NCBI RefSeq assembly: GCF_020622265.1
Contig: NZ_JACNMQ010000001.1
Coordinates: 186,001 to 250,000, forward strand
Reading direction: 5' to 3'
From: Halomonas sp. M20
Lineage (GTDB): Bacteria > Pseudomonadota > Gammaproteobacteria > Pseudomonadales > Halomonadaceae
Length of the DNA stretch: 64,000 nt
Shown: one piece after another, positions 1 to 64,000 of the stretch
Position numbering within the stretch: position 1 is the first letter of the stretch
Layout of the letters: every line of letters starts with the position of its first letter
The notes under the pieces: generated by a model
Seen by the model: the letters and a program-made list of their open reading frames with translations, nothing else
The model's database searches: none
Told to the model about the DNA's origin: nothing
Made by a program: the position numbers and the translations under genes

Positions 1-514
1 CCAGGGAAAACACCAGATAGGCACTCGACAGGGCCAATCCCCAAACCAGCGCATGGGACCGATAACCTCGTAGCAGTACGTAAACCACAGCGACAAACAG
101 CGGCAGAGTGTATAGTGGGTCGATAATGAAAATGCTCGACCAGCTGACCGGCGGGAGACTCAGCGGCCACAGGAGCTGAGTACCGTAGGCGGTGAAGGCA
201 TCGAGTAGCGGATGGGTCAACAGACAGGCGCCATAAAACAGGCCCCATTGCCTCAGGGAAATTCCCCTTCGGGTAATGAAGCGTGCCGACAGCAGTGCAA
301 GTATCAGTGCCAAAGCGCTCAATACCAGCAGCGAATGACTGAAGCCGCGATGATAGGTATAGTCCGCCACCGCATCGCCGTAGTCGATCATCACATCGAG
401 ATCCGGCAGGGTGCCGAGCACGGCGCCGGCAAGCAGCGCCTTGCGCCCCAGGCGTGGGCCGAGAATGGCGCCTCCCACCGCGGCGCCCAGACAGGCCTGA
501 GTCAAGGAATCCAT
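1..514 (-). CDS. YdjM-like membrane-bound metal-dependent hydrolase (DUF457), 3' part outside window
   Basis: The reading frame starts at the ATG at 514 on the minus strand and runs off the left edge (171 codons visible). The protein has several hydrophobic spans. It carries the conserved polar motifs of the DUF457/YdjM family: PDLD near residue 38, YHRGFSHS near residue 54 and HPLLDAFTAYG near residue 100. Family members are inner-membrane proteins predicted to be metal-dependent hydrolases; the substrate is unknown. A good -10 hexamer (TATAAT read on the minus strand, 556-561) lies about 40 bases upstream. The gene is divergent from the BCCT carrier. Family assignment is firm; the catalytic role is only the family prediction. 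Confidence 0.8.
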   Translation of the reverse strand, partial: MDSLTQACLGAAVGGAILGPRLGRKALLAGAVLGTLPDLDVMIDYGDAVADYTYHRGFSHSLLVLSALALILALLSARFITRRGISLRQWGLFYGACLLTHPLLDAFTAYGTQLLWPLSLPPVSWSSIFIIDPLYTLPLFVAVVYVLLRGYRSHALVWGLALSSAYLVFSL

Positions 515-555
515 GAAGATAGTTGTCCTTGTACAGTAAAAGCATGACGATTTTC

Positions 556-561
556 ATTATA
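556..561 (-). promoter_or_regulatory. Probable -10 element for the YdjM-like gene
   Basis: Minus-strand TATAAT at a suitable distance upstream of the ATG at 514. No convincing -35 hexamer is visible at 16-18 bp. Confidence 0.35.
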
Positions 562-648
562 ACCGGGTGTAGCCCTTGCAGCCGTTGCAATCGCATGTGA
601 TAAAGCGCCGTGGTGGCGCATGAGCAGCTTTCAAGAAAATTCAAACGC

Positions 649-662
649 AGAGAATATTCTCT
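649..662. promoter_or_regulatory. Perfect 14-bp palindrome upstream of the BCCT gene
   Basis: AGAGAATATTCTCT is a perfect palindrome ending 14 bases before the BCCT start codon. A repressor or activator site is plausible. No regulator gene is adjacent, so the binding protein is unknown. Confidence 0.4.
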
Positions 663-676
663 AACGAGACAAAAAA

Positions 677-2314
677 ATGACAGAAAACTCTCACAAAAAT
701 GGGGGCGCTTCGGTCTCCAAAGATTCACTCATCGATACAGACTATGTGGTGGGTCAGGATAATGTCGAGGGGAGTTTCGGCCCTTTCAGCTTCGACATAC
801 ACAATCGGGTATTTGCCGTTTCTGCGGGCATCACGATTGCGTTCATCCTCCTCACATTGCTGTTTCCGGACGTTGCTGGCCAGGTTTTCCAGGCGGTCGT
901 CAATTTTTCTATCAAGACGCTGGACTGGTACTTCTTCATTGCCGTCAATCTCTATCTGTTTTTCTGTCTTGCGCTGGTGATATCCCCTTATGGTGCGGTG
1001 CGACTGGGGGGGAAGGAAGCACGGCCCAGCTACTCCTATCTTTCCTGGTTCTCGATGCTGTTCGCTGCGGGAATGGGGATCGGGCTGCTGTTCTTTGGCG
1101 TGCTTGAGCCGGTCTACCACACTGCCGTATCAATGCCGCTGAATACGCCGGCGCCCTTCGGTGCGGACGGTGAGCTCATTCAGGAGAATATTGCCCAGGC
1201 TCGGGCGATGGGCCTCGCGGGCACCTTCCTGAACTGGGGGCTGCATGGCTGGGCGATCTATGCATTGATGGCGCTGTCCCTTTCGGTATTCACTTACAAT
1301 AAAGGCCTGCCGTTTTCGATACGCTCTTCCTTTTATCCGATCTTGGGGGAGCGAGTCTGGGGCTGGCCGGGCCATGCAATCGATGTGCTGGCGGTGTTTT
1401 CCACCCTGTTCGGACTGGTGACGTCTCTGGGGCTCGGGGCACAGCAGGCCAATGCGGGCTTCAACTATGTCTTTGGGCTCGAAATCAGTCTCACGGTCCA
1501 GATCAGCATCATCGTCATCGTTACCGCAGTCGCCATGATCTCGGTCTGGCGCGGGCTCGATGGCGGCGTCAAGGTGCTCTCCGAGATCAATATGATCGCC
1601 GCCTTTTTATTCTTTCTGTTTGTGCTCTTTGCGGGGCCGACTCTCACGGCTCTCGGCAGCGCCTGGGATGGGGTGACTACCTATATCCGGGAGTTCGTGC
1701 CGCTTTCCATGCCCTTCGGCCGCACGGACGATGCCTATCGGGAGGACTGGAGTGCCTTCTACTGGGCCTGGTGGATTTCCTGGTCACCGTTTGTCGGCAT
1801 GTTCATCGCTCGGGTAAGCCGGGGCCGTACGGTGCGCGAATTCGTCATTGCAGTACTGCTGGTGCCAACCCTGGTGATCTTCCTCTGGATGGGCGTCTTC
1901 GGTGGCATTGCGCTCGATCAGGTGTTTACCGACCCGCAAGGCAGCCTGGTGAAAGCCAACGTGATCGACAGCTACAGCCCGGAGCTTTCCCTGTTCGGTA
2001 TGCTCAACGAATTGCCGTTCCCGCGTATCGTCTCCACCATCGCCATCATTCTGACGCTGATCTTCTTCGTCACCTCGTCGGATTCCGGTTCTCTGGTGGT
2101 GGATACCATCACCGCCGGCGGCAAGACGGACGCGCCGGTACCCCAGCGCATGTTCTGGGCCACGGCGGAAGGCATGATCGCCATTGCACTACTGATCGGC
2201 GGCGGCCTCACGGCGTTGCAGGCAGGGGTAACGGCCACCGGGCTGCCGTTCTCCCTGGTGCTGCTGGCCATGTGCTATTCGGTGTGGAAGGCGTTGGCGA
2301 GCGAACCCCGTTAG
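677..2314 (+). CDS. BCCT-family betaine/carnitine/choline transporter
   Basis: This 545-residue polytopic protein is probably a secondary importer of a quaternary-ammonium osmolyte. The family-typical pieces are visible in order: AGMGIGLLFFGVLEP near residue 130, a WGLHGWAIYA stretch near 190, and the Trp-rich signature WAWWISWSPFVGMF followed by IARVSRGRTVREF around 360-385. The GMGIG form of the first motif resembles Na+-coupled betaine carriers such as BetP rather than proton-coupled BetT; this is inference. The protein ends soon after the last membrane span, so it lacks a long cytoplasmic osmosensing tail. The start codon follows a weak GAG-type ribosome site. The 3' end overlaps the convergent tag gene by 4 bp. 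Import of compatible solutes fits a halophile. Confidence 0.9.
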   Translation: MTENSHKNGGASVSKDSLIDTDYVVGQDNVEGSFGPFSFDIHNRVFAVSAGITIAFILLTLLFPDVAGQVFQAVVNFSIKTLDWYFFIAVNLYLFFCLALVISPYGAVRLGGKEARPSYSYLSWFSMLFAAGMGIGLLFFGVLEPVYHTAVSMPLNTPAPFGADGELIQENIAQARAMGLAGTFLNWGLHGWAIYALMALSLSVFTYNKGLPFSIRSSFYPILGERVWGWPGHAIDVLAVFSTLFGLVTSLGLGAQQANAGFNYVFGLEISLTVQISIIVIVTAVAMISVWRGLDGGVKVLSEINMIAAFLFFLFVLFAGPTLTALGSAWDGVTTYIREFVPLSMPFGRTDDAYREDWSAFYWAWWISWSPFVGMFIARVSRGRTVREFVIAVLLVPTLVIFLWMGVFGGIALDQVFTDPQGSLVKANVIDSYSPELSLFGMLNELPFPRIVSTIAIILTLIFFVTSSDSGSLVVDTITAGGKTDAPVPQRMFWATAEGMIAIALLIGGGLTALQAGVTATGLPFSLVLLAMCYSVWKALASEPR

Positions 2315-2853
2315 GAGGATGTGTCAGCCCAGGGTGGTGCGGCGGCAAGAATTCGCTGCTGCACCGGGCAGTCATCACGATGGGCGCCGGGCAGATAGCC
2401 GGTGCTCATCAACATTTCGTTGACGATCTCCGGGCCCGTGAAGCGAAAGGTGCGCTTGAACAGGCGCACCCACTCTTCCAGGGATAATGGGTGGTGCAGG
2501 TCCAGCCAGGCCTTGAAGCTGCCGTATTCCCGCTGTAACCCCTGAACGATGCCGGCATTGTGAATGGCGGCATCGATCTTCAGCCGATTACGAATGATCG
2601 AGGCGTCGTTCAGCAGCCGTTCGCGCTGCTGACTGCCATAGTCGGCGACTTTCGCTATCGCGAACCCCTCGAATGCGTTTTGAAAAGCGGCGCGCTTTTT
2701 CAGCACCGTCAGCCAGGAAAGCCCCGCCTGATTGATTTCCAGCACCAGACGTTCGAACAGCACGTTATCGTCATCCACGGAAAAACCGTATTCATGGTCG
2801 TGATAAGGGCCATGGAACGGATGGCCTGGCGCAAGGTCGCAGTAATCGGGCAT
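2311..2853 (-). CDS. tag: DNA-3-methyladenine glycosylase I
   Basis: This is a base-excision repair enzyme that removes 3-methyladenine from alkylated DNA. The 180-residue protein matches Tag along its length: an N-terminal Cys (residue 5) and the YHDHEYG motif supply zinc ligands, QAGLSWLTVLKKR holds the active-site region, and a C-terminal H-x3-C pair (GAHRDDCPV) completes the zinc site. I chose the ATG at 2853 because AGAGGAAG lies just upstream; a longer frame to 2985 has no family similarity in its extra residues and would overlap the divergent DUF411 gene. It converges on the BCCT gene with a 4-bp overlap. Confidence 0.9.
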   Translation of the reverse strand: MPDYCDLAPGHPFHGPYHDHEYGFSVDDDNVLFERLVLEINQAGLSWLTVLKKRAAFQNAFEGFAIAKVADYGSQQRERLLNDASIIRNRLKIDAAIHNAGIVQGLQREYGSFKAWLDLHHPLSLEEWVRLFKRTFRFTGPEIVNEMLMSTGYLPGAHRDDCPVQQRILAAAPPWADTSS

Positions 2854-2962
2854 TGGACGCTTCCTCTCTAATGGCTGATCCGGATCAATGTCGGCGGGAC
2901 ACCCCATGCGATAATGCCCTATCATGCCGTAATCGGCAGCAACAGAAAAAGTGAGACACATC

Positions 2963-3427
2963 ATGTTCACAACTGCTTCTTCCAAACGCCTTCGTCAAGG
3001 GCTTTCCATGCTGGCGCTGGGGCTTGTTTCCCTGCCGCTTTGGGCCGCGCCTACCGTCGAGATGTGGAAAGATCCCAACTGTGGCTGCTGCACCGCCTGG
3101 GCAGAACACATGGAGGAAAACGGCTTCGAAGTGACACAGCATGCCACCTCGGAGATGAGTACCCTCAAGCGCGAGCAGGGTGTACATCCTCAGCTGGCCT
3201 CTTGCCATACCGCCAAGGTAGGTGAGCATGTGATCGAAGGCCATGTGCCCGCAAGCGACGTGAAGCGCCTGCTTGAAAGCGATGCGGAGCCAGCGGTGCT
3301 GGCAGTGCCCGGCATGCCCCAGGGGTCACCGGGCATGGAAACCGGGCGCGAGGATGAGTACGCGGTCTATCTCTGGCGGGATGGAGAGCAGCCGGAAGTG
3401 TTCAGCCAGTATCCGCAATCGCAATAA
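2963..3427 (+). CDS. Exported DUF411 metal-binding protein
   Basis: This 154-residue protein has an N-terminal signal peptide (basic residues, a hydrophobic run, then a WAAP-type cleavage region). A DUF411 domain follows. Its features are DPNCGCCTAW, the ASCHTA motif and GHVPASDVKRLL. DUF411 proteins are periplasmic, cysteine-rich and probably bind copper or another soft metal; no enzymatic activity is established. A GTG at 2951 would add four residues; I prefer the ATG at 2963. The next gene, gloA, follows after 23 bp, so the two may be cotranscribed, though no functional link is obvious. Confidence 0.8.
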   Translation: MFTTASSKRLRQGLSMLALGLVSLPLWAAPTVEMWKDPNCGCCTAWAEHMEENGFEVTQHATSEMSTLKREQGVHPQLASCHTAKVGEHVIEGHVPASDVKRLLESDAEPAVLAVPGMPQGSPGMETGREDEYAVYLWRDGEQPEVFSQYPQSQ

Positions 3428-3450
3428 TCGATCGTCAGGAGCCACCCACC

Positions 3451-3891
3451 GTGCAATATCTTCACACCATGGTGCGGGTCAACGACCTGGACGCCTCTCT
3501 GCACTTCTACTGCGACCTGCTCGGGCTCGAGGAGATCAGTCGCAAGGATAGCGACAAGGGGCGCTTCACCCTAGTCTTTCTGGCAGCACCGAATGACAAG
3601 CAGCGCGCCCAGGAAGATCGCGCCCCGATGATCGAATTGACCCACAACTGGGATCCGGAAGAGTACGACGGCGGGCGCAATTTCGGCCATCTGGCTTATC
3701 GGGTCGATGATATCTACGCACTTTGCGAGCATCTGCAGGTAAGCGGCGTGACCATCAATCGTCCCCCGCGAGATGGCTACATGGCCTTCGTGAAGAGCCC
3801 CGATGGAATTTCCATCGAGCTGTTGCAGTCAGGCGATGCCCTGGAGCCCAAGGAGCCCTGGGCGTCCATGGAGAATACCGGTACCTGGTAA
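3451..3891 (+). CDS. gloA: Lactoylglutathione lyase (glyoxalase I), VOC fold
   Basis: This 146-residue glyoxalase I converts the methylglyoxal-glutathione hemithioacetal to S-lactoylglutathione in the cytoplasm. The four metal ligands of the GloA family are visible: His5 (YLHTMVRV), Glu in IELTHNW, His in FGHLAYRVDD and Glu in SIELLQ. The pattern and length match the nickel-type bacterial enzyme. The start is a GTG preceded by AGGAG at good spacing. The region around FLAAPNDKQRAQEDRAP is a slightly longer loop than in the E. coli enzyme. Confidence 0.9.
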   Translation: MQYLHTMVRVNDLDASLHFYCDLLGLEEISRKDSDKGRFTLVFLAAPNDKQRAQEDRAPMIELTHNWDPEEYDGGRNFGHLAYRVDDIYALCEHLQVSGVTINRPPRDGYMAFVKSPDGISIELLQSGDALEPKEPWASMENTGTW

Positions 3892-3950
3892 AATGATCTG
3901 CTGCACTCATCAATAGACGTTACGCGCGGGTTTATCGCCAAGGAGGGCTT

Positions 3951-4652
3951 CTGCAACTAAGCGACTCATTACGCACTGCCTTTCGTCGCGAAGCGGAGAA
4001 TCTGGAAGGCGTCGATCTGGAGGTTTATCGCCAGTTCGACAAGGATCCTCTGGAGCCGGTGATTGGTCTCGGGCCCAGAGATACACCCATTGGCATTTTC
4101 GGCCGCGATCCCGGGCGCCAGGAAATCAAGCACGGAGTGCCCTTCATTGGCAGCGGCGGGCAAAAGGTTCGCGGACCGCTCTTTGAAGCACTTCATGGCG
4201 AACCTCCGCTAGATTTCGAGGCGTCACTCGAAGTCGGTCGGCATGTGTTCTGGGCCAATACGGTGCCCTACAAGCCTACCGGCAACAAGGCCTGGTCCAT
4301 GGCGATCAAGAAGCGCTTTCAGCCATTGATAGCGGAGCTATTGGTCACGCATTGGCAGGGGCGCACCCTGATCACCCTGGGCCGGGAAGCCTTTTTGTGG
4401 TTCGGTATCAATCAGCCGAAAGACGTGCGTCAGGCGTTGGATGCTTTCTGGAAACGGGAGGATCGCTTCGAGTCCGTGCACTCTACACCCTTGATCCTGG
4501 AGAGCGGGGAACGAGCGATCTTCAATCTGGCACCGCTGCCGCACCCATCCCCCCTCAATCAGACTTGGTACAAGCGCTTTCCTGGGCTTTTCGAAGCGCG
4601 TTTGGAAGCGCTGAATGTGAAAAAGCGTTTGCTCGAGTCGCAAATGGGGTGA
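3951..4652 (+). CDS. Uracil-DNA glycosylase-superfamily protein, probable CTG start
   Basis: The protein shows a uracil-DNA glycosylase-like fold. A first motif, GIFGRDPGR, occupies the place of the family GEAPG loop. LITLGREAFLWFG lies in the middle, and PHPSPLN, the classical second UDG motif, is near the C terminus. The reading frame is open back to an in-frame stop at 3894 but holds no ATG, GTG or TTG before the GTG at 4059, which would start inside the first core strand. A strong AAGGAGG (3940-3946) sits directly before CTG at 3951, giving 233 residues that begin with an LRTAFRREAE helix; the spacing is short. If the conventional start at 4059 is used the protein has 197 residues. Substrate specificity is not known. 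Confidence 0.65.
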   Translation: MQLSDSLRTAFRREAENLEGVDLEVYRQFDKDPLEPVIGLGPRDTPIGIFGRDPGRQEIKHGVPFIGSGGQKVRGPLFEALHGEPPLDFEASLEVGRHVFWANTVPYKPTGNKAWSMAIKKRFQPLIAELLVTHWQGRTLITLGREAFLWFGINQPKDVRQALDAFWKREDRFESVHSTPLILESGERAIFNLAPLPHPSPLNQTWYKRFPGLFEARLEALNVKKRLLESQMG

Positions 4653-4733
4653 GTCGCTCGTGACGTTTGTAAACACCCTCCAAACACATGATCGCCACCA
4701 ATGAAGCAGCTTGCGAATTTGAATTGGGAAGCA

Positions 4734-4763
4734 TGTCGCCGCGCCGGTATCGGCGCGGCGACA
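4734..4763. terminator. Strong GC-rich hairpin, possible bidirectional terminator
   Basis: Perfect 13-bp arms (TGTCGCCGCGCCG and its complement) enclose a GTAT loop, six bases beyond the stop codon of the minus-strand amidohydrolase and about 80 bp beyond the plus-strand UDG-like gene. There is no clear U-tract on either side, so termination is likely but not certain. Confidence 0.5.
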
Positions 4764-4768
4764 ATGCA

Positions 4769-6586
4769 TCAGCGTGCTTCAAGTGCATCCTGATAGGTCA
4801 CCACGGGCGACCACTCGGGGCTGACCGGAGGAAGATCGTCCGACGCGAACTCGGAGAAGGGCTCGGCGGCGTAGACGACGTTGCCACCTGTCACGGTAAG
4901 CACCGATTCCAGGTCCATGATCTCCTTCTCGGGAACCGAGAAGTAGTCATCGGACAGGATCGCGAAGTCGGCATACATGCCTTCCTCAATCTCACCCTTC
5001 ACGTCCTCTTCCTGGGAGAACCACGCGCTGCCAGAAGTGAAGATGTCCAATGCCTCTTCACGGCTCAGCTTGTTCTCTTCGCCCCAAAGCTGCAGGCCGC
5101 CGACGGTCTTGCCCGTAACCAGCCAGTAGAGCGAGGGCCAGGGGTTGTAGCTGCTGACGCGGGTGCCATCGGTGCCGGCACCGACTGGGATCCCCATGTC
5201 CAACATCTTGCGCACCGGCGGCGCAGCTTTGGCAGCCTCGGCGCCGTAGCGGTCGACGAAGTATTCACCTGCAAACGCCATGCGGTCCTGGATCGCGACC
5301 CCGCCGCCCAAAGCCTTGATCCGCTCCAGCTCGGCGTCCCGGACGGTTTCCGCATGATCGATGGCCCATCGCGGAGCGAACTCACCCTGTTCCTCGTTCA
5401 CCTGCTCGAATACGTCCATGATCAGTTCGATGCTGTCACCATAGGTCGCGTGCTGGCGCAGCGGCCACCCGGCTTCGACCAGCATCGTCGTGACCTCGTG
5501 CAGGTCGCCGCGCGGGTCCTGACCGTTCGCCTCGCGCTCTTCCAGATCCGGGGCCGGTGCCAGGAAGTTCTCCCAGTCTCCAACGCTATGAACCAGAAAC
5601 TCGCCGCCGCCTTCCAGCTCGTAGCCATGATCGAGATGAACGTCCTCGTTCACGCCGACCTCGTTGTTGGCAATCCACTCGTTGAATTCCTGGGCCTCTT
5701 TTCCAGCATTCTGAGCAAAGAGATAGTAGCTGACCCGTAGCGGTAGGCCGCCATTGGTCGCGATGCTGCGGGATCCGACGTAATCCTCGGGGAATACGTG
5801 CCCGCCGCCACCGGCATCGATGGAGGAGGTCAGGCCCAGGCGATTCAGCTCATGGTAATACTGGCGGGTCGAGTTGATCTGGTTCTCTTCGGACATCTGC
5901 GGCAGTGCGCCGATGGTCTTGTAGAGGATCGACGGGTTCGGCTCGGCGTGCAGGATCGCACCGCCACCGTCCAGGAACTCGATGCGGGAGCCGTCAGCGG
6001 TTTCCGTCTCCGGTGTGTAACCCAGCGCCTCGACACCGGCCTGGTTCAGGAATCCCTTGCTGTAGAGAAACAGCACGAAAACCGGGGTATCGGGCGCCGC
6101 TTCGTTCAGCTCCTCCACGGTCGGCATGCGTCGTTCCTCGAATTGATAGGGCGACCAGCCGCCGATCACGCGCACCCATCCGCCCTCAGGAACCCGATCC
6201 GCTTCCGTGCGGATCCGCTCCATTGCGGCTTTCAAGGTGGGAATGCCGTCCCAGCGTGTTTCCAGATTGTAGAAACGCCCGCCTCGGACCTGGTGGGAAT
6301 GCGAGTCGTTGAGGCCCGGAATCACCGTGCGGCCCTTGGCGTCGATGACTTGCGTGCCATCGCCGCGAAAGGCTTCGATCGCGGCATCATCGCCGACTTC
6401 GATGAAGGTCCCGTCCTTGACCGCGAAAGCGGTCGCATCCGGCTGCCCGTCAGCCCCCGTAAAGACCTTGCCGGCATTCATGACGATGAGGTCAGCGGGC
6501 TGCTGGTCCTGGGAGAGGGCGGGACCGCCCGCGATGAGGGCGGCGAGCGCAACGGCCTGGGGGCCGATCTTTTTGAACGATACCAT
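4769..6586 (-). CDS. Exported amidohydrolase family 3 protein (YtcJ-like)
   Basis: This 605-residue protein has a signal peptide (MVSFKK, hydrophobic run, ALSQ cleavage region), so it probably works in the periplasm. The amidohydrolase 3 domain follows. Metal-binding signatures are DSHSH (His96 and His98), a later RQHATYGDS His, WAIDHAETV and the GTDGTR Asp. The family hydrolyses N-acyl, formamide-like and related bonds; the substrate cannot be read from sequence. The start at 6586 is chosen for its AAGGAAGA ribosome site; an upstream in-frame ATG at 6742 lies in the neighbouring gene's end. The isochorismatase-fold gene lies 100 bp upstream on the same strand, also exported, suggesting a two-enzyme unit. 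Cytoplasmic YtcJ relatives lack the signal peptide. Confidence 0.85.
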   Translation of the reverse strand: MVSFKKIGPQAVALAALIAGGPALSQDQQPADLIVMNAGKVFTGADGQPDATAFAVKDGTFIEVGDDAAIEAFRGDGTQVIDAKGRTVIPGLNDSHSHQVRGGRFYNLETRWDGIPTLKAAMERIRTEADRVPEGGWVRVIGGWSPYQFEERRMPTVEELNEAAPDTPVFVLFLYSKGFLNQAGVEALGYTPETETADGSRIEFLDGGGAILHAEPNPSILYKTIGALPQMSEENQINSTRQYYHELNRLGLTSSIDAGGGGHVFPEDYVGSRSIATNGGLPLRVSYYLFAQNAGKEAQEFNEWIANNEVGVNEDVHLDHGYELEGGGEFLVHSVGDWENFLAPAPDLEEREANGQDPRGDLHEVTTMLVEAGWPLRQHATYGDSIELIMDVFEQVNEEQGEFAPRWAIDHAETVRDAELERIKALGGGVAIQDRMAFAGEYFVDRYGAEAAKAAPPVRKMLDMGIPVGAGTDGTRVSSYNPWPSLYWLVTGKTVGGLQLWGEENKLSREEALDIFTSGSAWFSQEEDVKGEIEEGMYADFAILSDDYFSVPEKEIMDLESVLTVTGGNVVYAAEPFSEFASDDLPPVSPEWSPVVTYQDALEAR

Positions 6587-6686
6587 CACGTCTTCCTTTT
6601 TCTGAGGTGAAGGCGGCCGCGCTCGGGCGCGACCGCCAATTTCGTCAAAGGCCTGTCCGTCGGTCCATCGGGACAAGGTGGTCGTC

Positions 6687-7490
6687 TTACTCTTTGGCGT
6701 CGGACTTGGTTGCTGCTTCCTGGGCGCGGGTATAGCTTTCAACCGCCGAGCCGTATTCCGGCACGAGTTCGGCGTAGAGCGCGCCCCATTCGGCGGCGTC
6801 CGGACGGTTCCAGGTGCGGTGCGTCTCGCTCAGGACGGTGTTGGTGGTGACCGGTACGATTCCCCCTGCCACCATCCGCTCGAGTGCCGCGTCAGAAGCC
6901 ATCTTGCTGACGTCGCCCGAGGCATCCATCACCACGACCACGTCGTAGCCTTCGGCATGAGCCTGCAGGGCAGGAAAAGCGACGCAGACACTGGTCCAGA
7001 CGCCCGCGATCACCAGCGTCTTGCGGCCGGTTGCCTCGACGGCTTCGACGAAGTCCGCGTTATCCCAGGAACTTACCTCGCCCTGACGCCGGATGAATTT
7101 CGCACTGCTGGGCAACACGTCGGCCAGTTCTTTCATGAGCGGGCCGTTGGGACCATCGGGCTCGGATGCGGTATAGATGATCGGGATATCCGCCTGTTTC
7201 GCGATCTTTGCCAGCACGACCGTATTACGACGCAGGTCATCAACAGGAACATCGTTTACAGTCTGGAACAGGCCCGTCTGGTGATCGAGCAGCAGCAAAA
7301 CCGCGTCGGTGGGATCAAAGAGAGCGGCGTTGGCGGCTTCGGTCGGCTCTTTCGAAAGGCCTTCAAGATGCAGGGGCTGGCTGGCTTCCTGTGCCTGTGC
7401 CGAGGTGGTGAACGCGAGCGGTTGAATGAGCATCGCCGCGCCTGTAGCAAACGCAAGGAAGGTTTTTCCGAGCTGCTTTATTCTTTTCAT
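6687..7490 (-). CDS. Exported isochorismatase-fold hydrolase (YcaC-like)
   Basis: The protein has 267 residues. Residues 1-34 form a signal peptide (MKRIKQ, hydrophobic core, TSAQAQ cleavage site). The rest closely follows YcaC, a cysteine hydrolase of unknown substrate. Asp69 in LLLLDHQTGLF and Cys169 in VCVAFPALQA match the catalytic Asp and nucleophilic Cys; GPNGPL and the SWDNADFVEAV segment are also typical. E. coli YcaC is cytoplasmic and about 208 residues long, so the secretion signal is notable. A good AAGGAAAC ribosome site supports the ATG at 7490. The divergent HxlR gene and operator lie about 320 bp upstream and probably control it. Confidence 0.85.
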   Translation of the reverse strand: MKRIKQLGKTFLAFATGAAMLIQPLAFTTSAQAQEASQPLHLEGLSKEPTEAANAALFDPTDAVLLLLDHQTGLFQTVNDVPVDDLRRNTVVLAKIAKQADIPIIYTASEPDGPNGPLMKELADVLPSSAKFIRRQGEVSSWDNADFVEAVEATGRKTLVIAGVWTSVCVAFPALQAHAEGYDVVVVMDASGDVSKMASDAALERMVAGGIVPVTTNTVLSETHRTWNRPDAAEWGALYAELVPEYGSAVESYTRAQEAATKSDAKE

Positions 7491-7742
7491 GGCAGTTTCC
7501 TTAGGGGTCAGGGGAGTACCCTCGCGGCCCTGCTGACTGCGGCCCGTCGAGGAAGGCACCTGCCGCCGAGATTGATCGTTACAGCGGTATCTCGTGGGCA
7601 AGTTTCGTGCGCTGCCGGCTATTAGGTCTCATTGTCGGCAGCGTCATGACTGGTCACGCGCTTGGGGCGGGGGTATGAGGTCCGTCTCATTCGTGCGCTC
7701 CTTATCTTGTCTTTCGATTCAGGCTAGTATAGTTCCCCATTT

Positions 7743-7797
7743 TTGAATGGAAAGTCGTTACCTTTTGGAAAGTGGCTTTCCAATTCCTTTCATTCAA
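7743..7797. promoter_or_regulatory. Nested inverted repeats upstream of hxlR-type gene (probable operator)
   Basis: Two inverted repeats are nested. The inner one is TTGGAAAG-TGG-CTTTCCAA (7765-7783), perfect over 8 bp per arm. The outer one is TTGAATGGAAAG (7743-7754) against CCTTTCATTCAA (7786-7797), imperfect. GGAAAG therefore occurs at regularly placed half-sites just before the GTG at 7812. Such symmetry between a dimeric winged-helix regulator and its divergent target fits autoregulation. Confidence 0.55.
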
Positions 7798-7811
7798 GCC
7801 TGGAGATAACG

Positions 7812-8153
7812 GTGAAACGCGAGACAACTCCCGATACTTGCCCCGCCGCCCCGGCTCTGCGAGCGATTGCGGGACGCTGGAAGACACATATCATCTATCT
7901 GCTGGGAGAGGAGGGGCCTGTACGGTTCAATGCCATCCAGCGCCGCTTGGCGCCGGTTTCTCCCAAGGTGCTGACGAGCCGACTACGGGAGCTGGCGAAG
8001 GATGATCTGGTATGGCGGGAGCAAGAAGAGACGATACCCCCGAAAGTTACCTATGGCCTGACTGATCTTGGCCGCGAAGTTCACGAAGTTCTCAAGTCGT
8101 TCGACGCAGTTGGTCGCAAATTCGACTCTGTCGCGCCAGAAGAAAAGTCCTAG
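7812..8153 (+). CDS. HxlR-family winged-helix transcriptional regulator
   Basis: This 113-residue regulator has the HxlR hallmark: an N-terminal Cys (TPDTCPAAPALRAIAGRWK) followed by a winged helix (FNAIQRRLAPVSPKVLTSRLRELAKDDL). The family senses formaldehyde, reactive electrophiles, quinones or oxidants, often through that Cys. The GTG at 7812 has GGAG at suitable spacing; a TTG at 7743 would extend the protein through the operator and is less likely. It overlaps the convergent doxX-type gene by 4 bp and is divergent from the two exported hydrolases, which are its most likely targets. Confidence 0.85.
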   Translation: MKRETTPDTCPAAPALRAIAGRWKTHIIYLLGEEGPVRFNAIQRRLAPVSPKVLTSRLRELAKDDLVWREQEETIPPKVTYGLTDLGREVHEVLKSFDAVGRKFDSVAPEEKS

Positions 8154-8554
8154 TCAGGCCGCAGGGCCATGCGGCCACTGCCCAGGAACACGATTGTCAG
8201 AGCGCCGAACAGGAACATGCCCTGTAATTCGAGCGCCCAGCCTCCGCTGCTTCCCAACGCAAACAATTCATTTGTGTGAACCAGGATAATGGCGACTATC
8301 ATATTGATGGTGATGAGTAATCCTGCAATACGTGACTGCCAGCCTAATACCAGCATCACAGGCGCTACAACCTCACCAAGCAGTACGCCATAGGCTAGAA
8401 ATTCAGGTAGTCCATAGTTAGCGACACGATCACCGATTCGACTCATGCTGCTTGGGTTAAGCAATTTGGCAATTCCATGCAGCAATATCAACCCGCCAAC
8501 GCTCAGTCGGAGAACGAGCTTACCCAGTGCTTCATTGTGCAATGCGTTGAGCAT
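8150..8554 (-). CDS. DoxX-family membrane protein
   Basis: This 134-residue protein has four predicted membrane helices and typical DoxX motifs: LRLSVGGLILLHGIAKL at the start, a GLPEFLAYGVLLGEVVAPVMLVLGW core and GGWALELQ before the last helix. DoxX-like proteins occur in membrane redox and detoxification contexts, but the biochemical role is usually unknown. AAGGAAC precedes the ATG at 8554. Its neighbour is an HxlR regulator, a common pairing for DoxX genes responding to electrophile or oxidant stress. Confidence 0.85.
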   Translation of the reverse strand: MLNALHNEALGKLVLRLSVGGLILLHGIAKLLNPSSMSRIGDRVANYGLPEFLAYGVLLGEVVAPVMLVLGWQSRIAGLLITINMIVAIILVHTNELFALGSSGGWALELQGMFLFGALTIVFLGSGRMALRPD

Positions 8555-8919
8555 GTTGGTTCCTTTGAATGCGATGAATTATCAGTCAATAGAGGATAAA
8601 GCGACTCGATTGTGAATTAAATGGCGAAATATTTTTCCACGTGCTGCGTAGGGCAGCGGCCGTATCATATAAATAATAAGGGTCAACTGCACTTCTGGAA
8701 TAGCATTTTTGTATAAAAAAATTGCGATGAGTAATCTATTTTTTTGTGTGTATAACTTCAGAAATCGTTGCTTGAAACGAGTTTGTCTGAAAAAAAAAAG
8801 CGTCGATGAGCTGGCATCGGTATGCTCGAATAGCGTTGAAAAGCAGGGTGTCATGCTGCCCATGATAGCAATACCTGGCCTCGACTACTTTTAATTATAA
8901 CAACGACCTACAACGGGCT
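8555..8919. other. AT-rich intergenic region without a recognisable gene
   Basis: This stretch of 365 bp separates the divergent doxX-type and diguanylate-cyclase genes. It is much richer in A and T than its surroundings and holds a run of ten A residues near 8790. TTATAA-like hexamers before 8900 could serve the downstream GGDEF gene. Short open frames here look random. I see no RNA gene. Confidence 0.5.
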
Positions 8920-10074
8920 ATGAAAAGTGAGCACAGTGTTATGGACAATGCCATGGGGCGATACCTGAATGAGCACGTGCTATCTCCTCCTGAAACTTTA
9001 CCTTTGGAACGCCGCCGAAGTTTTCAGATATTCGTGCGCATCTATCTTTTCGTAACGGCAATCCATATTGTTTTCGTGCCCATTTTCATATGGGTCGACA
9101 TTCTGGCACTGAACGTACTCAATTTGCTGTGCATCATTGCCAATTTCCTGACGATTGGTCTTCATCGCCGTGGCTGGCTCGTGCTGGCGCTCTTGCTCAA
9201 ACTGTTCTTTGTTTTTGTGCTGGTCGTTGTCGCGGGCATGTTGTTGGGAAACGACGTGGGCTTTGAGTACTACTTTTTTATCTTTCTACTCGAAATCGTG
9301 ATCAGTGATCTACAGCAGCGCTACAAGATAATACTCAGTGGTCTATTGCTGGGGGCGTTTCTTATCATGCTGCAGTGGCTATTCGGACTTTGGGGTAGTT
9401 GGCCCCTTGGTGATCTGGCTCGAAGGATGCTGCTCGCCTTCAACTTGATGACCACTTTCGTCCTGATCACTTTTATCGCGTTACAGGTCTACATCGTGAG
9501 CGAGGTCACCGAACGGCGCTTTCGAAGCGACGCCTATAAAGATTCCTTGACCGGCGTGTTCAATCGCCGCGCCATCATTGAGCGAGCCGATATGCTATGG
9601 CGTCAGCAGCGTCCTTTTGCTGTGCTGCTTCTCGATGCGGATCATTTCAAGCAAGTCAATGACAGCTATGGACATGGCGCTGGTGACAAGGTGCTGCATC
9701 ATATTGCCCAGCTGTTACAACGTGCGTTGCGGGAAAGGGATTGCATCGGTCGTGTCGGTGGAGAAGAGTTTCTAATACTGCTTCCCGATACCAACTTCGA
9801 GGAGGGCGTGGGAATCGCTGCTCGCTTGCGCGCAGAGCTGGCCAGTCAGCCCTGCCGCCTGGACAAGCGCATACTCCAGGTGACGCTTTCCATGGGGTTG
9901 GCCTGGTCTTATGAAAAACGGGCGCTGAACGATGTAATCGACTTGGCGGATCGGCGTCTGTATCTGGCAAAATTCTCCGGGCGTGATCTGGTGATCGCCG
10001 AAGGGGGAGAAAGCTTCGGTATCACGGCACGTTACGAGATGTATGTAAGTCCTTCTTCTACCGGAGAGGCTTGA
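8920..10074 (+). CDS. Membrane-anchored GGDEF diguanylate cyclase
   Basis: This 384-residue protein synthesises cyclic di-GMP. The first 190 residues contain about six hydrophobic spans, a membrane sensor module without a named signature I can recognise. The GGDEF domain follows (about 205-365) and begins at DSLTGVFNRRAI. The active loop is GGEEF at 280-284. A product-inhibition I-site, RERD at 271-274, sits exactly five residues upstream, so the enzyme should be active and feedback-regulated. There is no EAL domain. The start has little ribosome-site support; ATGs at 8941 and 8953 are alternatives. The gene stands alone, with a lipoprotein gene 50 bp downstream. Confidence 0.9.
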   Translation: MKSEHSVMDNAMGRYLNEHVLSPPETLPLERRRSFQIFVRIYLFVTAIHIVFVPIFIWVDILALNVLNLLCIIANFLTIGLHRRGWLVLALLLKLFFVFVLVVVAGMLLGNDVGFEYYFFIFLLEIVISDLQQRYKIILSGLLLGAFLIMLQWLFGLWGSWPLGDLARRMLLAFNLMTTFVLITFIALQVYIVSEVTERRFRSDAYKDSLTGVFNRRAIIERADMLWRQQRPFAVLLLDADHFKQVNDSYGHGAGDKVLHHIAQLLQRALRERDCIGRVGGEEFLILLPDTNFEEGVGIAARLRAELASQPCRLDKRILQVTLSMGLAWSYEKRALNDVIDLADRRLYLAKFSGRDLVIAEGGESFGITARYEMYVSPSSTGEA

Positions 10075-10124
10075 GGTTTCAATAAGCATCAATAAATCAA
10101 TTGAGTTCCTAGGGAGAGTTAAGG

Positions 10125-10571
10125 ATGCGTGTATGGGTAGCCTTGGTGTTGTCGGTAATTCTATTAAGCGGTTGCAGCACACCGACGCAAGTCGAGAGCG
10201 AGGCGAGTGGGGAGCAGTCATCATCGCCCTTGGTGGGCCCACATTGGGTACTGACACTCATTGGTACCGATCAACCCTGGCGAGAGGAAGACAAGGCCTA
10301 TTTTGAACTACGGCCGGAAGGAAATAGATTGAGACTCAGCGGTAGCGACGGCTGTAATCGTCTGATGGGAGAGGCTGCCTTGAGCGAAGGTCGTGGTATT
10401 TCGATCTCCGAGCTTGCCAGTTCCCGTATGGCTTGTCCCGGGCAGGCACAGTCGGCGCAAGTCAGCCAGCTGCTTTCCCAGGCGCATCGCTATCTGATCG
10501 ACCATGATCGGCTGGTACTGATGGGGCGGGATGGTCGTGTACTGGCGGGTTTTCGCAAGACCAATAAATAG
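10125..10571 (+). CDS. META-domain (HslJ-like) lipoprotein
   Basis: This 148-residue protein begins with a lipoprotein signal peptide ending in the lipobox LLSGC (Cys17). After an acidic serine-rich linker comes a META/HslJ-like domain: WVLTLIGT, RLRLSGSDGCNRLMG, then a TRMAC-equivalent (SSRMACPG) and a final DGRVLAGFRK strand. HslJ in E. coli is associated with heat shock and novobiocin resistance. Other META proteins are envelope proteins of unknown role. An outer-membrane location is likely, since the residue after the Cys is Ser. It is followed by a clear terminator. Confidence 0.85.
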   Translation: MRVWVALVLSVILLSGCSTPTQVESEASGEQSSSPLVGPHWVLTLIGTDQPWREEDKAYFELRPEGNRLRLSGSDGCNRLMGEAALSEGRGISISELASSRMACPGQAQSAQVSQLLSQAHRYLIDHDRLVLMGRDGRVLAGFRKTNK

Positions 10572-10630
10572 CGTGATGTGCCGTATGGCCAAGCATGGCT
10601 GGTAACTGGCAAGAGGTGTGCTACAAATAA

Positions 10631-10655
10631 CCTCAGGGCCAAACCCTGAGGTTTT
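10631..10655. terminator. Rho-independent terminator between META lipoprotein gene and valS
   Basis: Arms CCTCAGGG and CCCTGAGG enclose a 5-base loop and are followed by TTTT on the plus strand. It lies between convergent genes; on the minus strand the arms are followed by TTATTT, so it may work both ways. Confidence 0.75.
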
Positions 10656-10685
10656 GCAAGGCAATATGTTCTAAGGAATCGCTGC

Positions 10686-13535
10686 CTAAAGCGCGGCGAT
10701 TCTTTCTCGCTGCTCCATCAGCACGGCACGGGCATTGCGCATATCGTCGAGTTTGGCTTTCTCCTTTTCGACGATTTCAGCCGGGGCCTTGGCGATGAAG
10801 CTTTCGTTGGAAAGCTTCTTTTCCACGCCGGCAATGAGCTTGTCCTGTTTGTCCAGCTCCTTGGTCAGGCGGGCGAGCTCGGCTTCTTTGTCGATGAGAT
10901 CCGCCATGGGCACCAGCACTTCCATATCGCCGACTCGCTGAGTAGCGGATAGCGGCGCTTGGGCGGGATCGTCGAGCCAGCTGGTGCTGGCCAGCTTGGC
11001 AAGCTTTGAAAGAAAGCGGTGATTGTTCTCCAGGCGCTGGCGATCCTTGTCGCTGCCTTTTGTCAGCAGCACGTCCAGCAGCTTGCCCGGGGCAATGTTC
11101 ATCTCGGCGCGTATATTGCGCACCGCGTTGATCACCCCTTTGAGCCACTCGATATCTCGCTCGGATTGCTCGTCGATCTTGCCAGTCTGGGCCTCGGGCC
11201 AAGGCTGATCCATGATCGATTCAGAGCCGTCGCCGCTTGCCTTGCCTGCAATAGGGGCTACCCGCTGCCAGATCTCCTCGGTGATGAAGGGCATCATCGG
11301 ATGCGCCAGGCGCAGGATGGCCTCGAGCACCCGCACCAGGGTTCGGCGAGTACCACGCTTGGCTTCAAGGGCGGCGTTCTCGTCCCACAGCACCGGTTTG
11401 GAGAGCTCCAGATACCAGTCGCAGTATTCGTTCCAGACGAATTCATACAGCGCCTGGGACGCGAGGTCGAAGCGGAATTCTGCAAGTGCCTTGGTGACCT
11501 GAGATTCGGTGCGCTGCAGTTTCGAGACGATCCAGCGATCCGCCAGGGAGAGCTCGACGGTTTCGTCCCCAAGGCCGCAATCCTGCTCCTCGGCATTCAT
11601 CAGCACGTAGCGGGAGGCGTTCCACAGCTTGTTGCAGAAGTTGCGGAAGCCGTCCAGGCGGCCCATGTCGAACTTGACGTCCCGACCGGTAGTGGCCAAG
11701 GACAAGAAGGTGTAGCGCAGCGCATCGGTACCGTGGGGTTCGATGCCCTCGGGGAACTCGTTGCTGGTGGCCTTGGCGATGGCCTTGGCCTTTTGCGGTT
11801 GCATCATGTTGCCGGTGCGCTTGTCCATCAGGGTGTCCAGCTCGATGCCATCGATCAGATCGATGGGGTCGAGCACGTTGCCCTTGGACTTGGACATCTT
11901 CTGACCCTGGGCATCCCGCACCAGGCCGTGCACGTAGACCGTCTTGAAGGGCACTTCGCCGGTGAATTTCAGGGTCATCATGATCATCCGGGCGACCCAG
12001 AAAAAGATGATGTCGAAACCGGTGACCAGCACGCTGGTGGGATGGAAAGTCTTGAGTTCCGGGGTGTCCTCGGGCCAGCCTAGGGTGGCGAAGGTCCATA
12101 GCCCGGAGCTGAACCAAGTGTCGAGTACGTCCTCGTCCTGAGTCAGCGCAACATCTGCTGCCAGATTGTATTTCTCCCGGGCTTCGGCCTCAGAGCGGGC
12201 GACATAAATGTTGCCTGCCGGATCGTACCAGGCAGGAATACGATGGCCCCACCACAGTTGACGGGAGATGCACCAGTCCTGCAGGTCGCGCATCCAGGCG
12301 AAGTACATGTTTTCGTAGTTTTTTGGCACGAACTGGATATCGCCGTTTTCCACCGCGGCGATGGCGGGCTTGGCGAGGGATTCCACGGCGACGAACCACT
12401 GATCCGTCAGTAGCGGTTCGATGACGTCGCCGGAGCGGTCACCAAAAGGCAGGGTGTTGCTAACGGTTTCGACCTGTTCGAGCAGCCCCAGCGCGTCCAT
12501 GTCCGCAACGATCCGTGTACGGGCGTTAAAGCGGTCGAGACCAGCATAGGCCTGGGGCAGGCTGGCGTCTTCTTCCGGTAGCGGTCGACCCTGAAGATCG
12601 AAGATTTCCGCCGAGTCACGTACCCGAGCATCCTGGGTGAAGACGTTGATCAGCACATGATGCTGACGCTTGCCTACCTCGTAGTCGTTGAAGTCGTGGG
12701 CCGGGGTGATCTTTACGCACCCGGAGCCCTTGTCCATGTCCGCGTGCTCATCCGCCACGATGGGAATACGCCGGCCTACCAGGGGCAATTCGATGAATTT
12801 GCCAACTAGGGATGCGTAGCGTGAGTCGTTCGGGTTGACCGCCACACCGGTATCGCCGAGCAGGGTTTCCGGGCGGGTGGTAGCAACGACCAGATACTCC
12901 TTGCCGTCATCCGTTGTCGCGCCGTCCGCGAGTGGGTAGCGAAAATGCCAGAATTGACCCTGCTGATCGCGGTTTTCTACCTCCAGATCGGAGATCGCCG
13001 TGTGCAGGGTCGGGTCCCAGTTGACCAGGCGCTTGCCGCGATAGATCAACCCCTCGTTGAACAGCCGCACGAAGACTTCCTGCACCGCCTTGTAGAAGCC
13101 TTCGTCCATGGTGAAGCGCTCCCGGGACCAGTCGAGACTCGCCCCCATGCGCCGTAGCTGCTGGGTGATCTGTCCACCGGACTCCGCCTTCCATTCCCAA
13201 ACCTTGTCGAGAAAGGCCTCGCGGCCCAGATCGTGGCGGGTCTTGCCGTCTTCCGCGGCGAGCTTGCGCTCCACTAGCATCTGGGTGGCGATACCGGCGT
13301 GGTCGGTGCCTATCTGCCATAGGGTGTTATTGCCCTGCATGCGCCGCCAGCGAATCAGGGTATCCATGATGGTGTCCTGAAAGGCGTGGCCCATGTGCAG
13401 GCTGCCGGTGACGTTGGGTGGCGGAATCATGATCGAATAGGGCGAGCCCGAGCCTTTGGGCGCAAAGCGGTTGTCAGCTTCCCAGCGCTGATACCAGCGC
13501 CTTTCGATCTGCTCGGGTTGATACGTCTTGTCCAT
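10686..13535 (-). CDS. valS: Valyl-tRNA synthetase
   Basis: This 949-residue class Ia aminoacyl-tRNA synthetase charges tRNA-Val. The HIGH-type motif reads HMGH at 47-50 within [15 protein letters not shown]. The editing domain and [10 protein letters not shown] follow, and KMSKS appears in [10 protein letters not shown] near residue 545. The C terminus ends in the coiled-coil arm typical of bacterial ValRS ([20 protein letters not shown]). The start at 13535 aligns with family N termini ([16 protein letters not shown]); the frame is open upstream but that part is not homologous. A plus-strand frame of 354 codons opposite it is a shadow. In E. coli holC precedes valS; here holC lies across the kinase gene about 3 kb away on the same strand. 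Confidence 0.97.
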
Positions 13536-13590
13536 GAATCGCTCGATCTGAAGGGTGGGCGTTCGCGCGGGCCGGGGCGAACCTATGCAA

Positions 13591-13622
13591 TATGAAACCT
13601 GCGCAGTATGAAATCTGTGCAG
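13591..13622. repeat. Two tandem 16-bp direct repeats between valS and the hybrid kinase
   Basis: TATGAAACCTGCGCAG (13591-13606) is followed at once by TATGAAATCTGTGCAG (13607-13622), with a degenerate third start (TGTCAAAT). They lie 55 bp upstream of valS and 145 bp upstream of the kinase. Tandem half-sites for a regulator are possible; a chance duplication is the alternative. Confidence 0.5.
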
Positions 13623-13766
13623 TGTCAAATGGCTGGGATTATACCGGTGCAAACCCTCAGCGTCATGAACGCTGGCGGTTACTCGAAATATTCGTGGCAG
13701 CTCAAATAGAGCGACGGCCACTCGCCTGGGCTAGTATGGCCTTCTCAATATACAAAACGACGAACT

Positions 13767-16679
13767 ATGAGCAACCTGCTGGATACCCGCCGCTGGCTGT
13801 GGCGTGCAATGACAAGAACATCTTTGATTCCCTTGCTGTTGGTGGCCGTGGGGGTGATCGGTATGTATCTGGCAACCTACAAATTGATGTACGAACACCA
13901 AGTCGCCTTGTTGAAAGAAGAATCCAGCACGCTGCTCAATCAGGCGCTTGAACGCGAAGCACGTTTGATGCAAGTGGATCTGCAAGCTTGGGAGCGGCAA
14001 GGTGTACTGCTTGCCAACGCGGCGCAACGCGCCCTGATGCAGCCGATAAGTACCGAGCAGCGCGTCGCCGAAACCCGACGTCATCGTCGTGAGGCAAGCG
14101 GAATCTACTACACTCCTCGGGACGACGGTCAAGCCGCGTCTTACTATTCCGCCATAACGCCGGAAGCGCAACGGGATCACCGCAAGATCGCCCAGTTGGC
14201 GACACTCGATCCTCTCATGCAGGAGCTGGTCGAAAACGATCCTCGTCTTCGCCAGGTGTACATCAACACTTTCGACAGCTACAACCGGCTATGGCCCTGG
14301 TTCGACGCCGGCGCCACCTACGATAGCCACATGGATATCCCCTCCTACAATTTCTACTTTCTGGCAGACGCGCGAAACAATCCCGAACGCCAACCGGTAT
14401 GGACCGACGCCTATCTCGATCCCGCAGGTAGCGGCTGGATGATTTCTCTCGTGGCACCCTTCTATCGGGACGAGTTTCTCGAAGGGGTTGCCGGTATCGA
14501 CATCACCCTGAAAGAACTGACGGATAGACTGCTGTCCATTGAACTGCCCTGGACGGGCTATGCCGTGCTGGTTGGGCGCGACGGCAGCATCCTGGCACTG
14601 CCATCGAAGAATCAACAGGATTTCAGACGGCTGCTCAAAAACGTCAAGGCTGAAACAGGCGCCGAATCGGTTACAAGCGCCAATACGGAGTCCATCAATC
14701 TGATGCGCATGAGCGATACCTCGGTCATCGGCGATGTCCTGGCGGAAGCCTCGGGCAGTCAGCACACGACGATGGCGGGAGAACCGCGACTATTGGCCTG
14801 GCGTGAACTCGTGGGTGTGAACTGGACGCTGCTGGCAATCATCGACGAAAACGCCACCTTCGTGACCGGTGATTCCTTGAGTCGCTCCTTTCGCGAGCTG
14901 GGTATCTGGATGCTGGTGGGGCTGCTGTTGTTTTACCTACTCACCCTGATGATCATTCGTCGGCGTACTCTCAGTTTGAATCGTATGCTGGTCGATTCCT
15001 TGCAACAGTTGCAGAGCATGGCAGCAGCGTTCGGGGATCAACGCCGTATGGATAAACCTCGTTTTCAGCTGCGTGAATTCAGTGAAACAGGCGATGCGTT
15101 GGTCAAGGCCAGTCGTGCTCATGAGGGAGCTCTTGGCACCCTGGCGGCGGAGAAGGAGCGCCTGCGCCTGGCGCTGGAGGCAAGCGAGGGAAGCGTATGG
15201 GAGTACGATATCGTCAACGATCGCCTGATGATGCATGACAGCATGTTTCACCTGCTTGGCCTGGCGCCGGTTAAAACACTTCCTTTGGCGACGTTTCAAG
15301 CCTGCATTCACCCCCAGGATCTGCCGCGCTTTGAATCCCAGCGACGACGTGTCATGGCTAGAAAAATGGCAGTAGGCGAAATCGAAATGCGCCTGCATTT
15401 ACCGGATGGGGGCTGGCTGTGGGTATTGACTCGGGGAAGCGTGTTTCAACGCAACGAGAATGGCGAAGCGCTATGTGCCACCGGCGTCGTGCTGAATATC
15501 CATCAGCGCAAGCACACCACCGCTGAGCTGGAGCGTACGCGGGATGAAGCGCGCTGGGCGCAGCGTGCTCAGTCGCGGCTGTTTTCCCGGGTCAGTCATG
15601 AGTTGCGCACCCCTTTGGGCATCATCATCGGCTTTACCGACCTGCTACAGGGCAGCGAGGCATCTCGGCTCGATGCTCAGACACAGTGCTACCTGGGTGA
15701 GGTGGTGCACGCCGCAGAACGGCTCGACGCACTACTCGAGGATGTACTGCAATTGGCAAGCCTCGAGTCCGGCGAGATGAGGCTCGAGTGTGAAGTGCAA
15801 TCGGCACAGCGGTGCTTGCGACGCAACATGAGTCAGTCGTTGGCTCACGCTACGCGATGTGGGATTCAACTCGAACTCGCGACGGTGAACCAGGCCGGCT
15901 GGATACTGGCGGATCGCCAGCGTCTGGACCAGGTAGTGCAGAACTTGATCGACAACGCCATCAAGTACAATCGCCCCGGCGGTTGGATAAGGCTATCGAC
16001 CTGGGTGGAAGCAGACAGCGTATGTCTTGAAGTGGCGGATAACGGTCACGGCATTGCCGAAGATGATCAGGAGGTATTGTTCCGGCCTTTCTCACGTCTG
16101 GGAATGGAGCACAGCGAGGTCAAGGGCTCGGGCCTGGGACTGGCAATATGCCAAGAGCTGGTACGCCGCATGCAGGGGCGTATCGAAGTGTCGAGCATGC
16201 CAGGGCAAGGAAGCCGTTTTCAGGTCTGGTTGCCTCAAGTGAATGTTCAGGCGTGCCAGGCAGCGGTTATTCAAGCGCTCCCCCCCGGGGCGCGGCTTGA
16301 AAGGCCCTTGACACTATTGTTGATTAGCAAGGACGAGGAGACCCATGTCCGCATGGAGGTGCTGGCGGAGCAGTTGGACTACTTGACGCTCTTGAGCACT
16401 CGCCATCGCACTCGAGCGATGCGGCTGATCAACGAACAGCCGCCTCAGCTGCTGCTTTGTGACGCCACCCTGGGTGCCGGCCAGGCAGTTGAGCTTTTAC
16501 ATCGCTGCCAGCGATTACAGGGCAAACGGCAGGTATACGGCTACTGGATCGGGCCTGCGCCCATGCCTGCAGGCTTTCACGAACAGTGGCAGCCACCGCC
16601 GCGCATGGAAAAGGTGTGGTCGGCGCTGTGCAAAGCCAGCGCGACGAACCAGCGCCCTAATTCAGATGATGCGCCTTGA
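13767..16679 (+). CDS. Orphan Cache/PAS hybrid histidine kinase with degenerate receiver
   Basis: This 970-residue membrane kinase has an N-terminal membrane span (about 15-35), a periplasmic double-Cache-like domain to about 370 and a second span (LGIWMLVGLLLFYLLTLMII). A PAS domain with a PAC-like tail follows. The HisKA domain has phospho-acceptor His611 in SHELRTP. The HATPase domain has DNAIKYN, VADNGHG and GSGLGLAIC. The last 120 residues resemble a receiver: LLLCDATLG keeps an Asp (899), but the acidic pair and the conserved Lys are not evident, so phosphotransfer is doubtful. No response regulator is adjacent. The 3' end overlaps the convergent holC by 23 bp. The ligand of the Cache domain is unknown; amino and organic acids are common for this class. 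Confidence 0.88.
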   Translation: MSNLLDTRRWLWRAMTRTSLIPLLLVAVGVIGMYLATYKLMYEHQVALLKEESSTLLNQALEREARLMQVDLQAWERQGVLLANAAQRALMQPISTEQRVAETRRHRREASGIYYTPRDDGQAASYYSAITPEAQRDHRKIAQLATLDPLMQELVENDPRLRQVYINTFDSYNRLWPWFDAGATYDSHMDIPSYNFYFLADARNNPERQPVWTDAYLDPAGSGWMISLVAPFYRDEFLEGVAGIDITLKELTDRLLSIELPWTGYAVLVGRDGSILALPSKNQQDFRRLLKNVKAETGAESVTSANTESINLMRMSDTSVIGDVLAEASGSQHTTMAGEPRLLAWRELVGVNWTLLAIIDENATFVTGDSLSRSFRELGIWMLVGLLLFYLLTLMIIRRRTLSLNRMLVDSLQQLQSMAAAFGDQRRMDKPRFQLREFSETGDALVKASRAHEGALGTLAAEKERLRLALEASEGSVWEYDIVNDRLMMHDSMFHLLGLAPVKTLPLATFQACIHPQDLPRFESQRRRVMARKMAVGEIEMRLHLPDGGWLWVLTRGSVFQRNENGEALCATGVVLNIHQRKHTTAELERTRDEARWAQRAQSRLFSRVSHELRTPLGIIIGFTDLLQGSEASRLDAQTQCYLGEVVHAAERLDALLEDVLQLASLESGEMRLECEVQSAQRCLRRNMSQSLAHATRCGIQLELATVNQAGWILADRQRLDQVVQNLIDNAIKYNRPGGWIRLSTWVEADSVCLEVADNGHGIAEDDQEVLFRPFSRLGMEHSEVKGSGLGLAICQELVRRMQGRIEVSSMPGQGSRFQVWLPQVNVQACQAAVIQALPPGARLERPLTLLLISKDEETHVRMEVLAEQLDYLTLLSTRHRTRAMRLINEQPPQLLLCDATLGAGQAVELLHRCQRLQGKRQVYGYWIGPAPMPAGFHEQWQPPPRMEKVWSALCKASATNQRPNSDDAP

Positions 16680-17082
16680 CCGGATAACCACGGTGCTTGT
16701 AGGTCTGCCAGCATTCACGCTTGCTGCGCAGCACCTCCTGATGCTGGTTGATGATCTCCGCGACCCGCTCGAAGCGTGAAAACCACTCCGGGATACCGGG
16801 GTTCAGGTTGAGCATGGCCTCGATGCCCGGTTCAGGTGCCTCGCGCCAGCCGATGGTCACGGGAGTCTCGTCGAGATCGCTTGTGACGATGGCGTGAGGC
16901 ACATAGCTTTCCGGGCGAAAGGTCCACAGTTTCTCGTCGATCAGCTGCGCCTCCTCCTCATCCGTCACATGAACGTGCAGGCGATAGCCCTTGCGGTAGA
17001 TGGTCTCAACCAGGCGGCAGGCGAAATCGAGCCGCGCCTCGCGTGTGGTGTCGGGGAGGATGTAAAAGTCGATCTGGGTCAT
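16657..17082 (-). CDS. holC: DNA polymerase III chi subunit
   Basis: This 141-residue subunit of the clamp-loader complex links the polymerase to single-strand-binding protein. The family features are MTQIDFYILPD at the start, ACRLVETIYRKGYRLHVHV, the LIDEKLWTFRPESYVPH segment, and LNLNPGIPEWFSRFERVAEI. The ATG at 17082 fits these; the frame upstream belongs to a repeat element. pepA lies upstream on the same strand (pepA-holC order as in E. coli), but repeat element A sits between them. Confidence 0.92.
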   Translation of the reverse strand: MTQIDFYILPDTTREARLDFACRLVETIYRKGYRLHVHVTDEEEAQLIDEKLWTFRPESYVPHAIVTSDLDETPVTIGWREAPEPGIEAMLNLNPGIPEWFSRFERVAEIINQHQEVLRSKRECWQTYKHRGYPVKAHHLN

Positions 17083-17092
17083 TAGCCACTTC

Positions 17093-17218
17093 CGAAAACT
17101 GGCTGCGCTTCGGCCATACGGCGTCAAAAATACAGCGAGAAATGCTCATTTACGACAGTAAACTCCGCGTTCTCGCTGTATTTTTTTCCTTGTCTGGCCA
17201 TTGCTCGCCGACTTTTCG
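17093..17218. repeat. Interspersed hairpin element, copy A
   Basis: The core stem has perfect 16-bp arms: AAAAATACAGCGAGAA (17126-17141) and its complement (17170-17185). The loop holds CTCATTTAC-GACA-GTAAACTCCG, itself able to form a small inner stem. Outer arms GGCCA/TGGCC (17112 and 17195) and CGAAAA/TTTTCG (17093 and 17213) also pair. Flanking words CATACGGCGT on the left and CCTTGTCTGG on the right recur in copies B, C and D, while the stems do not. It lies between pepA and holC. A 12-bp palindrome GTCTGGCCAGAC (17225-17236) repeats the right flank. Confidence 0.8.
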
Positions 17219-17251
17219 AATAGCGTCTGGCCAGACAGAAAAATCACTACC

Positions 17252-18769
17252 TCATGCTTCGTCGCTTACGTTAGCGTCCTGCTCGCGATCCATCAGGTAC
17301 TGGGTTAACAGCCCGACCGGACGGCCCGTTGCGCCTTTTTCCTTGCCGGAAATCCAGGCGGTGCCAGCGATGTCCAGATGCGCCCAGGGGTACTTGTCGG
17401 CAAAGCGGGAGAGATAGCAGGCCGCGGTGACGGCGCCGGCAGGGCGGCCGCCGATGTTGGCCAGGTCGGCGAAGTTGGAATCGAGCTGACTCTGATACTC
17501 ATCCCACAGAGGCATGTGCCAGGCCCGGTCCCAGGCAGTTTCCCCAGCGTCGAGAATATCCAGTGCCAGGTCGTCGTCGTTGGCAAAAAGCCCGGTGGCA
17601 TGATTGCCAAGGGCCATGACCATGGCGCCGGTCAGGGTGGCAATGTCGATGACGCTGGCGGGCTCGAAGCGCTCGGCGTAGGTCAGGGCATCACACAGAA
17701 CCAGTCGGCCTTCCGCGTCGGTATTGAGTATTTCGACGGTCAGGCCCTTGAGGGTCTTGATGATGTCGCCGGGCTTGGTGGCGCGTGCGTCCGGCATGTT
17801 TTCCGCCGCGGCGACGATACCGATGACATTGAGCTTGGGCTTGATCATCGCCAGCGCCTTGAAGGTGCCCAGCACGCTAGCGGCGCCGCACATGTCGTAC
17901 TTCATCTCGTCCATGTCCGCGCCGGGCTTGAGCGAGATGCCGCCGGTGTCGAAGGTGATGCCCTTGCCCACCAGCACGTGGGGCGCGTCCTGCTCGTTTT
18001 CGGCGCCTCTGTAGTGCAGCACGATCAGTCGCGACGGTTCTGCGCTGCCACGGCCAACCGAGAGCAGAGTGCGGGCGCCGAGCGCTTCGAGCGCCTCTTC
18101 ATCAAGAATTTCCACGCTTAACGCCCCAGCGGACTCCTTGCCCAGCTGCTCTGCCTGTTCCGCCAGATAGCGCGGCGTGCAGATATTGCCCGGCAGGTTG
18201 CCGAGTGTGCGGGTAAGATTGATGCCTTCCCCTAACGCATTGCCAATATGCAGGCCTTGCTCGGTGGTCGCGGCGTCGCCACTTTCATCGATCAATAGGC
18301 CGACTCGTTCAAGTCGAGACGCCGGCGCCGGTTCGGACTTGAAGATGTCGAAACGATACTGGGCACGTCGGGTGGCTTCGGCGATCATGCGCGCCTTCCA
18401 AACGTTTTCCCGCTCGGGAACCGGCACGTCGCTCAAGGCAACCACGGCTTCGTCGATGGGCATGCGAACCAGTGTCTTCAGGGCGGCATCGAGTACCTTG
18501 CGGAAGCTGCCCTCGTTGCATTTGGCGCGCTCACCCAGGCCCACCAGCAACAGGCGATCCGCAGCAAGGCCCGGCGCAAACGGAATTACCTGGACGTTGG
18601 CAAGGGTGGCGTCGAAATCGCCGCGCTCGATCAGCTGTCCGATCAGTCGTTCGCTGGCGTCATCGAGCTTGGCTGCCGTGGGCAATAGATCGCCGTCCTT
18701 GAAAACTGGAACGACCAGGCAGGCGGTCTCGACTTTGGCGGGTTCGATGGTGATGACAGGGAATTCCAT
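17252..18769 (-). CDS. pepA: Cytosol leucyl aminopeptidase
   Basis: This 505-residue M17 aminopeptidase needs two metal ions and forms hexamers. The catalytic signature NTDAEGRL is present, as are KGITFDTGGISLKPG with metal-ligand Asp and Lys, and MKYDMCGAA. GGAGA precedes the ATG at 18769; 17 extra in-frame upstream codons are not homologous. In E. coli PepA also binds DNA in Xer recombination and carAB control; nothing here tests that. It is divergent from lptF-lptG, a conserved arrangement in gammaproteobacteria. Confidence 0.96.
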   Translation of the reverse strand: MEFPVITIEPAKVETACLVVPVFKDGDLLPTAAKLDDASERLIGQLIERGDFDATLANVQVIPFAPGLAADRLLLVGLGERAKCNEGSFRKVLDAALKTLVRMPIDEAVVALSDVPVPERENVWKARMIAEATRRAQYRFDIFKSEPAPASRLERVGLLIDESGDAATTEQGLHIGNALGEGINLTRTLGNLPGNICTPRYLAEQAEQLGKESAGALSVEILDEEALEALGARTLLSVGRGSAEPSRLIVLHYRGAENEQDAPHVLVGKGITFDTGGISLKPGADMDEMKYDMCGAASVLGTFKALAMIKPKLNVIGIVAAAENMPDARATKPGDIIKTLKGLTVEILNTDAEGRLVLCDALTYAERFEPASVIDIATLTGAMVMALGNHATGLFANDDDLALDILDAGETAWDRAWHMPLWDEYQSQLDSNFADLANIGGRPAGAVTAACYLSRFADKYPWAHLDIAGTAWISGKEKGATGRPVGLLTQYLMDREQDANVSDEA

Positions 18770-18974
18770 GATGTCTCCACTGGACAAGAGGTTTCTCTTT
18801 TGGACACCTGCCTGCGACAAGACAAGTGTCCGAGGATTCTGGATAATGCCGGCACGGCAACGAGAAGGTATTAGTCCTTTCTAGTGTCGTACCCGTACTC
18901 TCCTCAGTGTACGCAAAGCACCGCACCATTGCATGGACGTTACCACGCGCCAGGACGCTACCCGGGAGACAGTC

Positions 18975-20054
18975 TTGATCATTTTTCGTTATCTGACCCG
19001 CGAAATCCTGATTACCATGAGCGCCGTTGCCGGCGTATTGCTGCTGGTGATCATGGGCAGCCGTTTCATCCGCTATTTCACCACCGCCGCCGAAGGTGAT
19101 ATTCCGGCCAGCATTCTTGGCACCTTGATGCTCTTCCATCTACCGGGGTTTCTTGAGCTGATCCTGCCATTGGCCTTCTTTCTAGCCATTCTGCTGGCCT
19201 ATGGGCAACTCTATCTGAATAGTGAAATCACGGTGTTGGTGGCCTGCGGTATCAGTCCCAACCGGTTGTTGCAGGTCACCATGCTGCCGACGGTGCTGAT
19301 CACGATCCTGGTGGGGCTGTGCAGCCTGTGGCTGGGGCCCTCCGGGGCGCGATATAACGAAATTCTGATCGAGGAGCAGCAAAGCCGCCTGGATTTTTCG
19401 GTGCTGGCGCCCGGACGTTTTCAGGATTTCGGCGATGGACGTACCGCCTATATCGAAGACTTGAACAGCAACAGAACACGCATGCAGGGCGTTTTCATTA
19501 GCGAGCGTCAACAGCGGGACGATGGCACGCCCGAGACGGTGGTGACCCGGGCCAGCAGCGGCTATCAAACCGTCGATGACGAGACCGGCAGTCGCTTTCT
19601 GGTGCTGGGGGATGGAGAGCGCTACAGCGTCGAGCCTGGGCGTTCCCAGGCGGAGCGACTGGAGTTCGATATCTACGCAGTGCGGCTTTCCCGGGCCGCC
19701 GAAATGAGTGACCTCGAGGACGTCGAATATCTCCCGACCCAGGAGTTGATGATATTGAATAGCGCCAAGTCCCTGGCGCAGCTGCAGTGGCGCATCAGCC
19801 TGCCGCTGACGGTGCCGATTCTGGCCCTGCTGGCACTGCCGCTGGCCAAGGTCAATCCGCGGCAAGGACGCTTCGCCAAGCTGCTGCCGGCAATCTTCCT
19901 GCACATCAGTTATCTGAGTCTGCTACTGGCCGCCTTGGATGCGATCGGTCGAGGAGTGCTGCCTGCCATCGTCGGCATGTGGCCCATCCATCTAGGGTAT
20001 CTCTTGCTTGGTTTGTGGCTCACACGACGGTCGCAACTACGGGGGATGCGCTAA
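18975..20054 (+). CDS. lptF: LPS export ABC transporter permease LptF
   Basis: This 359-residue inner-membrane subunit of LptB2FG extracts lipopolysaccharide from the inner membrane. The N terminus MIIFRYLTREIL matches the family when the TTG at 18975 is used; GGGAGAC lies just upstream. An ATG at 18933 would add 14 residues with no family match. Six membrane spans are expected, three on either side of a periplasmic beta-jellyroll domain (about 120-260). GDIPASIL and SEITVLVACG near the N terminus are typical. It is joined to lptG by a TAATG overlap, indicating coupled translation. Confidence 0.93.
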   Translation: MIIFRYLTREILITMSAVAGVLLLVIMGSRFIRYFTTAAEGDIPASILGTLMLFHLPGFLELILPLAFFLAILLAYGQLYLNSEITVLVACGISPNRLLQVTMLPTVLITILVGLCSLWLGPSGARYNEILIEEQQSRLDFSVLAPGRFQDFGDGRTAYIEDLNSNRTRMQGVFISERQQRDDGTPETVVTRASSGYQTVDDETGSRFLVLGDGERYSVEPGRSQAERLEFDIYAVRLSRAAEMSDLEDVEYLPTQELMILNSAKSLAQLQWRISLPLTVPILALLALPLAKVNPRQGRFAKLLPAIFLHISYLSLLLAALDAIGRGVLPAIVGMWPIHLGYLLLGLWLTRRSQLRGMR

Positions 20055-21118
20055 TGATTGCAGATCGTCTCGACCGGTATATCGCCCGCAACGTACTGGC
20101 AACCATCTTCGTCGTACAGCTGGTACTGCTGGGGCTCGACCTGGTTATCGCCTTCATCAACGATCTAAAAGACGTTGATGGTGGCTATGGCGCTTTCGAT
20201 GTGCTGCTTTATCTTGGCCTGCGTCTACCCTGGCGTTTTTATCAATATGCCCCGGTGGCGGTGTTGATCGGCGCCCTGATCGGGCTGGGGAGCATGGCCT
20301 CGAACAATGAGCTGACGATAATGCGGGCTTCCGGGCGTTCCTTGCTACGTATTCTCTGGAGCGCGATGAAGCCGATCCTCCTGGTGATCGTCACCGTACT
20401 GCTGATTGCGGAATTCGTGTCTCCGCGCACGGAACAGTTCGCCCAGGCCTGGCGCCTGGAGCAGTTGAGCGGCAAGGGGGCGGTAGTTACCCTGCGCGGT
20501 GGCTGGCAGCGCGAAGGAGAGAACTTCTATCGATTCGGTGCCATTCGGGCCGACGATACAGTGATCGATCTGACCCGCTATCGTTTCGATGGCAAGCGTC
20601 TGGAAGAGGCCACTCATGCAGCGCGAGCCGTCTGGGAAAACGACCATTGGGAGTTGCGGAATGTCGATATCACACGCTTTTCCGAGCAACGCACCGACAC
20701 CGAGCATCATGCACGACTGGACTGGAATACCGATCTCACCCCCGCGCAGCTCAACCGTTTGCTACGGGATGTGGAAAGCCAGGCACCCAGCGAGCTATGG
20801 GCCTATGCGAATTACTTGAAGGACCAAGGGCTGACGCCTATCCAGCCGCTGTTGTACTTCTGGCAGAAGATGCTGATGCCGGTCACCATGGCATCCCTGG
20901 TGCTGGTAGCGGCTTCCTTCGTGTTTGGCCCATTGCGCACTGTGGCGGCGGGCACCCGAGTGTTCTATGGGGTAATCGTGGGCCTTTCATTCAAGTATCT
21001 ACAGGATCTGCTGGCGCCGGCCTCTACGGTGTTCGGTTTTTCGCCGGTCTGGGCGGTGCTGGCGCCGACATTGGCCTGCATCGGAGTGGGGCTTTACCTA
21101 TTACGACGCAGCGGCTAG
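20054..21118 (+). CDS. lptG: LPS export ABC transporter permease LptG
   Basis: This 354-residue partner of LptF has the same layout: N-terminal spans (LDRYIARNVLATIFVVQLVLLGLDLV), the ELTIMRASGRS coupling region that contacts LptB, a periplasmic domain, and three C-terminal spans (LLRRSG tail). The ATG overlaps the lptF stop codon. The frame remains open far upstream inside lptF, but that part is a shadow. Repeat element B begins 10 bp after its stop. Confidence 0.93.
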   Translation: MIADRLDRYIARNVLATIFVVQLVLLGLDLVIAFINDLKDVDGGYGAFDVLLYLGLRLPWRFYQYAPVAVLIGALIGLGSMASNNELTIMRASGRSLLRILWSAMKPILLVIVTVLLIAEFVSPRTEQFAQAWRLEQLSGKGAVVTLRGGWQREGENFYRFGAIRADDTVIDLTRYRFDGKRLEEATHAARAVWENDHWELRNVDITRFSEQRTDTEHHARLDWNTDLTPAQLNRLLRDVESQAPSELWAYANYLKDQGLTPIQPLLYFWQKMLMPVTMASLVLVAASFVFGPLRTVAAGTRVFYGVIVGLSFKYLQDLLAPASTVFGFSPVWAVLAPTLACIGVGLYLLRRSG

Positions 21119-21127
21119 GAGGCCAGT

Positions 21128-21248
21128 CACGATTTGCTGCGTGTCGGTCATACTTCGTTAAATTCGGGCTCAAAGTACTCATTTACACCAGTAAACTCCG
21201 TCTTTTCGCCCGAATTTGCCTTGTCTGACTCTAACTCGCTAAATCGTG
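21128..21248. repeat. Interspersed hairpin element, copy B
   Basis: The core stem is AAATTCGGGC (21160-21169) with GCCCGAATTT (21208-21217). The loop contains CTCATTTAC-ACCA-GTAAACTCCG. Intermediate arms GTCA/TGAC (21147 and 21226) and outer arms CACGATTT/AAATCGTG (21128 and 21241) pair perfectly, and GGCC words flank both ends. Left flank CATACTTCGTTAAA and right flank GCCTTGTCTGAC match copies A, C and D. It occupies the space between lptG and the RDD gene. Confidence 0.8.
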
Positions 21249-21302
21249 AACAGGCCTCCGTGAGCTTGACTACGGTTTACTGTTACTGTTAAGGGAAAAG
21301 CG

Positions 21303-21755
21303 ATGCGACGTTTTGCCAATCTGGATGAGGTGTGGCCAGCGGGATTGCCGCGCCGGCTGGGGGCAATGCTCTACGATACCCTGGTATTGCTGGCGGTCTG
21401 GATGCTGGTGGGGTTTGTTGCCGTCGCGCTCAACGGGGGCGAAGCCAGCGAAAGCCCGTTGTTTCATAGCGTACTGCTGGTGGTGACCTTCGTCTTCTTT
21501 GCCTTTTTCTGGATGCGTGGCGGTATGACGCTCGGTATGCAGGCTTGGCGTCTACGGGTTCAGACTATTGAAGGTAATTCACTCTCGTTGCCGCAGTGTC
21601 TGGTGCGTTTCATTGCCGCTATGTTCTCTCTGGTCCTGGGAGGACTGGGCTACTGGTGGATATTGATCGACAGCGAGCGGCGCAGCTGGCCGGATATTGC
21701 CTCCAGCTCACGGGTGGTGGTGTTGCCCAAGCAAGGGAGACGAAAGAGAGCCTGA
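21303..21755 (+). CDS. RDD-family membrane protein
   Basis: This 150-residue protein has the RDD domain, named for conserved Arg and Asp residues: PRRLGAMLYDTLVLLAVW at the start carries the R and D, GMTLGMQAWRLRV the second Arg, and DSERRSWPDIASSSRVV the last acidic position. Three membrane spans are likely. RDD proteins are implicated in ion or small-solute transport, with some acting as Na+/H+ antiporters in halophiles; function here is unproven. The gene often follows lptFG in gammaproteobacteria. Confidence 0.85.
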   Translation: MRRFANLDEVWPAGLPRRLGAMLYDTLVLLAVWMLVGFVAVALNGGEASESPLFHSVLLVVTFVFFAFFWMRGGMTLGMQAWRLRVQTIEGNSLSLPQCLVRFIAAMFSLVLGGLGYWWILIDSERRSWPDIASSSRVVVLPKQGRRKRA

Positions 21756-21809
21756 CGGCGTCTGTAGCGGCGCGAGAGAAGGTACAAAAAGAGTGCTTGC
21801 AATCCGCTA

Positions 21810-21824
21810 TGCGAATCATTTACA
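21810..21824. promoter_or_regulatory. Candidate Fur box upstream of bfd
   Basis: TGCGAATCATTTACA matches the 7-1-7 Fur consensus TGATAATNATTATCA at 11 of 15 positions and lies 33 bp before the bfd start. Iron-repressed expression is typical of bfd. Confidence 0.5.
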
Positions 21825-21856
21825 TTCACTATCAGGACGATAGTGAGGCTGATTCC

Positions 21857-22060
21857 ATGTACGTATGTCTATGCAAGCGTGTTTCTGACAACACTATTCA
21901 GCAGGTCGTGGCTCAAGGGGCCAGAAGCTGGCGTGAAGTGCGGGAACAGACAGGCTGCGCTACCCAGTGTGGCAAGTGTGCTTGCGTGGGCAAGTCGATA
22001 ACACGAGATGCCGTGGCCAAGGAGTTGTTTGGCGATGCCGATCTATCCTACGCGGTCTAA
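21857..22060 (+). CDS. bfd: Bacterioferritin-associated ferredoxin
   Basis: This 67-residue [2Fe-2S] protein donates electrons to bacterioferritin so that stored ferric iron can be reduced and released. The ligands C-x-C (Cys4, Cys6) and C-x2-C (Cys38, Cys41) are visible; extra cysteines occur at 34 and 43. The start at 21857 is supported by GAGG upstream and by family length; the frame is open farther upstream inside the RDD gene. A candidate Fur box precedes it and bfr follows 171 bp downstream. Confidence 0.93.
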   Translation: MYVCLCKRVSDNTIQQVVAQGARSWREVREQTGCATQCGKCACVGKSITRDAVAKELFGDADLSYAV

Positions 22061-22231
22061 TCACGGAATATTCCTCACTTTCATTGGCATTCGATAACCT
22101 GTCGCGAATGCGATGAAATCTCTATAACCAATTGTCTTTGTTGGACTTTTTTTCAACTTTGGGCGATACTTCTCTGGTCGTAAGCGCGTGGGTGCATTTC
22201 CTGCGCCTATAAAAAATGTAAGGAGATCCCC

Positions 22232-22705
22232 ATGAAAGGCGATGCCAAGGTTATCGAACATCTCAATATCGTACTGGGTAATGAGCTGGTCGCGATCAAT
22301 CAGTATTTTCTACACGCCAAGATGTACAAGGACTGGGGCCTCAAGGCATTGGCAAAGTGGGAATACGATGAGTCCATCGAAGAGATGAATCACGCCGACA
22401 AACTGATCGAGCGTATCCTGTTCCTCGAAGGACTGCCCAATCTCCAGGATCTGGGCAAGCTGCATATCGGTGAACATACCCGTGAAATGCTAGAGAGCGA
22501 CCTGGCGGCGGAACACAAGGGTCGCAAGGATCTGGTCGACGCCATCACCTACTGCGAGCAGGTTCACGACTACGTCAGTCGCGATCTGTTCCGCGATATT
22601 CTCGCCGACGAGGAAGAGCACATCGATATGCTCGAGACCGAGTTGGGGCTGATGGACAAGGTCGGGGTGGAGAACTATCTGCAGAAGCAGATGCGCGAAG
22701 CCTGA
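22232..22705 (+). CDS. bfr: Bacterioferritin
   Basis: This 157-residue subunit forms a 24-mer iron-storage shell. The dinuclear ferroxidase ligands are in the canonical places: Glu18, Glu51, His54, then Glu in the AITYCEQ region and the DEEEHID Glu/His. Met52, the haem ligand at the dimer interface, is present, so this is a true haem bacterioferritin. AAGGAG lies at ideal distance before the ATG. The 171-bp gap after bfd is AT-rich and probably holds a separate promoter, allowing bfr to be made under iron-replete conditions while bfd is made under starvation. Confidence 0.96.
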
Positions 22706-22768
22706 TGGCCCTAAAACCAGCTATGCCCGCTTGGTTTGGGCAATAGCAGAACGTATCTTGCTTACAAG

Positions 22769-22800
22769 AAGAAGGCGCCTTCAAAAGACGCCTTCTTTCG
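22769..22800 (+). terminator. Rho-independent terminator after bfr
   Basis: Stem AAGAAGGCG (22769-22777) with CGCCTTCTT (22789-22797) and an 11-base loop, followed by a short T-rich tail. It separates bfr from the convergent purK. Confidence 0.7.
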
Positions 22801-22833
22801 TTGTGTGTCGCTCGGAACTTTCTCAGAACCCTT

Positions 22834-23928
22834 TTAGCCCAGATCGTTGACCAGAAGCTCCTCAACGGCTCCAATACGCTCGCCAAGCTGTTCGTCACTC
22901 GATGCCAGTACGGTGATATGCCCGATCTTGCGCCCGGGGCGGGGTGTCTTGCCGTAATCGTGCCAACGAGTGCCAGGTACCTTGAGCACCGCATCCCGTT
23001 CGGGAAGCGCGCCGATCACATTGAGCATGGCACAAGGCACTAAGCGCTCTGTCGCGCCCAGAGGTAGGCCTGCCACGGCGCGCAGATGATTCTCGAACTG
23101 GCTGGTGGCAGCACCCTCGATGCTCCAGTGCCCGGAATTATGCACTCTCGGGGCGATTTCATTGGCCAGCAAGTCGTCTCCCACGACAAAGAATTCAAAC
23201 GCCATCACGCCGACATAATCGAGTTCCGTCAATACTCGATCAATGTAATCTTTCGCCAGGCGCTGCAGTGGATGGCCCGGCTCGGGAATGGAGCAGTGCA
23301 GCATGCCCTGGCGATGCTCGTTGCGGGAAAGCGGCCAGGTGCGGGTTTCACCGTCACGGCCGCGTACCGCAATCGCCGAGACCTCATGATCGAAATCGAC
23401 GAACCCTTCGAGCACCAAGGGCACGGCGCCCAGTTTGGCAAAAGCGCCGATGACGTCACCCGGTTCACGCAATACTTTCTGGCCCTTACCGTCATAGCCC
23501 AGGGTGCGGGTCTTGAGCACTGCGGGCAGGTCAATCTCGGCAACCGCGGTATCGAGATCCGTCTGGCTATCGACCTTGGCGACCGGAGGCAGAGGAATGT
23601 CCAATGAGCGAAACAGCGACTTCTCGGCCCAACGGTCCTGGGCGGTTTGCAGCGCCTTGGCCGGGGGGAAGGCCGGGCACTGGGTAGCCAGCCGCGCGAC
23701 TGCGTCGGCTTTGATGTTCTCGAACTCAAACGTCACTACGTCGCTTTCCTGGGCAAGGGATTCAAGCGCGGCACTATCGTTCCAATCCGCGTGAATATGC
23801 CGACCGTGCAGCGCTGCACAGGGCGAATCCGATGGGTCGAAAAAGATGAATCGAGCATCGAATCCTGCACCGGCTTCCGCCATCATTCGGCCCAGTTGGC
23901 CGCCCCCTACAACGCCTATGCGCAACAT
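22834..23928 (-). CDS. purK: 5-(carboxyamino)imidazole ribonucleotide synthase
   Basis: This 364-residue ATP-grasp enzyme makes N5-CAIR from AIR, ATP and bicarbonate in de novo purine synthesis. The sequence shows GVVGGGQLGRMMA at the N terminus, the ATP-grasp core LKTRTLGYDGKGQ, and the metal and substrate region NEIAPRVHNSGHWSIEGA. GGAG precedes the ATG. purE lies 12 bp upstream on the same strand, so this is a purE-purK operon. Confidence 0.96.
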   Translation of the reverse strand: MLRIGVVGGGQLGRMMAEAGAGFDARFIFFDPSDSPCAALHGRHIHADWNDSAALESLAQESDVVTFEFENIKADAVARLATQCPAFPPAKALQTAQDRWAEKSLFRSLDIPLPPVAKVDSQTDLDTAVAEIDLPAVLKTRTLGYDGKGQKVLREPGDVIGAFAKLGAVPLVLEGFVDFDHEVSAIAVRGRDGETRTWPLSRNEHRQGMLHCSIPEPGHPLQRLAKDYIDRVLTELDYVGVMAFEFFVVGDDLLANEIAPRVHNSGHWSIEGAATSQFENHLRAVAGLPLGATERLVPCAMLNVIGALPERDAVLKVPGTRWHDYGKTPRPGRKIGHITVLASSDEQLGERIGAVEELLVNDLG

Positions 23929-23940
23929 TCAGGTCTCCGG

Positions 23941-24435
23941 TCAATCGTCTTGGCTAGGATCGGGATGATCGAGCACCCGACGGGTCTGCTCGCTACGGTA
24001 CTGCTCGAGTGCTTCGCGCACCTCAGGATACTTGTTGCCCAGCATGGCGGCAGCAAGCAGGGCGGCATTGATGGCACCGGCACGGCCGATGGCCAGGGTG
24101 CCGGTAGGTATGCCCGCGGGCATCTGCACGATAGACAGCAGCGAATCTACGCCGCTGAGCATGCTGGACTGTACCGGCACGCCCAATACCGGTAGGCAGG
24201 TCTTGGCGGCAGCCATGCCAGGCAGATGAGCAGCGCCACCGGCGCCAGCGATGATCACCTCGAGGCCACGCTCGGCGGCATTTTCCGCGTAATCGAACAA
24301 GAGATCCGGGGTGCGATGAGCGGAGACCACCTTGATTTCGTGCTCGATACCGAGCGTGTCGAGGGTTTCGGCGGTATGGCACATGGTAGCCCAATCCGAC
24401 TTCGATCCCATGATGACACCTACCCGTGGACTCAT
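23941..24435 (-). CDS. purE: N5-carboxyaminoimidazole ribonucleotide mutase
   Basis: This 164-residue class I PurE moves the carboxyl group of N5-CAIR to give CAIR. The conserved [10 protein letters not shown] binding loop, SAHRTPD with the catalytic His, and [11 protein letters not shown] are all present. GGAGAAAG stands before the ATG at 24435. It is the first gene of the purEK operon; purC is elsewhere in this window (47.6 kb). Confidence 0.96.
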
Positions 24436-24579
24436 GCTTTCTCCGTTTAATCGTCTGCCGTATCCGGAATACCTGCCGGAGTCGTCGGTCTGGTCGTTGC
24501 CAGTCGTTGAAATAAGCGCAGCAGTATACCAGCGGATATCATCCGCGACATCACGACGCTCGTTTTCAAGACTCTATCG

Positions 24580-26100
24580 TCAAGAACCAGAACACACCGC
24601 CGGCGGCTGCGAATACCACTGATCCGACTCGCCTTCATGTAGTGATACCGATGACCAGACATCGTAAGCAAAACCGATATCCTGTTGGTCGGTTTTAGAA
24701 AGTGCGCGCAGATTGAAGAGGCCACCGGCAATGGCACGACCGGCATTGATATGGGCAAGCGGTGAGGCATCGACAGTGGTGCAGGAAGCGCTCGGCGTCT
24801 CGGGATCGAAGACTTGCACGCTGCGCTGCGCCGTGGTGGTATTGCCATCGCTATCGATAGCGGAGAAGGTGCAGACGTAATCACCAACCCGTGATATGTC
24901 CACTTGGCTGCAGTCCGCGGTCACGGATACCTCGCCATCCTCGGCGTCCTGGGCGCTGGCGCCTGGGTCGTTGTAAGAGGTATTGATGGGGACCAGCAAG
25001 GGATTCGCGCCATTGAGCGTGATTCTTGGGGCGCCCTGGGGAGATGATGCATTGCGTGGATGACGCTCGAAGAAGTTCCAGATGATATCCGGGTAACTGG
25101 GACCTTGACGTACCGCCCACTTGCCTTGATTGCCGCTTTCGCCGCCGATCCAGTAATGGCCGCGATCGGTATCCCTGGGGCTCGGAGTAGCGCGTGGACC
25201 GTCGAAAAATACGGTTTCGACCAGAGAGCGGCTGGCGTCGGTGCCATCTAGGGTATAGCGGCTCTGGCGACAGCCGTAATTCTGCTCGAAAAACGGCTGG
25301 CAGGCCTCCTGTGACGCGAGCGCCTCGTTGGGGGTGTCATGGCTTTCATCGCCGAATACCACAATCTGGGCATCCCGCAGATTGCGCCCGGCGGGCTGGA
25401 TCACCGTGCAGTCGTTGTTGTTCTGCAGCACCAAAAGGGGAATGGCATAGTCATCGTCTAGTTCGCCGCGCATATCGCTTACCACCTGGCTGACCGGATG
25501 GAACGTGGCGAAACCGGGGCATTGTCCAGACAGAGACACTGAGGCGGCATCTTCGCCGTAGGGCAAGCCCGCTGCGGCAGCGGCAGCGGCCCAGTATTCG
25601 TTGTGGGTAACGGATGCGACCACTGCCATGGCGCCGCCAGAGGAAAGCCCGGTGATGTAGCGTCGCTCAGGATCAACGGCGAATTTGCCCTCGACTTCAA
25701 GAGCGATCTGATGCAGGTCTTCGGGCTCACCCATGCCCTCCTGCTGGTGTTGATCCAACCAGAAGCCCCAGCAGTTGGTGTTGCGCAGCCCGTCGTAGCT
25801 GGTAATGAAAGGTGCTACCAGAATGAAGCCGTAGCGATCCGCTGCCGCCTTGAGACCCCAATCGTCGAGCACATCGGCCTGGGTCTGTTGACAACCGTGC
25901 AGTGTCATGACCAAAGGGGCAGGGCGGGTAAGGCTATCGGGTACATAGATTTGATAATTGCGCTCCCGAGAACCTGAATAGCCTTGGGCGTCAAAGGTAG
26001 CACTAGTGAGAGTACCCGCCTGAACCGGCGCGCAGAGAAGAAACACTAGAATCGCGATTAGATCGCGACCCCATAAAACGAGGGAAGAATAAGCAGACAT
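24580..26100 (-). CDS. Secreted PHB-depolymerase-like esterase with Ig-like domain
   Basis: This 506-residue exported protein has an N-terminal signal peptide (to about residue 28). An esterase domain of the extracellular polyhydroxybutyrate depolymerase/LpqC type follows. The oxyanion-hole motif LHGC is at 67-70, the lipase box is GLSSG with nucleophile Ser153, and the likely acid and base are Asp230 and His315 (DRGHYW). Residues about 355-430 form a DUF5011-type immunoglobulin-like module, with DPGASAQDAEDGEV and a YVCTFSAIDSDGN strand. The last 70 residues form a separate domain bounded by Cys pairs. The layout suggests binding and cleavage of a polymer ester, perhaps PHB or another polyester; a feruloyl-esterase-like role is the alternative. 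AAGGATG precedes the start. Confidence 0.8.
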   Translation of the reverse strand: MSAYSSLVLWGRDLIAILVFLLCAPVQAGTLTSATFDAQGYSGSRERNYQIYVPDSLTRPAPLVMTLHGCQQTQADVLDDWGLKAAADRYGFILVAPFITSYDGLRNTNCWGFWLDQHQQEGMGEPEDLHQIALEVEGKFAVDPERRYITGLSSGGAMAVVASVTHNEYWAAAAAAAGLPYGEDAASVSLSGQCPGFATFHPVSQVVSDMRGELDDDYAIPLLVLQNNNDCTVIQPAGRNLRDAQIVVFGDESHDTPNEALASQEACQPFFEQNYGCRQSRYTLDGTDASRSLVETVFFDGPRATPSPRDTDRGHYWIGGESGNQGKWAVRQGPSYPDIIWNFFERHPRNASSPQGAPRITLNGANPLLVPINTSYNDPGASAQDAEDGEVSVTADCSQVDISRVGDYVCTFSAIDSDGNTTTAQRSVQVFDPETPSASCTTVDASPLAHINAGRAIAGGLFNLRALSKTDQQDIGFAYDVWSSVSLHEGESDQWYSQPPAVCSGS

Positions 26101-26192
26101 GAATCATCCTTGATTGCTGCGTGAACCAGTATTCAGCATCGTCCCTTTCCTACAATCTGCCAACGCCTCCTTAGCAATAAAAGTGAAAAATA

Positions 26193-26426
26193 TTATTTAA
26201 AAGCCACTTCCAGCTCGAAGCGCGGCAAGGGCTCGCCCTGAACCTCAACGGTTTCGCTGAACATGCCAAGCGGACGTACCCATAAACCATAATCGCCGTA
26301 CAACGCGCGATAGACCACCAATGGCTCTTCGGTTTCACTGTGCTGCGCTAGCCCAATGACTTCGTAACTCTGCCCTTTGTAGTGACGATAGATACCTGGT
26401 ACCGGACGCAAGTGTTCGTGGTTCAT
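26193..26426 (-). CDS. DUF1653 family protein
   Basis: This 77-residue protein is a single DUF1653 domain: PGIYRHYKGQSYEVIGLA, EPLVVYRALYGDYGLWVRP and MFSETVEVQGEPLPRFE. The function of the family is unknown; it is a small cytoplasmic beta-rich protein. The ATG at 26426 lies one base from the stop of tcdA, so the two are almost certainly cotranscribed. Confidence 0.85.
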   Translation of the reverse strand: MNHEHLRPVPGIYRHYKGQSYEVIGLAQHSETEEPLVVYRALYGDYGLWVRPLGMFSETVEVQGEPLPRFELEVAFK

Positions 26427-26427
26427 C

Positions 26428-27240
26428 TCAGCACCTCTCAGTAGTCGCTAATCGCGCCAATGCGCGGGACGCAGCGACGAAGCCAAAACTTCCGGTGACG
26501 AAAGTCGCGGCGCCAAAACCGCTGGCGCAGTCGAGACGGGTAACCTCGCCATTGCCGGGTTTCTGCAGACACACCTCGCCATCATCCCCCGGATAGACCA
26601 GCTGCTCATCAGAATAGACGCATTCCACGCCAAAGCGTCTTTTTGGATTGCGTGAATAGCCGAAATCCCGGCGCAACCGGGCACGTACCTTGGCCAACAA
26701 TGGGTCGTGCTCGGTACGCGTCAGATCTGCGACGCGGATGCGGGTTGGATCGGTCTGCCCCCCGGCAGCCCCGGTGACAGTGAGCCGGATCTTACGGCGC
26801 TTGCACCAGGCGATCAGCGCCGCCTTGGCGATTACGCTGTCGATGCAGTCAATGAGGTGATCCGCGTCCTCCGGGATGCGCTCGGCGAGATTTTTCGGCG
26901 TGACGAAGGCCGTATCCGTCACCATCTCGATAGTCGGATTGATGGCCCGGCAACGCTCGGCCAGCACCTCGACCTTGGGCCGGCCGATGGTGCCGTCCAA
27001 GGCATGCAACTGGCGGTTGATGTTGGACACGCAGACATCGTCGAGATCGATCAGCGTCATTTTGCCGATACCGGCGCGAGCTAACGCCTCCACTGCCCAA
27101 CTGCCGACACCTCCGATACCTACGATGACCACATGGGTCTGGCGAAACCGCTCCGCGGCTCGGGCGCCGTATAGTCGGCGAATGCCGCCGAAGCGTAAAT
27201 CGTAATCGTCGGCGATGGGGGTGGGTTCAAGAGTGTTCAT
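26428..27240 (-). CDS. tcdA: tRNA threonylcarbamoyladenosine dehydratase
   Basis: This 270-residue E1-like enzyme uses ATP to cyclise t6A to ct6A at position 37 of ANN-decoding tRNAs. It has the ThiF/MoeB-type nucleotide fold (VVIVGIGGVGSWAVEALAR), the adenylation motif region SNINRQLHAL, and the IDCIDSVIAKAAL segment typical of TcdA/CsdL. The start at 27240 fits the family N terminus; upstream codons overlap truC. It sits in a minus-strand run with truC and a DUF1653 gene. With trmO and tsaB in the same window, several enzymes act on t6A37. Confidence 0.92.
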   Translation of the reverse strand: MNTLEPTPIADDYDLRFGGIRRLYGARAAERFRQTHVVIVGIGGVGSWAVEALARAGIGKMTLIDLDDVCVSNINRQLHALDGTIGRPKVEVLAERCRAINPTIEMVTDTAFVTPKNLAERIPEDADHLIDCIDSVIAKAALIAWCKRRKIRLTVTGAAGGQTDPTRIRVADLTRTEHDPLLAKVRARLRRDFGYSRNPKRRFGVECVYSDEQLVYPGDDGEVCLQKPGNGEVTRLDCASGFGAATFVTGSFGFVAASRALARLATTERC

Positions 27241-27259
27241 GAGGGCTTGGCGAACCTGA

Positions 27260-28042
27260 CTAAAGCGATGTGGAGGATGACGACGACAATGGGGCATCTT
27301 GCCAACGAGCGCCATTCTCTGGCAAATGCCCGGACCATCCAAAGCGATCGAACAACTGGCTCATATCGGTATCCAATGCGGCACTGAGCGCGAGCGTGGC
27401 CTGATAAGTGGGATGCTGGATGCTCAAGCCAACCGCTGCCAACAGCAGGCGCGAACAGTCAAGTCGCTCCCGAAAGAAGCGATTGTGCACGCCCTTGCCA
27501 TGTTTGGCATCCCCTATGATGGGATAGCCGCGCCGGGAAAGATGACGTCGGATCTGATGGCGCCGCCCGGTCAACGGGTTGGTTTCCATCAGCGAATAGC
27601 GCGCCTGGGGATAGCGGTCGATGGCAATCGGTAATTCGACGCTGTCCAGCCGGCGTATCTCGGTTCGAGCGGGCTGCTCGGGCATCTCCGCCTTGGGGCG
27701 GCGGCCATCCTCTTCCCGCAGCGGCCAGTCGAGACACTCCTGTTCCGGGCCGATTCCTCGCACTACCGCAAGATAACGTTTTTGTACCTGTTGAGCGCTG
27801 AACTGAGCCGCCAAGGCGCTGGCCATTTCAGACGTCAGCGCGAACAGCAGGATACCTGAGGTAGGGCGATCCAGACGATGCACCGGATAGACCCGCTGAC
27901 CCAGCTGATCCCGCAGAATCTGCAGGGTAAAACGTGTTTCGCCCTTGGCCAGGGCCGTGCGGTGCACCAGTAGCCCGGATGGTTTGTACACTGCTACCAG
28001 CTCTTTATCCTGATAAAGAACCCTTAAAGGCTCGTCGCTCAT
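27260..28042 (-). CDS. truC: tRNA pseudouridine(65) synthase
   Basis: This 260-residue RluA-type pseudouridine synthase has the catalytic motif HRLDRPTSGILLFA, whose Asp is the nucleophile. HRLDRPTSG and the short form without an S4 domain favour TruC, which modifies U65 of tRNA, over rRNA-specific RluA paralogues. GRRHQIRRHLSRRGYPIIGD is the second conserved block. The C-terminal 30 residues are serine-rich and variable. The ATG at 28042 lies close to the stop of the upstream permease gene. Confidence 0.85.
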   Translation of the reverse strand: MSDEPLRVLYQDKELVAVYKPSGLLVHRTALAKGETRFTLQILRDQLGQRVYPVHRLDRPTSGILLFALTSEMASALAAQFSAQQVQKRYLAVVRGIGPEQECLDWPLREEDGRRPKAEMPEQPARTEIRRLDSVELPIAIDRYPQARYSLMETNPLTGRRHQIRRHLSRRGYPIIGDAKHGKGVHNRFFRERLDCSRLLLAAVGLSIQHPTYQATLALSAALDTDMSQLFDRFGWSGHLPENGARWQDAPLSSSSSTSL

Positions 28043-28049
28043 CGAGCGT

Positions 28050-29330
28050 TCAACCGAAAAGGCCATACAGAATGGCACTCATAGCCACGAGACCGGCAAC
28101 GGTCACGAAGACATTGCTGGCGCGACCGCGGTAGGGAGCGAGCGCCGGCACCTTGTGAATGGCATACATGGGCATCAGATAAAGGATCGCGGCGATGACC
28201 GGGCCACTCAGGGTTTCGATCAGGCTCAGAATATTGGGATTGATGATGGCCACGACCCAGGTCGTCAGGAACATGAAGGCAATGGTGAAACGGTTAACCT
28301 TGCCGGTATGAACGCTTCTACCCTGACTCTGCAGCAGGTTGCGCACCATGCCTTTCAAGCCTTCGCTAGCGCCCATGTAGTGACCGAAGAAAGACGAGAC
28401 GATGGCTACGAACGCGACCAGCGGGCCGAAGTAGCTGACAAAGCCGCTGTCGTATACGTTGGCCAGATAGGACAGGATCGGCAGATTTTGCCCCTTGGCC
28501 TCGAGCAGTTGTTCCGGGGTGAGTGCCAGCACGCAGGAGAACACGAACAGCATGACGAAACTCACCAGCATCAGCGTGGTATTGCGCAGGATGACATCCG
28601 CCTTGGCGGAAGCCCCATCACCATGGTCGCGCTTCAAGGAAACCGCAAACTGGGAGATCGCTGGGGAGTGGTTGAAGGAAAATACCAGCACCGGAATGGT
28701 TAGCCACACGGTGACGAAAAAATCACCGCCGCTGGGCAGCGTGCCAAGACCCGATAGATTCCAGTTGGGAATCAAATACAGGGACATGAAGATCAGGATA
28801 GCCACCAGTGGGTAGACCAGCCACTGGGTCACCCGGAGCATGACGCGCTCACCCGCCAGCATGACCGCCATCATGGCGGCGATCAATATCCCGGATAGCA
28901 GCCAGCGCGGCGGCGGGGTCGTGCCTAGCTGATTGCTCAGGAAGCTTGCCACGGTATTGGTGATGCCCACCCCATAGATCAGCACGATAGGGTAGATCGC
29001 CAGAAAATAGAGCAGGGTGATGGCCTTGCCGGCGCCCTCGCCAAAGTGCTCCTTTACCACCTGAGTGATGTCGCTGTTCTTGATCGAGGAGGAACAGACG
29101 AAGCGCGACAGCCCGCGATGAGACAGATAGGTCATCGGACCGATCAATAGCGTCATCAGCACCAGAGGCCAAAAACCGTTGATACCCGCGTTGATGGGCA
29201 GGAACAAGATGCCGGCGCCCACGGCGGTGCCAAACAGGCTGAGCATCCAGGTCGTATCCTGACTCGTCCAGGCGGTGGTCTTGGCGGCGTTCTGATTGTG
29301 GGCTGGCTGGATGATACCGGGTTCTTCCAT
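28050..29330 (-). CDS. SdaC-like serine/threonine permease (HAAAP family)
   Basis: This 426-residue protein has about eleven membrane spans and is related to E. coli SdaC/YhaO proton-coupled serine and threonine carriers. Motifs include [17 protein letters not shown] near the N terminus, the [13 protein letters not shown] loop, [17 protein letters not shown] in the middle, and [16 protein letters not shown]. The substrate is probably a hydroxy amino acid; that is by family. The start at 29330 has little ribosome-site support, but earlier in-frame codons overlap the divergent aceK leader. It is not next to a serine deaminase gene. Confidence 0.85.
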
Positions 29331-29490
29331 GAGATGACGTCCATTGCACGGCGAAGATGCGCGGCAGCATAGCGCATTCCAGGAACGCAAAACATGCTGC
29401 GGGTCAGTTATAGCGATTGCGGCGCCTTGCGTCTCGCAATCCAACGCCGCATTGGGCATGCTGATGCTTTACGCCGTGGGAAATCTTGCA

Positions 29491-31248
29491 ATGAAAGTGT
29501 CCCCTGCCTATCGTATCGCTGCCACCATTCTGCATGGCTTCGATGAGTATCGTTCACGCTTCAAACAGATTACCCGTGATGCTCGCCGGCGCTTTGCACA
29601 AGCCGCCTGGCGGGATGCCCAGCAGGCATCGGCGGCGCGTATCAATCTCTACGACGAAAAGGTTGGCGACACGCTTTCCCGGCTCAAACGCTCCTTTGAG
29701 AACGACGAACTCACCCACTGCGAGAATTGGCGCGAGGCCAAGCAGCACTACGCCGAGCTGATCGATCAGCGCCTGGATTACGAGCTGGCGGAAACCTACT
29801 TCAATTCACTGTTCTGCTCGATCTTTCATCATCGTCATATTCGCAATGACTGGATGTTCGTCTACAGCTCCCGAGAGCATGCGGCCCGCCGCTCGGATAT
29901 TGAATTGACGCGTCGGCGGAGAGTCGAGGGAGACTGGCAGGCAGCGCTGACCTGGGCACTGGAAAAGGCTTCCTTGGGTACTCGCTATGACGATCTCGCC
30001 CGGGACGCGGAGATGGGCAGTAACTTTTTGAACTCGAGCCTGCCCGAGGCCTTGCGAGATGCCCCGGATGCGCAAATAGAGCTGCTCAACAGCGTGTTCT
30101 ATCGCAACAAGGGCGCCTACCTGGTAGGGCGGCTGAGTGGCGGCGATATTCAAGTGCCCCTAGTGCTCCCCGTCGTGCATGATGAAACCCAGGGTGATGC
30201 GAGAGGCGTGCGCCTGGATACGGTGATCATCGAGCCGGACGAGATATCGATCATCTTCTCCTTCACCCGGGTCTATTTTCAGGTCGACGTGCCGGTGCCC
30301 GGCGAGTTCGTCGGCTATCTGCAGGAGCTGATGCCAGACAAGCCCGAAGGCGAGCTCTACGCCGCGATCGGCTTTTTCAAGCACGGCAAGACGGAGTTCT
30401 TTCGCCACTTGAATCGGCATATCGCCAAGCGCCAGGATCATTTCATCATCGCGCCCGGGGTGCGGGGCATGGTCATGGCGGTGTTCGTGCTGCCCTCCTA
30501 CCGCACGGTGTTCAAGATCATCAAGGATCGTTTCGATCCTTCCAAGGCGATGAGCCGCGAGAACGTGCGTGAGAAGTATCGGCTGGTCAAGCGCCACGAC
30601 CGGGTGGGACGCATGGCTGATACCCAGGAGTTTTCCAACTTCATCGCCCGCAAGGATCACTTCGATCCAGCGTGCCTGAAGGAGCTGCTCGAGGTGGCCC
30701 CCTCCACGGTGGAGCTGCGCGGCGACAAGGTGCTCATCAAGCACTGCTACACCGAACGCATGATGATGCCCCTCAATCTCTATCTGGAGCAGAGCGAGGA
30801 GCAGGAAACCCGGGCGGTGCTCAAGGACTACGGCAATGCCATCAAGCAGATGGCGGCGGCGAATATCTTTCCCGGGGACATGCTGCTCAAGAACTTCGGG
30901 GTCACCCGTCATGGCCGGGTGGTGTTCTACGACTACGATGAAATCTGTTATCTCACCGAGTGCAACTTCCGGAAAATCCCGGAAGCACGCTACCCGGAAC
31001 AGGAGATGATGGACGAGCCTTGGTACTCCGTCGGCCCCAATGATATTTTCCCCGAGGAGTTTGGTCCCTTCCTGTTCGCGGACATCAAGTTGCGCCGCCT
31101 GTTTCTGGAGCTGCACCCGGAGCTTTTCGAGGCGGATTACTGGCAGGGACTGCAAAATGCGATCAAGCAAGGGCAGGTGATCGATGTTTACCCCTATCGC
31201 AACAAGCAGCGTTTCGCCGGGGGCGATCAGGCGGTACTGACTTACTGA
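29491..31248 (+). CDS. aceK: Isocitrate dehydrogenase kinase/phosphatase
   Basis: This 585-residue bifunctional enzyme phosphorylates isocitrate dehydrogenase to divert carbon into the glyoxylate shunt, and dephosphorylates it again. The ATP-binding loop APGVRGMVMAVFVLPSY is at about 322-338 and the catalytic kinase-like region FYDYDEICYLT is near 480. The start at 29491 aligns with the family N terminus (RIAATILHGFDEY); ATGs at 29458 and 29464 are alternatives. aceK usually sits with aceA or aceB; here neither is adjacent. Together with acs at the right edge it indicates growth on acetate or fatty acids. Confidence 0.95.
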   Translation: MKVSPAYRIAATILHGFDEYRSRFKQITRDARRRFAQAAWRDAQQASAARINLYDEKVGDTLSRLKRSFENDELTHCENWREAKQHYAELIDQRLDYELAETYFNSLFCSIFHHRHIRNDWMFVYSSREHAARRSDIELTRRRRVEGDWQAALTWALEKASLGTRYDDLARDAEMGSNFLNSSLPEALRDAPDAQIELLNSVFYRNKGAYLVGRLSGGDIQVPLVLPVVHDETQGDARGVRLDTVIIEPDEISIIFSFTRVYFQVDVPVPGEFVGYLQELMPDKPEGELYAAIGFFKHGKTEFFRHLNRHIAKRQDHFIIAPGVRGMVMAVFVLPSYRTVFKIIKDRFDPSKAMSRENVREKYRLVKRHDRVGRMADTQEFSNFIARKDHFDPACLKELLEVAPSTVELRGDKVLIKHCYTERMMMPLNLYLEQSEEQETRAVLKDYGNAIKQMAAANIFPGDMLLKNFGVTRHGRVVFYDYDEICYLTECNFRKIPEARYPEQEMMDEPWYSVGPNDIFPEEFGPFLFADIKLRRLFLELHPELFEADYWQGLQNAIKQGQVIDVYPYRNKQRFAGGDQAVLTY

Positions 31249-31288
31249 TTCATTGACTTACCGGCTCAAGGATTGAAAGCGAGACAAG

Positions 31289-32005
31289 ATGACGACAAAT
31301 GCCAGACAGCGCCTGGTGGTGCTCACCGGAGCGGGTATCAGTGCCGAAAGTGGTCTAAAAACCTTTCGCGATGGCGATGGCCTATGGGAAAGCCATGCTA
31401 TTCAAGACGTTGCCACGCCCCAGGGATGGCAGCGCGATCCGGAACTGGTGCTGCGTTTTTACGACGAGCGCCGTACCCAGGTGCGCCGAGCCAAGCCCAA
31501 TCCCGCTCACCGTGCCCTGGCGGAGCTTGAGACGGAATTTGAGGTAAGCATCATCACCCAGAACATCGACGATCTGCACGAGCGGGCTGGCTCCAAGCGG
31601 GTCGTGCATCTGCACGGGGAGGTGCTCAGGGCGCGATCGAGCGCCGATCCACGGCTGGTGTATCAGTTGCCACGAGGCGGTATCAAGCTCGGCGACCTGT
31701 GCGACAAGGGCAGTCAGCTGCGCCCCGATGTGGTGTGGTTCGGCGAAGCGGTGCCCGCCTATGGTGACGCCTGCGACATCGTTACCGGAGCGGATCTGTT
31801 GCTAGTCGTGGGCACGTCGCTTGCGGTGATGCCGGCCGCCATGCTGCTGCATGAGGCGCCAAGCGACTGCCCCTGCATTCTGGTGGACCCCAACGCATCG
31901 CAGCTATCCCCTAGCTGGGTGCGTGCCATCGATGCGCCGGCCAGTCAGGGGGTGCCGCCCCTGGTCGAGCACTGGCGGCGTCAGCAGCGCCTCGAAATAC
32001 CTTAA
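31289..32005 (+). CDS. NAD-dependent protein deacylase (sirtuin) lacking the zinc site
   Basis: This 238-residue Sir2-family enzyme removes acyl groups from lysine with NAD as cosubstrate. The NAD-binding motifs GAGISAESGLKTFRDGDGLW and TQNIDDLHERAG and the catalytic His in HLHGE are intact. FYDERR matches the Tyr-x2-Arg signature of desuccinylases such as CobB. The zinc-ribbon that normally follows HGE has lost its four cysteines: the segment RARSSADPRLVYQLPRGG has none and only one Cys remains (DLCDKG). Zinc-less sirtuins of this kind exist in Bacteroidetes and some proteobacteria. By function it resembles CobB, but I leave the symbol open. Confidence 0.88.
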   Translation: MTTNARQRLVVLTGAGISAESGLKTFRDGDGLWESHAIQDVATPQGWQRDPELVLRFYDERRTQVRRAKPNPAHRALAELETEFEVSIITQNIDDLHERAGSKRVVHLHGEVLRARSSADPRLVYQLPRGGIKLGDLCDKGSQLRPDVVWFGEAVPAYGDACDIVTGADLLLVVGTSLAVMPAAMLLHEAPSDCPCILVDPNASQLSPSWVRAIDAPASQGVPPLVEHWRRQQRLEIP

Positions 32006-32015
32006 AGAGTTCATC

Positions 32016-32972
32016 ATGTCCATTTTCGAGCAGATCAATCGGCTGTTTCCTTTATGGGCGATTCTCTTCGCCCTCGTTGCTGCCTGGCAGCCAGAGTGGT
32101 TTACTGGCTTTGCTGGTCAAATCAAGCTGCTATTGGCGATCATCATGTTTGCCATGGGGCTGACGCTTTCCCGGTACGATTTTCTCAATGTGATTCGCGC
32201 CCCCTTGCCCGTGGCAGTTGGTGTGGTAATGCAATTCTCAGTGATGCCGCTAGCTGCCCTGGCGGTCTCCTGGATGCTCGATCTCGATGCGGCGCTTACC
32301 ACTGGCATGGTACTGGTCGGTGCAACTGCCGGTGGCACGGCGTCCAATGTCGTGACTTGGCTTGCCGGTGGTCATGTTGCCTTGTCGGTGTCGATGACTC
32401 TGACCTCGACCTTGGTATCCGTTGCTGCCACACCGCTCTTGACCTTGCTGCTGGTCGGTGAAAGTGTCGATGTGCCGACGGGGGGAATGTTTTTGAGCAT
32501 CGCGCAGCTGGTCATCGCGCCCATCATCGTTGGTGTCGTCATTCATCATTTTCTGGGCTATCAACTACGTCGCATCGAGCCGATGCTGGCCACGCTTGCC
32601 ATGGCGGCCATCGTCGTGATCATCGCTATCGTGGTAGGACTCAATGCGCAGCGTTTGGCGACCCTCGGACCCTTGGTGGCACTTGCGGTGATACTGCATA
32701 ACGCTATCGGCCTGGTGGGTGGCTACAGCATTGGCCGGCTGTGCGGCTTCGACAAGCGGGTGGCAAGAACCCTTGCCATTGAGGTGGGCATGCAGAATTC
32801 AGGGCTTGCGGTGACCCTGGCCAATCAGTTCTTCAGTGCCACGGCGGCCTTGCCCGGCGCACTGTTCTCGATATGGCACAACGTCTCCGGGTCGCTGCTG
32901 GCGGGCTATTGGAAGCGCCGGTCGCTAGATACCGACGACACATCAGCAAAGAAGCAGCCAAGCACACCATGA
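32016..32972 (+). CDS. Bile acid:sodium symporter family transporter
   Basis: This 318-residue protein has about ten membrane spans of the BASS/SBF family. LLLAIIMFAMGLTLS, GATAGGTASNVVTWLAGG (sodium-binding crossover) and IEVGMQNSGLAVTLANQFF are family signatures. Bacterial members move organic anions such as pantoate, ketopantoate or pyruvate with sodium; the substrate is not evident. AAAGAG precedes the ATG. The stop codon overlaps the next gene (ATGA), so the two are translationally coupled. Sodium coupling would suit a halophile. Confidence 0.87.
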   Translation: MSIFEQINRLFPLWAILFALVAAWQPEWFTGFAGQIKLLLAIIMFAMGLTLSRYDFLNVIRAPLPVAVGVVMQFSVMPLAALAVSWMLDLDAALTTGMVLVGATAGGTASNVVTWLAGGHVALSVSMTLTSTLVSVAATPLLTLLLVGESVDVPTGGMFLSIAQLVIAPIIVGVVIHHFLGYQLRRIEPMLATLAMAAIVVIIAIVVGLNAQRLATLGPLVALAVILHNAIGLVGGYSIGRLCGFDKRVARTLAIEVGMQNSGLAVTLANQFFSATAALPGALFSIWHNVSGSLLAGYWKRRSLDTDDTSAKKQPSTP

Positions 32973-33688
32973 CCCTTACGGACCCGGATTACTGTATTGC
33001 CACACCACCTCGTCGTCCCTTCAAGGCCCGGGGCAGCTTCGTCACCCGCTGCGAGACGTGTCGTCTGCCGGTATTGAACTGCCTGTGCCCTTATCAGGTA
33101 AAAGGCCAGAGCGAGGCGCGTTTCTGGCTGTTGACCCACTCGCTGGAGCATAACAAGCCGACCAATACCGGCCGGCTGATTGGCGATATTCTCGATACCA
33201 CCGAGGTCTTTACCTGGTATCGTACCGCCCCGGACACGGTGCTGCTAGAACGTCTCGCTGACCCGAGTTTTGCGCCCTTCGTCATCTTCCCGGACGATCA
33301 GCCGGACTACGCCGAACGGGTCGTCGGCATCGAGGTGGTGAGCGACGTGAAGCAAGAAGGGCGTATTCCCGTGTTCATCATTTTAGATGGCACCTGGCGC
33401 CAGGCCCGGCGTATCTTTCGCAAGAGCCCTTATCTTGCACGCCTGCCGGTGCTGCCGCTGCGTACCGATCGACATACCCGCTATCACCTGCGCAAAGCCG
33501 CCTCGGCGGCGCATCTATGCACCGCCGAGGTCGCCGCAGAGCTGTTGCGCCAGAGCGGCGATGTGGAGGCGGCCGATCTACTCGATGACTACTTCGAGGT
33601 CTTCAACGACAGCTACGCCGAGAGTCGTCGCCATCGCAAGCTCGAGAGACCGACGGCGGCGATGCGGCGCTTGCTGGAAAGGCAGTGA
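32969..33688 (+). CDS. DTW-domain tRNA-uridine aminocarboxypropyltransferase
   Basis: This 239-residue protein carries the DTW domain. The DGTW motif is in ILDGTWRQARRIFRKSP. An N-terminal cysteine cluster (RCETCRLPVLNCLCP) probably binds zinc. LLTHSLEHNKPTNTGRL is the SAM-contact region. Members such as E. coli TapT make acp3U in the tRNA variable loop. The ATG overlaps the stop of the BASS transporter gene; the functional connection is unclear. It converges on the GMC gene with a 4-bp gap. Confidence 0.85.
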   Translation: MTLTDPDYCIATPPRRPFKARGSFVTRCETCRLPVLNCLCPYQVKGQSEARFWLLTHSLEHNKPTNTGRLIGDILDTTEVFTWYRTAPDTVLLERLADPSFAPFVIFPDDQPDYAERVVGIEVVSDVKQEGRIPVFIILDGTWRQARRIFRKSPYLARLPVLPLRTDRHTRYHLRKAASAAHLCTAEVAAELLRQSGDVEAADLLDDYFEVFNDSYAESRRHRKLERPTAAMRRLLERQ

Positions 33689-33692
33689 CGCT

Positions 33693-35342
33693 TTAATACG
33701 GGCTGTCTTCCTTGATCATGTCCGCGGCTTTCTCCGCGATCATGATGGTCGGGGCGTTGGTATTGCCGGAGACGATGGTCGGCATGATGGAGGCATCAAC
33801 CACTCGCAGGCCGCTCAGGCCATGAACCCGTAGACGGGCGTCGACCACCGCCATGGCGTCGCTATCGCTACCCATCTTGCAGGTGCCGGCGGGATGGTAA
33901 ATGGTCTGGCTATACTGGCGTGCGGCGTCGAGCAGCTCCTCATCGCTCTGGAACTTCGTCCCCGGTACATACTCATCGGTAATCACCTCGGCCAATGGCT
34001 TGGCTTCGGCAATACTGCGTGCCACCTTGATGGCGTCCACCACTACGCGCTTGTCTTCCTCGGCGCTTAGGTAGTTCGGATGAATGACGGGGTAGTCGAG
34101 CGGGTTCGAACTGGTGATACGCACCCGACCTCGACTATGCGGGCGTAACTGACAGACTGAAGAGGTAAACGCGGAGAAGGGGTGAACGCCCTCTGCGGGT
34201 TTGTCGGCGCTGAGGGGCTGCATGTGAAACTGGATATCCGGCCGATCCAGGTCTTCTCGGGACTTGGTGAAGATATAGACCTGGCTAGCCGCCAGAGTCA
34301 GTGGTCCCGTGCGGGTGAAGACGTACTGGGCACCCACCGCGAGCTTCTTCAAAGGGTGGCGTACTTCGTCGTTGAGGGTGCTGCAACTGGTCTTGAACAC
34401 CAGGCGCACCTGCAGGTGATCCTGCAGATTCTCGCCAACGCCGGGCAGAGCGTGCCGGCATTCGACATTCACCGATTCGAGATGCTCGGGGTCGCCAATG
34501 CCGGAGCTCTGTAGAATTTGCGGCGAACCGATGGCACCGCTACTCAAGATGACCTCGCGCCGGGCGTGAGCAGTCTTTTCCTGACTGCCTTGTTGAAAAC
34601 TGACGCCATAAACATGCTTGCCGTCGAGTAGCAATTGCTTGCACTGGGCACGAGTCATCACCGTCAGGTTCTTGCGTTTGCGTGCTGGGCGTAGAAAGGC
34701 CTTGGCAGTACTGCAGCGAAAACCATTGTAGGCAGTTTGCTGAAAGTAGCCGACGCCTTCCTGATCCTGGCCGTTGACATCGCTGTTACCAGGGATGCCG
34801 ATGGCCTTGGCTGCATCGATGAAGCGCTCGGCGATCTCGCGGCGCAAACGCAGGTCGGAGACGTGTAGGGGGCCGTCCGCGCCATGATAGTCATTGGCAC
34901 CTCGGGACTGGCATTCGGATTTCTTGAAGTAGGGCAACACCGTGGCGTAGTCCCATCCCGGGTTGCCGTCCTGCGCCCAGCTATCGTAATCCTCCTTTTG
35001 ACCGCGAATGTAAAGCAGGCCGTTGAGGGAGCTGGAGCCGCCCAATACTTTGCCGCGAGGCCATTGCAGCTGACGATTGTTGATGCCGACATCGGGCTCG
35101 GTGAGATAGCACCAGTCGGTGGCCGGATTGTGCATGGTCTTGAAGTAGCCCACCGGTACATGAATCCACGGATTCCAGTCGCGACCGCCGGCCTCGAGCA
35201 ACAGTACCGTGACATCCTGGTCCTCACTCAGACGATTGGCTAGTACGCAGCCGGCGGAGCCTGCGCCAATAATGACGTAATCGTATACGTCGCCTTGACC
35301 GGGGGGCGACTGCTCTGCTGAGTGAGGGGCGGACGTAGACAT
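33693..35342 (-). CDS. GMC-family FAD-dependent alcohol/choline dehydrogenase
   Basis: This 549-residue flavoenzyme has the N-terminal FAD-binding fold YDYVIIGAGSAGCVLANRL, the GMC signature 1 region GKVLGGSSSLNGLLYIRG, signature 2 (SSGAIGSPQILQSSGIG) and the C-terminal catalytic block YHPAGTCKMG with the active His. It oxidises an alcohol, polyol or choline-like compound. It resembles BetA-type and other alcohol dehydrogenases, but no betB or betI is nearby. Instead a TRAP importer is divergently encoded and an IclR regulator follows, so a role in catabolism of an imported hydroxylated substrate is more likely than betaine synthesis. GGAAG precedes the ATG. Confidence 0.88.
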   Translation of the reverse strand: MSTSAPHSAEQSPPGQGDVYDYVIIGAGSAGCVLANRLSEDQDVTVLLLEAGGRDWNPWIHVPVGYFKTMHNPATDWCYLTEPDVGINNRQLQWPRGKVLGGSSSLNGLLYIRGQKEDYDSWAQDGNPGWDYATVLPYFKKSECQSRGANDYHGADGPLHVSDLRLRREIAERFIDAAKAIGIPGNSDVNGQDQEGVGYFQQTAYNGFRCSTAKAFLRPARKRKNLTVMTRAQCKQLLLDGKHVYGVSFQQGSQEKTAHARREVILSSGAIGSPQILQSSGIGDPEHLESVNVECRHALPGVGENLQDHLQVRLVFKTSCSTLNDEVRHPLKKLAVGAQYVFTRTGPLTLAASQVYIFTKSREDLDRPDIQFHMQPLSADKPAEGVHPFSAFTSSVCQLRPHSRGRVRITSSNPLDYPVIHPNYLSAEEDKRVVVDAIKVARSIAEAKPLAEVITDEYVPGTKFQSDEELLDAARQYSQTIYHPAGTCKMGSDSDAMAVVDARLRVHGLSGLRVVDASIMPTIVSGNTNAPTIMIAEKAADMIKEDSPY

Positions 35343-35358
35343 GGCAAAATCTTCCTAT

Positions 35359-35420
35359 CGAGACTTTTTGTCTCGTTATATTTGCCTATTAACTCGAATT
35401 TATCAATAGTGAGACAAAAA
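35359..35420. promoter_or_regulatory. Operator-like inverted repeats between GMC and TRAP genes
   Basis: CGAGAC-TTTTT-GTCTCG (35359-35375) is a perfect palindrome. Its right half TTTTTGTCTC (35365-35374) pairs again with GAGACAAAAA (35411-35420), 36 bp away. The AT-rich region between suits two divergent promoters. The IclR regulator of the same locus is the obvious candidate ligand. Confidence 0.55.
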
Positions 35421-35513
35421 ATTCCAAAATGATTTGCATCCTGAGAGGGAGTGGCCTAATTTTGTTCAAGCCCCTTGGGCCATCACAACAATCAGCACAC
35501 CAGGAGCCCCTCC

Positions 35514-36743
35514 ATGAGCCAACAACAAGAGAATGGCATCTCACGCCGCGATTTTGTCCGCATTTCCGGCCGCTTCGGCTTGACCTCGACCCTGCTGGCC
35601 GCCTCCGGCATAGGTGCCACCATGACTGCTTCGAGTCTGGCGCGGGCGGCGGAAGAAGAGGAAAAGAAGCGCAACCAGACCACCCCCAAGCATACCTTGC
35701 GTTTCGGGGCCTCAGGCTTCAACGAGCGCAATCTGGATATTCAGAAATCCGGCCAGCTGTTCTTTGCCCGGGATATCGAGGCCCGCACCAACGGGGCGAT
35801 TCGCGTCGAGTTCATGGGCAGCAACGAGGTATGCAACCAGCTCGACTGCGTAAGCAAGACCCAGCAGGGCATTGTCGATATGTTCTCGGCCTCGACTCAG
35901 AACTCCGCTGGAGGCGCGCCTTATTACAACGTGCTCGACTTCGCTTATATGTTTCCGTCGACGGCATCGATGTTTCATTTCTTCTACGACAATCGCAGCG
36001 AAAAGCTCTTTCGAGAGCCGCTGCGTGAGCGCCACAATATTCAGTTCCTGTTCACCCACTGCGATCTGCGCGGCCTGATGATGGGGCTCAAATGGGCGGA
36101 TAAGCCGCTGGTCACCAGTCTCGAGGATCTGGCGGGCACCAAGAACCGGGTGACCGGCACCCAATTGGGTCGTATCGCCATGCAACAGCTGAATCTCAAT
36201 CCGGTACCGGTGGCCTGGGAAGAGACGCTGGACGGCCTGCGCCAGGGGCTGCTCGATGGCTCGGAAACCTGGATGGCGGCGGTGGCCTACGCGGGCATGG
36301 CGCCGGTGGTCTCCCAGGCGGTGGATCTGCGCTTTTTCGCCGGTACCGAGCATACCGCCATGAGCTTGCCGGTCTTCGACAAGCTGGGTGGCGACCTCCA
36401 GGATCAGGTGATGGAGTCAGCCTACACGGCACAGATATTCACTCAAGGCATGAACGAGGCGGGGCGCGTGCAGGTTGTCGGCGCAGCGGAAAACCCCATG
36501 CCAGGCACCGTCTTCGCCAAGAACAACGTGCGGGTCGCACCGCTTTCGGATGAAGTGCGTCAGCAGGCTGCCGAGATGTGCGCGCCGGAGTTCAACCCAG
36601 AGCCCTGGGAGCAGTGGCGTGAGCGTCTCAATGGCTGGGCCGGTGGTATCGATGTCTACCAGGAGATCCACGGAATCGCCCGGGAAATCCCCAGTGACAT
36701 GGCTGCGGTTAACGTCAAGCCGAACCGCTGGTGGCGCGCCTAA
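35514..36743 (+). CDS. TRAP transporter solute-binding protein (DctP family), Tat-exported
   Basis: This 409-residue periplasmic binding protein has a twin-arginine signal (SRRDFVRISG) followed by a hydrophobic stretch, so it is probably folded before export. The mature part begins at about residue 45 with HTLRFGASGFNERN and continues with the DctP fold, including GTKNRVTGTQLGRIAMQQL and WEETLDGLRQGLLDGSE. Cysteines are retained after export. The substrate is unknown; the linked dehydrogenase suggests an alcohol, polyol or hydroxy acid. AGGAG supports the ATG at 35514; an upstream ATG at 35475 would bury the Tat motif. Confidence 0.87.
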   Translation: MSQQQENGISRRDFVRISGRFGLTSTLLAASGIGATMTASSLARAAEEEEKKRNQTTPKHTLRFGASGFNERNLDIQKSGQLFFARDIEARTNGAIRVEFMGSNEVCNQLDCVSKTQQGIVDMFSASTQNSAGGAPYYNVLDFAYMFPSTASMFHFFYDNRSEKLFREPLRERHNIQFLFTHCDLRGLMMGLKWADKPLVTSLEDLAGTKNRVTGTQLGRIAMQQLNLNPVPVAWEETLDGLRQGLLDGSETWMAAVAYAGMAPVVSQAVDLRFFAGTEHTAMSLPVFDKLGGDLQDQVMESAYTAQIFTQGMNEAGRVQVVGAAENPMPGTVFAKNNVRVAPLSDEVRQQAAEMCAPEFNPEPWEQWRERLNGWAGGIDVYQEIHGIAREIPSDMAAVNVKPNRWWRA

Positions 36744-36756
36744 CTAGGAGGCTCTC

Positions 36757-37317
36757 ATGACCCCTAACGACAACACGCCAGGCCGGGCTCGCCCGGCCTG
36801 GCTCAGGCCCTTGCTCTGGCTCAATGATAACCTGGAAAAAACGGTCATTCTGATCGCCTATTCGGGAATGGCGGGTATCATCTTCGTCGAGGTGATCCGT
36901 CGCTTTCTGCTCAATCAGCAGGCCGCCTGGAGCACCAGTATTCCCATTCTGTTGTTCCTGTGGCTGACCTGGTTCGGCGCCTCCCTCAATGTCAAGAAGC
37001 GCAGCCATCTCTCTCTCAATGAGCTGCGCATGCGCATGCCCTATAAAGGGCAATTCGCTTGTCTGATTCTGGATGCAGTGTTGTGGATTGGCTTCGGGAT
37101 ATTGGTCATCTACTACTCGACACAGCAAGTGACCCTGGCTTATGACAATTTCGCCATCGTCAGTGGCACCAATGACGTCATGCAGTGGTGGTTCTATCTC
37201 GCCACCCCCGTGGCCTGGGTGTTGCTGCTCTTCCGTGTCTTGCAGAACCTTTACTACGACACCCAGCGCTTCAAGCGTGGGGAGCCGTTCAACCTGCAAC
37301 CCGCGATCATGGACTAA
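36757..37317 (+). CDS. TRAP transporter small permease (DctQ family)
   Basis: This 186-residue protein has four membrane spans. WSTSIPILLFLWLTWFGASL with the following KRSHLSL is the typical DctQ core. It forms the membrane complex with the large subunit encoded 11 bp downstream. A strong TAGGAGG lies before the ATG, 13 bp after the binding-protein gene, so the three TRAP genes form one operon. Confidence 0.88.
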   Translation: MTPNDNTPGRARPAWLRPLLWLNDNLEKTVILIAYSGMAGIIFVEVIRRFLLNQQAAWSTSIPILLFLWLTWFGASLNVKKRSHLSLNELRMRMPYKGQFACLILDAVLWIGFGILVIYYSTQQVTLAYDNFAIVSGTNDVMQWWFYLATPVAWVLLLFRVLQNLYYDTQRFKRGEPFNLQPAIMD

Positions 37318-37328
37318 AGGAGGCTATC

Positions 37329-38615
37329 ATGACAGATGGTACTTTGATCGGCCTTGTGACATTCCTGATCGTGGGGCTTTTTCTCATTGGTGTGCCGATC
37401 TTTCTGGTGATCGGCCTATGGGTAGTCGGTGTCAGTATCATCATCGACTTCAGTCTGGCCAACATCGGTGTGACGCTGTTTCAGGGGCTACGCTTCTTCG
37501 GGCTACTGGCGTTACCGCTATTCATCCTCACCGGCGACCTGATCAACGCGGCAGGTATCGCCAAACGATTGTCGGACTTTGCTTACTCCGTATTAGGCTG
37601 GTTGAGGGGCGGCATGGGTATGGCAACCCTGGGCGCTTGCGGCATGTTCGCGGCGATCTCCGGGTCCAATGCCGGGACCACGGCGACCATCGGTTCCATC
37701 ATGCATCCGGAAATGGTCAAGAACGGCTATGACGAGCGTTTTGCCGCCGCCACGGCGGCCTCCGGAGGCACCGTGGGCATCATCATTCCGCCGAGTATCA
37801 TCTTCATCGTCTACGGCTTCATGATGAATCTCTCTATCAGCGACCTGTTCATTGCCGGCATGATACCCGGGGCGCTGATGGTGCTGGTGATGATGCTGGC
37901 CTGTAATTGGGTTTCTCGCCGCAATCGCTGGGGCACGTTGATTCCGTTTCGCCTGGGGAATAGCCTGCGTCATGCGGGCAAGGCGTATCTGGGCTTTGCC
38001 ACCATTGGTGTAGTGCTCTACGGCATCTACTCAGGGCTTTTCTCGCCGACCGAAGCGGCGGCGGTCACTGTCGGCTTCACGTTGATCGCGGGGCTATTGA
38101 TCACCCGGGAGATCAAGTTCAAGAACCTGCCGGCCATCCTGTTGCGTTCGGGACAGATCGCGGGGATGCTGGCGCCGCTGATCGCTATCTCCGTGGTCAT
38201 GCAGCAGCTGCTTTCTGTGCTAGGGGTCGGGCAGTTACTCAACGAACTGCTGCTCGGGCTGGGCAATTACTACATCGTGCTGGGCATTTGCATGGCGATC
38301 ATTCTGGTGGCAGGCATGGTACTGGAGAGCCTGCCGATCACCATCATTTTAGCGCCGATTCTCGCACCGATCGCACAGAACGTGGGAGTGGATCCGATCC
38401 ACTTCTCGGTCATCTTCCTGGTGGGAGCGGCCATCGGTTTTATCACGCCGCCGTTCGGCCTCAACCTTTACGTGGCCAGCAGTATTACCGGCATCCCTTA
38501 TTTACGACTGGTGAAGTACATCATTCCGTACTTTGTCGTATTGATACTGTGCTGGCTGGCGATTGCGCTATGGCCGGCGTTGTCGATGTATCTGGTGCAA
38601 TTTGGCGGAAGCTGA
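37329..38615 (+). CDS. TRAP transporter large permease (DctM family)
   Basis: This 428-residue membrane subunit drives sodium- or proton-coupled uptake. Around twelve spans are visible, with GVPIFLVIGLWV, FAAISGSNAGTTATIGSIM, GGTVGIIIPPSIIFIVYG, SPTEAAAVTV and GFITPPFGLNLYVASSITG, all DctM landmarks. Start at 37329 is set by AGGAGG. It is the last gene of the TRAP operon, ending before a strong hairpin. Confidence 0.9.
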   Translation: MTDGTLIGLVTFLIVGLFLIGVPIFLVIGLWVVGVSIIIDFSLANIGVTLFQGLRFFGLLALPLFILTGDLINAAGIAKRLSDFAYSVLGWLRGGMGMATLGACGMFAAISGSNAGTTATIGSIMHPEMVKNGYDERFAAATAASGGTVGIIIPPSIIFIVYGFMMNLSISDLFIAGMIPGALMVLVMMLACNWVSRRNRWGTLIPFRLGNSLRHAGKAYLGFATIGVVLYGIYSGLFSPTEAAAVTVGFTLIAGLLITREIKFKNLPAILLRSGQIAGMLAPLIAISVVMQQLLSVLGVGQLLNELLLGLGNYYIVLGICMAIILVAGMVLESLPITIILAPILAPIAQNVGVDPIHFSVIFLVGAAIGFITPPFGLNLYVASSITGIPYLRLVKYIIPYFVVLILCWLAIALWPALSMYLVQFGGS

Positions 38616-38650
38616 CGCCCATGGATATGCAGGTATGTCGGTTTACCTTT

Positions 38651-38677
38651 GCGGCCCTTGGTTAAACCAAGGGCCGC
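38651..38677. terminator. Strong hairpin between TRAP operon and iclR-type gene
   Basis: Arms GCGGCCCTTGG and CCAAGGGCCGC enclose TTAAA. No U-tract follows, so it may be an imperfect terminator, a processing hairpin, or an operator before the IclR gene 39 bp downstream. Confidence 0.5.
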
Positions 38678-38715
38678 GGTATCATTGGCGGCTCGAATAA
38701 CCCAGGGAACATTGC

Positions 38716-39474
38716 ATGTCATTGCCGACGAATTCCACACTGCTAAGAGCCATCGCCATCATGGAAGAGGTGGTGCGCACCCAGGGTGGTGTAACCGCTG
38801 CGGACATCGGCAAGCGCTTGAATATTCCCAAGCCCACAGCCCATCGGTTGCTGGCTCAGCTGGAGCAGGAAGGACTGATCAAGCGCGAACTGGACGGACG
38901 CCATCTTGTACCGGGGCAGCGTATGAAACAGCTGGCTTTCGGTATCCTCGCTAGTCCCAGTGTCAGTGCAGCGCTGCGAGCCGTACTGCAACGCCTTTCG
39001 GAGCAGGTGGGGGAGACCTGTAACCTATCGGTACGCAGTGAACACGAAGTCATCTACTTCGATCGGGTCGAGACCAATTGGCCGGTGCGGGTGCAACTAG
39101 CGCCGGGCTCCCGACTGCCTCTGCACTGCACGGCCAGTGGCAAGCTGTTTCTGGCTTTGATGCCTCATGAGCAGCGCCGCACTCTGATCGCAAGTCTTTC
39201 CATGAAACCCCATACCCCGCACACTGCAACGACGACGGAGCAGCTCGAAGAGCGTCTCAAGCATATCGAGCGTGAGCGTATCAGCACCGATGACGAGGAG
39301 TTCATCGAAGGCATGGTGGCGGTGGCGGTGCCGGTCTACGACCGCGCCAATAATGTGCTGGCGTCGCTTGCGATCCATGCGCCCAGCATGCGCCAACCGC
39401 TCGAGAAACTATTGGAGCAGGTGCCGCTGATGCGCGAAGCGACCCGGGAATTGGAGAGTGTTTTGGAAGAGTGA
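38716..39474 (+). CDS. IclR-family transcriptional regulator
   Basis: This 252-residue regulator has the IclR winged helix at 10-70 (GGVTAADIGKRLNIPKPTAH, RLLAQLEQEGLI) and the C-terminal effector domain with CNLSVRSEHEVIYFDRVE and PLHCTASGKLFLALM. IclR proteins bind a small metabolite, often the substrate or intermediate of the pathway they control. Its position next to the TRAP operon and GMC gene makes those the likely targets. Whether it represses or activates cannot be told. Confidence 0.88.
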   Translation: MSLPTNSTLLRAIAIMEEVVRTQGGVTAADIGKRLNIPKPTAHRLLAQLEQEGLIKRELDGRHLVPGQRMKQLAFGILASPSVSAALRAVLQRLSEQVGETCNLSVRSEHEVIYFDRVETNWPVRVQLAPGSRLPLHCTASGKLFLALMPHEQRRTLIASLSMKPHTPHTATTTEQLEERLKHIERERISTDDEEFIEGMVAVAVPVYDRANNVLASLAIHAPSMRQPLEKLLEQVPLMREATRELESVLEE

Positions 39475-39519
39475 GGGCCGAGTTGCGGGGGCCCCGGTCG
39501 ATAAGCGTCGAAAACCTAC

Positions 39520-39548
39520 TTGTCATCCCCGAGCGCTGTCAGTAATAT
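39520..39548 (+). promoter_or_regulatory. Promoter of the tRNA-Lys cluster
   Basis: TTGTCA (39520-39525), a 17-bp spacer and TATAAT-like TAATAT (39543-39548), followed by a GC-rich discriminator (GTGCGCCCTG). The discriminator is typical of stringently controlled stable-RNA promoters. Confidence 0.6.
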
Positions 39549-39564
39549 GTGCGCCCTGTCGAGG

Positions 39565-39639
39565 GGGTCGTTAGCTCAGCGGTAGAGCAGTTGGCTTTTA
39601 ACCAATTGGTCGTAGGTTCGAATCCTACACGACCCACCA
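39565..39639 (+). tRNA. tRNA-Lys (UUU), copy 1
   Basis: Acceptor stem GGGTCGT pairs with ACGACCC. The anticodon arm is TTGG-CTTTTAA-CCAA with anticodon TTT. The T-arm is GTAGG-TTCGAAT-CCTAC, and CCA is encoded. The length is 75 bases. It is identical to copies 2 and 3. Confidence 0.97.
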
Positions 39640-39657
39640 TCTCGACGGCCCGGCGGC

Positions 39658-39732
39658 GGGTCGTTAGCTCAGCGGTAGAGCAGTTGGCTTTTAACCAATT
39701 GGTCGTAGGTTCGAATCCTACACGACCCACCA
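39658..39732 (+). tRNA. tRNA-Lys (UUU), copy 2
   Basis: Same 75-base sequence as copy 1, with encoded CCA; separated from it by 18 bases. Probably processed from a common transcript. Confidence 0.97.
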
Positions 39733-39781
39733 TCACCGCCGTTTTGATATTTCTCGTAGTCTCAGTGATCAATATTGTCAC

Positions 39782-39856
39782 GGGTCGTTAGCTCAGCGGT
39801 AGAGCAGTTGGCTTTTAACCAATTGGTCGTAGGTTCGAATCCTACACGACCCACCA
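39782..39856 (+). tRNA. tRNA-Lys (UUU), copy 3
   Basis: Same 75-base sequence as copies 1 and 2; 49 bases after copy 2. A terminator follows 8 bases after the CCA end. Confidence 0.97.
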
Positions 39857-39864
39857 GATTTCTG

Positions 39865-39896
39865 CGCCCTCGCATTTTTGCATGCGAGGGCGTTTT
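39865..39896 (+). terminator. Rho-independent terminator of the tRNA-Lys cluster
   Basis: Perfect 11-bp stem CGCCCTCGCAT with ATGCGAGGGCG and a TTTTTGC loop region, followed by TTTT. Confidence 0.85.
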
Positions 39897-40032
39897 GCTA
39901 TTCGTGCGGAGCATTTTCGCGCTAGACTTGTCAAAATTCGTGAGTTGGGCGCGTCGGACGATCGAAAAGATCGATCGCATTCGGCGCTTCTAAAATGCAG
40001 GGGGATTCCCTGCCGATAGAGTGATAGACACG

Positions 40033-41061
40033 ATGACGACCATGACGCCTCGCGCGAGGGTGCAAGAGCATCTGGCTCGCGCCTATTGTCCTACGCGGAT
40101 TCCTGCCGAGGATGAAGCCCGCATCGACGAGATCAAGCGCTTGTTGAATGAGCGCAACGCAGTTCTCGTCGCCCACTACTATACCGATGATGCCATCCAG
40201 CAGCTGGCGGAAGAGACCGGCGGGTGCGTCTCCGATTCCCTGGAGATGGCGCGCTTCGGCGCCCGTCATGAAGCCTCGACGCTAGTGGTCGCCGGGGTAC
40301 GCTTCATGGGGGAGACCGCCAAGATTCTCTCGCCGGAAAAGCGAGTGTTGATGCCGACTCTGGAGGCTACCTGCTCTCTGGATATCGGCTGCCCCGCGGA
40401 TGAGTTCAGCGCTTTCTGCGATGCACATCCGGATCGTACCGTGGTGGTCTATGCCAATACCTCCGCGGCAGTGAAGGCCCGGGCCGACTGGGTGGTGACG
40501 TCCTCTATCGCCGTGGATGTGATCGAGCATCTGCAGGCCAAGGGCGAGAAGATCCTGTGGGCCCCGGACAAGCATCTGGGTGGCTACATTCAAAATCAGA
40601 CCGGCGCCGACATGCTGCTGTGGGACGGTGCCTGTATCGTCCATGAAGAGTTCAAGGCCAAGGGCATCACCGATCTCAAGGCGCTGTACCCGGATGCCGC
40701 CGTGCTGGTGCATCCGGAATCGCCGGCCAGCGTGGTGGCGATTGCCGATGAGGTGGGCTCCACCTCGCAGCTAATCAAAGCGGCCAAGGCGTTGCCTCAA
40801 CAGGAGATGATCGTCGCCACTGATCGCGGCATCTTCTTCAAAATGCAGCAGGCGGTGCCGGGCAAGACTTTGTTCGAAGCGCCCACTGCCGGCAATGGCG
40901 CAACCTGCAGGAGCTGCGCCCACTGCCCCTGGATGGCGATGAATGCTCTCGACAATCTGGCCGGGGCGCTGCGTGACTACAGCGGTGAGATATTCGTCGA
41001 CGATGAGTTGCGTCAGCGGGCGTTGAAGCCTTTAGAGCGGATGCTCAACTTCAAACGCTAG
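40033..41061 (+). CDS. nadA: Quinolinate synthase A
   Basis: This 342-residue [4Fe-4S] enzyme condenses iminoaspartate with dihydroxyacetone phosphate to give quinolinate in NAD synthesis. Cluster ligands by position are Cys114 ([10 protein letters not shown]), Cys201 (GACIVHEEF) and Cys298 in the CRSCAHC block, each one residue off the E. coli numbering. [16 protein letters not shown] and CVSDSLEMA form the substrate site. A GTG at 40021 would add four residues; neither start has a strong ribosome site. nadC, the next enzyme in the pathway, is at 49.7 kb on the other strand; nadB is not in the window. Confidence 0.95.
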
Positions 41062-41068
41062 ATGGTTT

Positions 41069-42511
41069 TTAGAGTTGCTGGGCGGCCGTGCGATACTCCA
41101 GATACTCCCTGCGACGCTGCTGGATACGACTCGCCATGCCAAAGTTATTGTCACGCTTGGCGACATCTTCGGCGACCTCGAGTTGGCGGATGGCTCGATC
41201 GATGCTGCCGCTCAGTTGTAGCTGTTCGGCCCGGGCCAGATGCCCCCAGATTTCGCGGCCACTGCGTCCGGCGGCCTCGGCGAGAAGGGCAAATATCTGA
41301 GGGTCTTCCGAGGCCTGCTGACTGAGTTCACGAAGCGCATCGAAGGCTCGGTCCGGGTCTGTCTGCAGCAGGATGTCGGCCTGGAGCAGTGCCGCTGGAA
41401 AATAACCCGGAGAGAGTCTCAAGATGCGCTGGGCACGTTCGAGCGCCGCGCCGCGTCGCCCAGCCTCCAGCGCGATTTCAGCGGCGCTGGCCGGGATCAA
41501 CGATAGATCCGGCAGTTCGTGAGCCAGGCGGTCGAGGCTATCGAGGGCGTCGTCGGTACGATTCTGCTCCGCGGCGATGAGCGCTTCCAGATAGAGGATG
41601 GCGCTTTGAGGCGGATTGTCCTGGCGTAGTTGCGACATGGCCTGGGTTGGAGCGTCCTGGTTCAGCTTGAGCAAGGCGCGAGCGCGAATCATGGCGTAGG
41701 TCGGGTCTTGGCCCGAGGCCGCTGCGTGAAGTTGATCGGCGCGGCTCTGGGTATCGCTGATACGGGATTCCGTGACTGGGTGGGTCAACAGAAATTCCGG
41801 CGGGTTGCCCCCTTGCAGACTGGTCAGACGTTGCATGGCGCGAAACATGGCAGGCATGGCCTGAGGATCGAATCCCGCATCCGCCATGGCATCGAGACCT
41901 ACCCGGTCTGCCTCCTGCTCGAAGCGCCGGGAATAGGCTAGCTGATCCTGAATGAACGCCGCCTGGGAGCCCGCCATGGCGGCAAGCCCGGCATTGCCAC
42001 CACCGCCGGCAGCGATCACCATGCCTGCCAGCATGGCGGCCATGGTGGGTAGCTGAGTCTCTTCGATACGCTCCATGCGCCGCGCGAAATGGCGCTGGGA
42101 CAGATGGCCGAGTTCGTGAGCCAGCACCGAGGCGAAGGCGTCTTCGCTAGGCGCGAAGGAGAACAGTCCGGCATTCACGCCGACGATGCCGCCGGGCACC
42201 GCAAAGGCATTGAGTAGTCGGCTGTCCACCAGGGTAACGATTACCTGGGTATTGCCGATATCACTGTAAGGCAGGAGCCGAGAGAGAACCGACTCTACAT
42301 AGCGCTGAGTGATCGGATCCTGCCAGGCCTGGGTCTGGGCCCGGAACTGGCGCAGCCAGGCACGGCCGAGGCGATGCTCTTCGTCGCTGGAGACGCTGCT
42401 TCCACCGCTACCTAGAGAGGGAAGGCCGTAGTCGTCGGCGTGCAGCGGCGTCGAGAGCGAGGCGAGTGCCAGGGCGCCTACCAGTACCGACGTTGTTATT
42501 TTACGCAGCAT
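41069..42511 (-). CDS. bepA: Periplasmic M48 metalloprotease/chaperone BepA
   Basis: This 480-residue protein has a signal peptide (cleavage after about residue 25, LHADD) and an M48 peptidase domain with HELGH at 132-136, the zinc site. The third ligand region FEQEADRVGLDAM follows. A C-terminal TPR-like array covers about 290-470 (repeated A/L helices such as ALIAAEQNRTDDALDSL). BepA maintains outer-membrane protein assembly and degrades misfolded LptD. The gene order bepA, perM, bcp, dapA, bamC, purC resembles that of E. coli. It ends 8 bp from convergent nadA. Confidence 0.93.
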   Translation of the reverse strand: MLRKITTSVLVGALALASLSTPLHADDYGLPSLGSGGSSVSSDEEHRLGRAWLRQFRAQTQAWQDPITQRYVESVLSRLLPYSDIGNTQVIVTLVDSRLLNAFAVPGGIVGVNAGLFSFAPSEDAFASVLAHELGHLSQRHFARRMERIEETQLPTMAAMLAGMVIAAGGGGNAGLAAMAGSQAAFIQDQLAYSRRFEQEADRVGLDAMADAGFDPQAMPAMFRAMQRLTSLQGGNPPEFLLTHPVTESRISDTQSRADQLHAAASGQDPTYAMIRARALLKLNQDAPTQAMSQLRQDNPPQSAILYLEALIAAEQNRTDDALDSLDRLAHELPDLSLIPASAAEIALEAGRRGAALERAQRILRLSPGYFPAALLQADILLQTDPDRAFDALRELSQQASEDPQIFALLAEAAGRSGREIWGHLARAEQLQLSGSIDRAIRQLEVAEDVAKRDNNFGMASRIQQRRREYLEYRTAAQQL

Positions 42512-42621
42512 GACTATCCTCGTGGACGGGTAACGCCAGTAGCGGCATGATCTCTCGACATTGATTCGAGAAAGAAAGTGCCTTTAAATCGAGACGATTT
42601 TCTATTCTCACGGGAGATGTC

Positions 42622-42867
42622 ATGGCTCTGCAACCTGACGATGTGCTCGATGCGCGTGGCCTGCACTGTCCGCTGCCACTGCTCAAGGCCAAACAATCCC
42701 TGGCAAGCCTTGAAGCCGGCGGCATACTTTACGTGATGGCAACGGATCCAGGTTCTTGGCGGGACTTCGAAACCTTCATCGAACAGAGCGATTTCGAGCT
42801 TCTGTCCCGAGAGGAAAGTAGCGACGAATACCACTACTGGATTCGCAAGGGTACCGCTGCTATATGA
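42622..42867 (+). CDS. TusA-family sulfur-carrier protein
   Basis: This 81-residue protein has the TusA/SirA fold with the active Cys16 in LDARGLHCPLPLLKAK (CPxP motif). Canonical TusA hands sulfur to TusD in 2-thiouridine synthesis. The local pairing with bepA and perM is seen for TusA paralogues of unclear role, so I leave the symbol empty. GGGAGATG precedes the ATG. Its stop overlaps the perM start (ATGA), indicating translational coupling. Confidence 0.88.
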   Translation: MALQPDDVLDARGLHCPLPLLKAKQSLASLEAGGILYVMATDPGSWRDFETFIEQSDFELLSREESSDEYHYWIRKGTAAI

Positions 42868-43961
42868 AGATGAAAGAGGTCCTGAAATCCTGGGCCGAGC
42901 GGTATTTTTCCGACGAGGAAGCCGTCGTTCTCCTGCTGGTGCTGCTCCTGGGTTTTGCCATCGTGATCTGGATGGGCAAGATGCTGGCCCCTTTCTTCAC
43001 CGCGTTGATCATCGCCTTCTTGCTGCAGGGGATCGTCGCCTGGCTGGAGCGGCTTGGCTTGCCCCGGCTGCTATCGGTATTGACGGTATTTCTGATTTTT
43101 ATCGGGGCTCTGCTGGCCCTGGCCCTGGTGATATTGCCCCTGGTCTGGAATCAGATGGTCGATCTGGTCCAGGAAACTCCGCGCATGTTTGCCCGAGTTC
43201 AACAGCTGTTGGATGGACTTCAGGCGCGCTATCCCACGGTGATCACCCCGGATCAGATCCAGGTCTGGATCTCCACGGCGGGGCGAGAGGCAACGCTGCT
43301 CGGCCAGCGGGCATTGACGCTGTCGCTATCATCGCTAGGCAACCTGCTGGGATTGATCATCTATCTGGTGCTGGTGCCGATTCTGGTGTTCTTTCTACTC
43401 AAGGACCGGGAGTCGCTGACACGCTTTTTCCTATCGCTACTGCCGCAAAAACGTGCCTTGATGACCAACGTATGGCACGAGATGGACCATCAGATCGCCA
43501 ACTACGTACGCGGCAAGGTAATCGAGATTCTCATCGTCGGCAGCGCAGCCTACGTAACCTTCTGGTTTTTTGGACTGCCCTACACGGCACTGCTGGGTCT
43601 GACGGTAGGGCTCTCGGTGCTGGTGCCCTACATCGGGGCTGCGATCGCGACGATTCCAGTGGCAGCCGTGGCGGGGTTCTACTTTGGCATCAGCGACGAG
43701 TTCGTTTATGTGGTCGTCGCTTACGGTGTACTGCAGGCGCTGGATGGCAACGTGCTGGTGCCTGTACTGTTCTCCGAGGCGGTCAATCTGCATCCGGTAT
43801 CGATCATCCTGGCGGTGCTGTTCTTCGGGGGCATCTGGGGGTTCTGGGGAATATTCTTCGCCATTCCGCTGGCGACACTGCTCAAGGCCCTGGTCAGAGC
43901 CTGGCCCCGTAGCGTCGGGCAGCGGGGGCTGCCCATTCGTCAGGTTGATCTGGAAGATTAA
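42864..43961 (+). CDS. perM: AI-2E family transporter PerM
   Basis: This 365-residue membrane protein of the AI-2 exporter-like family has about eight spans. LAPFFTALIIAFLLQGIVAWLE lies near the N terminus and YLVLVPILVFFLLKDRE in the middle. The C-terminal core contains PYIGAAIATIPVA, ALDGNVLVPVLFSEAVNLHP and GIWGFWGIFFAIPLA. In some halophiles relatives act as Na+/H+ antiporters; in E. coli PerM is a putative permease. It is linked to tusA-type and bepA genes. Repeat element C starts immediately at the end of the stop codon. Confidence 0.88.
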   Translation: MKMKEVLKSWAERYFSDEEAVVLLLVLLLGFAIVIWMGKMLAPFFTALIIAFLLQGIVAWLERLGLPRLLSVLTVFLIFIGALLALALVILPLVWNQMVDLVQETPRMFARVQQLLDGLQARYPTVITPDQIQVWISTAGREATLLGQRALTLSLSSLGNLLGLIIYLVLVPILVFFLLKDRESLTRFFLSLLPQKRALMTNVWHEMDHQIANYVRGKVIEILIVGSAAYVTFWFFGLPYTALLGLTVGLSVLVPYIGAAIATIPVAAVAGFYFGISDEFVYVVVAYGVLQALDGNVLVPVLFSEAVNLHPVSIILAVLFFGGIWGFWGIFFAIPLATLLKALVRAWPRSVGQRGLPIRQVDLED

Positions 43962-44099
43962 AATCCATGCATGAGCTACTGCGCTTGGTCATACAGCGTT
44001 AAAACTGGTCTCAGAATACTCATTTACACCTGTAAACTCCGTTTCTTCTTCCAGTTTTGCCTTGTCTGACCTTCGCTCGTGACGCTCATGAATGGATTT
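43961..44099. repeat. Interspersed hairpin element, copy C
   Basis: The core stem is AAAACTGG (44001-44008) with CCAGTTTT (44051-44058); the loop contains CTCATTTAC-ACCT-GTAAACTCCG. Further arms pair: GGTCA/TGACC (43987 and 44067), ATGAGC/GCTCAT (43971 and 44084) and AAATCCAT/ATGGATTT (43961 and 44092). Flanks CATACAGCGTTAAAA and GCCTTGTCTGACC match the other copies. It fills the gap between convergent perM and bcp. Confidence 0.8.
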
Positions 44100-44109
44100 A
44101 GGGGTTGCG

Positions 44110-44589
44110 CTAGCGCGCCGTCGCGTTAAGTTCCTGGGCCGCTTCGAGTACCTTTTCGACGTGGCCCGGTACTTTGACTCCGCGCCACTCCTGGGCCAGT
44201 TTGCCGTTCTTGTCGATCAGGAAAGTGCTGCGTTCGACCCCCAGGTGCTCCTTGCCGTACATCTTCTTGAGTTTGATGACATCGAACAGCTGACAAAGGG
44301 CTTCGTCCTTGTCGGAGATCAGCTCGAAGTTGAAGCCCTGTTTGGCCTTGAAATTCTCATGAGCGCGCAGGCCGTCCCGGGAAACGCCAAAGATGCGGGT
44401 GTTGGCCTCGTCGAAGGCGTTCTTGTGATCGCGAAAATTGCCGCCTTCGGTGGTGCACCCCGGCGTGCTGTCCTTGGGGTAGAAATAGATCACTACCTGT
44501 TCACCCTCGAGTCGGGACAGCGTAACGGTGGTGTCGTTGGTCGCCTCGGCGGTGAAGTCGGGAACCTCTTGACCAATGCTGATACTCAT
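44110..44589 (-). CDS. bcp: Thioredoxin-dependent thiol peroxidase (Bcp/PrxQ)
   Basis: This 159-residue peroxiredoxin reduces hydroperoxides in the cytoplasm. The peroxidatic Cys45 lies in YPKDSTPGCTTEGGNF. The usual resolving Cys five residues later is absent; Cys99 (EALCQLF) is the only other cysteine, placing it in the type with a distant resolving Cys or a 1-Cys mechanism. It is divergent from dapA, as in E. coli, but gcvR, which lies between them there, is missing. Confidence 0.93.
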   Translation of the reverse strand: MSISIGQEVPDFTAEATNDTTVTLSRLEGEQVVIYFYPKDSTPGCTTEGGNFRDHKNAFDEANTRIFGVSRDGLRAHENFKAKQGFNFELISDKDEALCQLFDVIKLKKMYGKEHLGVERSTFLIDKNGKLAQEWRGVKVPGHVEKVLEAAQELNATAR

Positions 44590-44806
44590 AGTGCGCTCCT
44601 TGATTGCGCCCTTGAAAAGAACGAAGAGAGTACATCCAGACGTGCTTCGTTCCCAACTCTATGTGTTTTAGCGCTCCTGGCACCTGTACAGGCTTTCGTC
44701 GCCTGAGTACCATTTGCCCTTCGAACAGCATATCGATCACGGACGTCGTGACCCGCGACTCGTCGCCGTAGGGCCAGGAAGCCGTTGTACAGGAGGGCGT
44801 TCCCGC

Positions 44807-45691
44807 ATGATTACAGGCAGCATCGTCGCGCTGGCGACACCGATGAAGGTTTCCGGCGAGATCGACTGGGAGGCCTTGCGCCGCCTGGTTGGTTTTCATC
44901 TCGACAATGGCACCGATGCCATCGTTGCCGCCGGCACCACCGGTGAACCCACTACCATGTCCTTCGCGGAGCATTTCGATGTCATCCGCACCGTCGTCGA
45001 AGAGGTGAATGGGCGGATCCCTGTGATCGCCGGGACGGGGTCCAACAATACCACCGAGGCGATAGAGCTGACACGCTATGCCAAGGAGGTCGGGGCCGAC
45101 TACTGCCTGACCGTGGCGCCCTATTACAACAAGCCGACTCAGGAAGGCTTGTTCCAGCATTTCAAGGCGATTGCCGAGGCCAGCGATCTGCCGGTCATCC
45201 TCTACAATGTGCCTGGGCGCACCTGCTCGGATATTTACAACGAGACCGTGCTTCGACTGGCAAAGGTCGATAATATCGTCGGGCTCAAGGATGCCACGGG
45301 CAATCTCGAGCGCGCCGAGGATCTCATCGAACGACTCAAGGGTAGTGACTTCGCGCTTTATTCCGGCGACGATCCCACCGCCTGTGATTTCATGTTGATG
45401 GGTGGGCATGGCGATATTTCCGTGACCGCCAACGTCGCTCCCCGTTCGATGCATGAGCTGTGCAAGGCTGCGGTGGCCGGCGATAGCGACAAGGCGCACC
45501 AGATCAATACGCGGTTGATGCCGCTGCACACCGTTCTGGGCGTCGAGTCCAATCCGATTCCGACGAAGTGGGCGCTGAACCGCATGGGCTACGCCGAGCA
45601 GGGCATTCGCCTGCCGCTGACCTGGCTCTCCGAGAAATACCATGCCACCGTCGATGAGGCCTTGCAGCTTGCCGATGTGCTGGAAGACTGA
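44807..45691 (+). CDS. dapA: 4-hydroxy-tetrahydrodipicolinate synthase
   Basis: This 294-residue aldolase-fold enzyme condenses pyruvate with aspartate semialdehyde, the committing step to lysine and diaminopimelate. GTTGE (Thr pair), ILYNVPGRT (Tyr and Arg) and VGLKDATG (Schiff-base Lys) are intact. CAGGAGG is well placed before the ATG at 44807; the longer frame upstream is not homologous. bamC follows 64 bp downstream, as in many gammaproteobacteria. Confidence 0.96.
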
Positions 45692-45755
45692 CACTGCGAC
45701 GCGGCAGACCGGCTGTGGTTGAACTGCTGACCCGCGCACAAAATAAGGTAGATGC

Positions 45756-46709
45756 ATGAACCCCGTCTTCAAGTGGACGCCGTTGATTCTCGTGACTGCC
45801 CTGGTGGTCAGTGGCTGTGGCCGCAGCGGCTATTATTATGATCGCAACGATGAGTATCGCGATGCTCAATTGACCCCGCCGCTAACGCTGCCCGACGCTC
45901 GACAGAGCAACCGCTATCAGGATGCCATGCCGGTGCCGCCGGCCAACAGCGACTTTCTGGCTCAGGGCGAGTTCGATGCGCCCCGGCCCCAGCCATTGAC
46001 CGGGGGCAATCAGAGTGAGCAGAAATTCGTCGAACAGCGCGAGGCGGGCGCGGATCGCTGGCTTCTGGTCAATACGGCCCCTGCCGCTATCTGGCCCCGG
46101 CTCCAGGCTTTCGTTGCCCAGCGCGGGCTTAAAACACGCGCCCTGAGCGCTTCTCAAGGCCGTATCGAAACCGATCAGGCTACTCTAAGCGTGCGTCAGG
46201 GGCTGCGCGGCAACACCAGTGAAGTACGCTGCGAAACGGCGCCGGGTACGGATTCGTCCCAGTGTCTGTCGGCGTTGAACAACTACCTCTCCTCTTACGC
46301 CCAGGAGCAGGAAAGTGTCTCCCTGGCGGCGCAGAATCTGTCCCGAGACGACCGTGTGCGTCTCGAGAACGCCGGCGGTGCATGGCAGCTATTGATGGCA
46401 CTTGGCTTCGATCGTGCCTGGTCGGAGCTTTTCTACCAGCTCGAGAATAACTTCGCCAAAAAGGGGAACAGGCTGCTGGATCAGAATCGCAGCGCCGGCG
46501 AATTTCTGATCGAGTACACGCCTCAAGACGACGGCGGCAGCTTTTTCGGGCTGTTTGGCAGCGACGCAGAGTCGCGCCAGTATCGCTTGCTGGTGGACGA
46601 GCCTTCTCAGGGCATGACGCGCGTGCGCGTGGCTGCGACGGACGAGGACTCGCTCAGCGGCAGCGATGCTCGTGAGTTGCTCGACAAGCTGGCCGCAACG
46701 CTACGTTGA
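45756..46709 (+). CDS. bamC: Outer-membrane assembly lipoprotein BamC
   Basis: This 317-residue lipoprotein of the Bam complex has a signal peptide ending in the lipobox LVVSGC (Cys21). An unstructured segment rich in Pro and Gln follows, then LVNTAPAAIWPRLQAFVAQRG, the start of the first helix-grip domain. A second such domain is at the C terminus (QYRLLVDEPSQGMTRVRV). The tandem dapA-bamC order supports the assignment. The MBL-fold gene starts within 3 bp of its end, so they share a transcript. Confidence 0.9.
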   Translation: MNPVFKWTPLILVTALVVSGCGRSGYYYDRNDEYRDAQLTPPLTLPDARQSNRYQDAMPVPPANSDFLAQGEFDAPRPQPLTGGNQSEQKFVEQREAGADRWLLVNTAPAAIWPRLQAFVAQRGLKTRALSASQGRIETDQATLSVRQGLRGNTSEVRCETAPGTDSSQCLSALNNYLSSYAQEQESVSLAAQNLSRDDRVRLENAGGAWQLLMALGFDRAWSELFYQLENNFAKKGNRLLDQNRSAGEFLIEYTPQDDGGSFFGLFGSDAESRQYRLLVDEPSQGMTRVRVAATDEDSLSGSDARELLDKLAATLR

Positions 46710-46711
46710 CA

Positions 46712-47509
46712 ATGACAGACCGGCACGCCGACAACGGGGGACTGGCGCTACGTTTTGCCTCTCTGGGCAGTGGTAGCAAGGGCAATGCCACCCTGGTCAG
46801 TGATGGGGAGACCCACGTTCTCATCGACTGTGGTTTCGGTCTGCGTGAAACTGAAAAACGCCTGGCGCGGCTGGGGCTGCACCCAAGGCAGTTGGCAGCG
46901 GTGCTGGTCACCCACGAACATGGCGATCATATACGTGGCGTCGGCGCCTTGGCGCGACGCTACGATCTACCGATCTATCTTACGACTGGCACTTGGCTCT
47001 CCCGGCGGCTCGGGGAAGTGCCTCACCACCGGTTGCTCGTGCCCCAGGTGCGCTTTGCCATCGGCGGGCTTGAAATAGATCCGGTGACGGTGCCCCACGA
47101 TGCCAGGGAGCCGGTGCAGTTTTGCATCAGCGCCCGGCAGCGTCGGCTCGGCGTATTGACGGATCTGGGCCACCCGACCGCCCATGTGATCCAGGCGTTC
47201 AGTGGTTGCGATGCACTGATTCTGGAATGCAATCACGACCCGCGCATGCTGGCGGAGGGGCCTTATCCGCCTCGGCTCAAACATCGCGTCGGCGGTAATT
47301 GGGGGCATCTTGCCAACGGCCAGGCCCATGCACTGTTGCGGCAGATAGGCATGGATCGCCTGCAGCATATCGTATGTTCGCATATCTCCGAGCAGAACAA
47401 TCGCCCGGAGTTGGCCAGGGAGGCCCTCATTCCGCTACTGGATGGTGATGAGTCGCGACTGGTCATTGCTGCCCAGGACAAGGGCTTTGAGTGGCAAGTG
47501 GTGGCCTGA
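46712..47509 (+). CDS. MBL-fold metallo-hydrolase (WalJ/YycJ-like)
   Basis: This 265-residue metallo-beta-lactamase-fold protein has the metal motif THEHGDH, an early SLGSGSKGNATLV loop and later Asp and His ligands (DLGHPT, CSHIS). Relatives named VicX/WalJ/YycJ are believed to be 5'-exonuclease- or RNase-like; the substrate here is unknown. It sits between bamC and purC, a placement also found in pseudomonads. The ATG at 46712 is preferred over a TTG at 46706. Confidence 0.85.
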   Translation: MTDRHADNGGLALRFASLGSGSKGNATLVSDGETHVLIDCGFGLRETEKRLARLGLHPRQLAAVLVTHEHGDHIRGVGALARRYDLPIYLTTGTWLSRRLGEVPHHRLLVPQVRFAIGGLEIDPVTVPHDAREPVQFCISARQRRLGVLTDLGHPTAHVIQAFSGCDALILECNHDPRMLAEGPYPPRLKHRVGGNWGHLANGQAHALLRQIGMDRLQHIVCSHISEQNNRPELAREALIPLLDGDESRLVIAAQDKGFEWQVVA

Positions 47510-47599
47510 GTCCGACCCATTGCCCACACTTGCAACTTGCGTGATCTATCGGCTTTTCTATATCAATGACATCTTTCTAACGAATTTGGAGAATCCTGG

Positions 47600-48313
47600 A
47601 TGGAAAAACGCGATGAGCTGTATGCCGGCAAGGCCAAGTCGGTCTATTGCACCGATGACCCGGATCGTTTGATTCTTCATTTTCGTGACGATACCAGTGC
47701 CTTCGACGGCAAGCGCAAGGAAGCCCTTGAGCGCAAGGGTATGGTCAATAACAAGTTCAACGCCTTCATCATGGATAAGTTGCAGGCAGCGGGGGTTCCC
47801 ACGCATTTCGAGAAGCTGCTCTCGGATACCGAGTGCCTGGTCAAGAAGTTGGACATGATTCCTGTGGAATGCGTGGTACGCAATCTGGCCGCCGGCGGTC
47901 TCGTGCGCCGCCTGGGGGTAGAAGAGGGTATCGAACTCGCTCCGCCGACCTTCGAGCTGTTCCTCAAGAACGATGAAAAAGGCGACCCGATGATCAACGA
48001 GTCCCTGGCCGAAACCTTTGGCTGGGCGATGCCGGAGCAGCTGGCGCGAATGAAGGCGCTGACCTTTCAGGTCAACGATGTGCTCAAGCAGTTGTTTCAG
48101 GACGGCGACATGCTGCTGGTCGACTACAAGCTCGAGTTCGGCGTATTCAACGGCGAAATCCTGCTGGGTGACGAGTTTTCGCCGGATGGCTGCCGACTGT
48201 GGGATGCCAAGACTCGCGAGAAGATGGACAAGGATCGCTTTCGTCAGGGCCTGGGTGGCGTGATCGAGGCCTACGAGGAGGTGGGGCGGCGGATCGGTGT
48301 CAGCTTCGAGTAG
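47600..48313 (+). CDS. purC: SAICAR synthase
   Basis: This 237-residue enzyme joins CAIR and aspartate using ATP in purine synthesis. AGKAKSVY at the N terminus, [17 protein letters not shown] and LVDYKLEFG are the family signatures. GGAG precedes the ATG at 47600. It ends the dapA-bamC-MBL-purC cluster, though a 90-bp gap may hold its own promoter. Confidence 0.96.
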
Positions 48314-48335
48314 AAAGTGCCGATTTGCTGCCAGG

Positions 48336-49064
48336 CTAGTCGATGCCGACCACCCGCATTCTGATTCCGTCGGTCTCGCCCTGGATACAAAAACGCACGT
48401 TTACATCGCGTAAGGACACACCATATACCCGCGCTGGCGTATCCTGATGATAGGCCGGTCGCGGGTCCTGTCTCAATACTTGAACGATCAAGTCCCGAAG
48501 TGATTCCTCATCGTCTCGCTGCGCAAGTGCCGCCTCGGCTTTTGCTGAAAAATCAACCTGGTAACCGGGCGGTGGGCCAGGTGCAAAACCGGCCTGAGCC
48601 TCCGGATGCGATTCCACCCAGGGCAAGTAGGGCTTGATGTCCAGCACCGGTGTCCCGTCGATGAGGTCGTGACCGCTCAGGTGCAGCCGTACTCCGTTCT
48701 TTATCTCGATTTTTTCCAGTTCCACCAGAGACAGGCCCAGGCGATTGGGGCGATGAGTGCTGCGGGTGGCGAATACGCCGATCTTGGTATTGCCGCCTAG
48801 ACGGGGTGGCCGCACCAGCGGTGTCCAGCGTGCCGGGCTACGATGAAAGATGAAGGTCAGCCATAGATGGCTGACATTTTCGAGGCCGCGAACCGCCTGG
48901 GGGTCGTCGAAGGGTGGGAGTAAGTGGAGTATGGCGCGACCGGCGGGCGCCAACCCGGGTTGTCGAGGCACGCCGAACTTGTCGGGATAATCGCTGGCAA
49001 TACGCCCGATAGCGGTTAGAGTGAAATCGACGGCGTGAATCGAGTATGCAGTTTGCTCAGTCAT
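48336..49064 (-). CDS. trmO: tRNA (N6-threonylcarbamoyladenosine37-N6)-methyltransferase
   Basis: This 242-residue TsaA/TrmO protein methylates t6A37 of tRNA-Thr to m6t6A. The family pattern is complete: FTLTAIGRIASDYPDKFGVPRQPGL, HLWLTFIFHRSP, KIGVFATRSTHRPNRLGLS and LSGHDLIDGTPVLDIKPYLPW. The frame is open to 49142, but the ATG at 49064 aligns with family N termini. It converges on purC with a 22-bp gap. Confidence 0.93.
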   Translation of the reverse strand: MTEQTAYSIHAVDFTLTAIGRIASDYPDKFGVPRQPGLAPAGRAILHLLPPFDDPQAVRGLENVSHLWLTFIFHRSPARWTPLVRPPRLGGNTKIGVFATRSTHRPNRLGLSLVELEKIEIKNGVRLHLSGHDLIDGTPVLDIKPYLPWVESHPEAQAGFAPGPPPGYQVDFSAKAEAALAQRDDEESLRDLIVQVLRQDPRPAYHQDTPARVYGVSLRDVNVRFCIQGETDGIRMRVVGID

Positions 49065-49115
49065 GCCATCATTATGCCGATAGTATTCTCTTTTTTCTTG
49101 CAAAAGGCAGTTAGC

Positions 49116-49220
49116 ATGGTCGATCTGGAGAAACTGGCTCATGCCAGCAAGCCATCATTGTCGGATCGGTCGGCTTCGTGTATGGGGAACTGTTCCTTCA
49201 TGCCTAAAAAGCGCTGTTGA
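49116..49220 (+). CDS. Small ORF of unknown nature
   Basis: A 34-codon frame (MVDLEKLAHASKPS onwards, three Cys) starts at an ATG with AAAAGG at good spacing, between divergent trmO and the GNAT gene. I recognise no family. It could be a small protein, a leader peptide, or chance. Confidence 0.2.
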   Translation: MVDLEKLAHASKPSLSDRSASCMGNCSFMPKKRC

Positions 49221-49251
49221 GAGCAATGCGGCTACTGGGGAGATGAAGGTC

Positions 49252-49717
49252 ATGCTGGATCGAATGATTTATCGTGCCGCCGTGCCAAAGGATGCAGCGG
49301 ATCAAGGTGAGGTGTTCTATCACGCAGTCATGCAAGGGGCTGGTGGCTGCTATACGGTGGCGCAACGCGAAGCCTGGGTTTGTGCATTGCCGCGAGAGGC
49401 TAGCGCCTGGGCGGCACGTCAGATGTTCTATCCGACCCTGGTGGCGGTGTGTGATCGACGCTGTGTTGGTTTCGTCGAGCTCGACTTGGAAGGCGAACGT
49501 ATCGAGACGCTTTATGTCTGGCCCTCCTTGAATCATCGCGGTATCGGCTCGCGTTTGCTCGACTACGCCGAGGGGAATAGCCCGGCTTGGCATCGAGGCA
49601 AGCCTGATGCTGGCGCCGGGTCTTGAAAGGCGTGGTTGGCAACGCCTTGGTGAAGAGTGGGTCGAGCGTCAGGGGCAGCGCCTGACCCGAATACGGTTGG
49701 AAAAGGCGCTGACCTGA
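49252..49717 (+). pseudogene. GNAT acetyltransferase interrupted by a one-base frameshift
   Basis: The first frame reads as a GNAT-fold N-acetyltransferase: MIYRAAVPKDAADQGEVF at the start, FYPTLVAVCDRRCVGFVEL (the beta-4 strand) and LYVWPSLNHRGIGSRLLDYAE with the acetyl-CoA loop R/Q-x2-GIG. Just after DYAE, at a run of four G (49572-49575), the frame goes to an early stop at 49626. Removing one G restores GIARLGIEASLMLAPGLERR and a normal GNAT C terminus ending at 49717. It is therefore either a recently broken gene or a sequencing error in the homopolymer. The start at 49252 is chosen by the GGGGAG upstream. Confidence 0.75.
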
Positions 49718-49732
49718 CATTCGACATGATGG

Positions 49733-50587
49733 TCAGCGGGATTCGACGTGAGTAACCCGCATTGATAGATCGATGGACTTGACGTCCTTGGTCAGTGCGC
49801 CAATCGAGATGCAGTCCACGCCGGTGCTGGCGATGGCTTCCAGGGTCGATTCGTCGACATTGCCCGAGGCCTCGAGGGTAGCCCGTTGAGCGGTAACGCT
49901 CACCGCCTTGCGAAGGTCATCAAGTGAAAAGTTGTCGAGCATCACGATATCCGCTTGAGCGTCGAGAGCCTGGTTCAGTTCGTCAAAATTCTCGACTTCA
50001 ACCTCCACGGGCAGGTCCTTGGTGATCGAACGCGCTTCCTTTACCGCCGCGGCGATACTGCCGCAGGCTGCGATATGGTTCTCCTTGATCAAAAAGGCAT
50101 CGTACAGGCCAATGCGATGGTTATGGCCTCCACCGCAGGTGACTGCATATTTTTGCGCCAGGCGCAGCCCCGGCAGCGTCTTGCGCGTGTCCAACAGGCG
50201 CACCCCGGTATCGGCAACCCGCTGTACATAGTGGCGCACCCTGCTGGCGGTTCCCGATAGGGTCTGCAGCAGATTCAGCGCGGCGCGCTCACCGGTCAGC
50301 AAGCTGCGCGCCGGCCCTTCAAGTTCCAGAAACACCTGATCGGTGCTCAAGACGTCGCCATCCGCGGCCTGCCAGGATAGCGTGACTCGCTGATCGAGAC
50401 GGCGGAACAGTTCATCGACCCAGGCAACCCCACAGAGCACGGCTTCTTCCCGGGAGATGACCTGAGCCGTGGCCCACTGGTTTTCAGGAATCAACTGGGC
50501 GGTAATGTCGCCGGGGCCGGCATCCTCCGCCAGTAGACGTGCGGCACTGGTACGTATGTCTTCGGCAAGGGCTTCGTGATAGTGCAT
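49733..50587 (-). CDS. nadC: Nicotinate-nucleotide diphosphorylase (carboxylating)
   Basis: This 284-residue quinolinate phosphoribosyltransferase makes nicotinate mononucleotide. [21 protein letters not shown] with His-Arg following, [14 protein letters not shown] and EVEVENFDE are the substrate-binding signatures. AGGA precedes the ATG at 50587. It is divergent from ampD with 77 bp between starts, as in E. coli. Confidence 0.96.
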
Positions 50588-50664
50588 GGCAAATCCTGCT
50601 CTGGTGTATGCAACAATATGGGCAGTATAAAGAAAGCCACCGAAATTCGGCAGGGGAGCCCAAC

Positions 50665-51213
50665 ATGCGAATCGAGGCGAACTGGTTACAGAATGCCAGG
50701 CCCGTAGCGTCACCCAATTTCAACGAGCGCCCGGACGGCGAGGTTTCCGCGCTGGTTCTGCATTCCATCAGCTTGCCTCCAGGGCATTTCGGGGGCGAGG
50801 CCATTGAGAAGCTATTTACCAATTCCCTTGATCTTTCCTCACATTCCTACTTTGCTAACCTCGAAGGCTTGAAAGTTTCGGCGCATCTGCTGATCCGTCG
50901 AGACGGGGAGCTGGTGCAGTTCGTGCCCTTCGACAAACGCGCCTGGCACGCCGGACGCTCCTGTTGGCAGGACGGCCATCGGCAGCGGCGCGGGCTCAAT
51001 GATTTCAGTATTGGCGTCGAGTTGGAAGGCGACGAAATTCACCCTTACACGGAACGTCAGTACCGTAATCTGGCCCAGGTGATCAATGCGTTGATGAGTG
51101 CGTATCCGGCGCTCACCCAGGCACGTATCACTAGCCATGCGCGGATCGCCCCGTTGCGCAAGAGCGATCCTGGTCCTGCCTTCGATTGGCAGTACCTGCA
51201 GCGTTGTCTGTAA
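50665..51213 (+). CDS. ampD: 1,6-anhydro-N-acetylmuramyl-L-alanine amidase
   Basis: This 182-residue cytoplasmic amidase recycles peptidoglycan by cleaving anhydromuropeptides, and so affects AmpR-type beta-lactamase control where that exists. The zinc ligands are His in [10 protein letters not shown], His in TSHARIAP and Asp in [19 protein letters not shown] and [11 protein letters not shown] are typical. GGGGAG precedes the ATG. No ampE follows, in contrast to E. coli. Confidence 0.95.
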
Positions 51214-51528
51214 CAGGAGTGGACACCCGGTAGCAGTACTACATGAGTAGTGGAGGAGAGTGAGCGAGTCTCAGTATTAGTCGCAAGCTCTCAATGCTGC
51301 TAAGCAATATAGTTTGTGGAAATTATTTTCATGATGGTTTCAATTGGCAGCAGGAGCGGTTTACGGTATCTTTCTGACCTACATCCATGTATTTATGGTG
51401 TGTATTTGTAAATAAATTACATGGCTTTCGGCGGCGTTCCGGCGCAAGTGCCAAATCAAGAGATTACTGGTCCTTTTCGGCACCGTGAAGGGCAGATTGA
51501 CATCACATCGTGATTCGGAGAGACATCT
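51214..51528. other. Intergenic region between ampD and aceE, probable promoter/leader
   Basis: These 315 bp hold no gene. The middle is AT-rich. CCATGTA (51385-51391) and TACATGG (51418-51424) form an inverted repeat, with TTTA and TAAA continuing the arms after a one-base bulge. A possible operator for the pyruvate dehydrogenase operon lies here. No pdhR gene is adjacent. Confidence 0.4.
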
Positions 51529-54213
51529 ATGAGTCTGGAGGCAAGAGAGGATCTCGATCCGGTCGAAACCACGGAATGGTTGGATTCCCTGGAGTCGTTA
51601 CTGGATCATGAAGGCGAAGAGCGCGCGCACTACGTACTGAGTAGGCTGGCCGATCGTCTGCGTCGTGATGGCGTGAAAGTGCCCTTTTCGGTGACGACAC
51701 CGCATCGCAACAGTATCCCCATTCATCGCGAGGCCCGCCTGCCCGGGGATATGTTCATGGAGCGGCGAATTCGTTCGCTGATTCGGTGGAACATGGCGGC
51801 TCAGGTCATTCGCACCAACAAGAAGCACCCTGGGTTGGGTGGTCACCTGGCCAGCTACATGTCCAGCGCCACGCTTTACGAAGTGGGCTTCAATCACTTT
51901 TTCCGTGCCGCCAATGGTGATTTCAAGGGCGATATGGTTTATATCCAGGGACACAGTTCTCCGGGTATCTACGCTCGCTCTTTCCTGGAAGGTCGCTTCA
52001 CTCAGGAGCAGATGGACAAGTTCCGTCAGGAAGTCGACGGCGACGGCCTGTCTTCTTACCCGCACCCCTGGCTGATGCCGGATTACTGGCAGTTCCCCAC
52101 GGTTTCCATGGGGCTTGGGCCGATCACCGCGATCTATCAGGCCCACGTCATGAAGTATCTGGATGCGCGCGGCCTGCAGCCAATGCATGATCGCAAGATC
52201 TGGGCCTTTTTGGGTGACGGCGAATGCGATGAGCCGGAATCCCTCGGTGCGCTGCACCTGGCGAGCCGTGAAAAGCTCGATAACCTGATCTTCGTCGTCA
52301 ACTGCAACCTGCAGCGTCTCGACGGCCCGGTGCGTGGTAACTCCCGAGTCATGGATGAACTCGAAGGCGTATTTCGCGGTGCCGGCTGGAATGTCATCAA
52401 GGTAGTCTGGGGGCGGCTGTGGGATCCCTTGTTCGAACAGGACAAGAAGGGCGTGCTGCAACAGCTCATGGACGAAACCGTCGATGGCGAATACCAGAAC
52501 TGCAAGGCCCAGGGCGGCGCCTATACCCGCGAGAACTTCTTCGGCAAGTATCCCGAGACCAAGGCCATGGTCGAGGATATGAGTGACGAGGATATCTGGA
52601 AGCTCAATCGTGGCGGCCACGATCCTTACAAGGTCTATGCGGCCTACCATGAGGCAGTCAACAGCGCCAACGGCCGACCCACGGTAGTGCTGGCCCACAC
52701 GGTCAAGGGTTATGGCATGGGCGGCGGTTCGGGTGAAGCCGACATGGAAGCCCACCAGATCAAGTCGATGGATACCGAGGCGCTGAAAAAATTCCGCGAT
52801 CGCTTCGGTATTCCCGTTACCGACGAACAGCTCGACAGCGGCGAGATGCCTTACTTCAAGCCGGCGGATGATGCGCCGGAAATCAAGTATATGCATCAGC
52901 GTCGCAAAGAGCTGGGCGGTTATCTACCGGCGCGCAAGAGTGATTTCGAGGCTATCGAGATTCCTGGTCTCGACGACAAGATGTTCGCTAGTCAGACCAA
53001 GGGTTCTGGGGATCGCGAAGTCTCTACCACCATGTCCTTCGTGCGCATCTTGAATGGCCTGGTCAAGAACAAGAGCTTTGGCAAGCAGGTCGTACCCATC
53101 ATCCCTGATGAAGCACGTACCTTCGGCATGGAAGGCATGTTCCGCCAGCTGGGCATCTATACTTCGGAAGGCCAGAAGTACGAGCCCATGGATGCCGGTC
53201 AGATCATGTACTACCGCGAGGACAAGGCGGGTCAGATTCTCGAGGAGGGCATCACCGAAGCAGGGGCCATGTCCGCCTGGATCGCCGCAGCGACCTCCTA
53301 TGCCAATCATCATCTGCCGCTGCTGCCGTTCTATATCTACTACTCGATGTTCGGCTTCCAGCGTATCGGCGATCTCGCCTGGTTGGCCGGCGACATGCAG
53401 GCCCGCGGCTTCATGATGGGCGGTACCGCCGGACGCACGCCGCTCAACGGCGAAGGTCTGCAGCACCAGGACGGTCACAGTCATATTCAGGCCTCGACCA
53501 TTCCCAACTGCCGCAGCTACGACCCAACCTATGGCCATGAACTGGCGGTGATCGTTCAGGACGGCCTGAAGCGGATGTATCAAGACAAAGAGAACTGCTT
53601 CTACTACATCACTTTGATGAACGAGAACTACCAGCAACCGGAGATGCAGGAGGGGACTGAACAGGACATCATCAAGGGCATGTACTTGCTGCGGGAAGTG
53701 GCGGGCAAGAAGGGGAAAGGCCATGTGCAGCTGTTGGGCAGTGGCGTCATTCTGAGAGAAGTTGAAGCTGCCGCCGAGATCCTCAAGGAGGAGTATGGGG
53801 TCGGCTCCGATATCTGGAGTGTGACCAGCTTCAACGAACTGCGTCGTGAAGCGCTTGAAGTCGATCGTCAGGCCTTCCTCAAGCCCGAGGACGAGCCAGG
53901 CAAGCCTCACGTTACGCAGTGTCTGGAAGGGCGTGAAGGCCCGGCCATCGCCGCCACGGATTACATGAAGCTGTTTTCCGATCAGGTACGTGCCTGGGTG
54001 CCTACGGATTATCACGTGCTGGGTACCGATGGCTATGGTCGTTCCGATACTCGTGAAAAGCTGCGTTACTTCTTCGAAGTCGATCGCTATTTCGTGACCG
54101 TGGCGGCGCTTAAGGCTTTGGCCGACCGTGGCGAGATCGAGCGTAAGGTCGTAGCGGATGCTCTCAAGCAGTATGGCATCGATCCGAACAAGCCCAACCC
54201 GTTGGTCTCGTGA
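51529..54213 (+). CDS. aceE: Pyruvate dehydrogenase E1 component, homodimeric type
   Basis: This 894-residue thiamine-diphosphate enzyme decarboxylates pyruvate and acetylates the lipoyl groups of E2. It matches the single-chain E1 of gammaproteobacteria from start to end. GLGGHLASYMSSATLYEVGFNHFF is the family N-terminal region. The thiamine motif runs from GDGECDEPES to VVNCN. GGTAGRTPLNGEGLQHQDGHS is the loop holding an active-site His. Long antisense frames opposite this gene are shadows. aceF follows 111 bp downstream. Confidence 0.97.
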   Translation: MSLEAREDLDPVETTEWLDSLESLLDHEGEERAHYVLSRLADRLRRDGVKVPFSVTTPHRNSIPIHREARLPGDMFMERRIRSLIRWNMAAQVIRTNKKHPGLGGHLASYMSSATLYEVGFNHFFRAANGDFKGDMVYIQGHSSPGIYARSFLEGRFTQEQMDKFRQEVDGDGLSSYPHPWLMPDYWQFPTVSMGLGPITAIYQAHVMKYLDARGLQPMHDRKIWAFLGDGECDEPESLGALHLASREKLDNLIFVVNCNLQRLDGPVRGNSRVMDELEGVFRGAGWNVIKVVWGRLWDPLFEQDKKGVLQQLMDETVDGEYQNCKAQGGAYTRENFFGKYPETKAMVEDMSDEDIWKLNRGGHDPYKVYAAYHEAVNSANGRPTVVLAHTVKGYGMGGGSGEADMEAHQIKSMDTEALKKFRDRFGIPVTDEQLDSGEMPYFKPADDAPEIKYMHQRRKELGGYLPARKSDFEAIEIPGLDDKMFASQTKGSGDREVSTTMSFVRILNGLVKNKSFGKQVVPIIPDEARTFGMEGMFRQLGIYTSEGQKYEPMDAGQIMYYREDKAGQILEEGITEAGAMSAWIAAATSYANHHLPLLPFYIYYSMFGFQRIGDLAWLAGDMQARGFMMGGTAGRTPLNGEGLQHQDGHSHIQASTIPNCRSYDPTYGHELAVIVQDGLKRMYQDKENCFYYITLMNENYQQPEMQEGTEQDIIKGMYLLREVAGKKGKGHVQLLGSGVILREVEAAAEILKEEYGVGSDIWSVTSFNELRREALEVDRQAFLKPEDEPGKPHVTQCLEGREGPAIAATDYMKLFSDQVRAWVPTDYHVLGTDGYGRSDTREKLRYFFEVDRYFVTVAALKALADRGEIERKVVADALKQYGIDPNKPNPLVS

Positions 54214-54324
54214 AGAGGCAGTGAACATCCTGGTCGGTTCGGGCTACGCTAAAAGGGAAGATGGCCCGAACCTTCCACTTAGGATTTGCACCAACGGTGA
54301 GCACGATTAGAAAGGAGCGCGACC

Positions 54325-56442
54325 TTGAGTAGCGAAATCATCAAAGTTCCCGACATCGGCGACAGCTCCGATGTCGAAATCATCGAGATTGCGGTGTCCG
54401 AAGGCGATGTGATCGAGCCTGAAGACACCATGATCACTCTGGAATCCGACAAGGCCAGCATGGATGTACCAGCGCCCAAGGGCGGCAAGGTGGTCAAGGT
54501 GTTGGTCAAGGAAGGCGATACCGTTTCCGAAGGCGACGATATCCTCGAGCTCGAAGCCGAAGGCTCGGGTGACGACGATGCCGACGACGACAAGGATTCC
54601 GAGCAGACCGATGAAGAGCCCTCCGGTGAACCGGATGTCGAGCAGGAGCCCAAGGCTGACGACAGCGAGGACATCGACAAGGACGACAAGTCACCGAAGA
54701 GGCAGAAATCTTCTTCTGGCGGCAAGCGCACCGTCGAGGTCAAGGTGCCGGACATTGGCGATAGCACCGATGTCGAGATCATCGAGATTGCGGTTTCCGA
54801 AGGCGACGACGTCAGTGAAGAAGACTCATTGATCACATTGGAGTCCGACAAGGCCTCCATGGACGTGCCAAGCCCCTACAGCGGCAAGCTCGTGTCCCTA
54901 GCAGTCAAGGAAGGTGACAAGGTTTCGGAAGGCGATGTCATCGGCACCATGGAAATCGCCGGTGAGGGTGACGAAGGCGACGACGATCAGGACGACGCCG
55001 AGGAAGAGACTCAGCAGCCATCGGCGGAAAGTGGTGACGACGCTTCCGAAGAGGAAGACGACGACACCGATAGCGAAGACGACGACTCCGGTAGCGGTGA
55101 GCCGGAGCGCAAGGAGATTCGCGTTCCCGATATCAGCGGCAGTGAGAATGTGCCCATCATCGAGATGGCCGTTGCCGAAGGCGATGAGGTGGATAAGGAA
55201 GACCCGCTGATCACTCTGGAGTCCGACAAGGCCTCCATGGACGTGCCCAGCCCCTACAAGGGCAAGCTCGTCGAGCTTTCCGTCAAGGAAGGTGACACCG
55301 TCTCCGAAGGCGACTTGATCGGATATATTGAAGTGGCCTCCGAGGGCAAGAAGGACAAGCCCAAGAAGGACAAGTCTAAGCAGGACAGGTCGAAAAAGGC
55401 CGAGCAATCCGAGAAGCAGTCGGCCAAATCCGAAAAGTCCGAAGAGCAGAAGCAGGCGCAGAAGAGCGAGGACACACCTAAGCAGTCTCAGGCAGCCGAC
55501 CAAAAACCTCGGGATGGCAAGCTGGTCCATGCCGGTCCGGCGGCGCGCATGCTGGCCCGGGAGTTGGGTGTCGATCTGGCCAGGGTCAAGCCTAGCGGCC
55601 CCAAGGAGCGGGTGCTTAAGGAAGACATTCAAGACTTCGTCAAGCAGGCGATGAAAGGTCAGGGCGAGGCTGGTGCATCAGGCGCCGCGGCACCTACCGG
55701 CGGATCAGGCATTCCTCAGGTGCCGGCAGTCGATTTCAGCCAGTTTGGTGAAGTCGAAGAGCAGCCGATGGGGCGCTTGCTCAAGCTGGGCGCGGATAAC
55801 CTGCACCGCAGCTGGCTGAACGTGCCTCATGTGACCCAGTTCGACAAGGCCGATATTACCGAGCTTGAAGCCTTCCGCAAGTCGATGAAGGCCGAAGCCG
55901 AGGCTCAAGGCGCCAAGCTTACGCCCCTACCGTTCTTGATCAAGGCGTGTGCTTTCGCGCTGCGCCAGTATCCGCAGTTCAACGTCAGCCTGCATCCAGA
56001 CGGCGACAAGATAGTACAGAAGAAGTATGTGCATATCGCGGTAGCCGTGGATACGCCGAACGGCCTCATGGTGCCGGTGATTCGTGATGCGGACAAGAAG
56101 TCGCTGATCGATCTGGCCAAGGAGTCCGTGGAGCTTGCCAAGAAGGCACAGTCCAAGAAGCTCAAACGTGAGGAGATGCAGGGCGCCTGCTTTACCATCT
56201 CCAGCCTGGGTTCGATTGGCGGCACGGCGTTCACACCCATCGTCAATACACCGGAAGTGGCTATCCTGGGGGTTTCCAAGTCCCAGATGGAGCCGGTGTG
56301 GAACGGACAGGAGTTTGCGCCACGTCTGATGATGCCACTGTGCCTGTCCTACGATCATCGCGCCGTCAATGGCGCCGATGCAGCGCGTTTCACCGCGTTG
56401 CTGGGACAGTTGCTGAGCGACATTCGGCGTCTGCTGCTGTAA
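54325..56442 (+). CDS. aceF: Pyruvate dehydrogenase E2, dihydrolipoyllysine acetyltransferase
   Basis: This 705-residue core protein of the complex has three lipoyl domains, each with the ESDKASMDVP motif; the lipoylated lysines are Lys43, Lys176 and Lys302. The linkers between them are unusually acidic (runs of Asp, Glu and Ser) instead of the Ala/Pro type; the third is Lys-rich. A peripheral-subunit-binding domain (AGPAARMLARELGVDLARV) lies near 395-430. The catalytic domain ends with SYDHRAVNG (His678). Translation starts at TTG (54325), with AAAGGAG at ideal spacing. The E3 gene lpd does not follow; adk does. Confidence 0.95.
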   Translation: MSSEIIKVPDIGDSSDVEIIEIAVSEGDVIEPEDTMITLESDKASMDVPAPKGGKVVKVLVKEGDTVSEGDDILELEAEGSGDDDADDDKDSEQTDEEPSGEPDVEQEPKADDSEDIDKDDKSPKRQKSSSGGKRTVEVKVPDIGDSTDVEIIEIAVSEGDDVSEEDSLITLESDKASMDVPSPYSGKLVSLAVKEGDKVSEGDVIGTMEIAGEGDEGDDDQDDAEEETQQPSAESGDDASEEEDDDTDSEDDDSGSGEPERKEIRVPDISGSENVPIIEMAVAEGDEVDKEDPLITLESDKASMDVPSPYKGKLVELSVKEGDTVSEGDLIGYIEVASEGKKDKPKKDKSKQDRSKKAEQSEKQSAKSEKSEEQKQAQKSEDTPKQSQAADQKPRDGKLVHAGPAARMLARELGVDLARVKPSGPKERVLKEDIQDFVKQAMKGQGEAGASGAAAPTGGSGIPQVPAVDFSQFGEVEEQPMGRLLKLGADNLHRSWLNVPHVTQFDKADITELEAFRKSMKAEAEAQGAKLTPLPFLIKACAFALRQYPQFNVSLHPDGDKIVQKKYVHIAVAVDTPNGLMVPVIRDADKKSLIDLAKESVELAKKAQSKKLKREEMQGACFTISSLGSIGGTAFTPIVNTPEVAILGVSKSQMEPVWNGQEFAPRLMMPLCLSYDHRAVNGADAARFTALLGQLLSDIRRLLL

Positions 56443-56462
56443 AAGTACACGCAATGCCGATC

Positions 56463-56491
56463 AAGGCGGCCTCTTGGGGCCGCCTTTTTTT
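56463..56491 (+). terminator. Rho-independent terminator after aceF
   Basis: Stem AAGGCGGCC (56463-56471) with GGCCGCCTT (56478-56486), 6-base loop, followed by a run of seven T. It closes the aceEF operon. Confidence 0.9.
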
Positions 56492-56653
56492 GATACCAAT
56501 GTTCGATTTGCGTCGGTTCTGGCCAGACCAAAGTGTTAATGGCAGGGCCTGTGAGGGACGCTACAGTAAGTAACATGGGCTGTCCTGCGACCATGGTGTG
56601 CTTGTCTGGGTCTCTGGGCCCACGTATTGTCGGACGTAATGTTACTTTGGTAA

Positions 56654-57346
<693 letters not shown>

Positions 57347-57363
57347 CGCTGACGGGATGGCGA

Positions 57364-57400
57364 CGCACTGGCCCGGGGTGACCCCCGGGCCAGTGCGTTT
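57364..57400 (+). terminator. Terminator hairpin after adk
   Basis: Perfect 15-bp stem CGCACTGGCCCGGGG with its complement and a TGAC loop, followed by TTT. The stem is very strong though the U-tract is short. Confidence 0.75.
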
Positions 57401-57413
57401 GATGAGGTGGGTT

Positions 57414-57440
57414 TTGCCAGAACAGTGCTAGCCGTATAAT
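57414..57440 (+). promoter_or_regulatory. Probable promoter of tsaB
   Basis: TATAAT at 57435-57440 with TTGCCA (57414-57419) 15 bp upstream, 30 bp before the tsaB start. The spacing is slightly short, but the -10 is perfect. Confidence 0.55.
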
Positions 57441-57469
57441 GCGCGCTCAATTCTCGATGGTGAATGTGC

Positions 57470-58156
57470 ATGGCAACGTTGCTGGCTCTTGATGCCTCCT
57501 CGAGCGCTTGCTCCTGTGCGGTATGGCGCGACGGCGAGGTTTTCTCACGGTTTGCGTTGGCGCCACGGGAACATACGCACCGGCTGATGCCGATGATCGA
57601 TGATGTTCTGGCCGAAGCACAGATATCCCTTACCGATCTCGATGCACTAGCCTATGGGCAGGGGCCTGGCTCTTTTACCGGCCTGCGTATTGCCGCCGGT
57701 GTGGCTCAGGGTCTTGCCTTCGCTCTCGAGCGCCCATTGATTGGTGTCTCGACGCTTGCGGCGCTGGCGCTTGCGGCTCATCGACGCTATCGCCAGAGCC
57801 ATGTCTTTGCCGCCCTTGATGCCCGCATGAACGAGATCTACGTGGGTGCCTACCACTGTCAAGACGATACCGTGATACCGGTGATGGCCGATGCAGTCAT
57901 GCCGCCTCAGTCGTTGGAATTACCCCCTGCGAACCACGATGTGCAGTGGTGCGGAGTCGGTTCCGGCTGGAGTTTATGGGAAGACATGCCGATAGAGGTC
58001 AAGACCGGAATCGATCAGTGCTTCGTCGATCCACAACCTGACGCCGCCGATATGGCGCGACTGGCGGCCAAGGCCTTCGATGCTCAGGAAGGTCGCCCAG
58101 CCCATGAAGTGATACCGGTTTATTTACGGGATCAAGTCGCTTTCAAGCGCGGCTGA
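57470..58156 (+). CDS. tsaB: tRNA threonylcarbamoyladenosine biosynthesis protein TsaB
   Basis: This 228-residue ASKHA-fold partner of TsaD is required for t6A37 synthesis in tRNA. LLALDASSSACSCAVW and AYGQGPGSFTGLRIAAGVAQGLAFAL are diagnostic. An ATG two codons earlier (57464) is possible. uppP follows 34 bp downstream. With tcdA and trmO it makes three t6A37-related genes in one window, though they are not clustered. Confidence 0.94.
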   Translation: MATLLALDASSSACSCAVWRDGEVFSRFALAPREHTHRLMPMIDDVLAEAQISLTDLDALAYGQGPGSFTGLRIAAGVAQGLAFALERPLIGVSTLAALALAAHRRYRQSHVFAALDARMNEIYVGAYHCQDDTVIPVMADAVMPPQSLELPPANHDVQWCGVGSGWSLWEDMPIEVKTGIDQCFVDPQPDAADMARLAAKAFDAQEGRPAHEVIPVYLRDQVAFKRG

Positions 58157-58190
58157 TACAACGACATTTTAAAATATACGGGACATATCG

Positions 58191-59006
58191 ATGGATTGGC
58201 TACAGCTTGTGGCGCTGGCCCTGATTCAAGGGCTGACCGAATTTCTACCCATTTCCTCCTCCGCGCATCTAATTCTGCCTTCCCAGATCCTGGGTTGGCC
58301 CGATCAAGGGCTTGCTTTCGATGTCGCCGTTCATGTCGGCACCCTGGCGGCGGTGATACTGGCTTTTCGTCATGAGGTGATCGATATCCTCCAGGGCTGG
58401 TTCGGGCAGTTTGCAGGCTCCGGAACGTGGGCATCTCGCCAGTCCGAGTCGAGTCGGCTGGGCTGGATGATACTGTTGGCGACACTGCCCGCAGTGATTG
58501 CAGGCGCGTTGTTCAATGATCTGATCGAGACGTCGTTGCGCGCCTCCTTGGTCATTGCCATCACGACCATAGGGTTCGGGTTGCTGCTCTGGTGGGCGGA
58601 TGTACGGGGAGCGCGCAATCGCGATCTGCTTAGCCTGACCTTCAAGGCAGCACTGATCATCGGGTTGTTTCAGGCCTTGGCGCTGATTCCCGGGACCTCC
58701 CGCTCGGGTATTACCATCACGGCGGCATTACTGTTGGGCTTCGATCGTTTGAGCTCGGCGCGCTTCTCTTTTCTACTCTCGATCCCACTGATTTTTGCTG
58801 CGGGTACGCTGAAAGGGGTGGAACTTGCTCAGATAGGCACTGATGCAGCCATCAACGACGTCGCGATAGGGGCCATTCTTTCTTTCGTTGCCGCACTGGT
58901 ATGCATCAAGCTGTTTCTTGCCGCCCTCGATCGCATCGGCATGCTCCCCTTCGTGATCTATCGTCTGGTTCTGGGAATGATATTGCTGCTACTTTGGGTG
59001 GCATGA
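58191..59006 (+). CDS. uppP: Undecaprenyl-diphosphatase
   Basis: This 271-residue membrane phosphatase (BacA family) recycles the lipid carrier for cell-wall synthesis and gives bacitracin tolerance when abundant. The two active-site blocks are QGLTEFLPISSSAHL near residue 13 and PGTSRSGITI near 170. About eight membrane spans fit the family. Its stop overlaps the start of rsmJ (ATGA). Confidence 0.95.
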   Translation: MDWLQLVALALIQGLTEFLPISSSAHLILPSQILGWPDQGLAFDVAVHVGTLAAVILAFRHEVIDILQGWFGQFAGSGTWASRQSESSRLGWMILLATLPAVIAGALFNDLIETSLRASLVIAITTIGFGLLLWWADVRGARNRDLLSLTFKAALIIGLFQALALIPGTSRSGITITAALLLGFDRLSSARFSFLLSIPLIFAAGTLKGVELAQIGTDAAINDVAIGAILSFVAALVCIKLFLAALDRIGMLPFVIYRLVLGMILLLLWVA

Positions 59007-59767
59007 GCGCTAATGTCGTTGTAGTAGGCGAAGCGCTACAGGAGCTGGCCGAACGGCTGAACCTGCCCTGGATGCCAACACGCCCTCCGGAAGGGCTGGC
59101 ACTGATCGAAACGATTCAGGGATTGGCGCTTGCCGGTTCTCCGGCGGACTATGGCAAACCGCTAGTCGCGGATTTTGTTCTGGGAAAAGCGGATCACAGA
59201 CGTCGTTTCGGTGGTGGTCGTGGGCAACTCGTCGCAAAGGCCTGCGGACTGAGCAAAGGGGTGACGCCACGCATTGTCGATGCGACCGCCGGACTTGGGC
59301 GTGATGCCTTCGTGCTGGCAGGTCTTGGTGCCGAGGTGCTGATGGTGGAACGATCGCCGGCCATCTTTGCGCTACTCGAGGATGCGCTGAAACGCGCCGG
59401 AGGTGACGATGAAACTCAGTCCGTCGCGGCACGACTGCGACTAGTCCATGCCGATTCGGCGAGAGAGCTGCACCGGGTAATATCCGAAGCGGGTTTCGAT
59501 CCTCAGGTCGTTCATCTCGATCCAATGTTCCCTCATCGCAGCAAATCCGCTCTGGTAAAGAAGGAGATGCGTCTATTCCGCGCCTTGGCGGGTGATGACG
59601 ACGATGCACCGCAACTGCTCGAAGCCGCCCTAGCGCTGGCGACCCATCGGGTAGTGGTCAAACGACCGCGCCAGGCGCCGCCCATTGCTGGAACCAGACC
59701 GGCTCATGTCATCGAGGGCAAGACCAGCCGCTACGATCTCTATGTGCATCGCACACTCAAGGTCTAG
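59003..59767 (+). CDS. rsmJ: 16S rRNA (guanine1516-N2)-methyltransferase
   Basis: This 254-residue SAM-dependent methyltransferase modifies G1516 of 16S rRNA. The SAM loop is VDATAGLGRDAFVLAGLG. HLDPMFPHR is the catalytic DPxFP motif, and the upstream DFVLGKADHRRRFGGGRGQ block is diagnostic of RsmJ. The ATG at 59003 is coupled to the uppP stop. Upstream in-frame codons lie inside uppP. Confidence 0.92.
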   Translation: MSANVVVVGEALQELAERLNLPWMPTRPPEGLALIETIQGLALAGSPADYGKPLVADFVLGKADHRRRFGGGRGQLVAKACGLSKGVTPRIVDATAGLGRDAFVLAGLGAEVLMVERSPAIFALLEDALKRAGGDDETQSVAARLRLVHADSARELHRVISEAGFDPQVVHLDPMFPHRSKSALVKKEMRLFRALAGDDDDAPQLLEAALALATHRVVVKRPRQAPPIAGTRPAHVIEGKTSRYDLYVHRTLKV

Positions 59768-59925
59768 CGTTGTCCATGGGTGAGAATCGCTAGAGCGAAC
59801 ACCGGTTAAAGACGAGACGCCGTCAGGCGATAAAGACATATAGCGATATGCACTGCATTGAAGTGACATCTGAAGAGCGTTGCCGCGTTAGACCGTTGAG
59901 AGCAATGTACCGACGAGAAAAGGTG

Positions 59926-61083
59926 ATGCGAAACAAGAAACAGCGTAGCGTTTGGCGAGATGGCAATCATTTTACGCTGTTACCCGGTAGTCGGTGTTAT
60001 CTACCGGCCATGCAGTCGGCGATCGATCGTGCACGCGTATCGGTTCTGCTCGAACTTTATCTTATGGAGTCCGGGCGTTTGACCCAACGGGTTATTGATG
60101 CCCTGAACCGAGCGGCGCTGCGCGGTGTCAGCGTACGCTTAATGCTCGATGGTTTCGGTGCAATGCAACTGAACGAACAGGACCGCCAACGCCTGCGGGC
60201 CGCCGGAGTGACTTTACGCTTTTTCAATCCGCTTGCCTGGCGGGGCCTGAGCCAGAATCTGACCCGAGACCATCGTAAGCTGTTGGTGATTGATGAGCAG
60301 GTGGCCTTTACCGGCGGGTTTGGCGCCACCGACGAATTTCTCGAGACCTGGTTCGAGATAGCAGTGCGCATCGAGGGGCCGGTCGTCAATGACTGGGTCA
60401 AGCTGTTTCTGCATCTGTGGAATTCTCCATTTACCCGGGGCGAAGCAAGAAACCATTCGGCACGTCGTTTGAATACGCAACGAATCAGGCAGGATGCTAC
60501 GAAAACGCTACCTGCCGATGAGCCCGGAATGCGCGGACGAGTGGTATGGGGGCAAGGCTATCGTTATCAGGCAATCCGCTTCTCGCTGCAGCATCAGATT
60601 GCTCACGCCCGGCAGCGCATCTGGATATGCACACCCTATTTCGTACCTACCTTGAGTCTGCGCCGCCGCCTGACACGGGCGGCTCGACGAGGCGCCGACG
60701 TGCGCCTTTTGCTGCCCGGCGAAAGCCACGACCATCCTGGCGTGCGCTATGCGGGCCAACGTTTTTATGGTCGCTTGTTACGCGCCGGCGTCAGGATCTT
60801 CGAGCATCAACCGATGTTCATTCATGCCAAGTTCTCTCTAGTGGATGAATGGGTCAGCGTAGGCTCCTGCAATTTCGATCACTGGAGCCTGCAATGGAAC
60901 CTCGAGGCCAATCAGGAAATACAGGATTCAGGCTTCGCCAGCCAGATCGCGACTCTCTTCGAACAACGCTTTGCCCGCTGCCATGAAATTCTGCCTCAGC
61001 AGTGGAGGCGTCGCTCCTGGTGGCAGCGCATACGCGAAGGCGTGTATGGGACGCTGGATTCTTGGGCTACCCGACTGCGATAG
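59926..61083 (+). CDS. Phospholipase-D family phosphatidyltransferase (ClsB-like)
   Basis: This 385-residue cytoplasmic or peripheral-membrane protein has two HKD motifs: DHRKLLVIDEQVAFTGG and MFIHAKFSLVDEWVSVGSCN. It has no N-terminal membrane spans, so it resembles ClsB of the cardiolipin synthase group rather than ClsA. It probably makes cardiolipin or transfers phosphatidyl groups; cardiolipin rises under salt stress in halophiles. The start is uncertain: ATGs at 59905 and 59848 are in frame and no option has an ideal ribosome site. Repeat element D starts within its stop codon. Confidence 0.85.
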   Translation: MRNKKQRSVWRDGNHFTLLPGSRCYLPAMQSAIDRARVSVLLELYLMESGRLTQRVIDALNRAALRGVSVRLMLDGFGAMQLNEQDRQRLRAAGVTLRFFNPLAWRGLSQNLTRDHRKLLVIDEQVAFTGGFGATDEFLETWFEIAVRIEGPVVNDWVKLFLHLWNSPFTRGEARNHSARRLNTQRIRQDATKTLPADEPGMRGRVVWGQGYRYQAIRFSLQHQIAHARQRIWICTPYFVPTLSLRRRLTRAARRGADVRLLLPGESHDHPGVRYAGQRFYGRLLRAGVRIFEHQPMFIHAKFSLVDEWVSVGSCNFDHWSLQWNLEANQEIQDSGFASQIATLFEQRFARCHEILPQQWRRRSWWQRIREGVYGTLDSWATRLR

Positions 61084-61361
61084 GCTTTACCCGAAAAGTA
61101 CCTGCGCTCGTCTATACGGCGTTAAAAATCGGCTCGTGCGCGAGTCCGATCAAAATACTCATTTACACCACGTAAACTCCGTTCTTGGACTCGCAACATC
61201 CATGTTGCTCGCTCTTAGAGCAGCGAAGCTGCCCAAATCGGCAATCCTGCCGATTTGTCGCCAATTTTTGCTTTGTGACCCACATGGATGTGGGAAATGC
61301 GTTAGCCCGCAGGAGCGGGCTTAGCGCTAGACGTCGCTCGCTGACTTTTCAGACGAAGCCT
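61082..61361. repeat. Interspersed hairpin element, copy D, enlarged
   Basis: The core stem is GCGAGTCC (61140-61147) with GGACTCGC (61187-61194); the loop contains CTCATTTAC-ACCAC-GTAAACTCCG. Outer arms AGGCTT/AAGCCT (61082 and 61356) and GAAAAGT/ACTTTTC (61093 and 61344) enclose the whole. Between the core and the right end lie four more hairpins: GCAACAT-CC-ATGTTGC (61193), AAATCGGCA-ATCC-TGCCGATTT (61235), CCCACAT-GG-ATGTGGG (61279) and AGCCCGC-AGGA-GCGGGCT (61304). It fills the gap between the convergent phospholipase-D and YecA-like genes. No gene is present. Confidence 0.78.
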
Positions 61362-61374
61362 AGGCTAGCGGGTA

Positions 61375-62022
61375 TTATCGGCGCGGCTTGTTACCGCGTC
61401 CGGCGGGTCGTTTCTTGCGCGGCGTTGGCTTGGGCGCCTCTGGCGGTACGCGAAAATGTAGATAAAGATCGAGTACCAGCTCCGGCAGTTGTCGAACGAG
61501 GCGTTCCGTTTGAATAGGGTCGCTGGAGAGCTCGGCCATATCCGCTTCCTCGTCAAACAGGCCCGACAAGGCCATGAAGGGCAAAAGCAACGTGGCAGTG
61601 CTTTCTTCGTTGTCTTTAAACCAGGCGCTCTCATCCAGGAATACTCCCTCCATGAAGCCTGCACACCAGTCGCCGATGGGGGTCTCTTCCGGCGCAGTAC
61701 CCTGAAGCTCGAGTTCGAAAGGCAACTCCGGCAAGTGACCATGCTCGAACGACTCTATGGCATTATTTTTGAGCCGCTCCAGTAATCCAAGGATGTCATC
61801 ACGCTCTGCATCGTCGCTAAAACTCGGTTCGCCATGAAACAATTCGCCGATCCAGGTCGCCGCAGGTATCTCTCGGGGTGCTACCGCCAGGGCCACCAGG
61901 AAACCGTGAGCGGAGATGGTGTCCAGAGCATCCTCCTCGACTCGCTCAGAGTCGAGGAAGTCATCGAGCCGGTCCATCTCATCGTCATCGAGCAGTGGTT
62001 GGGAGAGGGGTGTCTCTTGCAT
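61375..62022 (-). CDS. YecA/UPF0149-family protein without SEC-C tail
   Basis: This 215-residue acidic protein has the UPF0149 domain: MDRLDDFLDSERV, AHGFLVALAVAPREI, and DWCAGFMEGVFLDESAWF followed by LLLPFMALSG. Many relatives end in a zinc-binding SEC-C motif; this one ends in a basic tail (PRKKRPAGRGNKPRR) with no cysteines. The function of the family is unknown. It is divergent from the SprT-like gene. Confidence 0.85.
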   Translation of the reverse strand: MQETPLSQPLLDDDEMDRLDDFLDSERVEEDALDTISAHGFLVALAVAPREIPAATWIGELFHGEPSFSDDAERDDILGLLERLKNNAIESFEHGHLPELPFELELQGTAPEETPIGDWCAGFMEGVFLDESAWFKDNEESTATLLLPFMALSGLFDEEADMAELSSDPIQTERLVRQLPELVLDLYLHFRVPPEAPKPTPRKKRPAGRGNKPRR

Positions 62023-62090
62023 GGCGTTTCCCGAAAAAGAGAAAATTGATAGTACCTGTTAAGCGGTGCAACAAGGCATTCTAGCATTTC

Positions 62091-62684
62091 ATGACCACAC
62101 CAACGCTTTCCAACCCAACGCTTTCCAACCCAGCGCTTTCCACCCCGATGCTTCCCACACCAAGCGCTTCTGAACTGGCGGCCCTCGACAAGGCGGAGCT
62201 ACACGCCCGTGTTCATCAGCGTGTCGAGGCCGCCTGGCGGCTTGCCCGAGAGGTTTACCCGGCGCTACCGCTGCCGAAAGTATGGCTTGATCTGCGAGGC
62301 AAATGTGCGGGTCAGGCACACTTTGGGCGTCAGGGGCTGCGCTTCAATCCCGTGCTACTGGCAGAGAATCGCCTGGCCTATTTTATCGATGTCATTCCGC
62401 ATGAAATGGCCCATTGGCTCGTTCATCATCTTGAAGAAGGTGAACGCATGCCCCCTCATGGTCAGGAGTGGCGCAGCGTAATGCGTCGACTGTATGGACT
62501 CGAGCCGAAGGTGACCCATATGTTCGATACCCGAGCGGCCAGTCCGGCTCCGTACCGTTACGAATGTGGTTGCCAAAATCATCACTTCAGCGTTCGACGA
62601 CATAGGCTCGCTCATGCCGGTAAACATTACGTTTGCCGTCAATGTCGGCAAAGGCTGGTCTGGTCTCGCGAGAAGATAATTTAA
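62091..62684 (+). CDS. SprT-like zinc metalloprotease-fold protein
   Basis: This 197-residue protein has the SprT domain: HEMAH at 104-108 binds zinc with His123 (MPPHGQEWR), and a C-terminal zinc ribbon uses ECGC and CRQC pairs. Bacterial SprT proteins are poorly characterised; the related eukaryotic SPRTN cleaves DNA-protein crosslinks. The first 24 residues are a degenerate five-residue repeat (TLSNP type) encoded by a 15-bp tandem repeat and look disordered. Confidence 0.85.
   Translation: MTTPTLSNPTLSNPALSTPMLPTPSASELAALDKAELHARVHQRVEAAWRLAREVYPALPLPKVWLDLRGKCAGQAHFGRQGLRFNPVLLAENRLAYFIDVIPHEMAHWLVHHLEEGERMPPHGQEWRSVMRRLYGLEPKVTHMFDTRAASPAPYRYECGCQNHHFSVRRHRLAHAGKHYVCRQCRQRLVWSREKII
62101..62160. 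repeat. 15-bp tandem repeat within the SprT-like gene
   Basis: Four units of 15 bp: CAACGCTTTCCAACC twice exactly (62101-62130), then two diverged units. The unit length is a multiple of three, so copy-number change would keep the frame and vary only the N-terminal tail. Confidence 0.75.
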
Positions 62685-62851
62685 AGCTTCCCAAGGTTTT
62701 GAATTTAGAGAAGAAAAAGTTTCTACGAAGGTCTAATAGGGAGGAATGCCCCCACTGGGTATATGCTGAAGGGACATTGTAAGCGTCGACTCGGCCATCG
62801 GGTCGGTACAGGCACATCCCAAGATACCCGACAGGGTGCAGAGGCTCCAAC

Positions 62852-64000
62852 ATGACTGAACAGCAAAAAGTCCATTCCGTGCGTGAGGATTTCGCCGGCA
62901 ACGCCTGGGCGGACAAGGAAACGTATCAGCGCATGTATCAGCAGTCGGTGGACAACCCCGAGTCATTCTGGGGCGAGCAGGCCAAGCAACTGGAATGGAT
63001 CAAGGCCCCGACGAGGATCAAGCACACTGTCTTTGACACCCACAACGTCGATATCCGCTGGTTCGAGGACGGTGAACTCAATGTCAGTGCCAACTGTCTC
63101 GACCGTCACCTGGAGAAGCGGGGCGACCAGCCCGCTATCATCTGGGAAGGCGATGACCCCAACGAAAGCAAGACCCTGACCTATCGTCAACTGCATGAGC
63201 AGACCTGTCAGCTGGCCAACGCTTACAAGGCGCTTGGGGTGGGCAAGGGGGATGTCGTGACCCTGTACATGCCGATGATTCCCGAGGCGGCCATGGCGAT
63301 GCTGGCCTGCGCTCGTATCGGCGCGATTCATTCGGTAGTGTTCGGCGGTTTCTCACCGGATGCCCTGGCCCAGCGGGTCGTCGATGCCCAGTCGAAGCTG
63401 ATCATTACCGCCGATGAGTCGGTACGCGGTGGTAAGCGGGTTCCCCTCAAGGACAACGTCGATGCGGCCATGACCCGAGACGGTACCGATGTGGTCACCA
63501 ATGTTCTGGTAGTAAAGCGCACTGGTGGTGAAACCGAGTGGCACGATGGGCGCGATCTCTGGTACCACGAACAGGTTGAGCAGCAGTCCACCGAGTGTGC
63601 GCCAGAGACGATGAATGCTGAGGATCCGTTATTCATCCTGTATACCTCGGGTTCCACCGGTGCGCCGAAAGGCCTCAAACACACCACTGGTGGGTATCTG
63701 CTACAGACTGCTATGACCCACAAATATGTCTTTGATTATCAGGAAGGTGAAGTCTACTGGTGTAGTGCGGATGTGGGCTGGGTCACCGGGCATAGCTATA
63801 TCGTCTACGGGCCATTGGCAAACGGCGGTATCACGCTGATGTTCGAGGGGGTGCCTAGCTACCCATCCCATGGCCGTATGGGCGAAATCATCGACAAACA
63901 TAAGGTAGCGATCCTGTACACGTCGCCCACCGCCATTCGGGCGCTGATGGCCCATGGCGACAATGTCATGGACTCGAGCACGCGTGACAGCCTGCGAGTA
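62852..64000 (+). CDS. acs: Acetyl-CoA synthetase, 5' part
   Basis: The frame is open from the ATG at 62852 to the window edge (383 codons; full length would be about 650). [13 protein letters not shown] at the N terminus, [29 protein letters not shown] and the AMP-binding loop [15 protein letters not shown] identify AMP-forming acetate:CoA ligase. The 167-bp leader has an AGGGAGG stretch (62739) and a GGGTATATG that could belong to a promoter; acs is commonly activated by a two-component system in related bacteria. With aceK it points to acetate use. Confidence 0.95.

Follow-up and report, generated by a model that had tools for sequence, protein, structure and literature searches.

The 64,000-nt stretch of the Halomonas sp. 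M20 genome analysed here (the window) contains four interspersed elements, copies A to D, in which a conserved loop is enclosed by arms of variable sequence whose pairing is kept. What these elements are, and how they move and are maintained, is the question raised by this locus. The four copies are members of a large family of mobile elements, small DNA hairpins that occur in several bacterial phyla and resemble ERIC.

Hairpin Elements of the Window

All four copies described by a sequence-only reading were recovered in the window. Their features are as follows.

17083..17227, + strand: complete copy A with approximate ends, lying between holC and pepA; R1 match at 17110-17201, 71.4 bits
17145..17167, + strand: loop motif of A
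18872..18874, no strand: empty target site, where relatives G301 and G302 carry a 140-141 bp copy
21117..21259, + strand: complete copy B with an approximate right end; left end in the lptG stop codon TAG (21116-21118); R1 match at 21144-21232, 89.2 bits
21153..21159, + strand: left word CTTCGTT of B, facing GCCTTG
21178..21200, + strand: loop motif of B
21218..21223, + strand: right word GCCTTG of B
43959..44100, + strand: complete copy C, flanked on each side by TA, of which the left one belongs to the TAA stop (43959-43961) of a PerM-like gene; R1 match at 43985-44073, 87.8 bits
44019..44041, + strand: loop motif of C
61081..61362, + strand: copy D, whole element with two extra modules; TA duplication at 61081-61082 and 61361-61362; left TA within the TAG stop (61081-61083) of a PLD-like gene; R1 match at 61140-61194, 35.0 bits
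61158..61181, + strand: loop motif of D

The loop CTCATTTAC-n-GTAAACTCCG is common to the four copies and occurs four times in the window and in none of 100 shuffles; together with the accompanying words, it is far beyond chance. The claim that each stem pairs perfectly with its own partner holds as written for A (16 bp), B (10 bp) and C (8 bp), but the stem reported for D is not the homologous one. In this copy GCGAGTCC/GGACTCGC represent a pair of additional modules, GTGCGCGAGTCCGATC on the left and GGACTCGCAACATCC... on the right, which have been inserted where other copies have the TC/TC internal loop; the homologous stem, AAAAATCGGC ... GCCAATTTTT, has one mismatch and sits outside these modules. 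Folding with RNA parameters gave z-scores of -6.1 (A), -6.7 (B), -7.2 (C) and -5.6 (D), equalled by no shuffle. A chance origin was rejected on the basis of the loop shuffles, the pairing of own versus swapped arms and the covariation described below.

As had been noticed before, three copies lie at stop codons: their left ends coincide with the stops of lptG (B), the PerM-like gene (C) and the PLD/cardiolipin-synthase-like gene (D), the latter two genes scoring under the curated NCBIfam cut-offs. Copy A, likewise found between pepA and holC, is antisense to both and does not lie at a stop. Genes were called with a simple caller.

Architecture and Distribution of the Family

Most copies have one architecture, a long hairpin of about 120-150 bp with two conserved unequal internal loops and a UUUAC/GUAAA tip. 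The order of its parts is outer arm, CNGCGTT, an arm of usually 19 nt, TCA-UUUAC-n-GUAAA-CTCC, an arm of usually 18 nt, GCCTTG and outer arm. CNGCGTT lies opposite GCCTTG and TCA opposite CTCC, with the two internal loops usually 19 and 18 nt apart on the two strands of the hairpin. The arms between and outside the internal loops vary in sequence with pairing kept, and the outer arms differ from subfamily to subfamily. Among 117 GTDB loop matches, the spacing from the end of GYGTT to TCATTTAC was 19 nt in 45 of 105 occurrences (next commonest value, 10).

The genome-wide covariance-model search suggested earlier did find more copies: the host genome contains 57 model matches and 30 exact loop matches, and all 14 genomes of the genus were positive. 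Model matches were also present in 30 of 30 further genomes of Pseudomonadota, Bacteroidota, Clostridia and others, which had been picked for holding a loop match. Copies were retrieved for 30 of the 57 host matches and 80 of about 220 in relatives. Nine plasmid records and four viral contigs were found as well, the latter carrying a stricter pattern and matching R1; a Pseudomonas-type query matched none of 50,697 phage records.

The family had been left without a name, and we likewise found no description of it in Rfam or in the open-licence literature searched. At the gathering score, Rfam matches in the window and 18 loci comprised only tRNA, RNase P and T-box, none of them on an element; no known RNA family was recognised there. 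A search of open-licence papers for the element words gave, among the papers listed, none on fitting bacterial repeats, as judged by title. The study of ERIC in Gammaproteobacteria by Zo (2011), known through a review citing it, may overlap with this family.

Pairing and Covariation of the Arms

Compensatory covariation across paralogous copies, claimed from the four copies, was supported beyond controls and extended. In 77 diverse copies 446 doubly changed cells were counted, versus 149 ± 10 after shuffling and at most 140 after sliding, with 20 of 29 pairs doubly changed. For 51 distinct copies from outside Pseudomonadota, in an alignment fitted to the model, the values were 323 cells versus 111 ± 9 and 25 of 29 pairs, with pairs of the tip stem among them. 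Arms of host copies paired with a mean energy of -57.0 kcal/mol with their own partner versus -40.6 kcal/mol with swapped ones; the own partner ranked best in 17 of 30 copies and among the top three in 24.

The 1,184 arm cells scored in 74 copies included 32 with G-T and 37 with A-C, while a small control of 19 tRNA acceptor stems contained 5 G-T and no A-C in 133 cells. Since G-T is no commoner than A-C, pairing at the DNA level is indicated, and RNA-level selection as read from wobble pairs is unsupported. The absent wobble bias would fit the protein-binding cruciform considered in the sequence-only reading.

In 13 orthologous pairs, from loci chosen as loop or model matches and hence subject to ascertainment bias, 22 of 520 arm positions (4%) and 6 of 303 loop positions had changed, against 10-16% in the flanks. 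The terminal repeats diverge by 12.6%, near the flank rate, compared with 2-4% for the core. Compensated arm changes occur at fixed sites according to a core count. This replaced a count over whole-locus folds (38 two-sided changes versus 10.5 expected in 919 pairs, 19 of the 38 ending as Watson-Crick pairs, and 120 one-sided changes), which was discarded because the folds ran into the flanks and paired misaligned columns. At one site the inner stem differs on both sides with the words and outer arms kept (L029/L295/L334 versus L364/L374), and locus L119 has a perfect, copy-specific outer arm of 28 bp.

Insertion Sites and Stop Codons

Insertion with TA duplication was observed at two sites. 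At window position 18872 no copy is present in M20, but G301 and G302 carry one there, TA/TAG being repeated; site D is empty in G301 and G297. At sites B, C and D the intact element is missing from the relatives. Copies have TA at their outer ends, though not in every case, and a TNA target is suggested for some subfamilies by the flanks only. The proposal of a REP-like non-autonomous mobile element is supported as to mobility, by the empty and filled sites and the TA duplication, but the nearest kin is ERIC and not REP. No mobilising gene was found. When one common outer arm was searched in the host with up to 3 mismatches allowed, no two occurrences lay an insertion sequence's length apart, as an autonomous partner would require.

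In Halomonadaceae many copies are in the sense orientation and have a stop codon at the left end. Counting one copy per site, the distance to the loop centre is 51-75 nt, which puts the stop at the left end, for 42 of 54 sense-side stops, and the same distance, at the right end, applies to 7 of 37 antisense-side stops (Fisher p = 3.3e-8); in a strict window of 66-72 nt the counts are 24 of 54 versus 6 of 37 (p = 0.006). With all copies included, the wider window gives 56 of 67 versus 9 of 44 (p = 3.8e-11); for GTDB loci of all taxa the counts are 25 of 47 versus 7 of 31 (p = 0.01). If TNA sites were chosen uniformly, 33.9 of 84 loci would be expected at a stop; the strict window contains 27 + 7 = 34 stops, so that a preference for stops as such is not evident beyond target supply. 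This expectation is exceeded only by the wider window (56 + 9) and by the orientation. Stop position did not differ significantly between young and old copies (p = 0.09 and 0.75), and this comparison thus lends no support to selection for it. No stop at either end was present at 30 of 78 independent sites, and 9 sites had no facing stop called at all.

The idea of a 3'-end element has support from position, by sense orientation at stops, but a simple scan for terminator-like sites, defined as a G+C-rich hairpin with a loop of 3-8 nt immediately followed by a T-run, located none inside A or B. The scan of 16900-21400 revealed 5 such sites versus 4.5 expected from shuffles, one of them directly behind B (21258-21275). 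Sense RNA would be the acting form if one goes by the orientation bias, and DNA if one goes by the absent wobble bias, two hints that pull in different directions.

Origin and Maintenance of the Elements

We favour, with a probability of roughly 0.6, the reading that the elements form a pan-bacterial superfamily of non-autonomous mobile palindromes that are recognised in folded form and retained behind stop codons. An enzyme would recognise the folded element, as a single-stranded hairpin or cruciform, by its two internal loops and their spacing, which would leave the arm sequence free and only pairing kept. Insertions would survive best directly behind stop codons, where the 3' untranslated region would then begin with the element, which would probably be kept as a hairpin at the mRNA end. 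It is possible, at somewhat less than even odds, that an undescribed widespread machinery reads the DNA hairpin by two internal loops at fixed helical spacing and inserts it in sense at stops in at least three phyla, the insertions turning into selected 3' elements and ERIC being a side branch.

Transposases of the IS5 and IS630 types use TA or TNA targets, and the elements could be ordinary MITEs whose terminal inverted repeats are acted on by such a DDE transposase, with the core as a passenger. The TA target and the terminal inverted repeats shared within subfamilies (for example, TAGGCTNTGTCTGAAAAG, GAGCCTGTTCACGATCT and GAGGGTGTTTACAAAAT) agree with this. However, it is the terminal repeats that diverge at about the flank rate and vary by subfamily, whereas the core is slow to diverge and its words are common across phyla; the host also lacks a partner element for the one repeat searched, and we consider this account improbable. 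Complementarity could also be kept during drift if template switching in replication copied one arm into the other, giving covariation without selection. The similar G-T and A-C counts, the site with an inner stem changed on both sides and the 28-bp outer arm of L119 all point in this direction, but under this process the unequal internal loops should be lost as well, although they are the most conserved part, and it leaves the cross-phylum spacing and the orientation at stop codons unexplained; as a sufficient account it is doubtful.

A less remote, though still rather unlikely, alternative is a functional RNA element of the 3' untranslated region, selected at each site for stability or termination with mobility being secondary, a case made in the literature for ERIC in Yersinia. 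It would account for sense orientation at stops, slow divergence in place and compensated changes at fixed sites, and the effect of ERIC on upstream transcripts is described as orientation-dependent (PMC2229807). Against it are the G-T mismatches not exceeding A-C, the independent sites without a stop at either end or without a facing stop, and the lack of terminator-like sites with loops of 3-8 nt inside A or B. Under the favoured reading of mobile palindromes recognised in folded form, many bacterial genes may owe their 3' ends to mobile hairpins. Sites with comparable orthologous copies also make the family a natural experiment in which to follow how paired strands stay complementary during sequence turnover.

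Relation to Known Repeats

Integron attC sites are characterised by conserved R and L boxes and an integron integrase. REP and BIME elements with RAYT transposases are, like the present family, interspersed intergenic palindromes, and GGAG, a tetranucleotide of REP families, equals the reverse complement of CTCC. The family differs by being 120-150 bp long, by duplicating TA and by keeping two internal loops conserved, and has neither the size of 20-40 bp nor the GTAG or CGTC tag given for REPs (PMC3733652). Compared by description, it is similar in size, TA ends and duplication to RUP and Correia/NEMIS, MITEs of about 100-155 bp with TA ends and target duplication (PMC2229807). An IS630-type partner with like ends has been proposed for RUP (PMC2229807), in contrast to the present family, for which no partner was found in the host with the one outer arm tried. 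Repeated stem-loop families are described from P. aeruginosa and P. putida, such as Pae-1 and Ppu-9 (PMC2267715); going by these descriptions, one of them could belong to this family.

The closest named relative is ERIC (IRU, RU-1), described as a long imperfect intergenic palindrome with TA ends and TA duplication (PMC2229807, PMC2759123), features that the family shares along with a central conserved block and similar length. How ERIC moves was unknown as of 2007 (PMC2229807, PMC2759123), and the review of that year left the movement of most like elements open too (PMC2229807); a recognition-like core shared across phyla makes the question testable. The distribution of the family differs from that of ERIC, which is reported from Enterobacteriaceae and Vibrionaceae (PMC10969869). 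At the nucleotide level the family is not alignable to the ERIC consensus over 127 bp, the words and their order being shared, and blastn with a Pseudomonas-type member found nothing among 20,395 records of E. coli.

An ERIC copy of E. coli (L158) contains CTGCGT, TCACTTAC-TTAT-GTAAGCTCC and GCCTT in the order of the family and weakly matches R1 (23.0 bits, E = 3.4e-6 in 410 nt). It differs in the distance from word to loop, 12 nt from CTGCGTT or 18 nt from CTGCGTC (the one taken by R1), in the 20 nt from loop to GCCTT, and in its TTAC/GTAA tip pairs. ERIC is probably a branch of the superfamily. In this single copy, 65 nt separate the loop centre from the stop codon of the upstream gene, which lies to the left in the sense orientation.

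Copies in the window and architecture of the element

The window contains four copies of the element:
17083..17227, copy A (approximate ends)
21117..21259, copy B (approximate right end)
43959..44100, copy C
61081..61362, copy D

Inspection of the window sequence located all four where the sequence-only reading had placed them, with the sequences it described; the observation is genuine, and its extent exceeds what was reported. The loop motif has four matches in the window versus none in 100 shuffles, and copies A–D fold far better than their own shuffles (z = -5.6 to -7.2). For D the copy itself stands, but the extra stems quoted for it represent two complementary inserted modules rather than the homologous stem. 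Such a mutually complementary pair, comprising left module GTGCGCGAGTCCGATC and right module GGACTCGCAACATCC...CCGATTTG, is located at a TC/TC internal loop in D (61082-61361) and in loci L304, L307, L009, L303 and L168; some copies carry just one of the two. The modules differ between the orthologous copies L009/L308, L304/L339 and L307/L313 as if elements had exchanged them.

The longest holC ORF (16657-17127) has a TTG start inside element A, with homology starting only from residue 16; the gene could be extended into the element by automatic annotation. Three tandem tRNA genes with identical Rfam scores are located at 39565-39853 of the window.

One plan is common to most of the 45 printed folds of diverse copies. 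From the outside to the tip it comprises an outer arm, an internal loop with the left word CNGCGTT opposite the right word GCCTTG, a variable stem, a second internal loop with TCA opposite CTCC, and the UUUAC/GUAAA tip. A partly different fold was found in at least four copies (L028, L121, L155 and the second L141 copy). Filtering for the words retained 110 of 182 matches and set aside 72; in the retained set, where word conservation is partly built in and spacing and arms are less affected, 89/110 have 19 nt from word to loop and 80/110 have 18 nt from loop to word. Among the 117 GTDB matches listed, taken unfiltered, 45 of the 105 GYGTT words end 19 nt from the loop (the next most frequent distance accounts for 10), and 37 of the 86 CCTTG words begin 19 nt from it.

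Covariation and the level of pairing

Compensatory covariation across copies, proposed from the window alone, was borne out in an alignment of 77 copies chosen for diversity from the 110 (loci L036, L040, L114 and L118 were dropped). It contains 446 doubly changed cells, compared with 148.7 ± 10.3 after shuffling and at most 140 after sliding, with double changes in 20 of 29 pairs and a covariation score of 0.483 (control, 0.152). One measure does not exceed shuffles in these 77 copies: at least one double change is seen in 20 pairs, versus 19.8. A set of 51 distinct copies found outside Pseudomonadota, whose alignment was made by the model and hence leans towards it, has double changes in 25 of 29 pairs (20.9 after shuffling) and in 323 cells (111 ± 9 after shuffling); among them are tip-stem pairs, which were fixed in the first search pattern.

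Selection on a sense RNA would be expected to leave G-U far above A-C. The tRNA acceptor stems used as a control (n = 19) contain 5 G-T and 0 A-C, and the 1,184 arm cells of 74 copies contain 32 G-T and 37 A-C. This balance suggests that pairing is kept at the DNA level or symmetrically on both strands, or that one arm is copied into the other. A copy from a proteobacterial bin (L119:5218-5309) carries a 28-bp perfect, copy-specific outer arm, which point mutation plus selection could hardly produce by themselves.

The loop was found in 102 of 111 loci examined, the other nine being without it. Fifteen sites, identified by their flanks and grouped by eye, are filled in at least two of six genomes. 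Over 13 orthologous pairs, changes amount to 6/303 in the loop and 7/208 in the word zone, both figures being biased low because loci were picked as loop or model matches; 22/520 in the arms, which this selection touches less; 31/463 further out; 57/452 in the terminal repeats; and 10-16% in the flanks. Compensation was counted in 24 comparisons of 16 arm base pairs each. Two-sided changes from one Watson-Crick pair to another occur once each in L014/L326, L015/L297, L297/L360, L336/L349 and L364/L374, and nine times in L029/L364, where the whole inner stem differs and the words and outer arms are retained. One-sided arm changes at orthologous sites also occur.

Copies in the host and mobility

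The further copies anticipated in the host and related genomes are present. In the host genome, 3.89 Mb in 15 contigs, there are 30 exact loop matches, with none for the reversed control, and the covariance model of the element, R1, finds 57 copies. All 14 genus genomes, the host included, contain both R1 copies (13-64 per genome) and the loop pattern, and a shorter pattern is present in 48 of 293 genomes sampled from the host's order, host included. Two inverted copies (L008/L009, host C7:716739-716982) have their loops about 220 bp apart.

The suggestion of a mobile element is upheld by position 18872, where two relatives contain a 140-141 bp copy flanked at either end by TA (or TAG) and the window contains none. 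Site D is TA-flanked in the window and empty in relatives G301 and G297, while G302 retains the right outer arm only. At site C a short AAATTT junction in three relatives may be a deletion scar, and at site B three relatives keep the left outer arm alone. At site A the element is present in the more distant G296, with both sides of a stem altered; only a decayed half is left in G297 and G302, and G301 has no copy. Two sites (L010/L301 and L012/L359) are occupied at the same place by a different subfamily. The outer ends are unlike between subfamilies, and many copies have TA or TNA flanks; the automatic end-finder placed ends in just 66 of 175 copies, and in 10 of the 66 these fall exactly on TA. 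At the orthologous sites L014/L326 and L305/L321 the flanks match in reverse, as if the element had opposite orientations in the two species.

The element is mobile, structured and ERIC-like. We assign a probability of about 0.6 to the model of folded-DNA recognition as a whole, which includes a presumed enzyme step.

Position relative to stop codons

Genes were called with a simple codon-composition caller, not taken from curated annotation. Six Halomonadaceae genomes provided 93 copies. Same-direction genes flank 38 in sense and 16 in antisense, convergent genes flank 27 and divergent genes 4; the other 8 lie within a called gene. Both neighbours were called for 90. A same-strand left gene is present in 67 of these; for 56 of the 67, the stop is 51-75 nt away from the loop centre, which places it at the left end of the element or slightly inward (junctions such as TAG-GCTATG, TAA-GAGCGT and TGA-GAACCT). 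A facing right gene is present in 44 of the 90, with its stop at this distance in 9 (Fisher p = 3.8e-11 versus left). Counting one copy per site, sense-side stops number 42/54 and antisense-side stops 7/37 (p = 3.3e-8), or 24/54 and 6/37 in the strict window of 66-72 nt (p = 0.006).

Uniform choice among TNA sites would place 33.9 of 84 loci at a stop, and 34 stops fall in the strict window and 65 in the wide one; target supply may therefore explain much of the stop preference. The strict counts weaken this preference, but the orientation bias stands and is left unexplained by target supply. Of 78 sites, 42 have a sense copy at the stop, 6 an antisense one only and 30 neither, and older copies among them are not significantly more stop-biased. 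GTDB loci of all taxa, Pseudomonas included, show the same direction (25/47 sense versus 7/31 antisense).

Relation to ERIC

The E. coli ERIC copy L158 contains the same words in the same order as the element and scores 23.0 bits against R1 (E 3.4e-6, 410 bases). Of its two CTGCGT words, one gives a word-to-loop distance of 12 nt and the other 18 nt, and the right side measures 20 nt; these spacings favour kinship. From sequence comparison ERIC is a probable relative, short of proven common descent. The ERIC facts used for comparison were taken from excerpts of PMC2229807, PMC2759123, PMC2267715 and PMC10969869.

Distribution across phyla

Scanning GTDB contigs with 17 loop bases returned at least 119 stretches; about 200 chance matches are estimated for such a pattern in the whole collection, so the flanks must decide. 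Both words are present in 70 of the 117 usable matches listed, versus 69 of 2,380 random windows from the same loci. Both words or the same plan were found in the isolates Anaerophaga and Marinilabilia (Bacteroidota), in bins of Clostridia, Mucispirillum, Nitrosomonadales and Mariprofundales, and in Chitinimonas, Methylophaga, Pseudomonas and Salinicola. R1 copies occur in 30 of 30 genomes picked for having a loop match; as no more than 145 candidates were scored in any genome, the counts are minima: at least 145 in Anaerophaga and in Chitinimonas, 123 in Marinilabilia, 68 in Salinicola tamaricis, 4 to 30 in Clostridia bins and 1 in an Alistipes bin. In even phylum samples, with stricter filters and the centre genome counted in, R1 was positive in 90/299 genomes of the host's phylum, 28/198 of the phylum of Anaerophaga and 8/199 of that of a Clostridia bin. 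Several cross-phylum carriers are metagenome bins, where mis-binning is possible, a doubt from which the isolates are exempt; the element is present in several phyla. Four IMG/VR contigs (L375-L378) also carry it.
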